From Pomacea canaliculata (taxonomy: Eukaryota; Mollusca; Gastropoda; Architaenioglossa; Ampullariidae): 64,000 bases of DNA. The notes under the pieces are model-generated. The model made no database searches and was not told the origin of the DNA. It saw only the letters and a list, made by a program, of their open reading frames with translations. The DNA lies in NCBI RefSeq assembly GCF_003073045.1, contig NC_037600.1:13845188-13909187 (forward strand). Reading direction: 5' to 3'. Positions within the stretch are counted from its first letter, which is position 1; the number at the start of each line of letters is the position of its first letter. A program made the translations under genes and the position numbers. Of the stretch, positions 1 to 64,000 are shown in pieces.

Positions 1-3000
1 GTTCTTTCTTTTAGGGAAGATGATTTTTTTTTCCCTTAAGTGTTGTAAAATATGTTGAAATCATCAAGTAGTGTTGTCGAAAGATGATTTTCTGTGCTTT
101 AGTTTTCAGATTCAACTTCGAATTGGACTGATTACATGTAGGGGAAAACGTGCCTGTGTGAGAAATCTCTGTATATATGTATTAAACTGTACTTTCATTC
201 CCCCACAACCCCCCTTCCCATTTTGTTTTCGTCCAGCGATGACGAATAGGCTACAACTGTTTTTGTGCTGCTTTTGCGGAACCAGAAAAAGTGTGTGTAC
301 ATATACCCTCTGGCCGAGAGACGACTGTACCTCTATATTCGTGCTTTGGTTTTCAAGTGCCTTGCGAACGAGGGGCCTTCACTCCAAGAAAAAAAAAATA
401 AAAGAAGAAGAAAGAAACCCTGACGCCTTCTCACCTGCAAGTGACATTAACCTTTCAGATGCAAGAAAGGCTATCGGACGCCTTCATATCTGTAGTGGAA
501 ATGTGCTTCAACTGCATGCCAGGTTATCTTTGATCCGAGCTTCACTTTTTGTTTTGTGTCTGTTTTGTTATCATCAGTAGGTGAGCAACAAACAATACAG
601 ACACCTGCATAAAGTCGTTTCCATAATAAAAAATATTATACCTTTTTTTTTGACGACAGATTCACCCTTGCAGCATAAGATCGTCGAATATATTTTGTTT
701 TGACTTTAGCATAGCAATTGTTAATGTATTTGGCGCAATATTTTTTTTATATATAACGTGTGAGTTTGTGTAAATGTTACTTTGGACGAGTTTGAGGAAT
801 CCAACAAAAGTACTAGTCTTTAAAAAGCTGTCGTAGGATTTGTAATGTCGAACGAAAGAGAAACGGATTGTTGCTAATTTGGTTGATGAAGTTTGCTTGC
901 GTTGCTTCCTGTGGGTGTCGTCTCAGTTTAAAGAACTAGAGAGATTGTAGCATTTTGTTGTGTTTTTCCCCTTTATGGATTTTTCCTTATGTATTCATTG
1001 GTTCATTTATTTTCATTCGGACAGAACAGCTACAGTGCAGTATGCTTCATGAGTGCCTTGCGATTTTTGTTTTTTTCGAAGACGAGGACAGACGAGTGTG
1101 ATACACCGTTAAACAAAAGACATAAAGTGTGGTCGATGAGGATTTTGCTTTTGTGGTTGTTTGTTTAAACTGGCTCTGCACTTAGTTGACCCTCATCTAA
1201 ACAGAAGAAAACTGACTCAGTGCCTCGCTTTCAACACTGTTCATCAGCTATGGGCTGACTGCTTCCTATTCTTGTGGTCGCGCTTTGAACCAGAAATGTT
1301 AAATTGCCAGTGACAAAGACTGTCGTATTTTGTTTTTGTTTAATAGGGATTGTGGTTTCAAGGAGAATGTGTGTGTGTGAGAGAGAGAGAAAGACAGCCG
1401 ACAGTCTTGAAAGACAGGCAGCACCTTTAGCAGTGTAATATGAGAACCCCTCCCGGCATCGCTGTCGATTCCCTCCACCCCTTGGTCTCCTACTTCCCTT
1501 TACCAAACTCTCTTCAACTTGGCACCACAGACTGTGGACCAGTTTCATGTGCCGATGGCTGCGGGTGCTACCCTGAAACAGGGATTTTCTTCCTCCCCAC
1601 CCCCACCATTCTGTTTGCTCTGACTTGTGTGCAGGAATCTTCAAGTACTCACAGGTCTGTTGTTTATGTAAGTGTACAGGCAGAGTTCTTGAAATGATGA
1701 TGTTAGTGAACCACACATTTCCCCACCCAGATAAGGACGCTCGGATTTTGTGAAAGGTGGAGGGATGCATTTCCCTGCGCTCCTGAGTTAAGAAAAAATA
1801 TTGTTCTCTATTCTTTCACACCTTTCGCAGCTCGTCCGAGGCTGTTGCTTTCCCCGAGACATTAGGTCCGAGCTACAAGGGGAGCCTGTTCCTTTTTTAG
1901 CTGGTGGAAAGCTGGCTGCCCAGAATCTGCACACGTCTTCGGCAAGCCACCACAATGTACATGTACAATGTAAATATAACGATAGGACGAAGTCATCGTC
2001 ACCATCATCATCACCATCATCATCATCACCATCATCATCATCACGTCATCGGGGCTGGAACGTTCTAGTCATAATTAGCCCCACCCTCCTTAGCTCCTAC
2101 CAACTCTGCTTACATGCGTAGACAGAGAGAAAGAGTGTGTCTGTGTGTTTGGTGCATGCCTGTGTTTTTTTTATCCTTGCGCATTATGTAAGTATGTATA
2201 GTTCTTAATTTTAAAGTATATTTGTCCATGAGATGTTTGTGCGCGCGCACTTTGTAACCACCGTTCGTTAGGCGCCCTACAGACATTGTGCAGCTGGTGG
2301 TGGGTGATGGGGGAGAATGGAGTGGGTGTCTTACCTCCTGTGATGGCTGTAGCAGCTGTTTTGTCACCGGTGCATATTGCTTTAAGGCTGGAACATGCAA
2401 TTGTTTCTCCCGTCCTCTACACCTAACAACATTTCTTTTTAAAAAACAGGGGCTGGGAATTCAAACGATAATAATGAGTTGTTTCAGACCTTTGCGGGCT
2501 GGTAGTTTTTTTTTCAATTATTATTTTCAATCGCAATCAGCTGTTGGTGTAAGACATGATGTCTTTCTCAGAACCTCCTCTCCTTGAATGTCCAGCGATG
2601 GCCATCGTATGAACTCTTCCATGCGTAGGATGTTTATGCTAAGATGCTTTGCTGGCCTTGTTTGCAGTAGGATCACACTGACTAGAGTATTGCTATCGTG
2701 TGAAGGTTTTGTGAATACAATAAGTTGTGTAAGATACGGCATTCAGGTTGACATATTTTAGTGGAGGGAGGGAGAGTTGGTCTTTAATGCTTTGAAGATT
2801 TTTCTAAAGACTTATTATGGGCTTCTTTAACTTTCTAAGGATGTATTCATTTTTCTCTTTTTTTGAGGTGTAGTTAAAGCACCGAAAAACTGAAAGGAGT
2901 GGAGATTATTCAATTGTCTTTGAATTCACATGTGAATTCACCAAGTTTCTGTACCTTTTTCTATTTCAGACTAAAAACAACAAAAATCTCGAAGATGATG

Positions 3001-6000
3001 AGTACTCAACAATTTGTCAGCTATATAAAATATTTAGCAATATTTTCTTTTTCGCCTACGCTGGAAGAAGAAGACTAAACCTATCTGCTTCATTCTCTGG
3101 CCACATTACAATCACTTCAGTTAATGGGCTTTTTTCTGTCTCTGTCTCTCTCTGTCTCATCATTTGCAAGAGATTTGCGTCTTTCTTGTGAGTTGTGCTT
3201 CCATAAACACGATTTCCTTCAACGCCTCTCAAGTTTTTGTTTAATAAATGTTCTGTTGTATCTCGTCTCATGAGAATAACCCCTTTTCCCCCCAGAACAA
3301 AAAGAATAAATAAAAAGGGCGAGCTTATCTTTCTGAGATTTATGTAACAACGAGTGCGGTCTCCACTCCTGCGATATTCCTTCTCGACATATGCCACCAA
3401 ACAAAGGAAGCCGTTGTAAAATGAAAGATGTTATGAACTGTGCACTTACTGTTAAACATGCTTCAGTGTCAAACTTTAAAATGATTTGTCGAGCGCAGTC
3501 ACGTGTTCCACATCGCGAGTCTAGCGAAGGATATTCTTAACCGGACGAATGTGTGTGCGAGCCTTTGACCAAGTTCCGCAAAGTTTTGATGTAACCGTCG
3601 TGTAAAAGCTTTAAAGAGGCCCTTGAGACACAAGGGGTGCTTGCACTCGGATAGGTCAGCCTTAGTGTTGACACGGTCATGCCCTAGGATCATGTGTAAT
3701 GTACATGCTACCTCATGAAACATTTGATTTCCACGCGGGTTTCTCCTCTCCCCCTCCCCTTCTCTCTCCCCTTCCTTTAATCTGCCCAAATCTGTTCAGT
3801 TCAAGGAGGCTTGCACATTTATAGATATGTCCGTTAACTAGTTTTTTTCGCTGATTTACTGCTCAGAGGTTACTACTATCCGTGATGGTCGTCCCGTCTT
3901 CACTGCTCACTGTGATGGGCACATAGCTTCCCTCTGTCTCAGCATAGCGCTCTCTTGACCCACCCGTTCACCAATGTACCTCTTTCTCTCTTTTGCTTTC
4001 TCTCTCAGCTCCTGTCCTGTCACTTTGCCCAGCCTGTTAAATATTGTGTTTACATTCAGCCGAGCTAGTGCCGGCCGCACTTGCCCAACAGCTCATTGAA
4101 CCGTCTGTGTAGTGTTTGTTACTCCTTATGCGAACCCGAGTTGTTCTGTCGCCATACTGTTTTGGACCATAATTGTGGGTGTGTACCTGAATTTATACAC
4201 TTATCTGTTTGACTTAATTCCTCCCCCACTCCACACAGAAAGTTCTGCTTTTATTGAAGTTTTATGAAGGTATGGGTACAGCCTGTGTTTATTTATCTTT
4301 ATTTTTGTGTTAGTTTGAAAGTTCGTCTTTTCTCGTCACGATGGCGAGACTAAGGGTCGAGTAGTATCGTGTGCAGAACGAAAGTACCAGCGGTAGCGGA
4401 ATGGCTTTCAAACCCGGAGATCTTGTAACAAACATTTGTACCTGTGATCGCCGCTACTTACAGTTTCTAATCCCTTTAAAGTGGCGAGGTACACTCGACA
4501 AGTCCTCGATAACGGAGAACGAGTGTGACCTCCAGGGAGCATTCAGTTGACTATGGTCGATCACCGGAATTGTCGTTCACAATGCAAATTCTTGTCTACA
4601 GTTGAATACAATTGCAGTTGCCTGAAATGCATGTCGAATTCTTCGGCGACGGAAGTATAGACCTTAGCATACGTAACTGTTGTGTTTCGTGATGAGGCAC
4701 ATCCTTCTTGGTGAAACAGATCCATACCTCGCCAGACAGTGGGGAATTATGTACATCTGATTAACTTTTTCCATGTATCTTACAAAACTCTGGGACTTGA
4801 GAGGGGATGGGTGTTTATGACCGAGGAGGCCGTGCCGTTGCATAGTGGCGAATTTAACTTGGGGTGCATCAGTTCATGAGTTCAGGTCGTGCCATTGTCT
4901 CGATGCAACGGAAACAACAACAGCAACGACAGGGCAAGGCAAGGGGTCCTCTGTGTGATGTTACTTGCAGTTTGTCGCTATTCTTTCTCTTTAATTCATC
5001 TCTTTCAGTATCCTTTTGTTTAATCTTCTGCACATTTCTGCTACCCAGTAATGATTGGCTACAATGTTTCCCATAAGAAAAGGGCCTTCATTACCCAGCA
5101 CATTATATCGAATATGTCAGTGTCTGACAAACAGTTTGACAAACGACCACTCTGATAAATAAACAAACCCGAAATACCAAGCATAGTCATATATTGCATA
5201 GTATGTGTCTGGTCAAGAAAACCCTTTAGCCAACCAAGTCTCTGCTCACGAAGGTAATTCTCGTTTACAAATTATCCTGTCCCTCTAGTGGGTGATTATG
5301 ACTGTATCGAGTTAATAATATTTGTGAATTTGTTTAAACTCCATTGCGTTTTGAGCAGTGCGTGAGTATAAGACGATACTGTATATCATAGTAAGTAAGG
5401 TTGACGATGTAGTCTGCCGTTGTTGGTGTGGAAGGTATTTTGCTTGTAACAGTTTGTGTGTATGTGTGTGTGTGTTATCAGACACATTCACATTGCGTGA
5501 TTGTCACTTCTGTCACTTCGCAATACCCAGATGTCCAGATTTTTAATGTGTATGTGTGCGTGCGTGCGTGAGTGTGGGATTTATACATAGAGAGCGCTTT
5601 AGCCAACTGTGCGTGCGTGCATGCCTGCTCACTCGCTCTTTGAGAGGGATTTCCATGTTCACATATGCGTGTGCGTGCGTGTTAGTGAACAGTAATACGA
5701 TCAATAAGTGCATATTAAAATTAACTGTAGATTTTTTTTTTCAGGCAGGGGTTGCCAAGTGTACATTTAACGACTACCCCGCTCCACCACTCTCCCCTCT
5801 GTACGACGTAATATTTATTGTATGTAGACGGCTTGTCTGGTTTCACAAAAATAAATTGATGAAATATTTTCAATCAGCTGCAGGTGTTGCTTTCTCTTTA
5901 TCGTTTGAATTACAAGCAGCGTTGTGGTTGTTGTTGATCTCCCCCTCCTTCCAAAAAAACAAACAAAAAACAAAAAAAAAAACAAACACACACACACACA

Positions 6001-6412
6001 CATTTGCAAATTTAAAAAAAAGGAAAGAAAACTGGATAAGGACTTCAGGAACGAACAGAGGAAGGGACACCAACTGACCAAGCAAGCAGGTGGCCAGTCA
6101 ACGGCTCTTGGGAAAGGCTTGGGACGGACAGAGAAAAGGGATGATAGCAGGTGTGAGCGCTGAACTGTAACACCATGGGAGTGAGCCAGTGGGCAAGTTG
6201 ACGCACGCAAGTCCAGTACTGAGACAGGTATTTAACCGACAGTGCCCTCAGGTAAACCCTCGCCTGCACCGTCCTCAATACAGTCCTACAACATACTGCT
6301 GACATCGGAATAAGTTCTTGAAGGTAAGAAATAGCAATAATACATCATATCTGTAGTATTGTGTGTGTGTGCTCTTCCATCATCATCATCGTTGATTCGT
6401 TGCCCCATCATC
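1..6412. other. Noncoding stretch without a supported gene
   Basis: I find no convincing exon here on either strand. Open frames of up to about 180 codons exist, but they are low-complexity or show no family resemblance and no flanking splice sites. The stretch holds a (ATC)n tract near 1993-2049, a (TG)n tract near 5453-5475, an A-rich and (CA)n tract near 5955-6003, and TC/TG-rich patches near 3140-3160. It could be the 3' untranslated region of a gene left of the window or intergenic DNA; the sequence does not decide. Confidence 0.5.
1993..2049. repeat. (ATC)n microsatellite
   Basis: An imperfect trinucleotide tract of CAT/ATC/ACC units is visible directly. It reads as poly-His/Ser or poly-Met in different frames, which explains the spurious open frames on both strands at this place. 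Confidence 0.9.
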
Positions 6413-6600
6413 ATTAATGGCGGTCCGATGGCGCAACGGTTAGCGCCTGTCACCAGTTCAATGAAGGTTCGCTGTACTGGGTTCAGCTCTCATTTGGACG
6501 GCTATTCTTTCTGTCAACTGGCATCTGTCAACAGGGCTGGCTGCCTTGCTGTGATGTAGCTGACTCGGCATAAAACACCATCCCCCCATCTCCCGTCATC
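6413..6600 (+). mobile_element. tRNA-derived SINE
   Basis: The sequence begins with a tRNA-like head: an A-box-like GATGGCGCAACGGTTAGCGC near 6427, then about 45-50 bases later a B-box-like GGGTTCAGCTCTC near 6479. The 3' part ends in GGCATAAAACACCATC, similar to the conserved tails of mollusc tRNA-derived SINEs as I remember them. Two other copies sharing the TGTCACCA...GTGAAGG...GGTTCAGATCTC core lie at about 7855 and 24005. Pol III box spacing supports the call; the exact ends are uncertain. Confidence 0.7.
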
Positions 6601-7284
6601 ATTACTAGAATTCCTTTCACATCATTTGTCTATCATCAAACCACTCCTCTCCAGAGGATGGATGAGCAGTAATACGTTCAGAAAACAATTTCAGTTTAGT
6701 TTGACTTTAGTATGCAACCACTGCTCACTGGGACCCTGTCCGCCATCACATTCCACGCTGTTGGCAGGTTTCCCTAGCACCTTGGCTAGCGACAGGTCTT
6801 CATGACCTACAGATGAACTATACAAGGGACGAGGTTTGTTGAGGAGACACGTGCTGTCGGACGAACATATCTTAAGATTATGTTAACTACCGCCACGTAA
6901 GCTTGTACTTTGATATATCCATCCTAGTCACTTTGACTGCATCACAATGGAGCTGATCAAATTAACAGATAAATTGTAGACTACAATGATGCTGATGTCT
7001 TGCTTCCGATGTTGTTGCGAAGCCCTTTGACATATTCGGTCCTTTTACTACGATACGACAACTCGTTGATTACGAGGATCTTCAAGGGAGGTTCCTCGGC
7101 AATCTCGGTTATCGATGATAAAGTGACAGCGATGGTTCCTGTGAGCATCCATTTAGTGTAGCCCTATGATTTATCTACGTGAGCGACATGGGGCGACGAC
7201 TGCGAGGCAAATAATAAGGTAACTACTGGAGTAAACACGAGGATAAGTTTATACACACGCATACCTCCCGGCTTGAAACGTCCG

Positions 7285-7345
7285 GTATGTTTATGGCGCA
7301 GTGGTGAACACGCCCGGTGACCTCACAGTACACGAATTTGTCAGG
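7285..7345 (+). mobile_element. Possible SINE head fragment
   Basis: TATGGCGCAGTGGTGAACAC near 7292 resembles a tRNA A box as seen in mollusc SINEs. No B box follows at the expected distance, so this is at best a truncated copy. It lies just upstream of the choline transporter gene. Confidence 0.35.
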
Positions 7346-7525
7346 TAAGTCACAGAGAGAAAGAGAGAGGGAGAGGTAAGAATACAACTAACTGTATTTA
7401 TGGCAACCAGTCAAATTTTTTTTTTTTTTTTGGGATATTTTTCTCGTGTGGTGGAAAATAAATAACGGTACTATTTTTGTACGGCGAGTGTTGTGATCTC
7501 TTTGTTGTTGTTCGCCAGATTTGCC

Positions 7526-10500
7526 ATGGGGACCCTGCTCATTGCTGGCATTATTGTCCTTGTCGTCTGCTATCTGCTGATCCTGCTGGTCGGCGTGCTG
7601 GCAGCCCGCTTTGTCAAGGTGGACTCGGGCGGGTCAGAGGTCGGGGTCAGCCGCAGCGAGGAGGCCGTGGTGGCAAGCCGCAGCTTGCGGGGCTTTGTTG
7701 CCACGATGACGATGATAGGTGAGGTGTGACGTCAGAGCGCTCGCGAGGAGGTAGGTCGCTATGGCAAGCACAGTCAGCGCCGCTCTCCCCACCACCCCAA
7801 GGGACGAGCACGGACTTGTATAGTGATACAGAATTTGTATAAAGTGATATAGGGATGCCTGTGTATGATGTAGTGGTGAAAACATTCGCTTGTCACCACT
7901 CCAGTGAAGGGCTAAGGGTTCAGATCTCGTCCCGGACACTTCATCTTTCTGCTCTTTGCTTCTTTCTTTCTTTTTTCATTCATTGTTTCTCCTTTCCTTT
8001 CTTTCTTGGTTTCATCATTTATCGCTTCCTTTCCTTTCTTTCTTCCAATTAACGAATCTTTTATTACAGCCACGACAGTGGGAGGTGGTTTCATAAATGG
8101 AACTGCTGAGTCCATCACGACAGGAGGCCTGGCGTGGACCATCTCACCCTTTGCGATCACCGTTGGGCTTACGATAGGTTAGTTTCTCTGATAAGGCCCC
8201 CACATTTCCCCAGGACCCATAAATAAGGCAGTCATAGATAATATATTATAGGCTTCTCTGGGGACAGTCGCCACATGCCTCTCAGCCCCTGTTCAAAAGA
8301 GGAACGTTTTTTTTATCATTGCCTTTTATATATATTACCAGGGAAAATTCAAAATGGTAAACTCATGTATTGACATAGATACACATAACAACACTCTCAG
8401 TCTTTATTTACCATAGGATAAACCATGGTTTACCTTTTTTTTCCTATGCAGCAGACGTTTATTAAATAGTAAATTATTAAAGTAAAGGGGAATAATTTGC
8501 TTGGATTTTGATAATGTTCCTCTGGTAAAAAAAATTTTATCACTTTTTTGAGTGGGAGAAGGGTAAAGAACTTTGACTGTAGTAGGTCCTTAAACACAGG
8601 TGCATTCTGAAAAATATAAACTGTTATCTTTCCGTTCCCATGTGAGACAGGAGGTCTGGTGTTCGCTGGCCCCATGCGACGAGGATGCTACCTCACCATG
8701 CTGCAGCCCTCTTGAGCATCGCTATGGCCGACTGGTGACCGCCCTCGTCTATGCGGCGTCCCTGTGCGGGGACCTGTTCTGGACAGCGGCCATTCTCAAC
8801 GCCTTAGGTGTGGTCAATAATTATATATATATATCTTACTGTCTGTCCAGCTTTCTTAGTCTATGCATCCCTTCAAACACAAACAAATTCTGCATTGCAT
8901 GTTTGTTGCTAATATCGGACTTCCAATATCATAGCGCCCCCTTAAACTATAAAACAAAAATAAATTGTAAGCAGTCACCAATGTATTTATTTATTGAGAA
9001 CAAGTGTTTGTTACAGCAAGTTCACAGTGTTGTATTATTCCATTTCACCCTTTATTCAGGTACCAGCCTCAGCGTTGTCATGGGAATCCCAGTAGAGACG
9101 TCCATCTTGGTGTCGGCAGGGGTAACGACTCTGTACACGATGGTTGGTCAGATGATCTCCGTGGCCTACACAGACGTGGCGCAGCTCCTCCTCATGACAG
9201 TGGGCCTGGTGGGTAAGTATTTTAAAATAGTAAATTAGAATATACATTATTAAAATAACTCTCCTGTCTTCTATGTAAAGTAACGTCTGGGGAGAGAAAT
9301 GAACGACTCGGCGTTTCAGTTTCTTGCTAATTGTATAATTAATTGCTAGCAAACATCAAATACAAAAACAAAAAAAAAAACAAAACAAAAAAAAAAACAA
9401 CACAATGAATTCCTCCCCCCTCTCTCACACACTCCTCTATGTATAAATACAAAGATAATTATCACAAACATAAAAACATGGAATGGCGAGAAATATGCAA
9501 ACATTAAAGACACACCACGGAAATATTTTTCGCTCTACCACACTCTTTGAAAGTATATGAGCAGCTCGAAGGTTAACGCCAGTTTATTTCATTATTTTTA
9601 TTTTTTAAATTTCATTTATTTATTATTGCGCTTTATATCTATCCGATGATTAACCTACACGAATCTACTTTAACCTTTCAGGTTCTTTGCGTCCCATTCA
9701 TCGCCAGCAACGAGCGGGTCGGAAGCATCACACAGAACAAGGAGCTTTGGTTTGGTCAGATAGAGAACGACTCGATCCTGCCCTGGATAGACCTGGCTTT
9801 GGCAATGGTAAGATATCTATAGATATATAGATACTATACATACGTTTTGGTCACGTAAGTTTAAAGGGCTGTATGTCCAGTTGTCAAATTTTGCCGGAAC
9901 TGATGGCAAGATAGTAGCAGTATCCGCTGGTCATAAACCTTTTGAACTAGAATCTGAGAAAAAGAATTGGTCACTTTATAAATTAATAAAATATGAGTTA
10001 GCTTCATAATAACTCAGTGCGTCAAGCAACGATAGAGATGCAAACAGACAGGTCAGTTTAGAGATACAAACATAAAAACACGAAAATATACATGCATAGA
10101 CAGATGGATATCAGGGAGAGGCGGTCAAGAGGATAATCAGAAGAGCAAATTTTAAGTCTGATGCATATTTGTCTCCGACAGATTCTAGGCACCATTCCCT
10201 GGCAGTCCTATTTCCAGCGAGTACTGTCTGTGAAAACAGTGTTCCAGGCACAGTACCTTTCAGTTCGGAGGTTTCGGTTCTCTTCTTTTTGCTGTGCCAC
10301 CAATTCTTATTGGTGCTTACTCAACCGTGTCGGGTAAGCATATGCAAATTTGTCAGACTTAAGCAATAAATAAAATTAAAAGCATTTAAGCACGAAGTGG
10401 CGTACGTAGTATCACAAATTTCAACAAGAACACAATTTGTTAAGGTTAAAAGAAAGAAAGAAGAAATAATAGCCAACTAAGCTAAGGTCCTGTACATGTT

Positions 10501-11987
10501 CGAAGTACACATTATCTCAATGCTGTCTCAGACTGGTCTAACAGCAGTTTGACCTCTGGCCTTGACCCTGTGTCAGCGAACCAGAGCAGCATGGTGCTTC
10601 CTCTCATGCTCAAGGAGTTCACTCCGGACGCCGTGTCTATCATGGGTAAACATTTTAACGGTTGTGTCTGTCGGTAATAACTTCACTTTTATATTCTCGC
10701 TTTTACATTTTGTGCTTTCTATGTTTTGAATAATTTATATTTAGGCTTTTTCTGGATGTTTAAGCGCACCGGTAAGTGTTATGAACGGTTTAAGCCAGTA
10801 ATGAGGCAAAGTCAGGATTACATTCTTGAAAATATTTGATTAATAAAATCGTTTTGGAATATTTTACAAATATGATTAAAATGAATAAGTCTGGGTTAGC
10901 ATGGATAGGCTATAATCAGAGGAGAGCTAGAGCTATATAATAATTAATTGCAACCATTGTGATTGTCATTTCAAAGGTAGACTTTTTCTCTGCATACTGA
11001 TGGTTGTAGACTTTTAGAGAGAGAGAAGAACATGAAGCCACGTGACTATGTTGAATGTTCACTGGCTTCTTACAATGTTCATATTCCTGACTAAACTTCA
11101 CAGTTTGTACACCTGATGACACGTCACACATTTGCAGGTCTGGGAGCTGTGTCTGCTGCCGTCATGTCTTCCATGGACAGCGCTGTGCTGGGCTCCAGTT
11201 CCATGTTCACCCACAACCTGTACAAGCCCTCCCTCCGTCCGAAAGTAGGTCCCCGAGGACTGAGACACTAATGAAGAATTGAATTCATTTAGAGCTGTTC
11301 ATGAAGTGCGCAGGCGAGATACAACCCACTCAAAACTGGATACTTATTCGTTTTATGCAGAAAGATAACATATAAAACACGCACGCACACACATTTCTCT
11401 CTCCCTCTCTCACTCACTCACAGAAAAAAAACGAAAACAAAATTTCAGATAATCCGACCGTAGTTCGATCTATACTCGCTGGTTCCATTATCAACTGGCC
11501 AGCAGTGTTGGACTTAAGCGAGGACTGATGCAGTGCATCTTCCATTGTGTTGCAGGCGAGCGACAGAGAACTACTGTGGGTCCAACGGCTGTCCATCTTC
11601 GTCATCGGCGCTGCAGCCACCGCCATGTCCATCTACATCCGCACCGTGTGGGGCCTTTTTGTCCTAGCCGCCGACATTGTCTACGTCATCGTCCTGCCGC
11701 AGCTGACATGCGCACTCTTTGTCCCCAGCACCAACGCTTACGGCGCGCTCACCGCCTTTCTCGCCGGCGCCATCTTGAGAATCGGGGCAGGGGAGACCAC
11801 TCTAAACCTGCCTGCCTTCATCCGGTATCCGCTCTACGACGAAGGGACAGGCGAGCAGAAGTTTCCTTTTCGTCTCGTCGCCTTCGCGGCGGCCATGTTG
11901 TGTCACGTGGTAGTCTCCGTGATGATGGCTACGTGTTTCAAGAGAGGATGGCTTCCAGCTGCTTGGAACCGGCTTAGGGGCCGATGA
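7526..11987 (+). CDS. High-affinity choline transporter-like protein (nine exons, three frame slips)
   Basis: A sodium/solute symporter of the SLC5A7/CHT1 type, which in animals returns choline to cholinergic terminals for acetylcholine synthesis. Exons by splice sites and family alignment: 7526-7718, 8070-8177, 8651-8807, 9060-9208, 9682-9807, 10182-10333, 10532-10645, 11138-11244, 11556-11987. Diagnostic stretches include [11 protein letters not shown] (exon 2), SVAYTDVAQ (exon 4), [12 protein letters not shown] (exons 5-6), [12 protein letters not shown] (exons 7-8) and [18 protein letters not shown] plus EQKFPF (exon 9). The start ATG has a strong GCCATGG context and follows an acceptor-like CCAG. 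Total is about 512 codons; human CHT1 is about 580. Frame slips of one base lie in exon 3 near 8708 (after TMLQP), exon 6 near 10263 (after QAQYLS) and exon 9 near 11981. Past the last slip an alternative frame stays open to 12150. Whether this is a real pseudogene or base-level assembly error is undecided; family identity is secure. Confidence 0.9.
7850..7955 (+). mobile_element. tRNA-derived SINE in intron 1 of the choline transporter
   Basis: The core TGTCACCACTCCAGTGAAGG followed by GGGTTCAGATCTCG at about 7919 matches the SINE at 6413 and the one at about 24000. A-box-like TGTAGTGGTGA precedes it near 7869. A pyrimidine-rich TTTCTTTC tract follows to about 8045 and abuts the acceptor region of exon 2. 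Confidence 0.65.
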
Positions 11988-12150
11988 CAACGGCCATGAG
12001 GACGATGTCAGTGGGCAGAAGTATCGTATGTGTCGGAAAAGCAACGTTTTTCCGGATAATTTCGGCGATGGAAATTTAGAGGCGAAAAACGGAAACGTGG
12101 CGTGTGTCCGGTTCAACCCAATCTTCACCAGCGACGTGGATTGGCAATGA
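11988..12150 (+). other. Probable continuation of the choline transporter C-terminal tail
   Basis: If one base near 11981 is set aside, the frame continues for about 54 codons beyond the annotated stop to TGA at 12148-12150. The tail it would encode is hydrophilic and acidic, with NGHEDDVSG early and FNPIFTSDVDWQ at the end. Cytoplasmic tails of this polarity follow the last membrane segment in CHT1 proteins. This is inference from open-frame length and composition, not from an alignment. Confidence 0.45.
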
Positions 12151-12356
12151 TATGTTGAGACTGGTGCTGGTGTTAGTGTTCAAACTGCTGCTGGTGTCGC
12201 AAAAATCCTCAGTCGGATGTTAGTGTCACGTGATTGCTTGCATTTCCTTATGCGCCTTCGTTCAAGAATTTATTGATGCCATCACCTTTGTTCGAAAGTT
12301 CGCACTGATTCTGAGCAATGGACTGAAGAAGCACATGGGATCCGAAACTGGAATTA

Positions 12357-12362
12357 AATAAA
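12357..12362 (+). terminator. Polyadenylation signal, choline transporter
   Basis: A canonical AATAAA lies about 370 bases after the stop codon at 11987, and a second one is at 12477-12482. No other gene lies between, so either could end the transporter transcript. Confidence 0.5.
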
Positions 12363-12482
12363 TGCATGTGTGTGTGTGTGAGATCGAGAGAGAGAGTGAA
12401 GGAAGGAGTTCCAACGTGTGAATGTATGCATTATCATTCCTAATTTTATACAATGCTCTCGATTGTAATATGAAGGAATAAA

Positions 12483-14908
12483 AGAATCCCCCAATCATTT
12501 ACCTATGGTTTCTGCATTCTTGACAAGCACTGTCTTATCGTGCTACATCGGGCAAACATTTTCTTACGAAAACCCTCATCTCATGGAGAATGTGAGAGTA
12601 AAATAGAGAGAAAGTAAACTTTTTGTTTGTTAGGAGTGTTCGAGACCGCACTTTTCTCGGGTCCAGCTTTTTAAAAATTATTATTATTATGAGGGCAATG
12701 CCAACCTCTTCTCCCTCATCTTCCCGAGCCCCTATGGAGTCAGCTAACCTTTAGCTGAAGCTAGTATCTGTTTTTCCTGTCCACCTTGGCATTTTCCTAC
12801 CTTCCAAAACTACCCTGAAACAGTTCTAACCAGACTGTTTTACTGAACCAGACAAGCTTTTTGTTCTGGTCAGTTTCGGTTTCTGTCTCATTCTGCATTC
12901 GCACTTAAGTCTACATATACATTTTGAATTTCACTACTTCTGTTTAAAAACGGTCCTGTCTTTATCTTAGTATTCTTTTAATCAGAAGAGTTCTGCACGT
13001 ACACTATGCTGACAGATTAACAACTGTGCAGGGCCGCCGAGGCCCCGGACAGACGACCTCTCCGGGCCCTTGTACTTGTAATTGTACACTGGAATCTCAA
13101 TATCTTACACTCAACTTCTGCATGTGTAATGCTTGGGTGTTCTGTCCTTAGAGACCTTTCTTAAAGAAAAGACTTGACAGGGCCCGGTCTGTCATATGGA
13201 AACTGCTCGAATGTTTCTGTAAATATACAAGTAACAGTGTGCCTGATGTCAAATGTCTCAAAAGTAACCCCAGTTTGTGGAACTCGATGACCTTAAGCAG
13301 CTTTCCATCCTTTGCCTCCGGGTGTCATTTTCACGGCTAAACGCTGGCTTTTGAGATAGCAGCAGGCCTGCTAATATTGCTATACAGCACACCCCTTCAG
13401 TGCACTGAGTCGCTGTGTATTCACAGCATGATTTCCGATTTCGCACCACATGAAATGACTCGTTAACGCTCCTTCTCTTCGCAGGTGCAAATTCTTTCAA
13501 GCGGTTCCAGCGTGTGGTAGGTAGCTTTACACTTCCAGACGGGCGCGAACATGGCCTCCAGTCACAGGACGTGTTTGTTTTGATAGAGCGCGAACTGCGC
13601 GCACAGGGTATGGGCGTTAGCCTAATTTCAAAACCTGCAGGGGAAATCTGTGTAGGAAAGATTCTGAACCCCATTCCTGTCTTCCTTGTCTGCAAGCCCC
13701 ACTGTTATCTGAATATGGACAGAATCCGCAATATTACAGTTTTCAAATGGCTCAAGTCTGGAACTTGAGGGCTGGCTTTGGCTGGCCTGTTTATGGAGGT
13801 GCAGCTTGACACAGAGTGACTAATATTAACCATGTACAATAGTTCATAATGCATCGCCAGCAAATAATCGATTTTCTAGTGGCGTTTCAGGAACAAAAAG
13901 ATTTGAGTAGGTGCTGGATATTTTTTAGCTTACCAGCTGATGTGTAAGCTTCGGAACTTGACGCAAGGCATGCCGAGCGACTCCAGCAGACAAAGGATAG
14001 ATCCCATGGAAAAAGAAAGAATATACCTGCGTGAATTTAATATGATTTTCTTTTGGTGTGCAACGAATTGAAGGATACAGAAACGCTCTGAATGACCTGA
14101 AATAATCATGAATAATTATAGATTCACCACCACCCGATCGACGACAACCGACTATGTTCGTGAGTATTTTGTGCAGTTCATACGCTCTGTGAAAGCTTGT
14201 ATGTACACAGGTAATATCTAGAGTCAAGCCCTGTATGTACAACATCTTTGTCTGTGTTCTTTGTTAACTTTGTCAGGTGTAAAGAAATAGATTTATTTCA
14301 AAATTGTATAGCATGAATAGTTACAATGATCCATGCAAAGTTCAGATTGGAAGGTTAATAGAGAACTTGATACCTGTTAATTTGATACGAACGTCTATTG
14401 TGTTATATAAATAGCTTTGACTGGTCCATGATCTTATTGTATGTGTTTGTATTTTTTTTCTTCTACAGTAAGCATTAATTTATTAGTTGCTTGACTGGGT
14501 TTGACGTTCATGGTTTTCATTCTGTTATGAGTATTTTTTGGGATACTAAATTTTGAAATGTTTCAAATGTGAATATTGTAAACAAATTTTGTTAATTGAC
14601 TCTGCTGTGTGTGTCTGTTTGGGGTGGGGTGATGAAATAGAGCAATAGGAAAGAGTTGAGTATTGCTGTGCTTGAAATTAAAGTTACTGATTTCCCAGAT
14701 TTCAAGGCATCATGCAGTTGAGAGGTTTTGTTTTAAATTAAATAATTACATAGTAAGATAAGGCTATTAAATAAGATAATCTGAGAGATGTTCCTACATC
14801 TCTTTATGTCTTTATAATGATTGCATAAGTTCAAATGTAATTATGTTACAAGATATTTCACAGTAACTCATTTGTCAGTTGTATTCCTTTTCTGTGCCTT
14901 TTGTTTAG
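12483..14908. other. Intergenic or intronic stretch, no exon recognised
   Basis: No convincing coding exon was found on either strand. A CpG-containing patch lies near 13510-13620, with a GGGCGCGAACATGGCC context whose ATG frame closes after ten codons. A GC-rich segment with CAGGGCCG and CAGGGCCC lies near 13030-13190. The missing 5' exons of the downstream Shisa-like gene may lie here, or ahead of the choline transporter. Confidence 0.4.
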
Positions 14909-17101
14909 GATCAACAAGGCCATATATGATAGAAGTGGATGACTCGGCTCCTGTTCCACTGATTGTTGGTATTGCCTTGGCCATTTTTATTGGCTTCGTC
15001 ATCATTGTCTGCTGCATTTGTCGAAGAAGATCAATAACAAGTGGATCTAATGCTCAAAATGCATCTAACAATTATCAGAGAGCTCCAACTGGTGATGGTG
15101 GAACATTTGCAGGGGGTTTTACTGGGGGAGGTGGCGTTGGAGTGGGTGGAGGTGCTTACCCCATGGCACCAATGAACTCAATCTATCCTCCTGCACAAGG
15201 GCAGGTGCCAAGTGCAACAGTAGGACAAGCTGTTCATGGTAAGTTGCTGCACTGAAGCTTACACAAAAACAGGTGTAATATTAGCGAGATGAACATCAAT
15301 CAAAGTTTGATTTTACATATGGAATGGCTGGGACATTGTGAGATTTCTAGGTGCTTGTATCACTTGACAAATGTTTTAAGTGGTTTCTTGGTCCAAGTCC
15401 CTGAGTTACATTAAATGGCCTAGTTTGTTAGTTATTTTAGGAGACTCGTACATCACACTGATCCCATGAAACAGTTTAAAGTGCTGGGGAGTATTAAAAG
15501 TCATTTGAAAGAAGTGAGTATTAAGTTGCTGCTTACATTCACCTAAAGAGGCAGCCTGGTGCAGCAGCAAGGGAGAGTGTTCTAAACAAAGGGGCTGGTG
15601 TAGGCAAGGGCTCACTGGCCAGCAGGATGTGGAGAGTGTGTCACCGAAGTGTGCCAGTGAAGTGTACAGGAAGGAGTCCAGATGGTGAAACAGGAAGAAA
15701 GTTAATCAGGAAGCGCAGTAATAAAGACATTTATATCAAAGAAAATTCAGTTTGTAAGTAATATGGTCCATGATAGGCATCCAGTGAAGTAAATCAAGGA
15801 GGAGGATGATGTGATCAGTCTTATGACCCAAGAGTAGTAGCGTTCTGAATGCATTGAAGGGTGGACATTGTGGCAGGAGGTAGGCCAGCAATGAGTTTCA
15901 TGAGAGAAGAAGGGAGACAACTAGCTCGATGATGTAGTCAGTAGTCATGTCTGAAAAAAAAGTGAGCCAAATCTCAGGGAAGACTTTGGTGTCCTGACCA
16001 TGGGAAGAGGAGAAGAATAGGTAAAACCAAGAACATTTATAAGGGAGAACAGATCTGTGCTAGTGGATGCTTGCAGAATTCAATCCTGGATATATTTAGT
16101 CTTAAGCACTGATGACATTATTGACCAGCATGGTCTTATATCTGAGTGCATTCTTTTTATTAATTTTTAAAAAATTGTAAAATAAAATATTTTAGAATTG
16201 AAAGGTGATAGAATGGAAAGTAACTTGGTACTAATCATTATTCTGTGACAGATGTGTCTGACATTGAACTAGTTTACAAAAATGTTTATTAATAATTTAT
16301 ACAGTTTTTGCTGACCAGTTGTCTTTGTCCCCTTTTTTAAAAATCTAATAGATATTATATCTTCTATATAGTACTTTTAATGAAATTTTTGCGTGTGTCT
16401 CTTTTCTTCCAAGTTTTTCCTAAAGTACATATCTTTCAGCTTTCCTTGGCTGCCTATGCTGTTAGGACTGAGTGACTACCAGCTCTAATGTTTTACGATA
16501 TTTTTGGTTACCAGGTGGCTTAAATGTTGGCCAGCATCCAGCACAACATCCATACCCATCGCTTCCTCCTACCGCCTACACACCACCTTATCCGCTAGGG
16601 TACACACAGCTACCGTCTTATATGCCGAATTCACAGTCGCACACCTCCTCGTCCTCGGGACCCAGCACAGACCGTGGAATCACTGGGTTCTCTCCTCCTC
16701 CTCCAGCACCACCCCCAGCAGGTATGATGGCACCTGGGGACCCCCAGCGAAGTCAGCTCAGCGGCCCAGGCTCCTCTGCCAGCAGTAGCGGTGGGGGAGG
16801 TAGCAGCAGCATTGGTGGGGTTTCCGGATCAGGGATGCCAGGTAGTGTTGGCATGCCAGGTGGTGTTGGCATGCCTGGTGGTGTTGGCATACCAGGTGGC
16901 ATGATGGGCCTTTCAGGGTATGCCCAGCACCCTTCAGTGACGACTGGTTATGGATTCGTAGGTGAGAAACCTTACGTACCAGGACCAGGTTACCCTATGC
17001 AGACAATGACAGCAGATCCAATGGGTGGAGGGGTCATGCTGCAGAGGGTGGGGTCACCGCTGCCAACAGGAATGACAACTACTGAGATGGGGCACCTTTG
17101 A
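14909..17101 (+). CDS. Shisa-like single-pass membrane protein, 3' exons only
   Basis: Two exons join in frame: 14909-15238 and 16515-17101 (split codon at GCTGTTCATG/GT), ending in TGA. The first encodes a short acidic ectodomain stub, then one membrane segment (VPLIVGIALAIFIGFVIIVC) followed by CICRRR, a stop-transfer signal that places the C-terminus in the cytoplasm. The rest is Gly/Ser/Pro/Tyr-rich with PPYP- and YPP-type motifs and repeated GMPGGV units, as in Shisa and related WW-ligand membrane proteins that bind PPxY-reading partners. The exon starts in mid-codon at a TTTAG acceptor, so the signal peptide and the cysteine-rich N-terminal domain expected of Shisa proteins must be in upstream exons I could not find. 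WBP1- or CYYR1-like proteins are alternatives. No frame breaks are seen. Confidence 0.6.
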
Positions 17102-20100
17102 AGAAAGCCCATGAATCAGTCCTTCATCGCTGGGTCACTCTCAGGTTATACTCAGATGCATGTTTGGTATATACTGTGTGCAGCAAACATTCTCCCCAGA
17201 CATGTAAGTTGTAATAGAAAGCAGAGATCTAAAATGGTTTTGACTTTTTGAATGACTATGCAGGGGAATGTGTTGTGCTACGTGCATCCTAGTCAGCATG
17301 CGATTAAAAAACAAATCAAAGTGTATGAGAAGCTGCACACCGTGTGCATATTTTATGGTTGTTTTATCTCTGGGTTTTTTGGTATCTCATTAACTTTTAC
17401 TCAATTTGAAGATTTTGTCCATACAGACATTGAATTGCAACTACCAGAATAGAAAAAAAAAAAATCACACACAAAATTCCTTTACCACCAACCACTTTTA
17501 GCATTATTTTTATAGTAAATTTCTTTGTTTATTATGACACAGAAGCATGAAGTGACTTAAAAAAAGTCGTCTCGTTTTTTTTTAAGCTGTACACATTGGA
17601 AATTTTGTGTTTTTATTTTGCTCTAGATCATAACAATGAGACAAGAATTAAAGGATGTTTTTATAAATGGTGTAATTATCAACAAATATTTCTAAACAGA
17701 TGTGGTTTGAAGACAACTACTCAGTGCTATATCTCGTACATTTGAAAAAAAAAAGTCCACAAGTGCTGAAATTGAGACTGTTTTTTTTTATAAAGATTTG
17801 TGCTATTTCTTGTCATCAGTAAGAGGAGATTACACTATTTTTTGCAGATCTTATTTTTTATGACTTTAGCTTAAATATGTATGCGACCAAACATTAGCTT
17901 TACAAAGATATTTAACTAGTTCATAAAAGGATTGGCATAATGCTTTAAAAAAAAAAAGTTGCATACAGTCATACAATCATGATGTTGATTCCTGCTTTTT
18001 TTTTTAAAAAATAATTTGAACACAAGTTTTTTAAGTATTAGGTATGTTAAAGTTGTCAGTATTAAGCAGCTGATTAGCAGGACATTTAATACTAATAACA
18101 GGGTTAATTTTTCCTTTTACACAGTTTTAACTAAGGTTTGAATAAAGGTTTACTAGAATTAGGGGAGCCCAACTGTCATAGCAACAGAATCCAAACCTGA
18201 AGGTACCTACCTTTTTCAATACTCACATGATACAGGGTACTTTCCCAAAGTTGACCTAGCTGCATAGTTTTACTAGAATGAAGGAAGTGTGCAAAAGTCA
18301 TTGCAAAAACTCTTTTTTTAAGCAAGTTTAGTTAAACTGACTCCTGGTTGTTCTATTAGGTCTTTATATGTGAGGAACATTTAGGCCAATTTTGGAATGT
18401 TAAAATTTGTTTAGTGTAGGTCTTCCTTATTTTATCCCACTTACCAACCTACTCCCCTCCCCACCTAGCTTTTCTTTTGAGATATAGAGCCAGTGATAAA
18501 TAGCATTAAGTGTTATTTGAAGATGCTATTTCATCTAATATTCTTATACACTCATAAAAATGTGACGATTTGCAAAACTTGGTTATCAGCATTCATGAAG
18601 CAGTTTGCCCTTTTTTTTTTTTGGAATAGTTGCATGTTATGGCAGTATGTAACTTAGTATGTCATAAGAAATGTGCAATTCAGCGTAACGTGAAAGTATT
18701 TGATAAGATTTTTAAAAACACATGGCTACAATTTTTGTTGTTTTGTGACTTTTTCCCAAAAGGCAGCTTTATTTTGAAAAAAGAAGCTTTAAGAACAAGA
18801 TATATTATCATATACGTGATCAGATTTTTTTGAGCCATTTGCTTTTGTAACAAATACTCCAAGCAATTATTATGACATCTGCTGTTTTAATTGGGCTTCT
18901 TCAGTGAACTGGATAAATACAGTATATATATTTATGTATATTTAAAGAAAAAATTCAAGTAAGCATAAATAATTTCTAGTTTAGTCAACTTTTATTTAAT
19001 TTCATATAGTTACAATTCTTTCTCATGAGATGCCTTTGAATCAAAAGCCTTTGACTTTCTGTGTCACTGCACCCTAGGACTAAATTGGTGAAATCATGTC
19101 ATGTAGTCTAGTCTTGCACAAGTCTATGTGAACATGGCTTTATTGCAATAAAGGCAATACAAAAAAATTTTTTTATAAAGGTGTGATTCTACAACATAAA
19201 TTACTCTGTTCTCGTATGCAGCACACATAGAGAGATAACTATTAGGTAGGTTGAAATGAGAATAACATCAAGTTTCACATTTTGTTGTTTTGTTCAGGAG
19301 TTGATGATGTAAACTTGTTCAAGGTAAATCCTGTACTCAGGACTTCAAAACAGTCTTTGGTATGTTCGGGTTAAATTGGAGGAATTTTAATTTATTAATC
19401 TTTTTTATAGAAAGAATTGCAAAACAGGAGGATAATCTGAGCGACATCATGTATTTTTGAAATAGCCCCTTTTTTATTTGCATTCCTTATATGACAGTAG
19501 GTGTGTTCATTTTTTATTCACAAAACTGATCAAGACATGACATAGGTCATTTCCATCCCGTCCAGGCCAGCCTCTGGCTATCTGAAAACAGAAAATCCAG
19601 CTAATAATTCCATACACCTTCCTAATATATCTTTATTCAGATATTTCATTTTTCAAGCTCCACATTGTATTCATATCTTTGCTTTTGATATTCAAAAGAA
19701 CCTTGCAATTTTGCTTGAAGCAATTCATTCACAGGTTATTTGTTGTGCAACATTTAGGTTCATGAACTTGAAAGTGCTGGTGTTTTGGGAAATTGAATAT
19801 TCAAATGTTTTTATGACTGTCATGTATCATTTGGTCTCAAACACCCTCTTAGATACACTAGGGAACAAGTGAGTGCAACTATTCTTTACATTTAAAAAAA
19901 AAGTTTGGATACTGTTTAACTTTCTTTTTATTCCATAGCTACTCAAAATTATTTGCTTTGTTTCTATGAACATAAAATTTGATACAATACCAATAGACCA
20001 TAAATTTAATACCTAAGGAAACAGACTTAAATCGTGTGCCAGGAGAAACTGCTTTTCAATATAATATATTTCAGAGATCTGTGCTTAAAAGACAACTTTG

Positions 20101-22480
20101 AAAGACCTAAACCAAAGGCAGACAAAAATGAGGATTGAATTGTTAGATAATTTTATAGAACGTGCATTATTGGTTGTAGGGTTTTCTTTCTAACAAAGGT
20201 TGATAAGGTGTTAAATACATGGAAGTACATGCGTATTGGAAGAACTGCCATGTTGTGTGTGTGTGAGAGTGTGTTGTGCACCTGCATGTGAAAAGAAATA
20301 CATGTGGATTGCATATGCCTGCACACATCAGCTTAAACCAAAAGAAAGCAATATTTATTTCTAGAATATTTTCCATACCTCTGCCATAAATTTGTAACCT
20401 TCGCAGTATTTTATTTTGAGGTTTTTAAAGATTAAGTTTTTACAGAATAATTGGTTTTTAAAGACTGCAATTTCTTAAATGTTATTCCATTTTTGAAGTT
20501 GCATTTCGTCATAGGTTGTGTAAATGACAATTTTCATATTGCAACCTTTATCTGTACACATCTATACTTGTCATGCTTTTTACCTCAAGAAAGAATTATC
20601 TATAATAACTGTTTTGGCTATGAGCAAGTGCAGTTGTTATTCCCCCGCATTAATGTATGTGGGCATCAGTAGAGGTCTCTTAAGGAAGCCTTATATACCA
20701 CTTCAAAGAAAGTAGTGAGGGCACAATAGAAAGACATACCAATTCAATACTGTTTGTAATTGTGTATCCATGTGGACTTCATAGAACAATGAAGACTTCA
20801 CATATTCTCAGCACAAATGTAAATGCATACAGACATACACATATGCATGCATGTTGTGTGTGTCCATTACAGATATTTTCTGAGAAAGATGTGTAACAAT
20901 TATTGTAAAGTATGCAAAAGTATTTTTATACAAATACATCTTGCTGTGTAGCAGGCTGTCCCCATGGATTTGACATGCGACAATGGATTTTATTTTGCTT
21001 TGTCCTTTAGGGGAGAGATGAAGAAATGTCTTCCTTGAAATAAGTGTGTAGACCGCTTTTGAAGTGTTTGACCTTCGAGCTAAGTAGTATGCCAATATTC
21101 TATGTGCTGTTACGGTTGTGTAAAGTGCATTGCATATCACGTGAAGGGCTAGTGTTAAGCTCATTACAATTAAATGAATGAACCAGTCGTTTTTGGAAAT
21201 GTTATTATTGTACTTATATTTAGCAAGGAGCATGTGTGTTCTATGCAGTGGTTGTACAAGTGTGGTAAATAAAAAATCTTTTCGGTGTGTGACAACTCAT
21301 GACCTTTTGCAATATATTTTGTTTATGGTTCTGCATTTAGGTGTTCGTGCAGAACAATTTTGCTATTATATATTGATTGTATTACATCTTGCATGTTTCC
21401 ACCTGTCTGACTTGTCTTTTTTTATGTAAAAGGACCAAATGGGGGACGAAGATAAGCTATTTACTTATAAATGCTTTGTTCACTGCCTGTAAACGTTTAC
21501 TGAAAGAATCTCTGTACAGAAACAGAAGTGATGACATTATGGTAGTGCTATGGACCTTGCTTGTCTTTGATAACCTTTTGGGGCCATAGTTACGAAGCAA
21601 GATTTAAGTCGTTTCCTCGGGGCCAAATTGTAAACACAAGAAGAGGAGGCTTTGTTCCAAAGTTAGAAAATGGTGTGCAGACCCCATGGACACTTGTTTC
21701 TTTACCTTAGATCACCTTTACCACAGCTTTATGGTTAGGGCCATGAGGGTAAAATAACATCTGTATGTACACCGCTTTATAACTTAGAAACAAGACGTTT
21801 GTCTTTGAGTTCACTATGTTGCCCCAGGCAGTGACTGACCCTCACTTTGTGACTATGGCCTCTGTAGTGGTTCTAGGTGTCAGCCACTAACCCGCGTCTT
21901 ATACAAGTTCTGTCATGCGTTTAGGATGTTTTGTGGATACGTTGGATTCTGTGTGATGAAAGGCAGCCAAAACTACTCGAAATATCTTTAACCACGACTG
22001 TTTTAGTTTTTGAAACTTTTTGCAGCTTATGATCATCATCACAGTAAACATTATTATTATGATTGTTTAAATATTTTCTTTTCAAATGTCAGTGATTTGT
22101 CTACTGTACATTCAACATTCTTATCAATAATTGTTTCCTATCCTCTCTCCTTACAAATAAAAAGTGCGCATGTGAATGAGCATCTATGCATGCAAGTGTG
22201 TTTCGGGATGGTGGTGATGGTGTAGGAGGAAGAGGCAGGCGATGTTTGCATCCTATAGCTTTTAAGCTCACGTCGTTGGTGAGAATATGTCAGAATAGCT
22301 GCGTACCTAAATTTTTTTTATTTGCCATTATATAGTCCTTAATAAAGGCCCTCTGTAGTGAGTGCAAGATCGGGAAACCTTTGTGTTAAAAATCGGGGAT
22401 TAAGATATTGCGGTAACAAAGTCCCATTGAAGTTGCCTACTTTTCTCAAGAAGTCTTTTCCCTTGCCCATTTAAAGTTTT
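17102..22480 (+). other. AT-rich region, probably long 3' UTR then intergenic
   Basis: The roughly 4-5 kb after the Shisa-like stop codon is strongly AT-rich, with many T and A runs and scattered AATAAA-like motifs (for example near 21265 and 22155), and no exon. Long 3' untranslated regions are common downstream of such membrane-protein genes, but the transcript end cannot be placed. A segment near 21780-21880 (TTGTCTTTGAGTTC...GTTGCCC) has a diverged match near 42455-42540 upstream of TPR copy 3, so duplicated DNA reaches at least this far left. Confidence 0.45.
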
Positions 22481-22599
22481 AATATTTTTTTATATAAGAT
22501 TCTGCATTGCCCCTTTAAAGCTGCGATATTTTCTTGAGTTTCTGCGATCGTTTTCGTCAGTGTTCCCTCGGAACAACCGTGACGTAGTGTGCGAACGGT

Positions 22600-24000
22600 T
22601 GAAAGTGGTTCCGACTGTTGGTCTCATGGCTATGAAAGTCACAGACGCTGTACGATCGCGGATCTCATTACAAAAGCACAATGACAGTGACAATGCACCT
22701 GGTTGTAGGAGGCAATGCTTGGAACTGATTTAGTGTCACAAGACAGTGGCAGTTGGGTGCATGGGAGACGGAGAACGTTTGGACTGGCTAATACACAACA
22801 ATTACAAGCAGGAAGTCTAGTCAGCGCTTGGTGGATTCTGTACATTTCAGGTTGACATGAATGGGACATTGAGGAACGAAGGGGAATTCCACATTGTTTG
22901 TACATACCCTTTGTCATCTGTATTTTGTCTGAGACAAAGAGGACACGAAGGCGAACACCGAGACTTACTCCACCAGTGACTTTGTACGATTTCTATACAC
23001 TTTTATTTTCCTACTTAACCTGTAACACCATTGTAAGGACATAAACTGACTCATGCATTATTCGCCAGGTAGCGACAGAGCGGTGTTCAAGGTGTTGTTA
23101 ATACATTGGTATTTCCATTCAGCATTCTCGCCATTACAAGATCGGTGTCACAGAAACATCTGTAGTCTCATGCAGACTGTCATCCGTGCCAGTAGTATGG
23201 CCCGACTTTGGTAACACACTTCCAGTATTTACTACATGGAATATTTGTACTTTCTGGCGCAGAAATCAATCATTTAAAAAAAAGGTAAGAGCTCATTGTT
23301 TTTAGGAAGCTAAAGGTGCTGTCTGTGTTATTTTTGATATGCGAAATATTTTGACTTCCTATATATCAGATCGCTTTTTTTTCGAAGTCTTCAGGGATTC
23401 TTTTCATTATGTTCTGTTTTCTTTAGTCAAAGATTCAATCAACTCTAACACGTGAACGACAAAGTAAGAGCTGTTGCTAAAAGTACGGCTATTTTTTCTA
23501 ATCTTTTGAAAAGTTTAATTTTGTATCATTATCACAAGAAGAAACGGGAATTTTGTTGCGTGGTAGCTCCCCTTCCCCTCTCAAGCATTTCCACTCGGAC
23601 TTATCACGTGATAAATTGTACTTTATTATTATTATTTTGCCATGTCACGAGCTTTCACGGAAAAGAAAGGAAGACTTGTGTAGTGGAGTGAGGAGGGTTC
23701 AGAGGTCACGTAACAACTCCAGATGATCTGTACAAATGGAGTCCAACCCGGACGGAAACAATCGTCTTCCTTGCTTTAGGGTTACGCATTTCTTTTCAAA
23801 TGAATTTCAAAGATTATCTCAACTTAGTTACAATGCAGCGTATCATTGCAAATGGAGGGGGGAGATCACATTCTTGGTAGGATGATGTTTTGGGGGTTAC
23901 AGCAATGGATTGTAGCCTGTGACGAGGTTTGTTTGAGGGTGGTAGGTGTACGTACAGTATTATGGCGTCAAGGCACTCAGAAATATGAACAACTTGTGGG
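22600..24000 (+). other. Duplicated upstream segment of TPR copy 1
   Basis: No gene is seen. The part from about 22620 to 22850 aligns well with about 40390-40610 upstream of copy 3: both contain ACAGACGCTGTACGAT, GATTTAGTGTCACAAGACA, TGCATGGGAGACGGAG and AGGAAGTCTAGTCAGCGC. This shows that the duplicated unit of the array includes more than 2 kb of upstream DNA, not only the coding exons. Confidence 0.65.
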
Positions 24001-24105
24001 CGCCTGGTGGTGTAGTAGCTTTAATCAGTCGTTTGTCGCCACTACAGACCGAATCCCAGGGCTCAGATCTCATCTTGGGACACTGTATGTGACAAAAACT
24101 CTTCA
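24000..24105 (+). mobile_element. tRNA-derived SINE
   Basis: CCTGGTGGTGTAGTAGC (A-box region, near 24004) and AGGGCTCAGATCTC (B-box region, near 24058) match the SINE in the choline transporter intron at 7850-7955. The intervening TGTCGCCACTACAG corresponds to TGTCACCACTCCAG there. It lies upstream of TPR copy 1 and is not seen at the matching place upstream of copies 3 and 4, so it inserted after those duplications or was lost. Confidence 0.6.
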
Positions 24106-24230
24106 CCGCTTGGTTTCGGTTCTTGCATGATGATTATCCGACACAAAAGTCCCAACACGTTCCCTGCCCTATGAACTCCCAAATTTAGCCATTTTTTTTT
24201 TCTCGGGAACGGTATGACTTTACGGAATGA

Positions 24231-24431
24231 CCCACGAGTGCTGTTTACTGCGCATGATTGCTTACACTTCCTGGTAGCTGAAGTCAATAATAATGAGGTT
24301 CTTCGTATACACTACACAACACTGTCGAGCTACGACAAGGGCGCTATTGTCACACATGTATTTAACAGGGAGAGTCTTTGATTTCTTCTGTCAGACTGAG
24401 GTTTCGGTAAATATTTTGTAGGAAAGTAAAG
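24231..24431 (+). promoter_or_regulatory. Conserved upstream block of TPR copy 1, possible 5' noncoding exon
   Basis: This block aligns with 40868-41068 (copy 3) and 50520-50715 (copy 4). Shared parts are CACGAGTG, TTACTGCGCATG (NRF-1-like half site), ACGACAAGGGCGC and CTTTGATTTCT, and it ends in GTAAAG|GTAAGG, a good donor. A CTAG acceptor three bases before the start codon (25283-25284) could pair with it, giving a 5' untranslated exon and an intron of about 850 bases. Conservation is seen; transcription is inferred. Confidence 0.45.
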
Positions 24432-25211
24432 GTAAGGAACTTCAGGCTTTCTCTCTTTCATATAACGATGTTGTTTTCTAGAACCCCTTACCCCACAAAC
24501 GGAAGGTGAACTCTGGGCGATTTACATGCATTATATTGACATTCATTGTGTCGCCACCATCTATTCAGCGTGAAAGACGAGGATGGAGACATAAAGAGGG
24601 TGTACAAAATTATTCTCCATAACTTAAAGCGGTGAGAGTGTGAGTGAGAGAGACATGACATTTTTAATGCCAATGATGCTTGGCCATTATGACATTGGGA
24701 GATACAAGAATATTTAAAATACACAGCATGTTCAACAGCAGTCTTTAGGCAAATGTACATTTTCTTACAATTTAAACCTAGGTATATGGTCATCAGGCAT
24801 ATTCTCTTTCCTAATGGGCACGGCTAATTATATATTATATAGGTATTTACTTCCATCCATCATAAGCACATCTATAAGTAGTTGAAACATTACCTGTTGA
24901 ATATCATGGTATGTACAGCTGTAGTTCAATATACACAAACAAATCCATTAATCCAAAGGATAGGGTTCATATAACCTTCAGATCCAATAATCATGTCAAA
25001 ATTTTAATTCACAAACATATACAGGCCTACCTGTACTCTTATGATCTCATATAAATACTATATCTTATATTTACATTTACCTTTCCATACAAGGGAATAG
25101 CCTCCGAGGCAGGCAATACTCAGATGTCTACACATGTCCATCCCTAGTAGAACATTCTCACTACTTTAGCTGTCTGCATTGGAAGTGAGGCAGTGGGTGT
25201 CCATAAGTTGT

Positions 25212-25217
25212 CACGTG
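25212..25217 (+). promoter_or_regulatory. Conserved E-box (CACGTG) upstream of TPR copy 1
   Basis: GTTGTCACGTGTTCAGAG is almost the same at 34738-34743 (copy 2) and 42779-42784 (copy 3), always about 70-75 bases before the start codon and followed by CAGCAAG|GTGAGC. Copy 4 lacks this whole stretch. Binding by a bHLH factor is possible but not shown. Confidence 0.35.
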
Positions 25218-25287
25218 TTCAGAGCCAGCAAGGTGAGCCACATTTTCCAACCAGATAAGTTCCTGCGAGAAACCCCTCGCCTAGACG

Positions 25288-26145
25288 ATGGAGATGGCTG
25301 AGGAAAACACCGACGAGCAGGTGAGGGAGCTGGCGCTGTTGCTACAGGGCGGCGACTTCTCACAGGTGGCGCTACAGGCCGTGATGGACTGTCGTCAGCA
25401 GCAGCAGAAGGATGACACACGGAATGCTGGGAGGATGCAGACCTTGCTGCTCCTCCTCACCCATTACTGCCCGCAGACGCGGGAGGTCAAGGGGTCATTG
25501 CAGTGGAACGTCGCACCAGTGCTTCTGCCCGACACCACACGACTGGGTCACAGGGTGACAGACGATCGGGTAAGAGTAGGTGACTGTCTAGGGAGGGATT
25601 ATATCACTAAAATTCTCCAGAATTAGTGCTCCGTGTATTCATATTTTGTGACAAGACTGTAGTTGAGGCTTCATGCAAACTTCTACAGAATGAAATAACC
25701 CTCTTCCAAGAATTAACTTACTTTAATTCAACCTGGACTGTCATGTCTTGACATTTGATTGGATTAAACCGCTGACGTCACCAGGCCAGGTTACGTGTGG
25801 TGACGTTCCTTGGAAACGTACTGGAGCATGCGCAGACCAAACTGATGATGGAGTCGCAGCAGACGGTGGTGGGTTACGTCTCCGGCGACTGGCCTCGTCT
25901 GGAGCGGGTGTTGCGGCAGGCCATCCATTGCACGAGAGACACGTACCCGGCTTTTCTGCAGGTAAACGTTGACTACCCTGACAGGTGAATCCTTGTCAGT
26001 CTTGGATGACTCCTGTGAATGTTTACACCTGTGTTTCCTCGTTCCAGCGTAGATTGCTCCCGTTAGTCTTTTTCATTGGTTATCTGCTGTATCACTGCTG
26101 TATCTGTTCGTCCTCTATATCTTCGCATTTATTTTTTTTTTAATT

Positions 26146-26178
<33 letters not shown>

Positions 26179-29100
26179 AGGAGGGTCTAGTCGAGAGAAA
26201 GGTAAAATTTTCAAAATCATACAGAATTTCAATGAAAGTTTCGCTCATTTCTTCAGTTTTGAAATCGCTTTGCTGTCATTTTCCTCTTCACTATTCCTTA
26301 GTATAAAGTTGTGGTCAATGACGCTGGTTTACTTGCTTCAGTGTCGTTGTTGCTGTTATTACAACTGCTAACACATTTTCCTAGTTACAGTTAATGTCTT
26401 GCCGCTGTTTAACGCAGACAAGCATGTCGACAGGTGGCGCTGGCAGCGGACAGACTACTCGTGAGGTGTTTCCCCAAAAAAGCAAAGAGGTTCTTGGAGG
26501 ACATGGCTCACGCTGCCAAGATGTTCGGGACGTCACGTGACCATGCTGTGCTGTGGGGCTTGACGGGAAATGCTATGAGCCAATATGAAGGTCTGTTGTT
26601 ATGGAGACAGGAAGGCGTATTTTCCCCCGTATAAGGGTCAAACGTTAAAAGTACCTTTACAATTCGAAAATGTTAATTTCCAATGTAATAATGAATATTA
26701 CTGGTTTGTTGGTATGGCTGACCTAATGATTCTTTAATAATCAAGTTTCTTTTGTTTTAATTTCTTGCTGGCACCTGCCATGATTATTTCTCTGAACTCG
26801 GGGCGACGAGGACAGACTGTTGGCTGTATGCATTTATTTTTCACATTACTTTATCTTCCAGGCACAGACTGGGACGAGGCTCTTGGCCGAGTGAGAGATT
26901 CCGTCAGCAAACTGTCAGAAGCAGAGCCTTGTGTACATTACGCGCGCATGCTGTTTGACCTCGGTCTTATACACTTCCGCCTGGGTCAACATGATGAAGC
27001 TTATAGGTATCTTATCGTACTTTGAGCATTAAATGTACGTGGGCTGCATGTGGGGTCGTTAAGAGATTTGCATGTGTGTATTGACTAAAAAGAAGGAAAC
27101 AATCTGAATAAGTCTGATGGGAAGACAATTTTATGACTAGTTTAACAAATGAAGCTTCTCGAGCGACTTGTTGACGAGAATGTAATTTGGCGATCACAGA
27201 ACGATGACAAATTGAGGTGAAGACTGGTTAAGTCTTTTAAATTAAGCACGTTTAATTGATTTTTAAATAAATAATTGAAGCATAAATCTAAAGGTTAAAT
27301 ATATGAAAGGAAAACGAAACAGAAAAAACATCGGATTAGATGACAGACCCTAACGTTCTTAATTGCTTTCGCTTCCCTTACCTTTAACTAACATTCTACA
27401 AAAGACCCATGCATTTCGACACAGCAAACAATTTGAATGTGATGTTGTCAGTAGATGTGTATCTGAAGAAGGGATGTAATTTGGGGGTAATTATCAATTA
27501 TCTCAGAAATATGATTTGCACACTGCTCAGCTCAGTCCTTTGAAAAAAATAGCGCTTTTTGTCCTGTGACCTTTGACCTTTACGTCAATGTGGCCTCTGT
27601 TGACAGGTATCTGAGCATGGCGAGGAACGTTTCTGAAGACACTGCCCACGGAGACGATTCACAGGTGGTGTACTTCCCCATCAGACTTCGCTGCTACCTG
27701 TCCATGCCATTAATATTTAAAGGTGAACGTCAGCGTCAACTGAAGTATTAGTAGCAGTAGTAACAATGTTGTGAATGGTGTACCAACGTGACGTAGTACA
27801 CTGTGTGGAGTTGACTGGAGACAACGTTGTGAATGGTGTCCAGACGTGACGTAGTTCACTGTTATCAGCTGTCGTTGATTGCAGGTGCCAATCGTAGCGG
27901 ATAAGTAATATGGAGGCTGACATTTACAGGTTAATTTTATATCTCCTATATCTACTGATATCTGAAAAAAACGCAAACCATTCCAGTTGGTCTTTAAGTT
28001 TATATTTATGTCACACTTTTGTGTAGCTAACGATATATGTCAGAGATATATATATACACTTGTGTCATATATATAAATTGTAGAGACGATTATCCTGTCT
28101 TGTTAGGTAAACTGACAGAGGCAAAGAATTTGGTGGAAGAAGCTCTGGAGCTGTGTTCCCAGCTGACGACCTATCATCCAGACAGAACAACACTGCTTAA
28201 CAACCTTGGTCTCATCTACGAAGCGCAGTGAGTGTCTAGGTTCTTAACAACCTGTTGTGACAGTTAACAAACATTTGTGACAGGGGGTAGAGGGTGTGGA
28301 TCAGTGTTTCATCTCGCTGTCAACATGACAAACAAGAAACTGGACTGAGATGAAAATAGTGTCGTGGAAGAAAGGACGGTTAGTCAACGGATCAGCTGAA
28401 GCCATAAAATGGAAACACAATGTCACGATAAAGAACCACGGTCCAGTACATCACTGAGATCGCGACAGGTTAAACAAGTCACTCCCAACATCAAAATTAA
28501 ATCAGTAAAGGAACAAAATTTAAAGAAATCCAGAAAGTTAAGACCTCTCAACTGGTAAGGCTAAGGGACATAACTCTCCACCCTCTCATATGTGGCATGT
28601 GATTTGTACTCAGCTGTTATTATTAAACAAATAATGTGTGGCTTGATAAATATTCTTGATGATGATAATGATAATTTGTATGCACATCTTGACAAGGGAG
28701 CTCATTACCTTTACACAGGAAACCTTGTTATTTCGTATAACAGGCAGTGAGAATCAGGACCTGGCGCTGCATTATTACCGACAATCTCTGCAGGAAAGGA
28801 GAGGCCTTCCCAGCATGCCGCCTTCAGACCTGGTTCCTTTGATTATCAACGTGGGCATGCAGTACAGCAGGAGAGGACATTATGGTAAGGCACCCAGCAC
28901 GTGACCCTGTAACCCTGACACCGCCTACACTCTGAGCCCCTAGCGGCCAAATATTACTCTACATCAAAGACAATATCGGATTCACTTAAATTACAAATAT
29001 ATGTACAGGTAATAAGTTTTTTTTTATTTTAACTTTCATAAAAAGTTTTCTGTACTTGCGTTTATTTTAAGGACAACGCTAAAGGCTCACGGACAATAAC

Positions 29101-30776
29101 TCTACTCGCCTACGTAAATTCGAACTACTTATTCCCTCCCTTCTCTCGATGAATTTGTATTTAAAAATAACTTTAGTGATACTTCACTTTTGCTTTCTAA
29201 TGTGTCAAACTGTAGGCGGCGATAGTCAAACGATTTCGATTTTAAAATTGTTGAACTTTTAGCTTTTTTGTTACATAACAATAATACCATTTGACCCGAT
29301 CATCCTTAGTAAGTCGACATCAACAAAGAAAAATGCCTCAATGTTTCAAGCCAACTACACATATTATGGTATTTCAGAAAATCTAAAAGGAAAACGACGC
29401 TAATTTAATATATATATATATAGTTTATTGGTTGATGTTTTTCTACATACATAGGTGTAGGCTTTGTTACATGTATTGGTACAGACACGGCAATGGCGCA
29501 CCTTCAAGAAGCGCTGAAGATCCGAGAACAATACGGGTGGTGGCACTTCAACACAGCTTTAACCCAAACAAACCTTGCTCAAGTCTGCGTCTTGAGGTGA
29601 CTATGGACACCTTCTCTCAAAGTCGGTTCCGATGGTTGGTTGCATGCGAGTTCTTAAAATCAAGTCCAGAATCGCGGGTTTGAGGTGCAAGTCGACATTG
29701 CTAAGTGTGCATCTGAATAGTCGACTTGCACACTAGAAAACTTCTTTTGCATTTTTCTTTATATCTTTTTATCATCAACATTGAAATTATCGACGAATCT
29801 GACGTCAGAAGTAAAAACTCACCCAATTATGTAACTTATTTTAATACAGACACGACTTCCAGAGTGCGGCGGACTATCTGCTGAAGTCCAGGAGCATCCT
29901 AGCAAAGTGCACTCCCCATCATGAACAGCGCGGTCACGCGTCCCTGCTGTTGGCCCATGTGTACGTCACACCGCCCCTCTATGACCCCGGCCAGGTGAGT
30001 CGCTACCTGCAGGAGGTGCTGGAGGTGCTTGATGTCAGGCAGCAGAGCCGCAGCTCGTCAGGCACGTTGATGGTGTTGTCATGTGCGGAGCATTGCATGC
30101 AGCTGGGCGGCTGGCGTTGGAGCGAGATGGACCCCTACCTGAAGGTGGTTGAACAGGTGGGTCTGTGTATGGGTGTATGTCTGTGTGTGAACGTGTGTAT
30201 AGGTGTATTTTACTGTATGTGGGCGTATATTTGCTGTGTATTGTGTATTTGCTTGCATATGTCTGTGCGTGATGGGAGAGAGAGAGAGGAGAGTAAGAAA
30301 TGAATTCTGAATGTGTACATAGTGGCATATGTATATGAATAAATACACATACTTGTTTTGTGGTAATATATGATATCCAAATATTATTTAGGGCTTACAG
30401 AAATGCAAGGCTTAGAAACGCCTGTAATATGCACCTGGTGAAAGAAGAGATGTACGAAGAGTGCACAAAACTTGTAAATCCTCTTATTTGCTTTCATTGT
30501 CTCCCCTCTACTGTCTGTTCTTTGTAGCTGCTGAAGCAGTTTGAAGGCGACCTGTCTCCACAGCTCAAGGAGCACCAAGTCATTTTTGAAAAAGTCAAGA
30601 AACTAGAAGGACAAGGGGACACCATCAAAGCCGAGCAAGCTGAGGAACTGACGTCACACGTGGTGGCCGCCTGTCATTTTTGCAACATATTTTACGACGA
30701 TAAAGACTTCAGAGAACTGTGGAGACGAGTGGAGATGAACATAGGTGATCAGATGAGAGTCTATGATCTCACGTAA
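25288..30776 (+). CDS. TPR-repeat protein, array copy 1 (one frame slip)
   Basis: First of four tandem copies of an all-helical TPR protein; function not recognised. Exons: 25288-25569, 25785-25961, 26434-26590, 26862-27006, 27607-27722, 28107-28227, 28744-28884, 29485-29596, 29850-30156, 30528-30776. TPR-type helix pairs are clear in exon 4 (LFDLGLIHFRLGQHDEAYR) and in exons 6-9 (LLNNLGLIYE, LALHYYRQSL, MAHLQEALKIREQYG, ADYLLKSRSIL). The start MEMAEENTDEQ is shared by the array. Exon 6 is 121 bases instead of 120 (GAAGCGCAG for GAACGCAG at about 28221-28227), which shifts the frame into a stop in exon 7. Exon 3 can be entered in frame only at the second of two possible acceptors, because GACAAGCATG has one base more than GACGACATG of the other copies. 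The usual AATAAA after the stop reads AAGAAA. It may be a recent pseudogene, or the slip may be an assembly error. Confidence 0.75.
26148..26177. repeat. Poly-T tract in intron 2 of TPR copy 1
   Basis: An uninterrupted run of about 30 T lies in the intron between exons 2 and 3. The matching intron of copy 2 has only about 10 T (near 36030), so the run has grown or shrunk since duplication. Confidence 0.9.
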
Positions 30777-31781
30777 CAGCTGTGGACACCGAAGACACAT
30801 CTGCTTGGTGTGGACATCCAGCCTCGTTTCCAGATGTGCTTTTTGAAATTAGTGTAAGAAAAGGAACAAATTTGCGCATGAAATGAATAGCGGAGCAGTG
30901 GGTGGAGGTATGACCTCAGATTGTATGGCTTACTATGTCGATATGTGGCGCAGTCTTCCAGAGAAGTTTTCTACAATAATCTACATAACTCGAACTCTCG
31001 AGATGCGAATAAGTATTCCTTCCAAATGTATGTGACTGATTGGACAGTGTCGCTGATGTCGGGTGGGATACGATTCGTCAAGCGTACATACACTTCTCTT
31101 TGTTATCTGTGGTGTGTATGACTGAGGGTTTTTTTTTTCATATATATATAAATATTTTAATGATTCGGCTTTTTTTACATAACTTCATAGGGGTACAGCA
31201 TGATAATAAATAAAGTATACTACCATATTTACGCGTATAGTAGACATGATATAAATACAAACATACATCAAACCATTTTCAAACAAACATATCACAAATA
31301 TACATGTATGCCGATATATTTCAAACCAACAGTCAAAAAATTATGTGTAAACACAAGCTTGGAGAGGTACAATCAAATATATGCATTAAGTCATCCAAAA
31401 CCATATAGTCCTATAAATACACAGATACAAATACTAATGTTTATCAAAATAATCATAGTACATCATGCAACCAACTTACATTAACATTTCTATATGTCCA
31501 TTCCTAGGTGTATTGGGCTTTGATCTGTGGCACAATATTTTCTTATTTCCGGTACATTATAAACAACAGAGGTAAGGCATAGTGTAACTCCGTTACCCCG
31601 AGCAGCGAGCTGAAGATAGTCACGTCCTTGTGCATCGCACCGTTACCTCCGGGGGACCTCTGATGCAGGGCAAACACGTGAGCTATCGGGACGCCGACGA
31701 ACTTCCACGAGAAATGGCGGACAGTCAGACTTTCTTTAAAATTACACGAGGGTTTCGTTGTTATTCTCACTTCGTCTACAG

Positions 31782-32129
31782 CAGGGGTGGGCAATCGGCG
31801 GGCCGAAATGAAGTCCTTGGCGGGCAGATTACTGGCATATGCAAGGATCACTCGGCATAGAGGCCGAAAACAGTATTTAATGATGCTAACGTCATGTACT
31901 TCAATAGCTGCTGAAGTCAATGAGACAGCTGCGGTCGATCAAAGTTGTCAGCAAGTTGCTTGAACTCTGGCTGCATGTCGGACATAGAAATCCTCAGTAA
32001 CGACTGCACGTGAATATCAGTTAGACTGGAACGCAGATTTTGTTAATGTTCATGGGCCACATTATCATGTATGACCAGAAACAGTCTTCAAAATCCCGTC
32101 CGGATCCGGCCGTATGTTGCCAACCCCTG
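31782..32129. mobile_element. Short non-autonomous hAT-type DNA transposon
   Basis: The element is 348 bases long. It starts CAGGGGTGGGCAATC and ends GTTGCCAACCCCTG, imperfect terminal inverted repeats of the CAGGGGT-GGCAA type. It is flanked by a perfect 8-base duplication GTCTACAG at 31774-31781 and 32130-32137, the hAT hallmark. It carries no transposase frame, so it must have moved with an enzyme supplied elsewhere. Confidence 0.9.
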
Positions 32130-32939
32130 GTCTACAGGGTGTGATGTAAAACTGTTGATTCTGTGGTGTTGTCCGGCACCAACGAGCACATGTGGTTGAT
32201 TTATTTTGTACTGGAAAGTGCTGAAACTGGTTGTAGTAGCCACTGTGTTCTGTGGAACTCATTTAATATTATGTTTAGTAATTGAGGTACTTTACTCGTG
32301 CGGCTTTGGTAGCCACTGTACAGTTGATTGAGCAGTGTTAGTAACTGTTGAACACTTGCCTGTGAGCGGTCTTAGTATTTGATTTGTTTGTGTGTGTGTG
32401 CGGCTGACATTGTCATTTTCCTGCTTGTGTATTATTATTGCCAGGACTGCCTTCTTGCAGAATTTATTGTAATTGCAAATTTCACTTTGACGTTTTCTTG
32501 TTGCATATTAAGTATTCGTCCGGAAAGGGACATCCTAAACTGAAGTGATCTCGTGTTGTTGATTTGTACGAGTGGGCATGTCCGAGGGAAGTTCGTGACA
32601 GAAAAAGTAGAGTCACGGAAATATACAATGTCACTATTAAAACAAGTTTTTATATTCTCTTGCAAACACACATAAAAATAGCACATCCATAAATGCACAC
32701 ACATCCCCAACCCCTTGGTTCTCCTATACACATCCAAAATCATATTAACATAATCATGAAATTATGAACCCACGTAATTTTTTTTTATAGATGGCTGAAG
32801 TAAAGCATTTTTTCAGAAATTTCCGGGACAATTATTTTCTGAAAAAAATGAACATTCAACCAAGATTTTATAATCTAACATAGCAGTTTATAAAAAAGCG
32901 GGAAGCATCCACATTCACCATACACCATTATGTTAGGGG

Positions 32940-33415
32940 CTTTTATCTTCTTCTTATTATTATCATTCCTTTTTCACCCCCAGTCGAGCATAGGGTCGCA
33001 ACACCACAACCCGCTATCGGACCCGGTCCTGGGCATCCCTTTCCAGTTGGGACCATGTCATGCAGCTGTCTCCGCCTCTCTGTGAACTGATCTCCTCCAC
33101 GTCCTGTCTGGGTCTCCCAACCCTGCGCCTCCCCTGTGGGTTCCAGCCCAGAGCTTGTCTTGTTAAATCGTCGTGGCTTTCGTAAGGTGTGACCATCCAG
33201 CCCCACTTCTGCTTCTTGATGTCTTGGCTGGCAGGTTTTTGGTTGGTTCTCTCCCACAGGTCTGTATTGGAGATCTTCTCAGGCCATCTGATGTTGAGGA
33301 TGTGGCGCAGTCATCTGTTGACGAATGTCTGTATCTTGTTGGTGATGGTGTTTGTCACACGCCATGTCTCAGATCCAACTACATGTGGAATGTATTACAG
33401 AGTCTGACCGTTTCA
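32940..33415 (-). mobile_element. 3' fragment of a non-LTR retrotransposon (LINE)
   Basis: Read on the minus strand it encodes the C-terminal end of a LINE reverse-transcriptase frame: GSETWRVT, then LRHILNIRWPEKISN and DLWERTNQKP, then RQALGWNPQGRRRVGRPRQD and CSTGGEK. These are typical of the tail after the RT domain in widespread animal LINEs. The frame has indels and the 5' end is missing. The 3' end runs into AAGAAGAAG-type repeats. A second, shorter copy of the same tail is at 61155-61372. Confidence 0.8.
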
Positions 33416-34812
33416 TTTACCTGGCAGGAAAGATGGAGGTATAGATCAAAATGTAAAATAGCCTTGGTTGATGGCTCAGCTGGAAACTCCCGAATATCCT
33501 CCCTCCCATATCCCTCCCCTCCATTCCCTCACGTCAGCGACACAAGTTTCTACTGGTCTGAGTATCTGGACTAGTGAATGTACTCGCCATGAACCTGGAA
33601 GATAAACCCTTGTTACCGGAAGTCATCTTGGTTATAAACCAAAACAGTTAAGGTCATTAAGACGGGTTGTTAGTGGTGCATTTCGCTGTTAGTAATAATA
33701 ATACGATTTCTATATTGCCTTCCCCACTGTCAATGTGGACTCAAAATACTTTAATAATAATAAGAACAATAATAAGGATCAGCATCATTATTATTGCTAG
33801 GGGCACAAGGTCGTCAATTCTGGAGTGGAGAAAATATGAGTAATCATGAGGTTGAGTTGTGAACGATATAACAACGACCACGACGAGTTCATGGCATTTA
33901 AAAAAAAAATTAACACTCAAGACATTTCCCTCCATCCAGTCAGCCGATACATTCTAACGTAGACAACAACTGACAGAAAGAATTTGTGGGGGTGGGGGTC
34001 CAAGTTTAGGGCTGGTACACAAATCGTAAGAGCTGTGTGTTTAAAGAATTTTTAATATCGGATAGAGAAAGGTATGTTGTTCCAGGTTGCAGGGTCAAGA
34101 CAGCAAAACTTTGGTCCCTTTTTGAATTTCTCATTGCTTTCAGCCACCTACACTTCTACACATCGTTACTGTGAGCCATGTACATCTATACATTATATAG
34201 TTCTATATCTCTTTGACTGTGAATCTTCAGCTCAACTTGCCATCACTAGTGACCATCTACATTTTAGACATTTCAATATCTTACTGTGAACCATGGACAT
34301 TTTTCTACATTTCGTCATCTTCCTGCTGTGCTGTCAACGTGGGTGAAGCAGATCCGGGTTTTTCTGTCGAATATCGCAGTGAGATAACACGGCAAGAACA
34401 AATAAGATGAACCTAAAATAGACACAGGGTGTCGGCGGTCAGTCGTGTGTTTGTGTTTGTGTGTTATAACGCTTATCGTAAGAGATTTTCCGCAATACCA
34501 GGATGTTGCGTGGTGTAAAACAAACATAGGAGGTTGTTTTCGAGAGCAATCCTCAGTGGACTTTTTAACTCACAAGCCAGTGATCCCATGTAGCGTTCTT
34601 TTATATTAACAACCAACGGCAGTTCACAATAATATCCAGTTCAGTTTCATGTTAACACCAAATGATGTATACCATCATTGTGGTATAGTAATTAGAGTAT
34701 ACAGGTCGTAACAATCGTGTCTAACAATCTAAGTTGTCACGTGTTCAGAGTCAGCAAGGTGAGCACATTTTCCAACCAGACAAGCTCGTGCGAGAAAACC
34801 CTCGCCTAGACG

Positions 34813-37800
34813 ATGGAGATGGCTGAGGAAAACACCGACGAGCAGGTGAGAGAGCTGGCGCGGTTGCTACAGGCCGGCGACTTCTCACAGGTGGCGCTAC
34901 AGGTCGTGATGGACTGCCGCCAGCAGCAGCAGCAGCAGCAACAACAAGATGATAAACGGATGCAGACCTTGCTTCATATGCTCACCCATTACTGCCCGCA
35001 GACGCGGGAGGTCAAGGGGTCATTGCAGCGGAACCTCGCACCAGTGCTTCTGCCCCCGCCAGGTGTCTGGGACACGTGGTGACGGACGATCAGGTAAGAC
35101 ATGAGGGGGTTAACTGTTTGCATAGTGAGGGTTTATATAAAAAAAATTCATTTTTTCTGGGAAAAGACAGTATACTGATTATCGTTATTCCAAGAACTGA
35201 CCTACTTAAATCCAGACTGAAATACTCATTGAACGTTTTTTAAATGGCTTCCCTTCTCATCTCCAGCAAATAAACTCTAACCTGTTTCCGACAAGAATTA
35301 CTGAAATACCATATTCATTTTTCAAAGCCTCTTTTAACAGTTGGCGAGACTAGCACCTAGATATGCTTGCAAATTCAAAGACTTAAACCGTTTAAATTCC
35401 TTCCTATTGCAGGACCACCCCCTTCACCCTTAAATATCTATATGATTATCGTATTCCTCCCCTATTTCAAGCACATTAGGATGAAAACTCTAACAAAATT
35501 AACTAAACTTCACTGAATTGACTTCATGGATTGATGTTGCGCTGTTGCATGTAACTTTTAACTTAATAGCAACGCAAATCACATTGTTCACACCACACTC
35601 ACTTGTCCAACCCGCTGACTGGACTGTTGAGTGCACGTGACTGAATGCACTTAACGCTGTCTTGACGTTTGATTGGACTAAACCGCTGACGTCACCAGGC
35701 CAGGCTACGCGTGGTGACGTTCCTTGGAAACGTACTGGAGCATGCGCAGACCAAGCTGATGATGGAGTCGCAGCAGACCGTGGTGGGTTACGTCGCCGGC
35801 GACTGGCCTCGTCTGGAGCGGGTGCTGCGGCAGGCCATCCATTGCACGAGAGACACGTACCCGGCTTTTCTGCAGGTAAGCGTTCACTACCCTGACAGGT
35901 GAATCCTTGTCAGTCTGTCTTGGATCACTCCTGTGAATGTTTACACCTGCGTGTCCTCGTTCCAGGGTAGACGGCTCACTTTCATTGGTTATCTGATGTA
36001 TCGCACGTCTTCGTCCTCTGTTTCTTTGCATTTTTTTTTTCTTTTGAGGAAGGTCTAGTTGAGAGAAAGGTATGCGGACTGTCTGAGTAAGAATATTCGG
36101 CAAAAGGTCAGGAAGGAACTGAAGTTTTATCTGAAAACGTAAGAACGGAATTTTTTCTCATCATTAGGATTGTTCAAATCTCCAATAAGCTTGAAAACGC
36201 TTCAAAACATTAAGATGGTTTCGTGAGCGTTTCGACCATTCCTTCAGTCTTTGAAACCACTTTGCTTTCATTTCTTTTTATTATTCCTGCTTCTGAGGTT
36301 GTAGGGAATGACGCTGGTGTATTTGCTTCAATGTCGTTGTTGCTGTTATTACAACTGCTAACACATTTTTCCTAGTTACAGTTAATGTCTTGCCGCTGTT
36401 TAACGCAGACGACATGTCGACAGGTGGCGCTGGCAGCGGACAGACTACTCGTCAGGTGTTTCCCCAAAGAGGCAAAGAAGTTTTTGGAGGACATGGCTCA
36501 CGCTGCCGAGATGTTCGGGACGTCACGTGACCATGCCGTGCTGTGGGGCTTGACGGGAAATGCTATGAGCCAAATCGAAGGTTTGTAATTAGTGAGACAA
36601 CAAAAGATGTATTTATCCCATCTCCCATATTGCGTCAAGCGTTAAAACCACCAATCGAATGTCTGAAAATGTTAATTTCTAAAAAATAAATAAATAAATA
36701 AATAAATATTACTGGTTTCTTGGTAGAAATGATCTTATATATGATTCTTTGATAATCAAGCTTCCTTTGAAAGCTATAAGCCTGTAGAACATAGAAACAT
36801 TTTTATTCAAACAGATACATCTCTAACAACTCCGACTAGTCAAAAGCTGATAAAAATTTCATTGGAGCTTATCCCTTTTTGGTGTACTGTCTTAAATATC
36901 AAAAGAATCATCGGCACCTAAAAACCAAAGCCTGGATTTTTATATTACGGTATAAAACTTCAGGCAGTTTGATTTGTTAAAGCAGCGAGACAAGGTTTAG
37001 TTTTCTTGAGCTGTCTTCAGGGCACATATTAGTGTTTGTATCCTTGTATGAGACATAATTCAGACATATTCACATCTTCGACAATATGTGTTCGATTAAA
37101 ATCGTTTCTAAAAACGAAACAGAAATGAAACCTAAAGGTGACGAGGACAGACTGTTGGGTGCCGGTATTTATTTTTCACATTCGTTTATCTTCCAGGCAC
37201 AGACTGGGACGAGGCTCTTGGCCGAGTGAGAGATTCCGTCAGCAAACTGTCAGAAGCAGAGCCTTGTGTACATTACGCGCGAATGTTGTTTGACCTCGGT
37301 CTTATACACTTCCGCCTGGGTCAACATGATGAAGCTTATAGGTATCTTGTCGTATTTAGAGCATAAAATATACGGGGACTTCATTTGGGGTCGTTAAGAG
37401 ATTTGCATGTGTGCATTGACGAAACACATTTCCGTTACTCTTTTAGGTGTTAGCCATAGCGCAGAAAAACACTCACTAATATCCCAAACACCCACTTATC
37501 TCACAAACACTCACTTATCTCACAAACACCCACTTATATCATCTATTGATATCTCAAACACACATGGTTTCGCTGCTGCTCATTTGAGACACGGTAACTA
37601 GGTCAGGTGAATCATATTCATATAGGTGACGTCACTGTTTTGACCTCTGAACTTGATGCTGTCGGTAGGTATGTATCTGAAGAAGGGACGAGACTTGGGG
37701 TTCATTCTCTCAGAAATATCATCTTGCACACTAGTCAGCTCAGTCATTTGACAAATAAACGCCTTGTGCCCTGCGCCGTGGTGGCCTCTGTTGACAGGTG

Positions 37801-40248
37801 CTGAGCATGGCGAGGAACGTTTCTGAAGAGTCTGCCCACGTGGAAGATTCACAGGTGGTGTACTTCCCCATCAGACTTCGCTGCTACCTGTCCATGCCAT
37901 TAATATTTAAAGGTGAACGTCAGCTTCAACTGAAGTATTAGTAGCAATACTAAGGCACCACTATAACACACAAACACACACACAGATTATGACAAAAGTG
38001 GGTGGACAATGAGTAATACGGTTCACGGCGCTTTTTATTTTTGTTATTTTTTCATTACTTCATTGAATAAATGGAAGGAGCATCGAGCAAGCCTTTATGG
38101 ACATTGATGTTCAGTGGAATGTGTTACTTTGTGTGATAGATTCAGTGACAAGTTTTAGGAATACATACATTCTTGTGAAGTACTTACTTTTGGCCCATTG
38201 TGTGTGTGAGAGAGTGAGTGGGGAAGAATTATATGCAGCTATCGATACAAATTTTAGTTATTAAGATAATTTTTTGTATCAAACGTTTGGCTAGTTGACA
38301 ATATATAATACGTCAGATATGTATTTGTGTCATATAAATATAGAACATGTATCAAGAAATGTTGTAGAGACCATTATCTTGTCTTGGTAGGTAACCTGGA
38401 AGAGGCAAAGAATTTGGTGGAAGAAGCTCTGGAGCTATGTTCCCAGCTCACGACCTATCATCCAGACAGAACCACACTGCTTAACAACCTTGGTCTCATC
38501 TACGAACGCAGTGAGTGTCTAGGCTCTTAACAACCTTTATTACTGATTTTAACCTAAAGGGCATGTAATACTTGTGTTATTTCATGTTAACAGGCAGTGA
38601 CAATCAGGACCTGGCGCTGCATTATTACCGACAATCTCTGCAGGAAAGGAGAGGGCTCCCCAGCATGGCGCCTACAGACCTGGTTCCTACGCTTGTCAAC
38701 GTTGGCATGCAGTACAGCAGGAGAGGACATTATGGTAAGACACCCATCACGTGACCTGTACGATTAATAGTCAACCCTGGCACAGACTACATTCATAGCC
38801 CCTAGCGGCCAATAGCTCTACATCAAAGATAATTTTGTTTTGTCGTTTTAACCTTCTTAAAATGTTTTGTGTACTTGCATTAATTTTAAAGGCAACGTTA
38901 AGGGTTCACGGACAATAACTCCACCAGTCTAAAAAGTGAACTACTAATTACCTCCCTTCTCCCGAAGAATTAGTCTTTAAAGATAATTTCAGTGATAATA
39001 ACATCACTTGAACTGATAATCCCCAAGAAGGAAAGATGTCTCCATACATGTCTTTCAGTAATTCCAAAACTACACTTGAATGGACACTTATTATGCTACT
39101 TAAACAAAATCTAATAGGAAAACACATATTTGTTTATTGGTGTCGTGCATGTACACATGTGCGATTACATGTGTGGATTTGTGTGTATGCATTCGCGTGC
39201 TTGACTGCTTGTGTTGCATTCATTGGTACAGAGAAGGCAATGGCGCACATACAAGAAGCCTTGAAGATCCGGGAACAATACGGGTGTCTACACTACAACA
39301 CAGCCTTAACCCAAACGAGTCTTGCGCAAGTCTGCATCTTGAGGTGACTATGGACACCTCCTCTAAAAGTCGGTTCCGATAATTGGTTGCATGCGTGGTC
39401 TTTAAACCAAGTCTTAAATCGCTGGCTTGAGGTGCAAGTCGACATTGCTAAGTGTGCAACTGACCCACGGTGCCTCATATCACGTTCATTCATGACTTCT
39501 TGTTGCTTTTTTCTTTTTATCTTTTTATCATCAACATTGAAATTATCGACGAGTCTGACGTCGGAACTCACATTTCACCCCATGATGCAACCTATTTTAA
39601 CACAGACACGACTTCCAGAGTGCAGCGGGCTATTTGCTGAAGTCCAGAAGCATCCTGACAAAGTGCACTCCCCAGCATGAACTTCGCGGTCACGTGTCAC
39701 TGCTCTTAGCCCATGTGTACGTCACACCGCCCCTCTATGACGCCGGCCAGGTGAGTCACTACCTGCAGGAGGTGCTGGAGGTGCTTGATGTCAGGCAGCA
39801 GAGTCGCAGCTCGTCAGGCACGTTGATGGTGTTGTCATGTGCGGAGCATTGCATGCAGCTGGGCGGCTGGCGTTGGAGCGAGATGGACCCCTACCTGAAG
39901 GTGGTTGAACAGGTGGGTCGTGTCACAAAACTCGTAACTCCGCTTATTTGCGTTCATCGTCTCGCCTCTACTGTCTTTTTTGTTTGTTATTTTTTGTAGC
40001 TGCTGACACAGTTTAAAGGCGACCTGTCTCCACAGCTCAAGGAACACCACGCCATCTTTGAAAAAGTCAAGAAACTCGAAGGACAAGGGGACACCATCAG
40101 GGCCGAGCAGCTGGAGGAACTGACGTCACACGTGGTGGCCGCCTGTCATTTTTGCAACATATTTTACGACGATAAAGACTTCAGAGAACTGTGGAGACGA
40201 GTGGAGATGAACATAGATGACCAAAGCAGAGTTTCTGACCTCACGTAA
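34813..40248 (+). pseudogene. TPR-repeat protein, array copy 2 (probably a pseudogene)
   Basis: All ten exons of the family are present: 34813-35093, 35699-35875, 36409-36580, 37197-37341, 37798-37912, 38391-38510, 38594-38734, 39232-39343, 39606-39912, 40000-40248. Exon 1 is one base short of a whole number of codons near 35055-35070, so the frame ends at 35080-35082 after 89 codons. Exon 5 is also one base short at its start (GGTGCTGAGC for GGTATCTGAGC in copy 1, near 37800). Exon 1 has an expanded glutamine run (six CAG then three CAA at 34921-34947). Splice sites remain good throughout and exons 6-10 are open. The conserved upstream block found before the other copies is missing, and a LINE tail lies upstream. 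Two slips plus loss of the presumed 5' exon favour a true, fairly recent pseudogene. Exon sequence groups with copy 1 in exons 1, 5 and 8. Confidence 0.7.
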
Positions 40249-40328
40249 CAGCTGTGGACACCAAAGACTGTCCTGCCTGGTGTGGACTTCCAGCCTCGTT
40301 TCCAGATGTGCTTTTTAAAAATTAGTTT

Positions 40329-40334
40329 AATAAA
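40329..40334 (+). terminator. Polyadenylation signal, TPR copy 2
   Basis: AATAAA in TTTAATAAAAGGAACAAAT, about 80 bases after the stop codon. The same context occurs after copy 3; copy 1 has TGTAAGAAAAGGAAC at this place. Confidence 0.6.
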
Positions 40335-40867
40335 AGGAACAAATCTATGCTACATACATGGTGCAGCAGGGGGCGGAGTTAAGTTAGTCACATGAAAGTA
40401 ACAGACGCTGTACGATGGCGGCTGTCATTATAAACAAGCTGTGCCATGACATTGCACCTGGTGGTGGCGACAATTTTTAGAACTGATTTAGTGTCACAAG
40501 ACACTTACAGTTTGATGCATGGGAGACGGAGGACATGTGGACTGGCTAATGCACAATAATTACAAACAGGAAGTCTAGTCAGCGCCGGGTGTAGTTTAAA
40601 TTTCATGAGAGTAATGTGAAGCCGTGGAGTGAAGATGAATTTCCCACTGTTTGTACATGCATTCTGTAGGAGCAATCCATTATTATCTTGACAAACAGAA
40701 TTTTCTGCATTTTTTTTTTTTGGTGGATGAAGTATTTTAATAAACTCTGCTCTACTTGATTCCTGTGTTGTGATTATCTGGCACCACAACCTCTAACAAT
40801 AGCGCCAACACATTCACTGCACAATGACTCATTTAGCGATGCTTTTCCCGAGAAAGGCCAACCACGC

Positions 40868-41068
40868 AATGGCCACACGAGTGTTGCTTACTGCGCATGC
40901 CCATTCACACTTCCGGCTTGTCGTTAGTCGATAATTGGCTTGTACACAACAATCGAGCCACGACAAAGGGCGCTTGTGCCACGTATGTAGGGAACAGTCT
41001 TTCAGAAGAGTTCTTTGATTTCTGCTATCAGCTTGCAATTTCAGAAAATATTTTTTGGAAAAGTAAAG
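40868..41068 (+). promoter_or_regulatory. Conserved upstream block of TPR copy 3, possible 5' noncoding exon
   Basis: Alignable with 24231-24431 and 50520-50715. It contains TTACTGCGCATGCCC (NRF-1-like), CGAGCCACGACAAAGGGCGC and TTTGATTTCTGCTATCA, and ends GTAAAG|GTAAGG. A matching acceptor TTAG lies at 42847-42850, three bases before the start codon of copy 3. Confidence 0.45.
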
Positions 41069-41269
41069 GTAAGGCACCTCAGACTTTCTCTCTTTCGTGT
41101 AATGATGTTTATTTGTTTACATCCCCCCACACACACACTGAAGGTGAACACAGTGATTTACATGCATTATATGGACATTCATTATGTTACCACCATCCAT
41201 CCAGCACAGAAAGACGAGGTTGGCGACATAAAGAGTGTATACAAAGATGTGCTCCATAACATGTAGACA

Positions 41270-42853
41270 ATGAGAGAGAGAGAGTGGCTAACACGAGGAC
41301 TTTTCTCCACCAGACGATTACTTTTGACAAGATGTTACATTTACTTAATTAATCCAGCAACTTTATACCACCCTACCCAGCTAGTTATGTGGAATCAACA
41401 TCTTAACAACGTGCATCACTCACCTTTGACCCTGGAACCCGTTTCTACACCCCCACCGCTCCCTGTTGGTTCGGGTGTCTTGGTTCAGATTTCATTTCGG
41501 GGATCGGTGTTCTTTTTATACAATCAACGCCTTCGTAACAGAACCGGGCTGAAACATTTTTTTCGGCCACATTGCCGTCAGCTGTGTCGTTATTTTCTAT
41601 TTTTGTTTTATATTGAATATATATTGGCGTGGCGACCCTGTGATTTGGCGGCTTGGTGCAGGTGCCCCTGCCACTATGCCCCCTTTCCTTCGTATCTACA
41701 CGTCAGTGATACAAGTTTCCACTTGTCTGAGGGACTCGTGACTGTACTCAGCTCAAACCAGGAGGACAAACCGTTGTTGCCAGAAGTCGACAGTCGTTTC
41801 GATTAACAACGGAAGGAGATAAGACCATAGGGACGCTCAGACGGATAATTTTACATCTCTTTGATTTTGAATCTTCAGTTCAACTTGACATCGCTAGTGA
41901 CCATGTGCATGTTCTTACATGTCAACATCTTCCTGTTGTGCTTTCAGTCCCAGTGTGTAAACAAGATCCGGGTTTTTGTTGTGTAGCTAAGATAACTTGA
42001 CATTAAGAGGGAGGTTAAACAAACACAGGCTGTCGGTGGTCAGTTGTGTTTTTTTCACGGGTAGGGGGTTTGATAACCCTTATCTCACTAGCTTTCCTGC
42101 GCAGTAGACAACGGGTGTTTGCGAGAACAGTCCTCACTGGAATTTTAAACACACAGGCAGTGATTGCATGCAGCGATCTTTAGTATCAACCACCTGCCAT
42201 TTCACAGCAACATCCAGTTCAGTTTCATGCTAACACCAAATTCTACTTGATTCAACGTCCAGAGACGGTAGTTATAAATAGAGGATAAGTCTTTGCCCTG
42301 TGGGAAAATGGGAAACCCGATGAAAATCGTCCTGTTTCCAATGTTAAAACCTAACGGGAGCTATTTCATGTTACTTTACCCCAGGGCATCTTTTCCACCT
42401 CCTTATAATTACGGTTCATTGTCTGGGGTCTGAATATCGGTTTATAATTATATAGAAAAAGACGCTTGTCTTTGAGTTCCCTGTGTTGCCCTAGGGCAAA
42501 GACTTACCCTCGCTTCATAGTTACCGCTCCAGAGATATTTCGCGTTAACATCCGGTGCTATTTCATAGTAATATCAGTGTTATGTTATATTAATATCCTG
42601 TGTTACCTCATTTTATTATTTAGTGCTTACTTTTATCATTTTTGTCGACGACGAGGACGACGACGACCACCACCATATTCATTTACGCTTTACATGTCAT
42701 CAACATTCATTTATGAATATAATTTATTATCACTTGAATATACGAATCATAACAATCGTGTCTAACAATTTAAGTTGTCACGTGTTCAGAGTCAGCAAGG
42801 TGAGCCAGCTTTTCCAGCCAGACAAGCTCGTGCGAGAAAACCCTCGTTAGACG
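41270..42853. other. Spacer upstream of TPR copy 3
   Basis: No independent gene is seen. Large parts align with DNA before copy 4 (50940-52000), for example ATTGCCGTCAGCTGTGTCG and TATTGAATATATATTGGCGT, and some with DNA before copy 2. A GAC-rich simple repeat lies near 42642-42672, and the conserved CACGTG stretch is at 42779-42784. Confidence 0.5.
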
Positions 42854-45800
42854 ATGGAGATGACTGAGGAAAAGGACACCGACGAGCAGGTGAGGGAGTT
42901 GGCGCGGCTGCTACAGGCCGGCGACTTCTCACAGGTGGCGCTACAGGCCGTGATGGACTGCCGCCAGCAGCAGGAGGATGATGTAAAGAATGCTGGGAGG
43001 ATGCAAACCGTGCTTTATATGCTCACCCACTACTGCCCGCAGACGCAGGAGGTCACGGGGTCATTGCCGCAGAACGTTGAGTCACTGCTTCTGTCCCCCA
43101 CTATCCGACTGAGTCACATGGTGACGGACGACCAGGTAGGATATGAGAAGGTAACCGTTAGCTTAGCAAAAAAAAAATTATCACTGAAATTCTCGAGAAA
43201 TAATTCTCCGAGGCTTCTTTTTAAAAAAGAAAAATTAGGATACATATATTTTCTTTGATTAAACAGTGTACGTGAGGCTTTCTGCAAACGTTTCTAACTT
43301 GTCTACCCTTAATAATAATAAACCGCTGACGTCACCAGGCCAGGTTACGTGTGGTGACGTTCCTTGGAAACGTACTGGAGCATGCGCAGACCAAACTGAT
43401 GATGGAGTCGCAGCAGACCGTGGTGGGTTACGTCGCCGGCGACTGGCCTCGTCTGGAGCGAGTGCTGCGACAAGCCATCCATTGCACGAGAGACACGTAC
43501 CCGGCTTTTCTCCAGGTAAACTGTTACAAAACTGCTGCACAACACAAAAAGGTTTCAAGCGGACGAAAGGCTTATCGTTCCTCGACAGCTTACATATAGC
43601 TCATAGCTCAGTTAATAGTTACATAGCTCATAGCTCAGTTAATTTAAAAATAACATTTTGTATGTATTGTCACATATCAGTCCGTGCCTCCATGTTTTAA
43701 AGTCAATTTAATCCCTTCGCTGTTTATAAATTACAATGGTAAATAACATGTATTGATGAGTGAGAGCGTCAGCGAGGAAAGGGAGATCACTCTAGCGAAA
43801 AAGAGAGGGGCGCAGACGACATTGGCGGACATGAGAGTGGAAGGATGTCGTGTGAGTGTTAATGTGAGCGTATATGCTAGAAGTAATTTTTTGCCTAGCC
43901 AAGGTTTTTTTTTTTTTTTCTGTTTACGAGCGATTGAGGTAGGTAGCGCCCTTGTGATCGACGATTCGTCTAGATCTGATCTTTTTGCTTTCGGTGAAGC
44001 GCCCAGCAGTGTGTAGACAGTGTGTACAGTGTGAACTGTGTGTACAGTCGGCTTCTTGTCGCCAACAAAATGTAAATGAGATCTATGAGTAAAGTACTAA
44101 ATGACTGCTGGTGCGATTATTAACCACATGATAAGAATTGAGATTAAGAGTGGAGGTTATGATTAAGAATTAAAATTAAGAGTTATTTAAGTGTGATTGA
44201 TCGGGGAAGACCCCGGATTGTAAACATTGCATGTGCCCATAACTGTTTCGCCGATAGAATATTGTATTGAGGCGGATTATTATTTATGCATATGTGTCTT
44301 GAAGTTTGTGAAATCCTGAGCCATTCAGCAACTCATTAACATCTTGTGGACAGCCTCGGGCAATCGTGTTGTGTGTGAACGAACGCGTACGGACGTCGTG
44401 TGTGTGTGTTGAGAGAGAGAGAGCGGCGTCCGTGACATGTATAGGCATGCCTTACACGTCCAACTCAAGCAAGAACAGTATCTTTTCTCGTGAAAAATGG
44501 GATTGAGACCGTTTAAAAGAAATTTTTAGAGACTGATAGTTTCGGTCATTTCTTCAGTCTTTGAAAACGCTTTGCTGTCATTTCATTTTCCGTGTTCCTG
44601 CTTTTGAAGTTGTGATTAATGACGCTGCTGTATCTGTTTCGATGTCGTTGTTGTTATTATTACAGCTGCTAACACATTTTCGTAGTTACAGTTAATGTCT
44701 TGCCGCTGTTAAACGCAGACGACATGTCGACAGGTGGCGCTTGCAGCGGACAGACTACTCGTCAGGTGTTTCCCCAAAGAAGCGAAGAAGTTTTTGGAGG
44801 ACATGGCTCACGCTGCCGAGATGTTCGGGACTTCACGTGACCATGCCGTGCTGTGGGGCTTGACGGGAAATGCTATGAGCCAATATGAAGGTCTGTTGTT
44901 ATGGAGATAAGAAAACTTTCCCTATATTTAGCCTTTAGAGTTAAAAGCTCCAGTTGAATGCCTGGGAAATGTTTACTAATAAAATAATGCACGTTACTGG
45001 TTTATGTGTAGGATTCACTTTATTATTCTTTATAAACTACGTTTATTTTGAAAACTTTAAGCCGGTAGTAAATAGGAAGAATTTGAAACAAGCAGATACA
45101 TAACGCTATCTTCAATAACTGGTCAAAAGTTAAAGGGCCCTGTATTGGAGTAATCCCTCTTTAAATGCCGCAGTCGTATTATAGCAAAACCTAGAGAAAA
45201 TTTGGTATTTATTTTTATTTTTTCACTTTCTTTTATCTCACAGGCACAGACTGGGACGAGGCTCTTGGCCGAGTGAGAGATTCCGTCAGCAAACTGTCAG
45301 AAGCAGAGCCTTGTGTACATTACGCGCGCATGTTGTTTGACCTCGGTCTTATACACTTCCGCCTGGGTCATCATGATGAAGCTTATAGGTATCTTGTCCT
45401 ACTTAATCTGAATCAATAAGCATCTGCAATTTTTAATGTTAGCCTACGAACATGCCATTGAGCAGAAAAACACCCGTTGATGCTGACGTCACCGTTCTGA
45501 CCTCTTTCTGAACTTGATGTCGGGTCATCCTCTCAGGATTATCCTCTTGAACACTACTTAACTAAAAAAACAAGCGTCATGTGCCCTGTGACCTTTCACC
45601 CATGGTAGTACCTGTTGACAGGTACTTCAACATGGCGAGGGGCCTTCCTCCAGACGCTGATCATGGGGATGAATCACAGGTGGTGTACTTCCCCATCAGA
45701 CTTCGCTGCTACCTGTCATTGCCATTAATCTTTAGAGGTGAGCAGACATCAGTACTGCGTGAACTGAAGTATTAGTAGCAATACTAGTGCATCACTGGCT

Positions 45801-48800
45801 ATATAAAAGTATGCATGCTATACATATTCACACTATACATATATACACACATAAAGGTTGTGACGAAAGCATGTTTACAACATGTTTACAAACGAGTCAT
45901 GGTACTTCTGATTTTTGTTATATTTTCATTATTTCGTTAAATGAGCAGAAGGAGCATCGAGCAAGCATTTAAAGACATTGATGTTCACTGGAATCTGTGT
46001 TACTCTGTGTCACAGCTTCAGAGACAAGTTCCAGGAATGTTGGGACATTACTTTTTTGGCCCTATATATATATATGTGTGTGTGTGCCTTTTGTGTGTGT
46101 GTGTGTGAGTCATTTATATATTTCTTTAAAGACATTTTACTTATTTTATGTTTGCGTCATGTAGATATTTCATATGTATAAAGAAATTGTAGAGACCATT
46201 ATCTTGTCTTGTTAGGTAAACTGACAGAGGCAAAGAAGATGGTGGAAGAAGCACTGGAGCTATGTTCCCAGCTCACGACCTATCATCCAGACAGAACAAC
46301 ACTGCTTAACAACCTTGGTCTCATCTACGAACGCAGTGAGTGTCTAGGTTCTTAATAAACTGTTGTGACACAGCAAACGAAACATTCGTGACATTATGGA
46401 CGTTTATTGCTGTCGATTGCTGTCGGTCTGCCGAGACCAACGCTTAGCCTCTTGCGAAGTTCTCTGCTGTTAGTCTCCGCGAGCCTTAACAGTGAATGTG
46501 ACTAAGCCGGAAGCTTTGCAAACACCTGCCAGTTAATCTGAAATGTAAATAAAGCGGAAGCTTTGTCGTCTAATGCCTCGTTTTAGCAGTTAACTGGAAA
46601 AAATCGTCTGCTAGCAGTCCAGTAATACTAGTTCGTGACGGATCTGCTGTTTAAAATGTGTCACTAACATGGTAATCAAAAAGTTTGTTTTAATAATAAT
46701 AGTACTTACTAATCCTACTCGCAAATAAATGGTCAATAGAACTCAAAGTAAGGATTACCGTAAAGTTGATTTTATTATAGAGCGGTTAGAAGTTCCGGTA
46801 GGCCCTCGCTATCAAGATGGTGTGTCGTCAACAAACTACTTCTTGGTCTCGGTAATAAAATACTCAAACTTACACTGAAGCTCTTCGTGTGTCTGTCGTT
46901 TATTCTTCACTAGCATCTGAATATATTTTTTATTAACTATTTAAAAGGCATTCAGAAGATGGATGCCACGCCCAAACAAACGTGACAGAACGAAAAGAGT
47001 GAGTGAGCGAATGAGAAAAGAAATTGAATGAAAGTCTCTAATACATAAGTGGTGTTCTGTATACCTGTTCTGGAAAAGGCCTATGGTTAACCTTAACCTC
47101 GATTTATCTCACCTGTATTTATTTATTGTCAAAACATAGGGCATAGAATTCTAGTCAGCTGTTGATGAGCAAATGATGATGATGACAAGGACGACGACGA
47201 CGATTTTGATTTTAACCTAAAGGACATGTAATACTTGTGTTATTTCATGTAACAGGCGGTGATAATCAGGACCTGGCGCTGCATTTTTACCGACAATCTC
47301 TGCAGGAAAGGAGAGGGCTTCCCAGCATGCCGCCTTCAGACCTGGTTCCTTTGATTATCAACGTGGGCATGCAGTACATCAGAAGAGGACGTTTAGGTAA
47401 GACACCCATCACGTGACCTCTAAGCCGTCTAAGGTTTATAGGCGACCCAGGCACCGCCTACACTCTGAGCCCCTAGCGGCCAAATGTTGCTCTACATCAA
47501 AGACAATTCCAGATTTACTTCCATTACAAACATATGTAGAGTTACTAAGTTGTTTTGACCTTTTAACTTTCGTAGAAAGTTGTGTTTACTTACATTTATT
47601 TTAAAGGCAGCGTAAAAGGTTTACGACCAATAACTCTACACGTCTACGTAAATTCGAACTATTGTGTCCCTTCCTACTCCTGAAGAATTTGTCTTTAAAG
47701 AACAACCCGAGTGCAACCAGTGTGTGTGTATAAACTCCTCTGCGTGCGTGACGGCTTGTGTTGCATGTATTATTACAGACGAGGCAATGGTCCACCTTCA
47801 AGAGGCATTGGAGATTCGGAAACAGTGTGGATGGCTGCACTACAACACAGCCTTAACCCTAAAGAACCTCGCGCGAGTCTGCATCTTGAGGTGACTATCG
47901 ACACCTCTATTAAAAGTCGTTTCCAGTGGTTTATGTACAGTCTGAGCTCGCTGGTTTGATTGCAACGTGTGGATCTTAATAGTTGAGTAGAACGCTTGGA
48001 AACCAATGGGTTGAAACTCCTTTTCTAGATTTTACATGCACGCGAGCCAATGGATAATTTTGGAAGATGTGCGGAAAGATGTGGGCCTCATGCCAAGTCC
48101 GATTAAGGATCTCTCATGTAACCGACCCCAAAGGTGTAACATCCTGAGGAAACAAAGGAAGAGTCTACGGTCATTCACATTTAGTAAAGACGTTTTATTA
48201 CATAAATATTCTTTTTGCTTAAAACTCCTTACGGTGTTAACACAAAATGTTTTCGTGTTAACACGTGCAAAGTTTTTATTTTAATTCATTTTTTGTAAGA
48301 TTTTGCTCTTTTTCTCTCCGTAGTCTCTTTTTATTTAGTTATATATGCTTCTTTTTCCTTCTTATCTTATTTTTTATTAACATTGAAATAATCGACGAGA
48401 TTGATGTCGGAACTCATTGATTTAACTCGTTTTAACACAGACAAGACTTCCAGGGTGCGGAGGACTATTTGCTGAAGTCCAGGAGCATCCTGGAAAAGTG
48501 CACTCCTCAGCATGAACAGCGCGGTCACGTGTCACTGTTCTTGGCCCATGTGTACGTCACACCGTCCCTCTATGACGCCGGCCAGGTGAGTCGCTACCTG
48601 CAGGAGGTGCTGGAGGTGCTTGATGTCAGGCAGCAGAGCCGCAGCTCGTCAGGCAAGTTGATGGTGCTGTCATGTGCGGAGCATTGCATGCAGCTGGGCG
48701 GCTGGCGTTGGAGGGAGATGGACCCCTACCTGAAGGTGGTTGAAGAGGTGGGTCGTGTCTGTGCGTGTACGTGTGTATAGGTGTGTTTTACTTTATGAGG

Positions 48801-49499
48801 GCGTATATTTGCTGTGTATGTATATGGGCGCGCTAGTACCTTGCTGCGTGTCCACGTGTTCATACGTTTGTGCATGTGTGGTCTTCTTCCTGTGCGCGTG
48901 CGTGCTTCTCTGTGCAGTGATGTCTGCATCAGTGCGCACATGGGTTTATATGTGTATATTATTGCGTATTTTTCTTGCACATGTCTGCGTATGTATGGAA
49001 GAGAGAGAGAGGAGATTAAGAAATTAATTTTTAATGTTTTCATAGTTGTGTATGGATAATTTGATACACATAATGTTTGTGGTAATATATGAATATCCAA
49101 ATATTATTTAGGGCTCACAGAAATGCATGGCTTAGAAACGCCTCCGGTAATATTCACCTGGTGAAAGAAGAGATGTACGAGAAATGCACAAAACTCGTAA
49201 ATCCGCTTATTTACCTTTATCGTCTCCTCTCTACTGTCTGTTCTTTGTAGCTGCTGAAGCAGTTTGAAGGCGACCTGTCTCCACAGCTCAAGGAGCACCA
49301 CGCCATCTTTGAAAAAGTCAAGAAACTCGAAGGACAAGGGGACACCGTCAGGGCTGAGCAGCTGGAGGAACTGACGTCACACGTGGTGGCCGCCTGTCAT
49401 TTTTGCAACATATTTTACGACGATAAAGACTTCAGAGAACTGTGGAGACGAGTGGAGATGAACAGAGATGACCAAAGCAAAGTCTCTGATCTCATGTAA
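42854..49499 (+). CDS. TPR-repeat protein, array copy 3 (intact)
   Basis: The only copy open from start to stop. Exons: 42854-43135, 43339-43515, 44719-44890, 45244-45388, 45622-45737, 46216-46335, 47256-47396, 47779-47890, 48441-48747, 49251-49499; 1821 bases, 606 residues, all GT-AG with matching phases. Residues 1-210 are helical without clear repeats (RELARLLQAGDFSQVALQAV; VTFLGNVLEHAQTKLMMES). TPR-like helix pairs fill about 211-260 (LFDLGLIHFRLGHHDEAYRY) and 298-450 (AKKMVEEALELCSQL, LLNNLGLIYER, MVHLQEALEIRKQCG, AEDYLLKSRSILEKC). The end (525-606) has a conserved CHFCNIFYDDKDFRELWRR. There is no signal peptide or membrane segment, so it is probably a soluble scaffold. The match is to generic kinesin-light-chain-like TPR solenoids; no catalytic motif is seen and I do not recognise a function. 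Exon 3 could also start at 44734, five residues shorter. Confidence 0.85.
43754..44434. mobile_element. Unclassified insertion in intron 2 of TPR copy 3
   Basis: About 680 bases absent from the matching intron of copy 4 are flanked by an 8-base direct repeat ACATGTAT (43746-43753 and 44435-44442). The ends (TGATGAGTG... and ...GGCGTCCGTG) do not form a clear inverted repeat. The inner part is rich in GTGTACAGT-like repeats near 44010-44045. Its class is unknown, and the flanking repeat could be chance. Confidence 0.4.
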
Positions 49500-49579
49500 T
49501 AGTTGTGGACACCGAAGACTCACCTGTCTGGTTCGGACATCCAGCCTCCTTTCCAGGTGTGCTTTTTGAAAATTAGTTT

Positions 49580-49585
49580 AATAAA
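49580..49585 (+). terminator. Polyadenylation signal, TPR copy 3
   Basis: AATAAA in AGTTTAATAAAAGGAAC, about 80 bases after the stop codon, in the same place as in copy 2. Confidence 0.65.
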
Positions 49586-50093
49586 AGGAACAAATTTGCG
49601 CATGACAGAAATAACAGACCAGAGGGTGAAGTTATGGCTAGTCATATGACCTCAAATCGTCTGCTTCACTATGTCGATATGTGGCGCATTCTTCTGGCGA
49701 AGTTTCCACAATAATCCACATAACTCGAACTCTCGAGATGCAAATAAGTAATCTTGAATGTATGTGACTGATTGGACAGTGTGACTACAATGCGTCAAGT
49801 GTAGCTTAAAATGAGAAATATGTCTCAATGATGATGACCTTAAAAATTATCATCGGTGACTTTGCTGATGTGTAATGTCTTGGTCATCCAGTCCTTGTTA
49901 GCAAAGTCCAAAGCATGTGGCACTGGCAATATTGTATCAATCCTTGAACATCATCAGAACTTGCCAATAATAAAAGACACAATTTCGCGTTACGCTTACA
50001 GTCAAACAGTTTCAACAAGCATTCAAACCCCCAGTGCCAACAATGATACCAGTCGCTCCTCAGAAAATAGAAACAGATACGTAGGGACAGTAC

Positions 50094-50118
50094 AAAAAAA
50101 AAAAAAAAAAAAAAAAAA
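50094..50118. repeat. Poly-A tract of 25 A
   Basis: It ends a segment of roughly 49850-50118 that has no counterpart after the other copies. This looks like the 3' tail of a retroposed sequence on the plus strand. I do not recognise the body, and no flanking duplication was found. Confidence 0.55.
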
Positions 50119-50519
50119 CAACGTTTATTTACAGGCCCCACATGCGGAGGTTCAGCACAATACAAGCAAAACAGCTACTGGCCAGCAGGAGTAACGACAC
50201 GGTATCAAATGGTGACCCTCAGTGGTCAGAACTCTACAGACTGACTTGAATCTCTCCAGAATCTCACAAAAGACTTCTTGCCGGTTTACCACCCCTCACT
50301 AGCCAGTGATAACTTCCAGAAGCTTCCACGGCTTGAAAGTTTGGTTTTTTCTTTTTTGGTAGATGGGGTATTTTAATAAACTTTACTCTACTTTGGTTTT
50401 GATTCCTGTATTGTGATTATCTGGCATCACAACTTCTAACTGAAGTCCCAACACCTTCACTGCACAATGACTCACACGATTAGCGATGTTTTTTCCAAGA
50501 AAGAGCCAATACGCAATGG

Positions 50520-50715
50520 CCACACGAGTGTTGTTTACTGCGCATGCTCACTTACACTTCCGGGTTGTCGTAAGTCGATAATGAGCTTGTACACAACAAT
50601 CGAGCCACGACAAAGGGCGCTAGTGCCACGCATGTAGAGGACTGTCTTTCAGAAGAGTTCTTTGATTTCTGCTATCAACCTGTAATTTCAGAAAATATTT
50701 TGTGGGAAAGTAAAC
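50520..50715 (+). promoter_or_regulatory. Conserved upstream block of TPR copy 4, possible 5' noncoding exon
   Basis: Very similar to 40868-41068. It contains TTTACTGCGCATGCTC, CGAGCCACGACAAAGGGCGC and TTTGATTTCTGCTATCA, and ends GTAAAC|GTAAGG. The matching acceptor is ACTAG at 51997-52001. The stretch between block and start codon is shorter than in copy 3 because about 636 bases are missing next to the acceptor. Confidence 0.45.
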
Positions 50716-52004
50716 GTAAGGAACCTCAGGCTTTCTCTCTTTTATGCAATGATGTTTATTTGTTAACAACTCTTCCCCCGACACACACACACTGAAGGTG
50801 AACACAGCGATTTACATGCGTTATATTGGCATTCATTATGTATCCACCATCCATTCAGGCACAGAAAGACAAGGATGGCGACATAAAGAGGGTATACAAA
50901 GATGTTCTCCATAACATGTAGACAGAGAGAGAGAGAGCGGTTAACCTTTCTCCACCAGACGATTACGTTTCATGACGACCAGAATTTTCTTAATTAATCG
51001 AACAAGACTCCATCACCCCATCCCCAGCTAGTTATGTGGGATCAACATCTGAACAACGTACATCGCTCACCTTTGACCCTTGAACCCATTTCCTCACCAC
51101 CACATCTCCCTGTTGGTTCGTTAGGAGCAAGAGTTAGACGTTTCGCAAATGTCTTGGTTCATATTTCATTTCGGGGATCGCTGTTCTTTCTTTACAATCA
51201 AAGCCTATGTAACAGAACCAACCGCTTTCTCCTTGAAATAGCCTTGGCTTATCATTCATCCCACTAATATCCTCCCTGCCACCAGGGGCGGCTCCAGGGT
51301 CGTGGCGGCCCTGGGAAGAGAAAGAATCGGTGGCCACTTGTCCCGACGATGTCAATAAAACCAAGTGGCGGCCCGTGATATTCTCATTACGGCAGAATGT
51401 TATAAAACTATATATAGCTTACTGCGCCGACTCTAGTCACACTAGTAGAGACAGCGGGCTGAAACAATTTTTTCAATAAGAAACAATTTCTTCGGCCACA
51501 TTGCCGTCAGCTGTGTCGTTATTTTCTCTTTTTGTTTTACATTGAATATATATTGGCGTGGTGGTCCCTGAGATTTAGCGGCCCTGTGGAGGTACACAGT
51601 TTGCACCTGTCTAAGGCCCCTCCCATGCTACCATGCCCCCTTTCCTCCGTACTTGCACATCAATGTTCTTACATTTCAACATCTTCCTGTTGTGCTTTCA
51701 GTCCCAGTGTGTAAAGCAGTTCCGGGTTTATGTTGTGTAGCGCAGTAAGATAACTTGACAGTAAGGAGGTTAAACAACACAGGCTGTCAGTGGTCAGTTG
51801 TGTTTTTTCACGGGAAGGGGGTTAGATAACCCTTATCTCACTAGCTATTCTGAGGAGTAGGCAACGGCAATACCAGGATGATAGAAAACTCACGTGTAAA
51901 GGTGTTTGCGAGAACAGTTCTCACTGGACTTTTGAACACACAGGCAGTGATTGCGTGCAGCGACCTTTAGCATCAAGCACCAGTCATTTCACAGTAACTA
52001 GACG

Positions 52005-55000
52005 ATGGAGATGGCTGAGGAAAAGGACACCGACGAGCAGGTGAGGGAGCTGGCGCGGTTGCTACAGGCCGGCGACTTCTCACAGGTGGCGCTACAGGCC
52101 GTGATGGACTGCCGCCAGCAGCAGGAGGATGATACAAAGAATGCTGGGAGGATGCAAACCGTGCTTTATATGCTCACCCACTACTGCCCGCAGACGCAGG
52201 AGGTCACGGGGTCATTGCGGCAGAACGTTGAGTCACTGCTTCTGTCCCCCACCACCCGACTGAGTCACGTGGTGACGGACGACCCGGTAAGATATGAGGG
52301 GGGTAATCGTTTGCCTACCAAATATATATATATCACTGAAATTATCGAAAATTAATTCTCTGAGGCTGCTTTCTTTTTTTTAAAGAAAAATTCGAATACA
52401 TAGATTTTCTGTGACTAGACAGTGTACGTGAGGCTTACTGCAAACATTTCTAACTTGTCTATTCCTATTATTATTATTAAACCGCTGACGTCACCAGGCC
52501 AGGTTACGTGTGGTGACGTTCCTTGGAAACGTACTGGAGCATGCGCAGACCAAGCTGTTGATGAAGTCGCAGCAGACGGTGGTGGGTTACGTCGCCGGCG
52601 ACTGGCCTCGTCTGGAGCGGGTGCTGCGGCAGGCCATCCATTGCACGAGAGACACGTACCCGGCTTTTCTCCAGGTAAACTGTCACAAAACTGCTGCACG
52701 ACACGGAAAGGTTTCAAGTGGACGAAAGGCTCACCGTTGCCAGACAGCTTAAGTCCTGCTCACAGCAACGTTAATTTAAAAATAAAATTTCGCGTGTATA
52801 TCCATACTTTATACGTTTAGAAGGTTTATCTGACACTTTAAAAAAATACGGTATCGTTTCTTAGGATGCTGCAAACATGAGATTGAGACAGTTTAAAATT
52901 TTTTTTTTTCAGAGACTAAGAGTTTCCGTCATTTCTTCAGTCTTTGAAAACCGCATTGCTGTCATTTCCATTTTCGTGTTCTTGCTTTTGAAGTTGAGGT
53001 GAATGACGCTGCTGTATCTGTTTCAGTGTCGTTGTTGCTGTTATTACAACTGCTAACACTTTTTCCTAGTTACAGTTAATGTCTTGCCGATGTTTAACGC
53101 AGACGACATGTCGACAGGTGGCGCTGGCAGCGGACAGACTACTCGTCAGGTGTTTCCCCAAAGAAGCGAAGAAGTTTTTGGAGGACATGGCTCACGCTGC
53201 CGAGATGTTCGGGACGTCACGTGACCATGCTGTGCTGTGGGGCTTGACGGGAAATGCTATGACCCAATATGAAGGTCTGTTGTTATGGAGACAGGAAAAC
53301 TTTCTCCGTTTGGTGCCGCAGTCGTAATATTGAAAAACCTAAAGAAAATTTGGCACCTCCAAACGAAAGCCTATATTTTTACAGCACACTATAAAACTTC
53401 AGCCAGTGTGCTGTATTCACATCTTCGACGATATGTGCTCTATCGTCTCTAAAAATCACCGACGTGTATAGGTGGACTGCTGTCTGTCTGCCGAGACCAA
53501 CGCTTAGCCTCGTGAGAACTTCTCCACTGTTAGTCTCGGCGAGCCCGAACAATGAATGTGACTAAACCGGAAGCTCTGTACACACCAGCCTCGTGTTAGT
53601 AGTAAACTGGAAAAAAAAATCTTCGGCCAGCAGTCCAGTAATGCAAGTTCGTGCTAAAAATGAAAGAAATGAAAGCTCAGGGTGACGAGGACAGACTTCT
53701 GGCTGCCTGTATTTATTTTTCACATTACTTTATCTTCCAGGCACAGACTGGGACGAGGCTCTTGGCCGAGTGAGAGATTCCGTCAGCAAACTGTCAGAAG
53801 CAGAGCCTTGTGTACATTACGCGCGCATGCTGTTTGACCTCGGTGTTATTCACCTCCGCCTGGGTCAACATGATGAAGCTTATAGGTATCTTGTCATATA
53901 AGGAGCATTGAAATGTACGTGGGCTGCATGTGGGATCGTTGAGAGATTGGCATGTGTGAACAGTCTTGCTTTATTTGTTTCTATCTATAGTTGTCAATTT
54001 GTACCCAAAATTCTGTCGTACAAACTAGATTAGCGAGACTAAGTGCAACACAAGGCTTTTTATCCAAAATCTTCCAGACTGTATTTGTTCCAGTCACTGA
54101 TGATAGAAAAAAAACCTAGCATTACTTAATTTGAGTCAATAGGCACCTGCAATTTTTAATGTTAGGCTACAAACATTCATTTGAGCAGAAAAACACCACT
54201 GATGCTGACGTCAACGTTCTAACCTCTTTCTGAACTTGATGTCGGATCATCCTCTCAGGATTATCCTCTTTAACACTACTTAACCGAAAACTAAATGTCA
54301 TGTGCCCTGTGACATGCCATAGTCCTACCTGTTGACAGGTACTTCAAGATGGCGAGAGGCCTTTCTCCAGACGCTGCTCATGAATCACAGGTGGTGTACT
54401 TCCCCATCAGACTTCGCTGCTACCTGTCATTGCCATTAATCTTTAAAGGTGAGCAGACATCAGTACTGCGTGAACTGGAGTATTGGTAGCAATGCTACTG
54501 TATCACTAGCTATATACATACACATACTATACATATTCACACTATAGACATACACATACACACATAAAGGTTATGACAAAAGTATGTTTACAACAAGGAA
54601 TACGTGTCATGTTACTTTTGATTTTTGTTATTGTTTTAATTATTTCTTTGAATGAGCAGAAGGGGTATCGAGCATTTGAAGACATTGATGTTCACTGGAA
54701 CCTGTGTTACTGTGTCACATCGTCAGGGACAAGGTCCAGGAATGTTGCGACATTACTTTTTGGGTCCTTTATGTATGTGTGTATGCCTCTATGCGTGTGA
54801 GTGTGTGTGAGTCATTTGCATATTTCTTTTAAAGACATTTTACTTATTTTGTGTTTGCGTCATGTAGATATATCATATGCATAAAGAAATTTGGGAGACC
54901 ATTATCTTGTCTTGTTAGGTAAACTGACAGAGGCAAAGAATTTGGTGGAAGAAGCTCTGGAGCTATGTTCCCAGCTCACGACCTATCATCCAGACAGAAC

Positions 55001-58000
55001 AACACTAATTAATAACCTTGGTCTCATCTACGAACGCAGTGAGTGTCTGGGTTCTTAACAACCTGTTGTGACAGCAAACAAAGATTCGTGACATGGGGTA
55101 GAGAAGGGGGGGCGCATTTTGAAAGGTTCGTGACAGATCTGCTGTTTAAAATGTGTGACAAGCATGGCGATCAAAAAGGTTTTCTTAAAAAAAAAAATAG
55201 TAATATACTAATCCTACTCGTTAATGCCTTGTCAGTAGAACTCAGGATAAAGTCGATTTTATTATAGAACGGTTAGAAGTTCAGGTAGACCTCTTGGTCT
55301 CGTTAATTAAACACTCGATTTCATCTTTCCTTTCTTCCTTTATTCTTCACTAGCATCTGAATGTTATTAACTATTTAAAAGGCATTCAGAAGATGGTTGC
55401 CACGTTGAAAAAAAAACGCGATAGAACGAAAAGAGCGAGTGAGCAAATGAGAAAAGAAATTGAATGAAAGTATCTAATGCATACGTGGTGTTTTGTATAT
55501 CTGGATTAGGCATAGGGTTAACCTCCATTTATCTCACCCGTATTTATTTATTGTCAAAGATTAGGACAAAGAACTCTAGTCAGCTGTTGATGAACAAATG
55601 ATGATGATGATGAGAACGACGGCGATGATGATGATTTTAACCTAAAGGACATGTAATACTTGTGTTATTCCTATAACAGGCAGTGACAATCAGGACCTGG
55701 CGCTGCATTTTTACCGACAATCTCTGCAGGAGAGGAGAGGCCTCCTCAGCGTACCACCTTCAGACCTCGTTCCTTTGATTATCAACGTGGGCATGCAGTA
55801 CAGCAGGAGAGGAAAATATGGTAAGACATCCATCACGTGACCTGTAAGGTTTATAGGTGACCCTGGCACCGACTACACTCCTAAGCCTCTTGCAGCCAAA
55901 TATTGCTCTACCTCAAAAACAATTTCAGATGTACTTACTTTACAAACATAGATAGAGGTTTAAAGTTCTTTTGTCATTTTAATTTTCGTAGAAAGTTTTG
56001 TGTACTTATATTTATTTTGAAGGCAGCGTAAAAGATTTACGGTCAATAACTCTACACATTGGACTCCTATTTCAATCCCTACTCCCGAAGAATTTTTCTT
56101 TAAAGAACAACCCGAGTGCAACATTTTTTCATTTATGATCGGGTTAAGTTCATTTAAAAATAATAATTCCCCAAATATGAGTACAGAATTCTGTTTTGTT
56201 TTAACGATGTAAGCCTTCAAACATCGGCATTCTCACCTGCCACTAAGGATTGCATCTTTCCTCTTAATTCACCTTCGGTAGAGAACATTATTTTTAGAAA
56301 TACGTCGCTTTCCTCACTTCTTGCTTTCTAGACAAATGCAGGTGTGCTTAATAGAACAACAATAGAATATTTCTCGGGCCTCCTAGTCATAAAGTACGGA
56401 ATATGTTTTTATGACACTTTATGCTCTATTTCCAGCGATTTGCACTGAGCACTTTTGTTGTCCTTCAAAAATAAGTTCAGTGATACAAGACTTCTGCATT
56501 TTAATATGTCTTAAGCTGTAGGCGGCTAGAGGTAAACATCTATACACTTTTAAAAGTAGTGAACGGTTTTAGCTTCTTTGTTACTTCATAATGACTCCCT
56601 TTGACCGATGATCCTCAGGAAGTGGACATAAACAAAGAAAAATCTCTCCTTCATACCTGTCTTTCAATATTTTCTAAAACTACATCTGTTTCTTTAACAA
56701 CACAATTTTACTAATATATTTATTGTTCATTGATGTATGTTTATGTGTCTGTGTGTGCGATTACATGTTCGGGTTTGTCTGTATGCACTCGTCTGCGTGC
56801 GTGACGGCTTGTGTTGCATGCATAATTCTAGTCGATGCAGAGGTCCACCTTCAAGATGCATTGGAGATTCGGAAACAGTGTGGATGGCTGCACTACGACA
56901 CAGCTTTAACCCTAAAGAACCTCGCACGAGTCTGCATCTTGAGGTGACTATCAACACTTCTATTAAAAGTCGTTTCCAGTGGTTTATGTACAGTCTTTAA
57001 GTGTTAAAACTCCTTACGGTGTTAACACAAAATACTAAGACGTGTACAGTTTTTATTTTAATTTTTTATTGTCAGCTTTGTTCTTTTTTTCACCCGTAGT
57101 CTCTTTTTATTTAGTTATGTATGCTTCTTTTTTCTTTTTATCTTAATTTTTATTAACATCGAGTAGTCGACGAGATTGATGTCGGAACTTATTGATGAAA
57201 CTCATTTTAACACAGACAAGACTTCCAGAAGTGCGGCGGACTATCTGCTGAAGTCCAGGAGCATCCTAGCAAAGTGCACTCCTCAGCATGAACAGCGCGG
57301 TCACGTGTCACTGTTCTTGGCCCATGTGTACGTCACACCGCCCCTCTATGACGCCGGCCAGGTGAGTCGCTACCTGCAGGAGGTCCTGGAGGTGCTTGAT
57401 GTCAGGCAGCAGAGCCGCAGCTCGTCAGGCACGTTGATGGTGTTGTCATGTGCGGAGCATTGCATGCAGCTGGGCGGCTGGCGTTGGAGCGAGGTGGACC
57501 CCTACCTGAAGGTGGTTGAACAGGTGGGTCATGTATGGGTGTAAGTCTGTGTGTGTACGTGTGTATAGGTGTATTTCACTGTATGTGGGCGTATGTTTGC
57601 TGTGTATTGTGTATTTGCTTGCTGTTTGCTCTGTGCGTGATGGGAGAGAGTAAGAGAGAGAGTAAGAAATTAATTCTGAATTTGTACATAGTGGCATATG
57701 TATAAGAATAAATACAAATATAATTTTTGTGGTAATATATGATATCCAAATATTATTTAGGGCTGACAGAAATGCAAGGCTTAGAAACGCCTGTAATATG
57801 CACCTGGTGAAAGAAGAGATGTACGAGAAGTGCACAAAACTTGTAAATCCTCTTATTTTCTTTCATTGTCTCCCCTGTACTGTCTATTCTTTGTAGCTGC
57901 TGAAGCAGTTTGAAGGCGACCTGTCTCCACAGCTCAAGGAGCACCAAGTCATTTTTGAAAAAGTCAAGAAACTAGAAGGACAAGGGGACACCATCAAAGC

Positions 58001-58121
58001 CGAGCAGCTGGAGGAACTGACGTCACACGTGGTGTCCGCCTGTCATTTTTGCAACATATTTTACGACGATAAAGACTTCAGAGAACTGTGGAGACGAGTG
58101 GAGATGAACATAGATGACTAA
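52005..58121 (+). CDS. TPR-repeat protein, array copy 4 (one frame slip, mosaic)
   Basis: Exons: 52005-52286, 52498-52674, 53103-53274, 53741-53885, 54339-54448, 54919-55038, 55680-55820, 56832-56943, 57216-57523, 57897-58121. Exons 1-8 group with copy 3 (MEMAEEKDTDEQ, YFKMARGLSPDA, DALEIRKQCGWLHYDTAL), and exon 5 has an in-frame loss of two codons. Exon 9 is 308 bases instead of 307 (CCAGAAGTGCGG for CCAGAGTGCGG near 57227), shifting the frame. From the middle of exon 9 onward, including intron 9 and exon 10, the sequence groups with copy 1 (KEHQVIFEKV, GDTIKAEQ). The stop is early: GACTAAAGC where copies 2 and 3 have GACCAAAGC, removing about eight C-terminal residues. It may be functional if the exon 9 slip is an assembly error. 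Confidence 0.75.
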
Positions 58122-58227
58122 AGCAAAGTCTGTGTGGACACCGAAGACTCGCCTGCCAGGTGTGGACATCCAGTCCCCTCTGCTGAGCTTTGAGATGTGC
58201 TTTTTAAAAAATTGGTTAAAGGAAAGG

Positions 58228-58233
58228 AATAAA
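58228..58233 (+). terminator. Polyadenylation signal, TPR copy 4
   Basis: AATAAA in GGAAAGGAATAAATGGCGG, about 107 bases after the stop codon. It is not the position used in copies 2 and 3, where the local sequence here reads GGTTAAAGGAAAGG. Confidence 0.5.
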
Positions 58234-59523
58234 TGGCGGTGGGGCTAATAAGGTAGCCACATGACTGCACATCGTCTGCTATACTTTGTCGATATGTGGT
58301 GCAGTCTTTCGGAGAAGTCTCCATAACAATCAACCCTGACCTTAAACCTAACTACGAATAAGTAATCTTTCCAAATACGTGTGACTGACTGGACAGCTGT
58401 TGTCCAGCACGGCCTGATTATAGCATCCAGGTTGAAAACATAATTCAATGTGTCTTATACTTTTGTTTCACTAGGAGTTAGAGATCAAGAAGTAAACGCC
58501 TATTTTAATAATTAATTATGATTCATGTGGCAGTGTGCAACGTTCTGAATTTGTGATAATTTTCAAAATTATGTTAGCTAAGGATGTGGTCGATAACTGA
58601 ATGGGTTTCTCCAATTTGAATTAATTTTTTTTTTTAAATATGGGAACGCTTTCAATCTTTGGTTGAAGTAAACAGTGGATGCACTCTGCCACACATCTCT
58701 AGTCAAAGATCTCTGCCTCCAGCGTGTGACACTCTCTCGTGAGATTTCGGTGTGCCTTCCTACAAGACTATAACAACGTCCGGCAAAAAACGAGAAGCAA
58801 CTGCAAAATAACTGAGTAAGTAACAGGAAGTGTATGTAGGTCACGTAATTATTTATGGATGTTCAAAGATGACCCTAGATTTCAACGATGTTGGATAGAA
58901 GCATACAGTTAGACAGAGGAAGAGTAAATAAAGAAAAAAAGCGGAGGAAAAAAAGAAATTGGAATAGCTAAATTGCTAGTTACTAATTAGTAATATTTTG
59001 TAAAGCTGCGTTCATCAGAAGATACTATTCTTCCCCCACCACCACAACCACCACCACAACCACCACTATCAACACTGATCAAATAAACTTCTTGTGTTTG
59101 CAAGATAAAAAAGGTTGTAAATAAACTGTAATGCTATTGCCTATGCTGCTTCAAAACTGGATTTCCGCATAATCTTCATCACAACTCTTCTTGTTACTTG
59201 ACCGAATTTTATTTTTGTCGTTTTTGTAAAGTGTGGTTGGTCTAGTTTCTCCTAGATACAGGGCATAATTATTATTATAATTGTAACTATATTTTAAGAA
59301 GTAGCAGTAAAGACAACGAGCAAATTAAATAATAAATTTAAAAACTGGAGGTACGGGGTGACATTGAACTACAGCCTGTGTAGTAGAGGCTAGGTTTCAA
59401 GAAAGACCAATGAAAGTTGACTGAAGACTACCATCTACCACCAGCTTCTTAAAGTACACCTTTCGACACATCTAGAATTTTAAAAGTAGACTTAGGTAAT
59501 CTACTTTTTCCTGATCTGAAACC
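58234..59523. other. Spacer between the TPR array and the convergent gene
   Basis: The first 170 bases match DNA downstream of copies 1 and 3. A relic exon lies at 58681-58771. The rest is AT-rich, with a CCACCA-rich simple repeat near 59036-59068. No other coding signal is seen. The array (+) and the next gene (-) converge here. Confidence 0.6.
58681..58771 (-). pseudogene. Relic exon related to the J-domain-like gene
   Basis: About 90 bases align with part of the exon at 62568-62799 of the minus-strand gene: both contain GTCAAAGATCTCT and CCTCCAG, with roughly three quarters of positions equal by eye. Read on the minus strand, the product matches EEEIFDQKCVAES, but the Gln codon is now TAG (AEIFD, stop, RCVAE). 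No splice sites or neighbouring exons were seen. It is a decayed remnant of a second copy of that gene. Confidence 0.65.
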
Positions 59524-62500
59524 TTAACTTAGTAAACCTTTGTAGCATTCATATTGGTGACTAAGTAGTTTTGTGATCTCTTCACACAGAACTTTCCACT
59601 TTGCTCCATGCTGTTTATTAGCAGCTTGGTCAGGGTGATAGTGGGTCACGGCCTTCAGGTACAGCTTCTTCAACACCAGTTCGTCTTCAAAGGCGGTGTT
59701 TTCCTCCAACTTGTGTTTGGGGTTTTTAGGGGGATGTGTCTCATACACATACTTCAAAAAACCAATTTTGGAGCAACTGCGGAATTTGTCGCTAAGTTTG
59801 TCCACGTCGTCTTGGATTTCCTTCACGATTGACTCTCGCTCTTTCTGGTTCTTTAGCTCGTTCGCCTGGACTTGTTCCTGCTGGTACTGTTTCAATATAT
59901 TTTGTGTAGATAGATACCATTCTGAAAAAGGCAGACAAAATGATTAGCTATCATGACTGATTGTTTATTCAAAGATCATTACCCCAAAGGAGGGAAGCAA
60001 ACAACAATGATACATTGTTTGGTTCACTAGTACACAGATACAGGCGTTTAGATAAAAGCAGTCCCTTCAATACAGATTTATTTTCCACTTTAAACTGTTT
60101 AAACTAAAGTGCACAAAACAGATAAAATTCTAAATTCTTTACGGGCATTTTGATTCATGTGCCAGTGTTCAAGCCACCCGCTATTTCCCCAATTATTATG
60201 ATGATGCTAATTATGGCAAATTTTAAAATAGAAAGGAATGCAGGTCAAAGTCAGCAACACATATCGCAGCAAAAGGTATTGTTTTCTGAAAGCTGGAAGG
60301 TAGGAAAAATGTTTTAACATATAAGATGGTAGAGGGAAAGAAAGAACGATAGGAAAGTTAAAAAAGAAAAGGTTAACACTATAAATTTACCACTGAAGGG
60401 CTAAACACTTACCCTCGTTAGGACGTATTCTGGGTTCCATGATGTTGACTAATTCAATGGCTTTCATGAGATAGAGTTTGGCGTAGTACTTGAGCTTCAG
60501 TACCTGGAACATTGTAGTGATATCACTGGTGACTGAAACATTCAGTCTACAGCGAGGTTAAAGACCTACACAAAGACTCCATTCATATCAATTATTAATG
60601 CCTCGAACATGAAATCACAAGAAGTAATACGAACCTCGAGAAATGAAATAAAAACGATTTCCTCGCCTGTTCAAATCTTTATATGGACCCGAATCCATGT
60701 GTGACGTGGTGGCCTCATGGATGACCACAGTATGGCTGATACAAGATGCTCAGAAAATACAAAATCTCGAAAGACCAAGCGCAGATACGGAAAATATTGT
60801 GCTGTTGTTGTTGAATGGACAGGAGAACATAGTGACATAATGTTTCATACTTCCCAAGGAAGTCTTGTGGATGAACCTCGCTCTTACGTGTGGAAGCTGA
60901 CTTCCTTGTACCTACACAGTACACTGTCCTATGCGAACTCCACGCTCCTCCTGAATACCATGCATTAATCATCATTAATGAAATCAATACTTTGCACTGC
61001 AGTTTGTATGTATGCTTTTGCACCAAAGACAAAAAAAAATGATAAACGAACATTTACGATACCTAGATCGGTAAAAAAATCTTCCAGGTTCATGATGGTT
61101 TCCTCTGAAAGGAGCAATAACTGCAGCAATGATTTCCTTCGGAAAAGGACACAATGTATTCTTCTTCTTATTTTTGTTCCCAGTCGCCCCCAGTGGAGCA
61201 CAGGGCCGCAACTACACCCCGCCATTGGACCCGGTTCCTCTCCAGTTGGGTCCATGTCATGCCAGCTGTCTCCGCTTCTCTCTTGACTGATCTCCTCCAT
61301 CTCTGTCTGGATCCCCAACCCTGCGCCTCCCCTGTGAGTTTCAGGATTCCAGCCCAGAGCTTGTTTTTTTGCGACTTACCTACATAGAAATGTGCCACTC
61401 ATTTTTTGTTTTAGCTTCGTAGCTTAAAAAAAAACACCTCTTTTCCCCCTACCATTGTATAACCTGTTGGCATCTTGATAGATTCTGAGGTGGGCTTGTA
61501 TATTCAAGTATACTGCCACAGCAAGACAGCAACATTCAAATTTTACCTTGGCATATACGCGACCCAGGCTGCTCAGGGCCATGGCCTCCATTTCAAGGTT
61601 CCGCCCCTGTATCACCAGAGCGGCGTTTTGATACCAGTCGATCACCTCCCACACCATGTTGATGTTCAGGTCTTCTGTCTCTGTCGTGATCATCTTCAGA
61701 ATTTCGTCCCCTTTCCAAGAGAGTACCAGAGAGTGTATAAATATTTGCTCTCTAGATTGAGCTTTAATAAACATAGATAAACTAGACTAAACGGTAGAAT
61801 GAAAATGAATCGGATGGATAATAAAACATGTAAAACGATTGTGGGCTTATTAATGCTTATCGAAAGACCTCGAGTTCAACTTCAATTAACATTTGATCTG
61901 TTCAGCTGATGTAATCCCATTACTTTAAAACAGTGGTTCTCAAAGTGTGGGCCGCGGACCACTAGTGGTCCGTGGGCATAAGTCAGGTGGTCCGCGGCTG
62001 ACAGTCGTCATATGTCAGCAAAGTGATGTTTAAAGTGATGCATTCCTCGCATTAACATTTTAATTACAAAGAACGAGGTATACGTAGCTTTATGTCATCT
62101 TATTACTATACTACTTTTACAAAAGGACATTTAGTTTAGAATTAAAATGAAAAAAAGGCAGCAATTTAAATTTGAAATTCATAGTACAGACTGATTTTTA
62201 GGCCTTGGTGGTCCGCCATAGCTTTTACTTAAGTAAAGTGGTCCGCGGTCCGAAAAACTTTGAGAGCCACTGCTTTAAAAGACGTGTATTTTAGTTAATT
62301 ATATTGTGTATAAAATCACAAATAATAACTATGATTAAGCAAGATAAACTTCATTCTTAGGGTTATCCTGAAATTGAAAATGCGTGAGATTTTCTTTGGA
62401 AAAAAAAATGATTCTCAAACCAGTCGTCCACAATAGGTAGATGGCTTTAGCCAAGTCTGCTTACAAACTTCATACCTACACAGTAGTGATGTATCTTTAA

Positions 62501-63098
62501 AGAACGATAACGTTTCCATCGCTGGTTGTCTGCCCTGGCATCACAAGAGTTACACTAGTGTGCTTACCATTCGTGCGAGCCTGAATGGACTCGGCCACGC
62601 ATTTCTGGTCAAAGATCTCTTCCTCCAGCACACGGCACTCTTTCATGAGATCCTGGTCTTCCTTCCCCAGCCTCATGGCTTCGTTCAGAGGGAAGTTGCA
62701 GTCTCCCAGAAGACTCAAAGCTTTTCTAAAGTCGCGTTTTGTCAGTGCAGCCGAGGACCAAAAAAAGTAAGTCTGAGCGATGGAGAAGTGTTCTTTAGCC
62801 TGCCACCATAAATTGGTTCATACTCATTAGGAATGAGATTAATAATGATGCGAATCTGTTTCAGTAGACGGTCGGAATGGAATTTGTCTGTAAGATAATG
62901 TTTATCATTTACTAGTGTGTTTACCAGAGTGGCATCATGAAAAAGAAGTCCTAGTAGGGGCTGTAACTCCCAGACTTTGCGCTCCTCATTCTCCCATTTG
63001 TCCAGACGTTGCTTGATGTCGCTCCAGCACTCGAGGGCGCTAGTTGTCAAGGACTCTCGCCATTGAAGTTCACGCGACCTTCCCGACTTTTCAGCCTC
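59524..63098 (-). CDS. Helical/TPR-like protein with C-terminal J-domain-like module, 5' end beyond window
   Basis: Exons in transcript order: 63098-62925, 62799-62568, 61710-61547, 60503-60413, 59921-59524; phases match and 352 residues are covered without a slip. The right boundary is an acceptor (CATAG), so more exons lie beyond the window. The N-terminal part seen is helical (WSDIKQRLDKWENEERKVWE, AKEHFSIAQTYFFW), followed by one TPR-like unit across exons 3-4 (AMALSSLGRVYAK, YAKLYLMKAIELVNIM) and a charged coiled-coil-like stretch (KQYQQEQVQANELKNQKERE). The end resembles a J domain: FLKYVYETHPP, then KKLYLKAVTHYHPDQ with the HPD tripeptide at 59629-59637, then KWKVLCEEITKLLSH. HPD in J domains stimulates Hsp70 ATPase, so an Hsp70 co-chaperone role is a reasonable inference. 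The intron at 62800-62924 is short (125 bases); without it the frame would be broken. It is not obviously related to the four TPR copies. Confidence 0.75.
61155..61372 (-). mobile_element. 3' tail of a LINE, second copy
   Basis: It matches the LINE tail at 32940-33415: on the minus strand QALGWNP...WGSRQRWRRS and, in another frame, VLHWGRLGTK. AAGAAGAAG-type sequence follows at the 3' end. It lies in an intron of the J-domain-like gene, in the same orientation as the gene. It is shorter and carries different indels from the first copy. Confidence 0.75.
61931..62272. mobile_element. Short non-autonomous hAT-type DNA transposon
   Basis: The element is 342 bases long. It starts CAGTGGTTCTCAAAGTGTGG and ends CTTTGAGAGCCACTG, good terminal inverted repeats of the widespread CAGTGGTTCTCAA hAT class. 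A perfect 8-base duplication CTTTAAAA flanks it (61923-61930 and 62273-62280). GGTCCGCGG-type sequence lies inside both ends, and a palindrome GGACCACTAGTGGTCC is near the left end. It has no coding capacity and sits in an intron of the J-domain-like gene. Confidence 0.92.
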
Positions 63099-63159
63099 CT
63101 ATGAACAACAGCCCACGAACCCCAGATATAAAACTAGTTTGATTCATGTTCATTACACA

Positions 63160-63840
63160 GAAAGAGACAGAAGCACATACAACACACATACCCACAATAC
63201 ACACTCAGATACAAGACAGAGACACACAAAACAAAGACAGAGAAACACAAAACACAAACATAAATACAAACTTAAAAACAGAAACACAAAAAGCAAGCAA
63301 AGACACTGGAACACAAACACAGAGGCTGACGCAAAACATACAACAGACAAACAGACAATAAAGAGAGAAACAAAAACACAACACAAAGATACAAAACACA
63401 AACATAGAGAAACATATAGAGTCAAATGACACACATGGATAGAAACAGAAAACATAGGGACAATAAATTACAAACACAGAAATACACAAACTTACTCATC
63501 ACAGATCAAGGTTCAAAGGCACAGACATAGAGAGACCCACAAAACACAAAAACACACAACACAGAGACACAAACACACAATACAGAAACAAACCAGACGG
63601 TAAAACGTAAACACAGAGACAAACAATACACAAATACAAGCTCACACAAAATACATAACACTAAGACACACAAAACAGAAAGAAAGGACACACAAAACGC
63701 TAACAGAAACAGCAAAACACAAAAAGACCAAACATTAAGGCTTAAAGACAGACAAATACACACAACACAGTCATACATTTCCCTTTACCACTTTTTTCTC
63801 TGTCTCTCTCTTACACACACACACACAGAGATTTATATAT
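63160..63840. repeat. A/C-rich cryptic simple repeat
   Basis: About 680 bases are built from irregular ACACAAA, AACACAGAGAC and ACACACAC units with almost no T on the plus strand. Long open frames on both strands here (Thr/Asn/Lys/His-rich or Cys/Val/Phe-rich) follow from this composition and are not genes. The tract lies just 5' of the first visible exon of the J-domain-like gene, hence probably in its intron. Confidence 0.8.
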
Positions 63841-63894
63841 ATATACACAGAGAGACATCTATAGTAGGGCTTCTCCTTAGGCAAAAAATTGCGT

Positions 63895-64000
63895 ACAGTA
63901 CGCATTAAAAGTTCGGAGGACCCCTTCAATTTTCGTCAATGGGGTCCCCTCCAAATTTGGGCGAAGAACAGGGACCCCTTAAAATTCTGAAGAAGGGGTC
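63895..64000. repeat. Short inverted repeats at the right edge, truncated
   Basis: GGACCCCTTCAATTTT...ATGGGGTCC (63919-63949) and GGGACCCCTTAAAATT...GAAGGGGTC (63971-64000) are two hairpin-forming units sharing the arms GACCCCTT/AAGGGGTC. They look like part of a repeat family that continues beyond the window. Confidence 0.45.

What the first reader, a model, noticed from the sequence alone, without database searches (positions are those of the whole stretch)
25288..58121. Four-copy tandem array of an unrecognised ten-exon TPR gene family
Seen: four head-to-tail copies with the same ten exons, near-equal exon lengths and the same phases, only one of them open throughout. The N-terminal 210 residues have no repeat I recognise, and the C-terminal CHFCNIFYDDKDFRELWRR block is very conserved. 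Known: large tandem families of TPR or kinesin-light-chain-like scaffolds are often lineage-specific. Inference: this is a recent expansion of a family of unknown function, and the best candidate here for an undescribed system.
Basis: partly seen in the sequence, partly recalled or inferred. Interest (0 to 1): 0.7.

Follow-up and report, generated by a model that had tools for sequence, protein, structure and literature searches.

The report
Snail TPR genes lacking ATPase head
Four side-by-side gene copies, probably from an apple snail, look like the sensor half of an NLR-like molecular switch without its ATP-binding head; one copy is intact, and what they do is untested.

Summary
Four head-to-tail copies with the same ten exons are present, all 36 introns are GT-AG, and only copy 3 is open (601 aa). 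The same genome (by size perhaps Pomacea canaliculata) holds one dispersed relative about 6 Mb away. It shares the ten exon joins, but is preceded by exons with a P-loop (GQALVGKT) and a GLP motif, the layout of a STAND ATPase with a TPR sensor. No ATPase exon was found beside the window copies. The array is best read as a NOD-less (headless) derivative of a STAND-TPR, NLR-like gene. Pairwise dN/dS is 0.33-0.46 and frame-breaking indels are 8-24 times rarer in exons than introns. The breaks in copies 1, 2 and 4 may be decay or assembly errors. Function is inferred only.

The parts
25288..30776 (+). Copy 1, ten exons: 25288-25569, 25785-25961, 26434-26590, 26862-27006, 27607-27722, 28107-28227, 28744-28884, 29485-29596, 29850-30156, 30528-30776. 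One extra base in exon 6 breaks the frame.
34813..40248 (+). Copy 2, ten exons: 34813-35093, 35699-35875, 36424-36580, 37197-37341, 37798-37912, 38391-38510, 38594-38734, 39232-39343, 39606-39912, 40000-40248. One base short in exon 1 and in exon 5.
42854..49499 (+). Copy 3, the only copy open throughout: 601 aa, ten exons
52005..58145 (+). Copy 4, ten exons: 52005-52286, 52498-52674, 53118-53274, 53741-53885, 54339-54448, 54919-55038, 55680-55820, 56832-56943, 57216-57523, 57897-58145. One extra base in exon 9, six bases missing in exon 5, early TAA in exon 10 at 58119-58121.
42854..43135 (+). Copy 3 exon 1 (residues 1-94): start codon with an in-frame TAG two codons upstream in all four copies; holds the position of the winged-helix exon of the dispersed gene, alike mainly in its last 16 residues
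   Evidence: score reached by 1 of 3000 shuffles whole, by 525 of 3000 without the last 16 residues
43339..43515 (+). Copy 3 exon 2 (residues 95-153), first half of the arm-like segment, best conserved exon of the family
   Evidence: 38/59 identical to the relative; pooled dN/dS 0.09
44734..44890 (+). Copy 3 exon 3, second half of the arm-like segment (to about residue 206)
   Evidence: 31/50 identical to the relative
45244..45388 (+). Copy 3 exon 4, first exon of the TPR region
45622..45737 (+). Copy 3 exon 5, TPR region, fast-diverging exon
46216..46335 (+). Copy 3 exon 6, TPR region
47256..47396 (+). Copy 3 exon 7, TPR region
47779..47890 (+). Copy 3 exon 8, TPR region; dS 0.73-1.06 between copies 1-2 and copies 3-4, 0.59 between 1 and 2, 0.09 between 3 and 4 (36 codons)
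48441..48747 (+). Copy 3 exon 9, helical repeats at and after the last Pfam TPR matches
49251..49499 (+). Copy 3 exon 10, C-terminal part with the CHFCNIFYDDKDFRELWRR block and stop
42771..42853 (+). 5' flank shared by copies 1 (25204-25287), 2 (34730-34812) and 3; copy 4 has other sequence up to six bases before its ATG

Best explanation
The array is a tandem family of NOD-less STAND-TPR proteins. A gene like the dispersed relative (P-loop ATPase, GLP helical segment, winged helix, arm, TPR sensor) was copied without its ATPase exons, the exon at the winged-helix position acquired the start codon and lost most of its likeness, and the truncated gene was then tandemly multiplied. The product would be a soluble, mostly helical scaffold: a new or decayed N-terminus, a conserved arm, and a TPR superhelix that binds a protein or small ligand. 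Most likely mechanism (inferred): in STANDs with a TPR sensor the arm and sensor hold the inducer and also keep the ATPase closed. A free arm-sensor could therefore bind the same inducer without switching (a decoy or sink) or dock in trans on the full-length relative and tune it. Shown: gene anatomy, homology of exons 2-10, absence of detectable ATPase exons nearby, coding constraint. Inferred: the direction of change (loss rather than gain of the head), the winged-helix and arm labels, and the whole function.
For: The dispersed relative at C11:7.850-7.858 Mb shares all ten exon joins and phases, and the proteins are 45% identical; exons 2-10 score z 14-46 against shuffles. Directly upstream of its shared exons lie two exons with GQALVGKT and GLP and phase-0 joins. 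Read through, they match Pfam AAA_16 E 3.2e-4 and NACHT 0.0022, both under their curated cut-offs. The ATPase part was found at one locus of the genome (one stray match at E 2.84) and nowhere relevant in the window. An in-frame TAG stands two codons before the ATG in 4 of 4 copies. Pfam TPR_12 E 7.8e-27; TPR_MalT, named for a bacterial STAND, E 4.2e-8 but under its cut-off. Passages of PMC6468293 give the STAND layout NBD-HD(GxP)-WHD-arm(103 aa in PH0952)-TPR sensor; residues 95-206 here are 112 aa. dN/dS 0.33-0.46 in six of six pairs; out-of-frame indels 0.55-1.67 per kb in exons against 11.9-17.3 in introns.
Against: Exon 1 is alike only at its end: without the last 16 residues the score of copies 1, 3 and 4 is reached by 240, 525 and 481 of 3000 shuffles, and the genome searches with either protein did not pair exon 1 with the relative's exon. 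No Pfam winged-helix family matched, and residues 1-91 fold with pLDDT under 50. The relative's own ATPase exons are broken in two places in this assembly, its hhhhD Walker B pattern was not found, and genome searches with NB-ARC, NACHT and AAA_16 do not list its locus, so its ATPase may be dead or only remotely related. There is no outgroup, so gain of the head by the relative is not excluded. Three of four copies are broken as assembled. The exon-intron indel contrast partly reflects the lower overall divergence of exons, and intron alignments are poor (59-77% identity). No expression or binding data.
Confidence: 0.45

Rival explanations
1. A dying array: one working gene (copy 3) and three pseudogenes, kept by chance after duplication, with no special role. 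(Not exclusive of the best explanation's ancestry.)
For: Copies 1, 2 and 4 stop after 334, 89 and 439 residues as they stand; copy 4 lacks the 5' flank shared by the other three and has an early TAA.
Against: All out-of-frame differences in exons are single bases and are 8-24 times rarer per kb than in introns; dN/dS 0.33-0.46 in all six pairs; all 36 intron borders intact. Much of this could date from before the breaks.
Confidence: 0.35
2. All four copies are intact in the animal and the frame breaks are consensus errors: if this is the published PacBio assembly polished with short reads, such reads map ambiguously to near-identical copies. (Not exclusive of the best explanation.)
For: Every frame break in the array is a one-base indel. 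The single-copy relative also shows two apparent one-base losses. Assembly method from passages of PMC6129957.
Against: The published assembly was corrected with Pilon and reports 98.9% BUSCO. Copy 4's early TAA is a substitution and its 5' flank is changed. No error rate was measured here.
Confidence: 0.3
3. A TPR scaffold family with no STAND ancestry; the dispersed relative gained an ATPase by fusion upstream of the shared exons.
For: Best natural PDB sequence matches are kinesin light chains, best E 2e-9, within residues 277-440 (two engineered TPR proteins rank higher). Likeness fades inside exon 1, just where a fusion joint could lie. Without an outgroup the direction cannot be fixed.
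Against: Exons 2-3, where a STAND arm belongs and outside the best Pfam TPR stretches, are the best conserved part. The kinesin match covers only repeats.
Confidence: 0.25
4. The window copies do have ATPase exons that were missed, for instance far upstream or too diverged.
For: Only sequence similarity was used; introns can be long; intergenic spacers of 2.5-4 kb remain unexplained.
Against: tblastn of the relative's ATPase pieces over the whole 64 kb found nothing relevant (best E 0.25, wrong strand), the genome search found the ATPase part at one locus, and the in-frame TAG before the ATG is conserved in 4 of 4 copies.
Confidence: 0.08

Closest known systems
STAND ATPases with a TPR sensor (MalT, PH0952; also AfsR)
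   Same: TPR sensor preceded by an arm-sized helical segment; TPR_MalT profile E 4.2e-8, under its cut-off; layout from passages of PMC6468293 and PMC10936776
   Different: Window copies have no nucleotide-binding domain and no effector domain that we could find, and no confirmed winged helix
Animal NLR-like NACHT/NB-ARC-TPR proteins (Hydra, Acropora, pearl oyster)
   Same: The dispersed relative has a P-loop domain followed by TPRs, an architecture reported for cnidarians (PMC7642931, passages) and pearl oyster (PMC9646362, passages)
   Different: ATPase matches AAA_16 and NACHT only below cut-off, no effector domain seen, two frame breaks; window copies lack the ATPase altogether
Kinesin light chains
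   Same: TPR sequence likeness within residues 277-440, best E 2e-9
   Different: No likeness outside the repeats in that search
LGN/Pins, OGT, APPBP2, IFIT and other TPR superhelices
   Same: Foldseek matches of the predicted models, e.g. APPBP2 TM-score 0.46 by query length
   Different: Generic TPR fold likeness at 11-22% identity in the 50 rows shown of each list; mean pLDDT of the models 51 and 61 only

Membership tests
STAND/NLR-like ATPase (window copies) | Nucleotide-binding domain with Walker A | tested here: not met
   No relevant match to the relative's ATPase pieces in the window; ATPase part found at one other locus only
STAND/NLR-like ATPase (window copies) | Winged-helix domain | tested here: inconclusive
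   Exon 1 sits where the relative's winged-helix-position exon sits (24/86, z 6.1), but likeness is confined to about the last 16 residues; no Pfam winged-helix match; fold not confident
STAND/NLR-like ATPase (window copies) | Arm domain before the sensor | tested here: inconclusive
   112 residues of predicted helices before the TPRs, similar in size to the PH0952 arm; no structural match to an arm shown
STAND/NLR-like ATPase (window copies) | Repeat sensor (here TPR) | tested here: met
   TPR_12 E 7.8e-27
STAND/NLR-like ATPase (dispersed relative) | Walker A | tested here: met
   GQALVGKT in an upstream exon of L005; AAA_16 E 3.2e-4, below its cut-off
STAND/NLR-like ATPase (dispersed relative) | Walker B (hhhhD) | tested here: not met
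   Pattern not found in the frames read; a frame break lies close by
STAND/NLR-like ATPase (dispersed relative) | GxP motif in the helical domain | tested here: met
   CHGLPPLV
STAND/NLR-like ATPase (dispersed relative) | Match to Pfam NB-ARC or NACHT over the curated cut-off | tested here: not met
   NACHT 18.3 bits against 26.7; locus not listed for NB-ARC or NACHT
Kinesin light chain | TPR array like KLC | tested here: met
   Best E 2e-9, within residues 277-440
Kinesin light chain | N-terminal heptad coiled coil that binds kinesin heavy chain | not tested
   Feature recalled; no coiled-coil prediction run; no kinesin match outside the TPRs
Widely conserved single-copy gene | One-to-one match in other animals | not testable with these tools
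   No animal proteome or genome other than the window's own could be searched

The most novel reading that the evidence does not exclude
The array is a detached-sensor system. Several arm-plus-TPR proteins, mixed by gene conversion and diverging in exons 1, 5 and 8, recognise different ligands and act in trans on one full-length STAND-TPR switch, as ligand carriers or inhibitors, so that recognition and switching are coded by separate genes.
Probability: 0.1. Interest if true: 0.75.

Novelty: new variant of a known kind. Interest (0 to 1): 0.42.

Why it matters
Truncated NLRs are known in plants (recalled), but a small animal family made of only the arm and TPR sensor of a STAND protein, under coding constraint, would be a test case for whether the sensor half of such a switch has a job of its own. 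It also gives a hypothesis to genes that a plain search labels only 'TPR' or 'kinesin light chain-like'. If three copies are dead, the case is ordinary gene birth and death.

Tried and rejected
Rejected: a kinesin light chain identity, because the match is confined to the repeats. Rejected: that exon 1 as a whole is shown to be a winged helix. Against real sequence the whole-exon score of 52 was not reached by any of 198 other stop-free stretches of the window (maximum 37). Copy 2's exon 1, cut at its frame break, gave no signal (1576 of 3000). Considered but not shown: positive selection. Exons 5 and 1 have the highest pooled dN/dS (0.66 and 0.59); pooled values stay below 1, though a few single pairs in single exons exceed it.

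Led nowhere: one scan of the 84,980-genome bacterial and archaeal collection with two peptide patterns gave 64 pattern matches and no relative. PDB search of the ATPase part gave one chance match, E 1.1. NCBIfam gave seven families for copy 3, all far below cut-off, best FxSxx_TPR. The single-sequence fold was poor (pLDDT 51); the eight-row fold was better (61), confident mainly within residues 170-430. Both Foldseek searches gave generic TPR superhelices. Paper searches with NB-ARC + tetratricopeptide + mollusc + NLR and tetratricopeptide + gene family expansion + Ampullariidae gave none; those gave papers but, in the listings and passages I saw, none on this family. One paper on 173 P. canaliculata genomes has no 'TPR' or 'tetratricopeptide' in its main text.

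Errors of mine on the way: one search used a wrong border for exon 2 (mended). In one search the winged-helix-position piece (P3) was translated in the wrong frame for the window tblastn; searches cover it. In one search copy 2 exon 5 was placed one base early (one search corrects it). In one search one line was read from base 244 and shows the wrong frame; the likely start codon in L005 is at 243. The gene-conversion test compared regions chosen after seeing the identities, so its p-value is post hoc. Codons with gaps were dropped before dN/dS (588-593 of 596 kept).
Full report
What is there. The window lies in a 440,159,624-base genome of 24 contigs, at C11:13845188-13909187. The size is close to the published Pomacea canaliculata assembly (440,071,717 bases, 14 large scaffolds, PacBio corrected with Pilon; passages of PMC6129957). 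Against this, contig C11 is 24.3 Mb while the paper's shortest large scaffold is 27.2 Mb, so the species is a guess from total size. Four copies of one ten-exon gene run head to tail on the + strand. Only copy 3 is open throughout, 601 aa. All 36 introns are GT-AG. Breaks: copy 1 has one extra base in exon 6; copy 2 lacks one base in exon 1 and one in exon 5; copy 4 has one extra base in exon 9, six bases fewer in exon 5 and a TAA in exon 10. An in-frame TAG lies two codons before the ATG in 4 of 4 copies, and copy 4 lacks the 5' flank that the other three share.

The relative. A protein search of the genome listed 49 matches at E <= 1, all in the four copies or at one further locus, C11:7852611-7857224; the reverse search listed 44 matches at E <= 10 at the same loci. 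The further locus (L005) has the same ten exon joins and phases; exons 2-9 have exactly the lengths of copy 3, the first is 312 instead of 282 bases, and the last carries a long serine-rich extension. Over the alignment the two proteins are 45% identical. Identity is 38/59 and 31/50 in exons 2 and 3, 15-38 matches per exon in exons 4-10 with z 14-35, and 24/86 in exon 1.

How far exon 1 is shared. The whole exon of copies 1, 3 and 4 scores better against the relative's exon than nearly all shuffles (3, 1 and 3 of 3000 reach it) and copy 3's score of 52 is above 198 other stop-free stretches of the window (maximum 37). Without the last 16 residues the signal is gone (240, 525 and 481 of 3000), and copy 2's cut exon shows none. 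The genome searches did not pair these exons. So the 3' end of exon 1 is shared; the rest has diverged beyond recognition or is of other origin.

Why STAND. Immediately upstream of the relative's first shared exon lie two more coding exons joined in phase 0. They carry a P-loop, GQALVGKT, and a GLP motif in CHGLPPLV. Read with X at two frame breaks, they match Pfam AAA_16 (E 3.2e-4), AAA_22 (0.0015) and NACHT (0.0022), each under its curated score. Passages of PMC6468293 give the layout of a STAND ATPase with a TPR sensor: nucleotide-binding domain, helical domain with GxP, winged-helix domain, an arm of helical hairpins (103 residues in PH0952) and a TPR sensor. The relative follows that order. 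By position, exon 1 of the window copies is at the winged-helix place, exons 2-3 (112 residues) are the arm, and the TPRs begin with exon 4. Pfam supports TPRs strongly (TPR_12 E 7.8e-27) and gives TPR_MalT at E 4.2e-8, below its cut-off. The winged-helix and arm labels rest on position and size; no profile or confident fold confirms them.

The head is missing. tblastn of the relative's ATPase pieces over the window found nothing relevant (best E 0.25), and over the genome only the relative's own locus, apart from one match at E 2.84. So the window copies are headless as far as these tools see. Against a strong claim: the relative's Walker B pattern was not found, genome searches with NB-ARC, NACHT and AAA_16 do not list its locus, and two apparent one-base losses break its ATPase frame in this assembly. 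The relative's ATPase may itself be degenerate.

Are the copies genes? Pairwise dN/dS is 0.33-0.46 in six of six pairs over 588-593 codons. Indels that are not a multiple of three occur at 0.55-1.67 per kb in exons and 11.9-17.3 per kb in introns, and every one in exons is a single base. Exons are also less diverged overall (91-95% against 59-77% identity), so only part of that contrast is protection of the frame. Together this shows coding constraint over much of the copies' history, not that each is alive now. The breaks could be recent or could be uncorrected long-read errors; no error rate was measured.

Mosaic. Over exons and introns 1-8, 235 two-by-two sites pair copies as 1-2/3-4, 20 as 1-3/2-4 and 21 as 1-4/2-3. 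In exon 9, intron 9 and exon 10 the counts are 4, 0 and 11 (Fisher p 1.1e-8 for the first and last, region chosen after inspection). Copies 1 and 4 are 95% identical over 930 bases there. dS in exon 8 is 0.59-1.06 in five of six pairs (36 codons), against 0.03-0.20 in exons 2, 3, 4, 6 and 9. Gene conversion is the simplest account.

Mechanism. Committed view: headless arm-sensor proteins, ATP-independent, that bind the family's ligand and act as scaffold, decoy or in-trans regulator of the full-length relative. I give the headless STAND-TPR ancestry about 0.65, the decoy or regulator role about 0.3, and 0.45 for the statement as a whole. Rivals are a dying array, consensus errors over four live genes (neither excludes the ancestry), and a plain TPR family whose relative gained a head.

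Known context. NLR-like proteins with TPRs are reported in cnidarians (PMC7642931) and in pearl oyster (PMC9646362); Aplysia has four NACHT proteins (PMC9334734); all read as passages only. The window's genome gave 4 NACHT matches (35 of 35 candidates scored) and 13 AAA_16 matches (17 of 343 candidates scored, so a lower bound) at E <= 0.01, none at the relative's locus. I did not find this family described in the searches listed under Tried and rejected.

Noticed in passing
59524-63098, - strand: Neighbouring gene with a J-domain-like C terminus (Pfam DnaJ E 0.0034, below cut-off); three further stop-free stretches upstream in the same orientation had no Pfam match.
   Followed up: partly
8594-9235, + strand: Exon of a sodium:solute symporter (Pfam SSF E 4.8e-6); with 11529-11987 it reads like the choline transporter SLC5A7 (recalled).
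   Followed up: partly
14821-17101, + strand: Exons of a small membrane protein with a proline- and glycine-rich tail, Shisa-like by eye (recalled); no Pfam match over cut-off.
   Followed up: no
L005:6988-8385: The dispersed relative ends in a long serine-rich extension that the window copies lack; no Pfam match over cut-off.
   Followed up: no
L006:5614-5931: A WAP four-disulfide domain is encoded upstream of the dispersed relative (Pfam WAP E 1.4e-7).
   Followed up: no
22632-25287: The stretch upstream of copy 1 is similar in pieces (75-93%) to the spacers between copies, so the duplicated unit seems to include about 2.6 kb of upstream spacer; one search lists no match to the protein upstream of copy 1.
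   Followed up: partly
63167-63628: Degenerate ACA/CACA-rich repeat tract.
   Followed up: no
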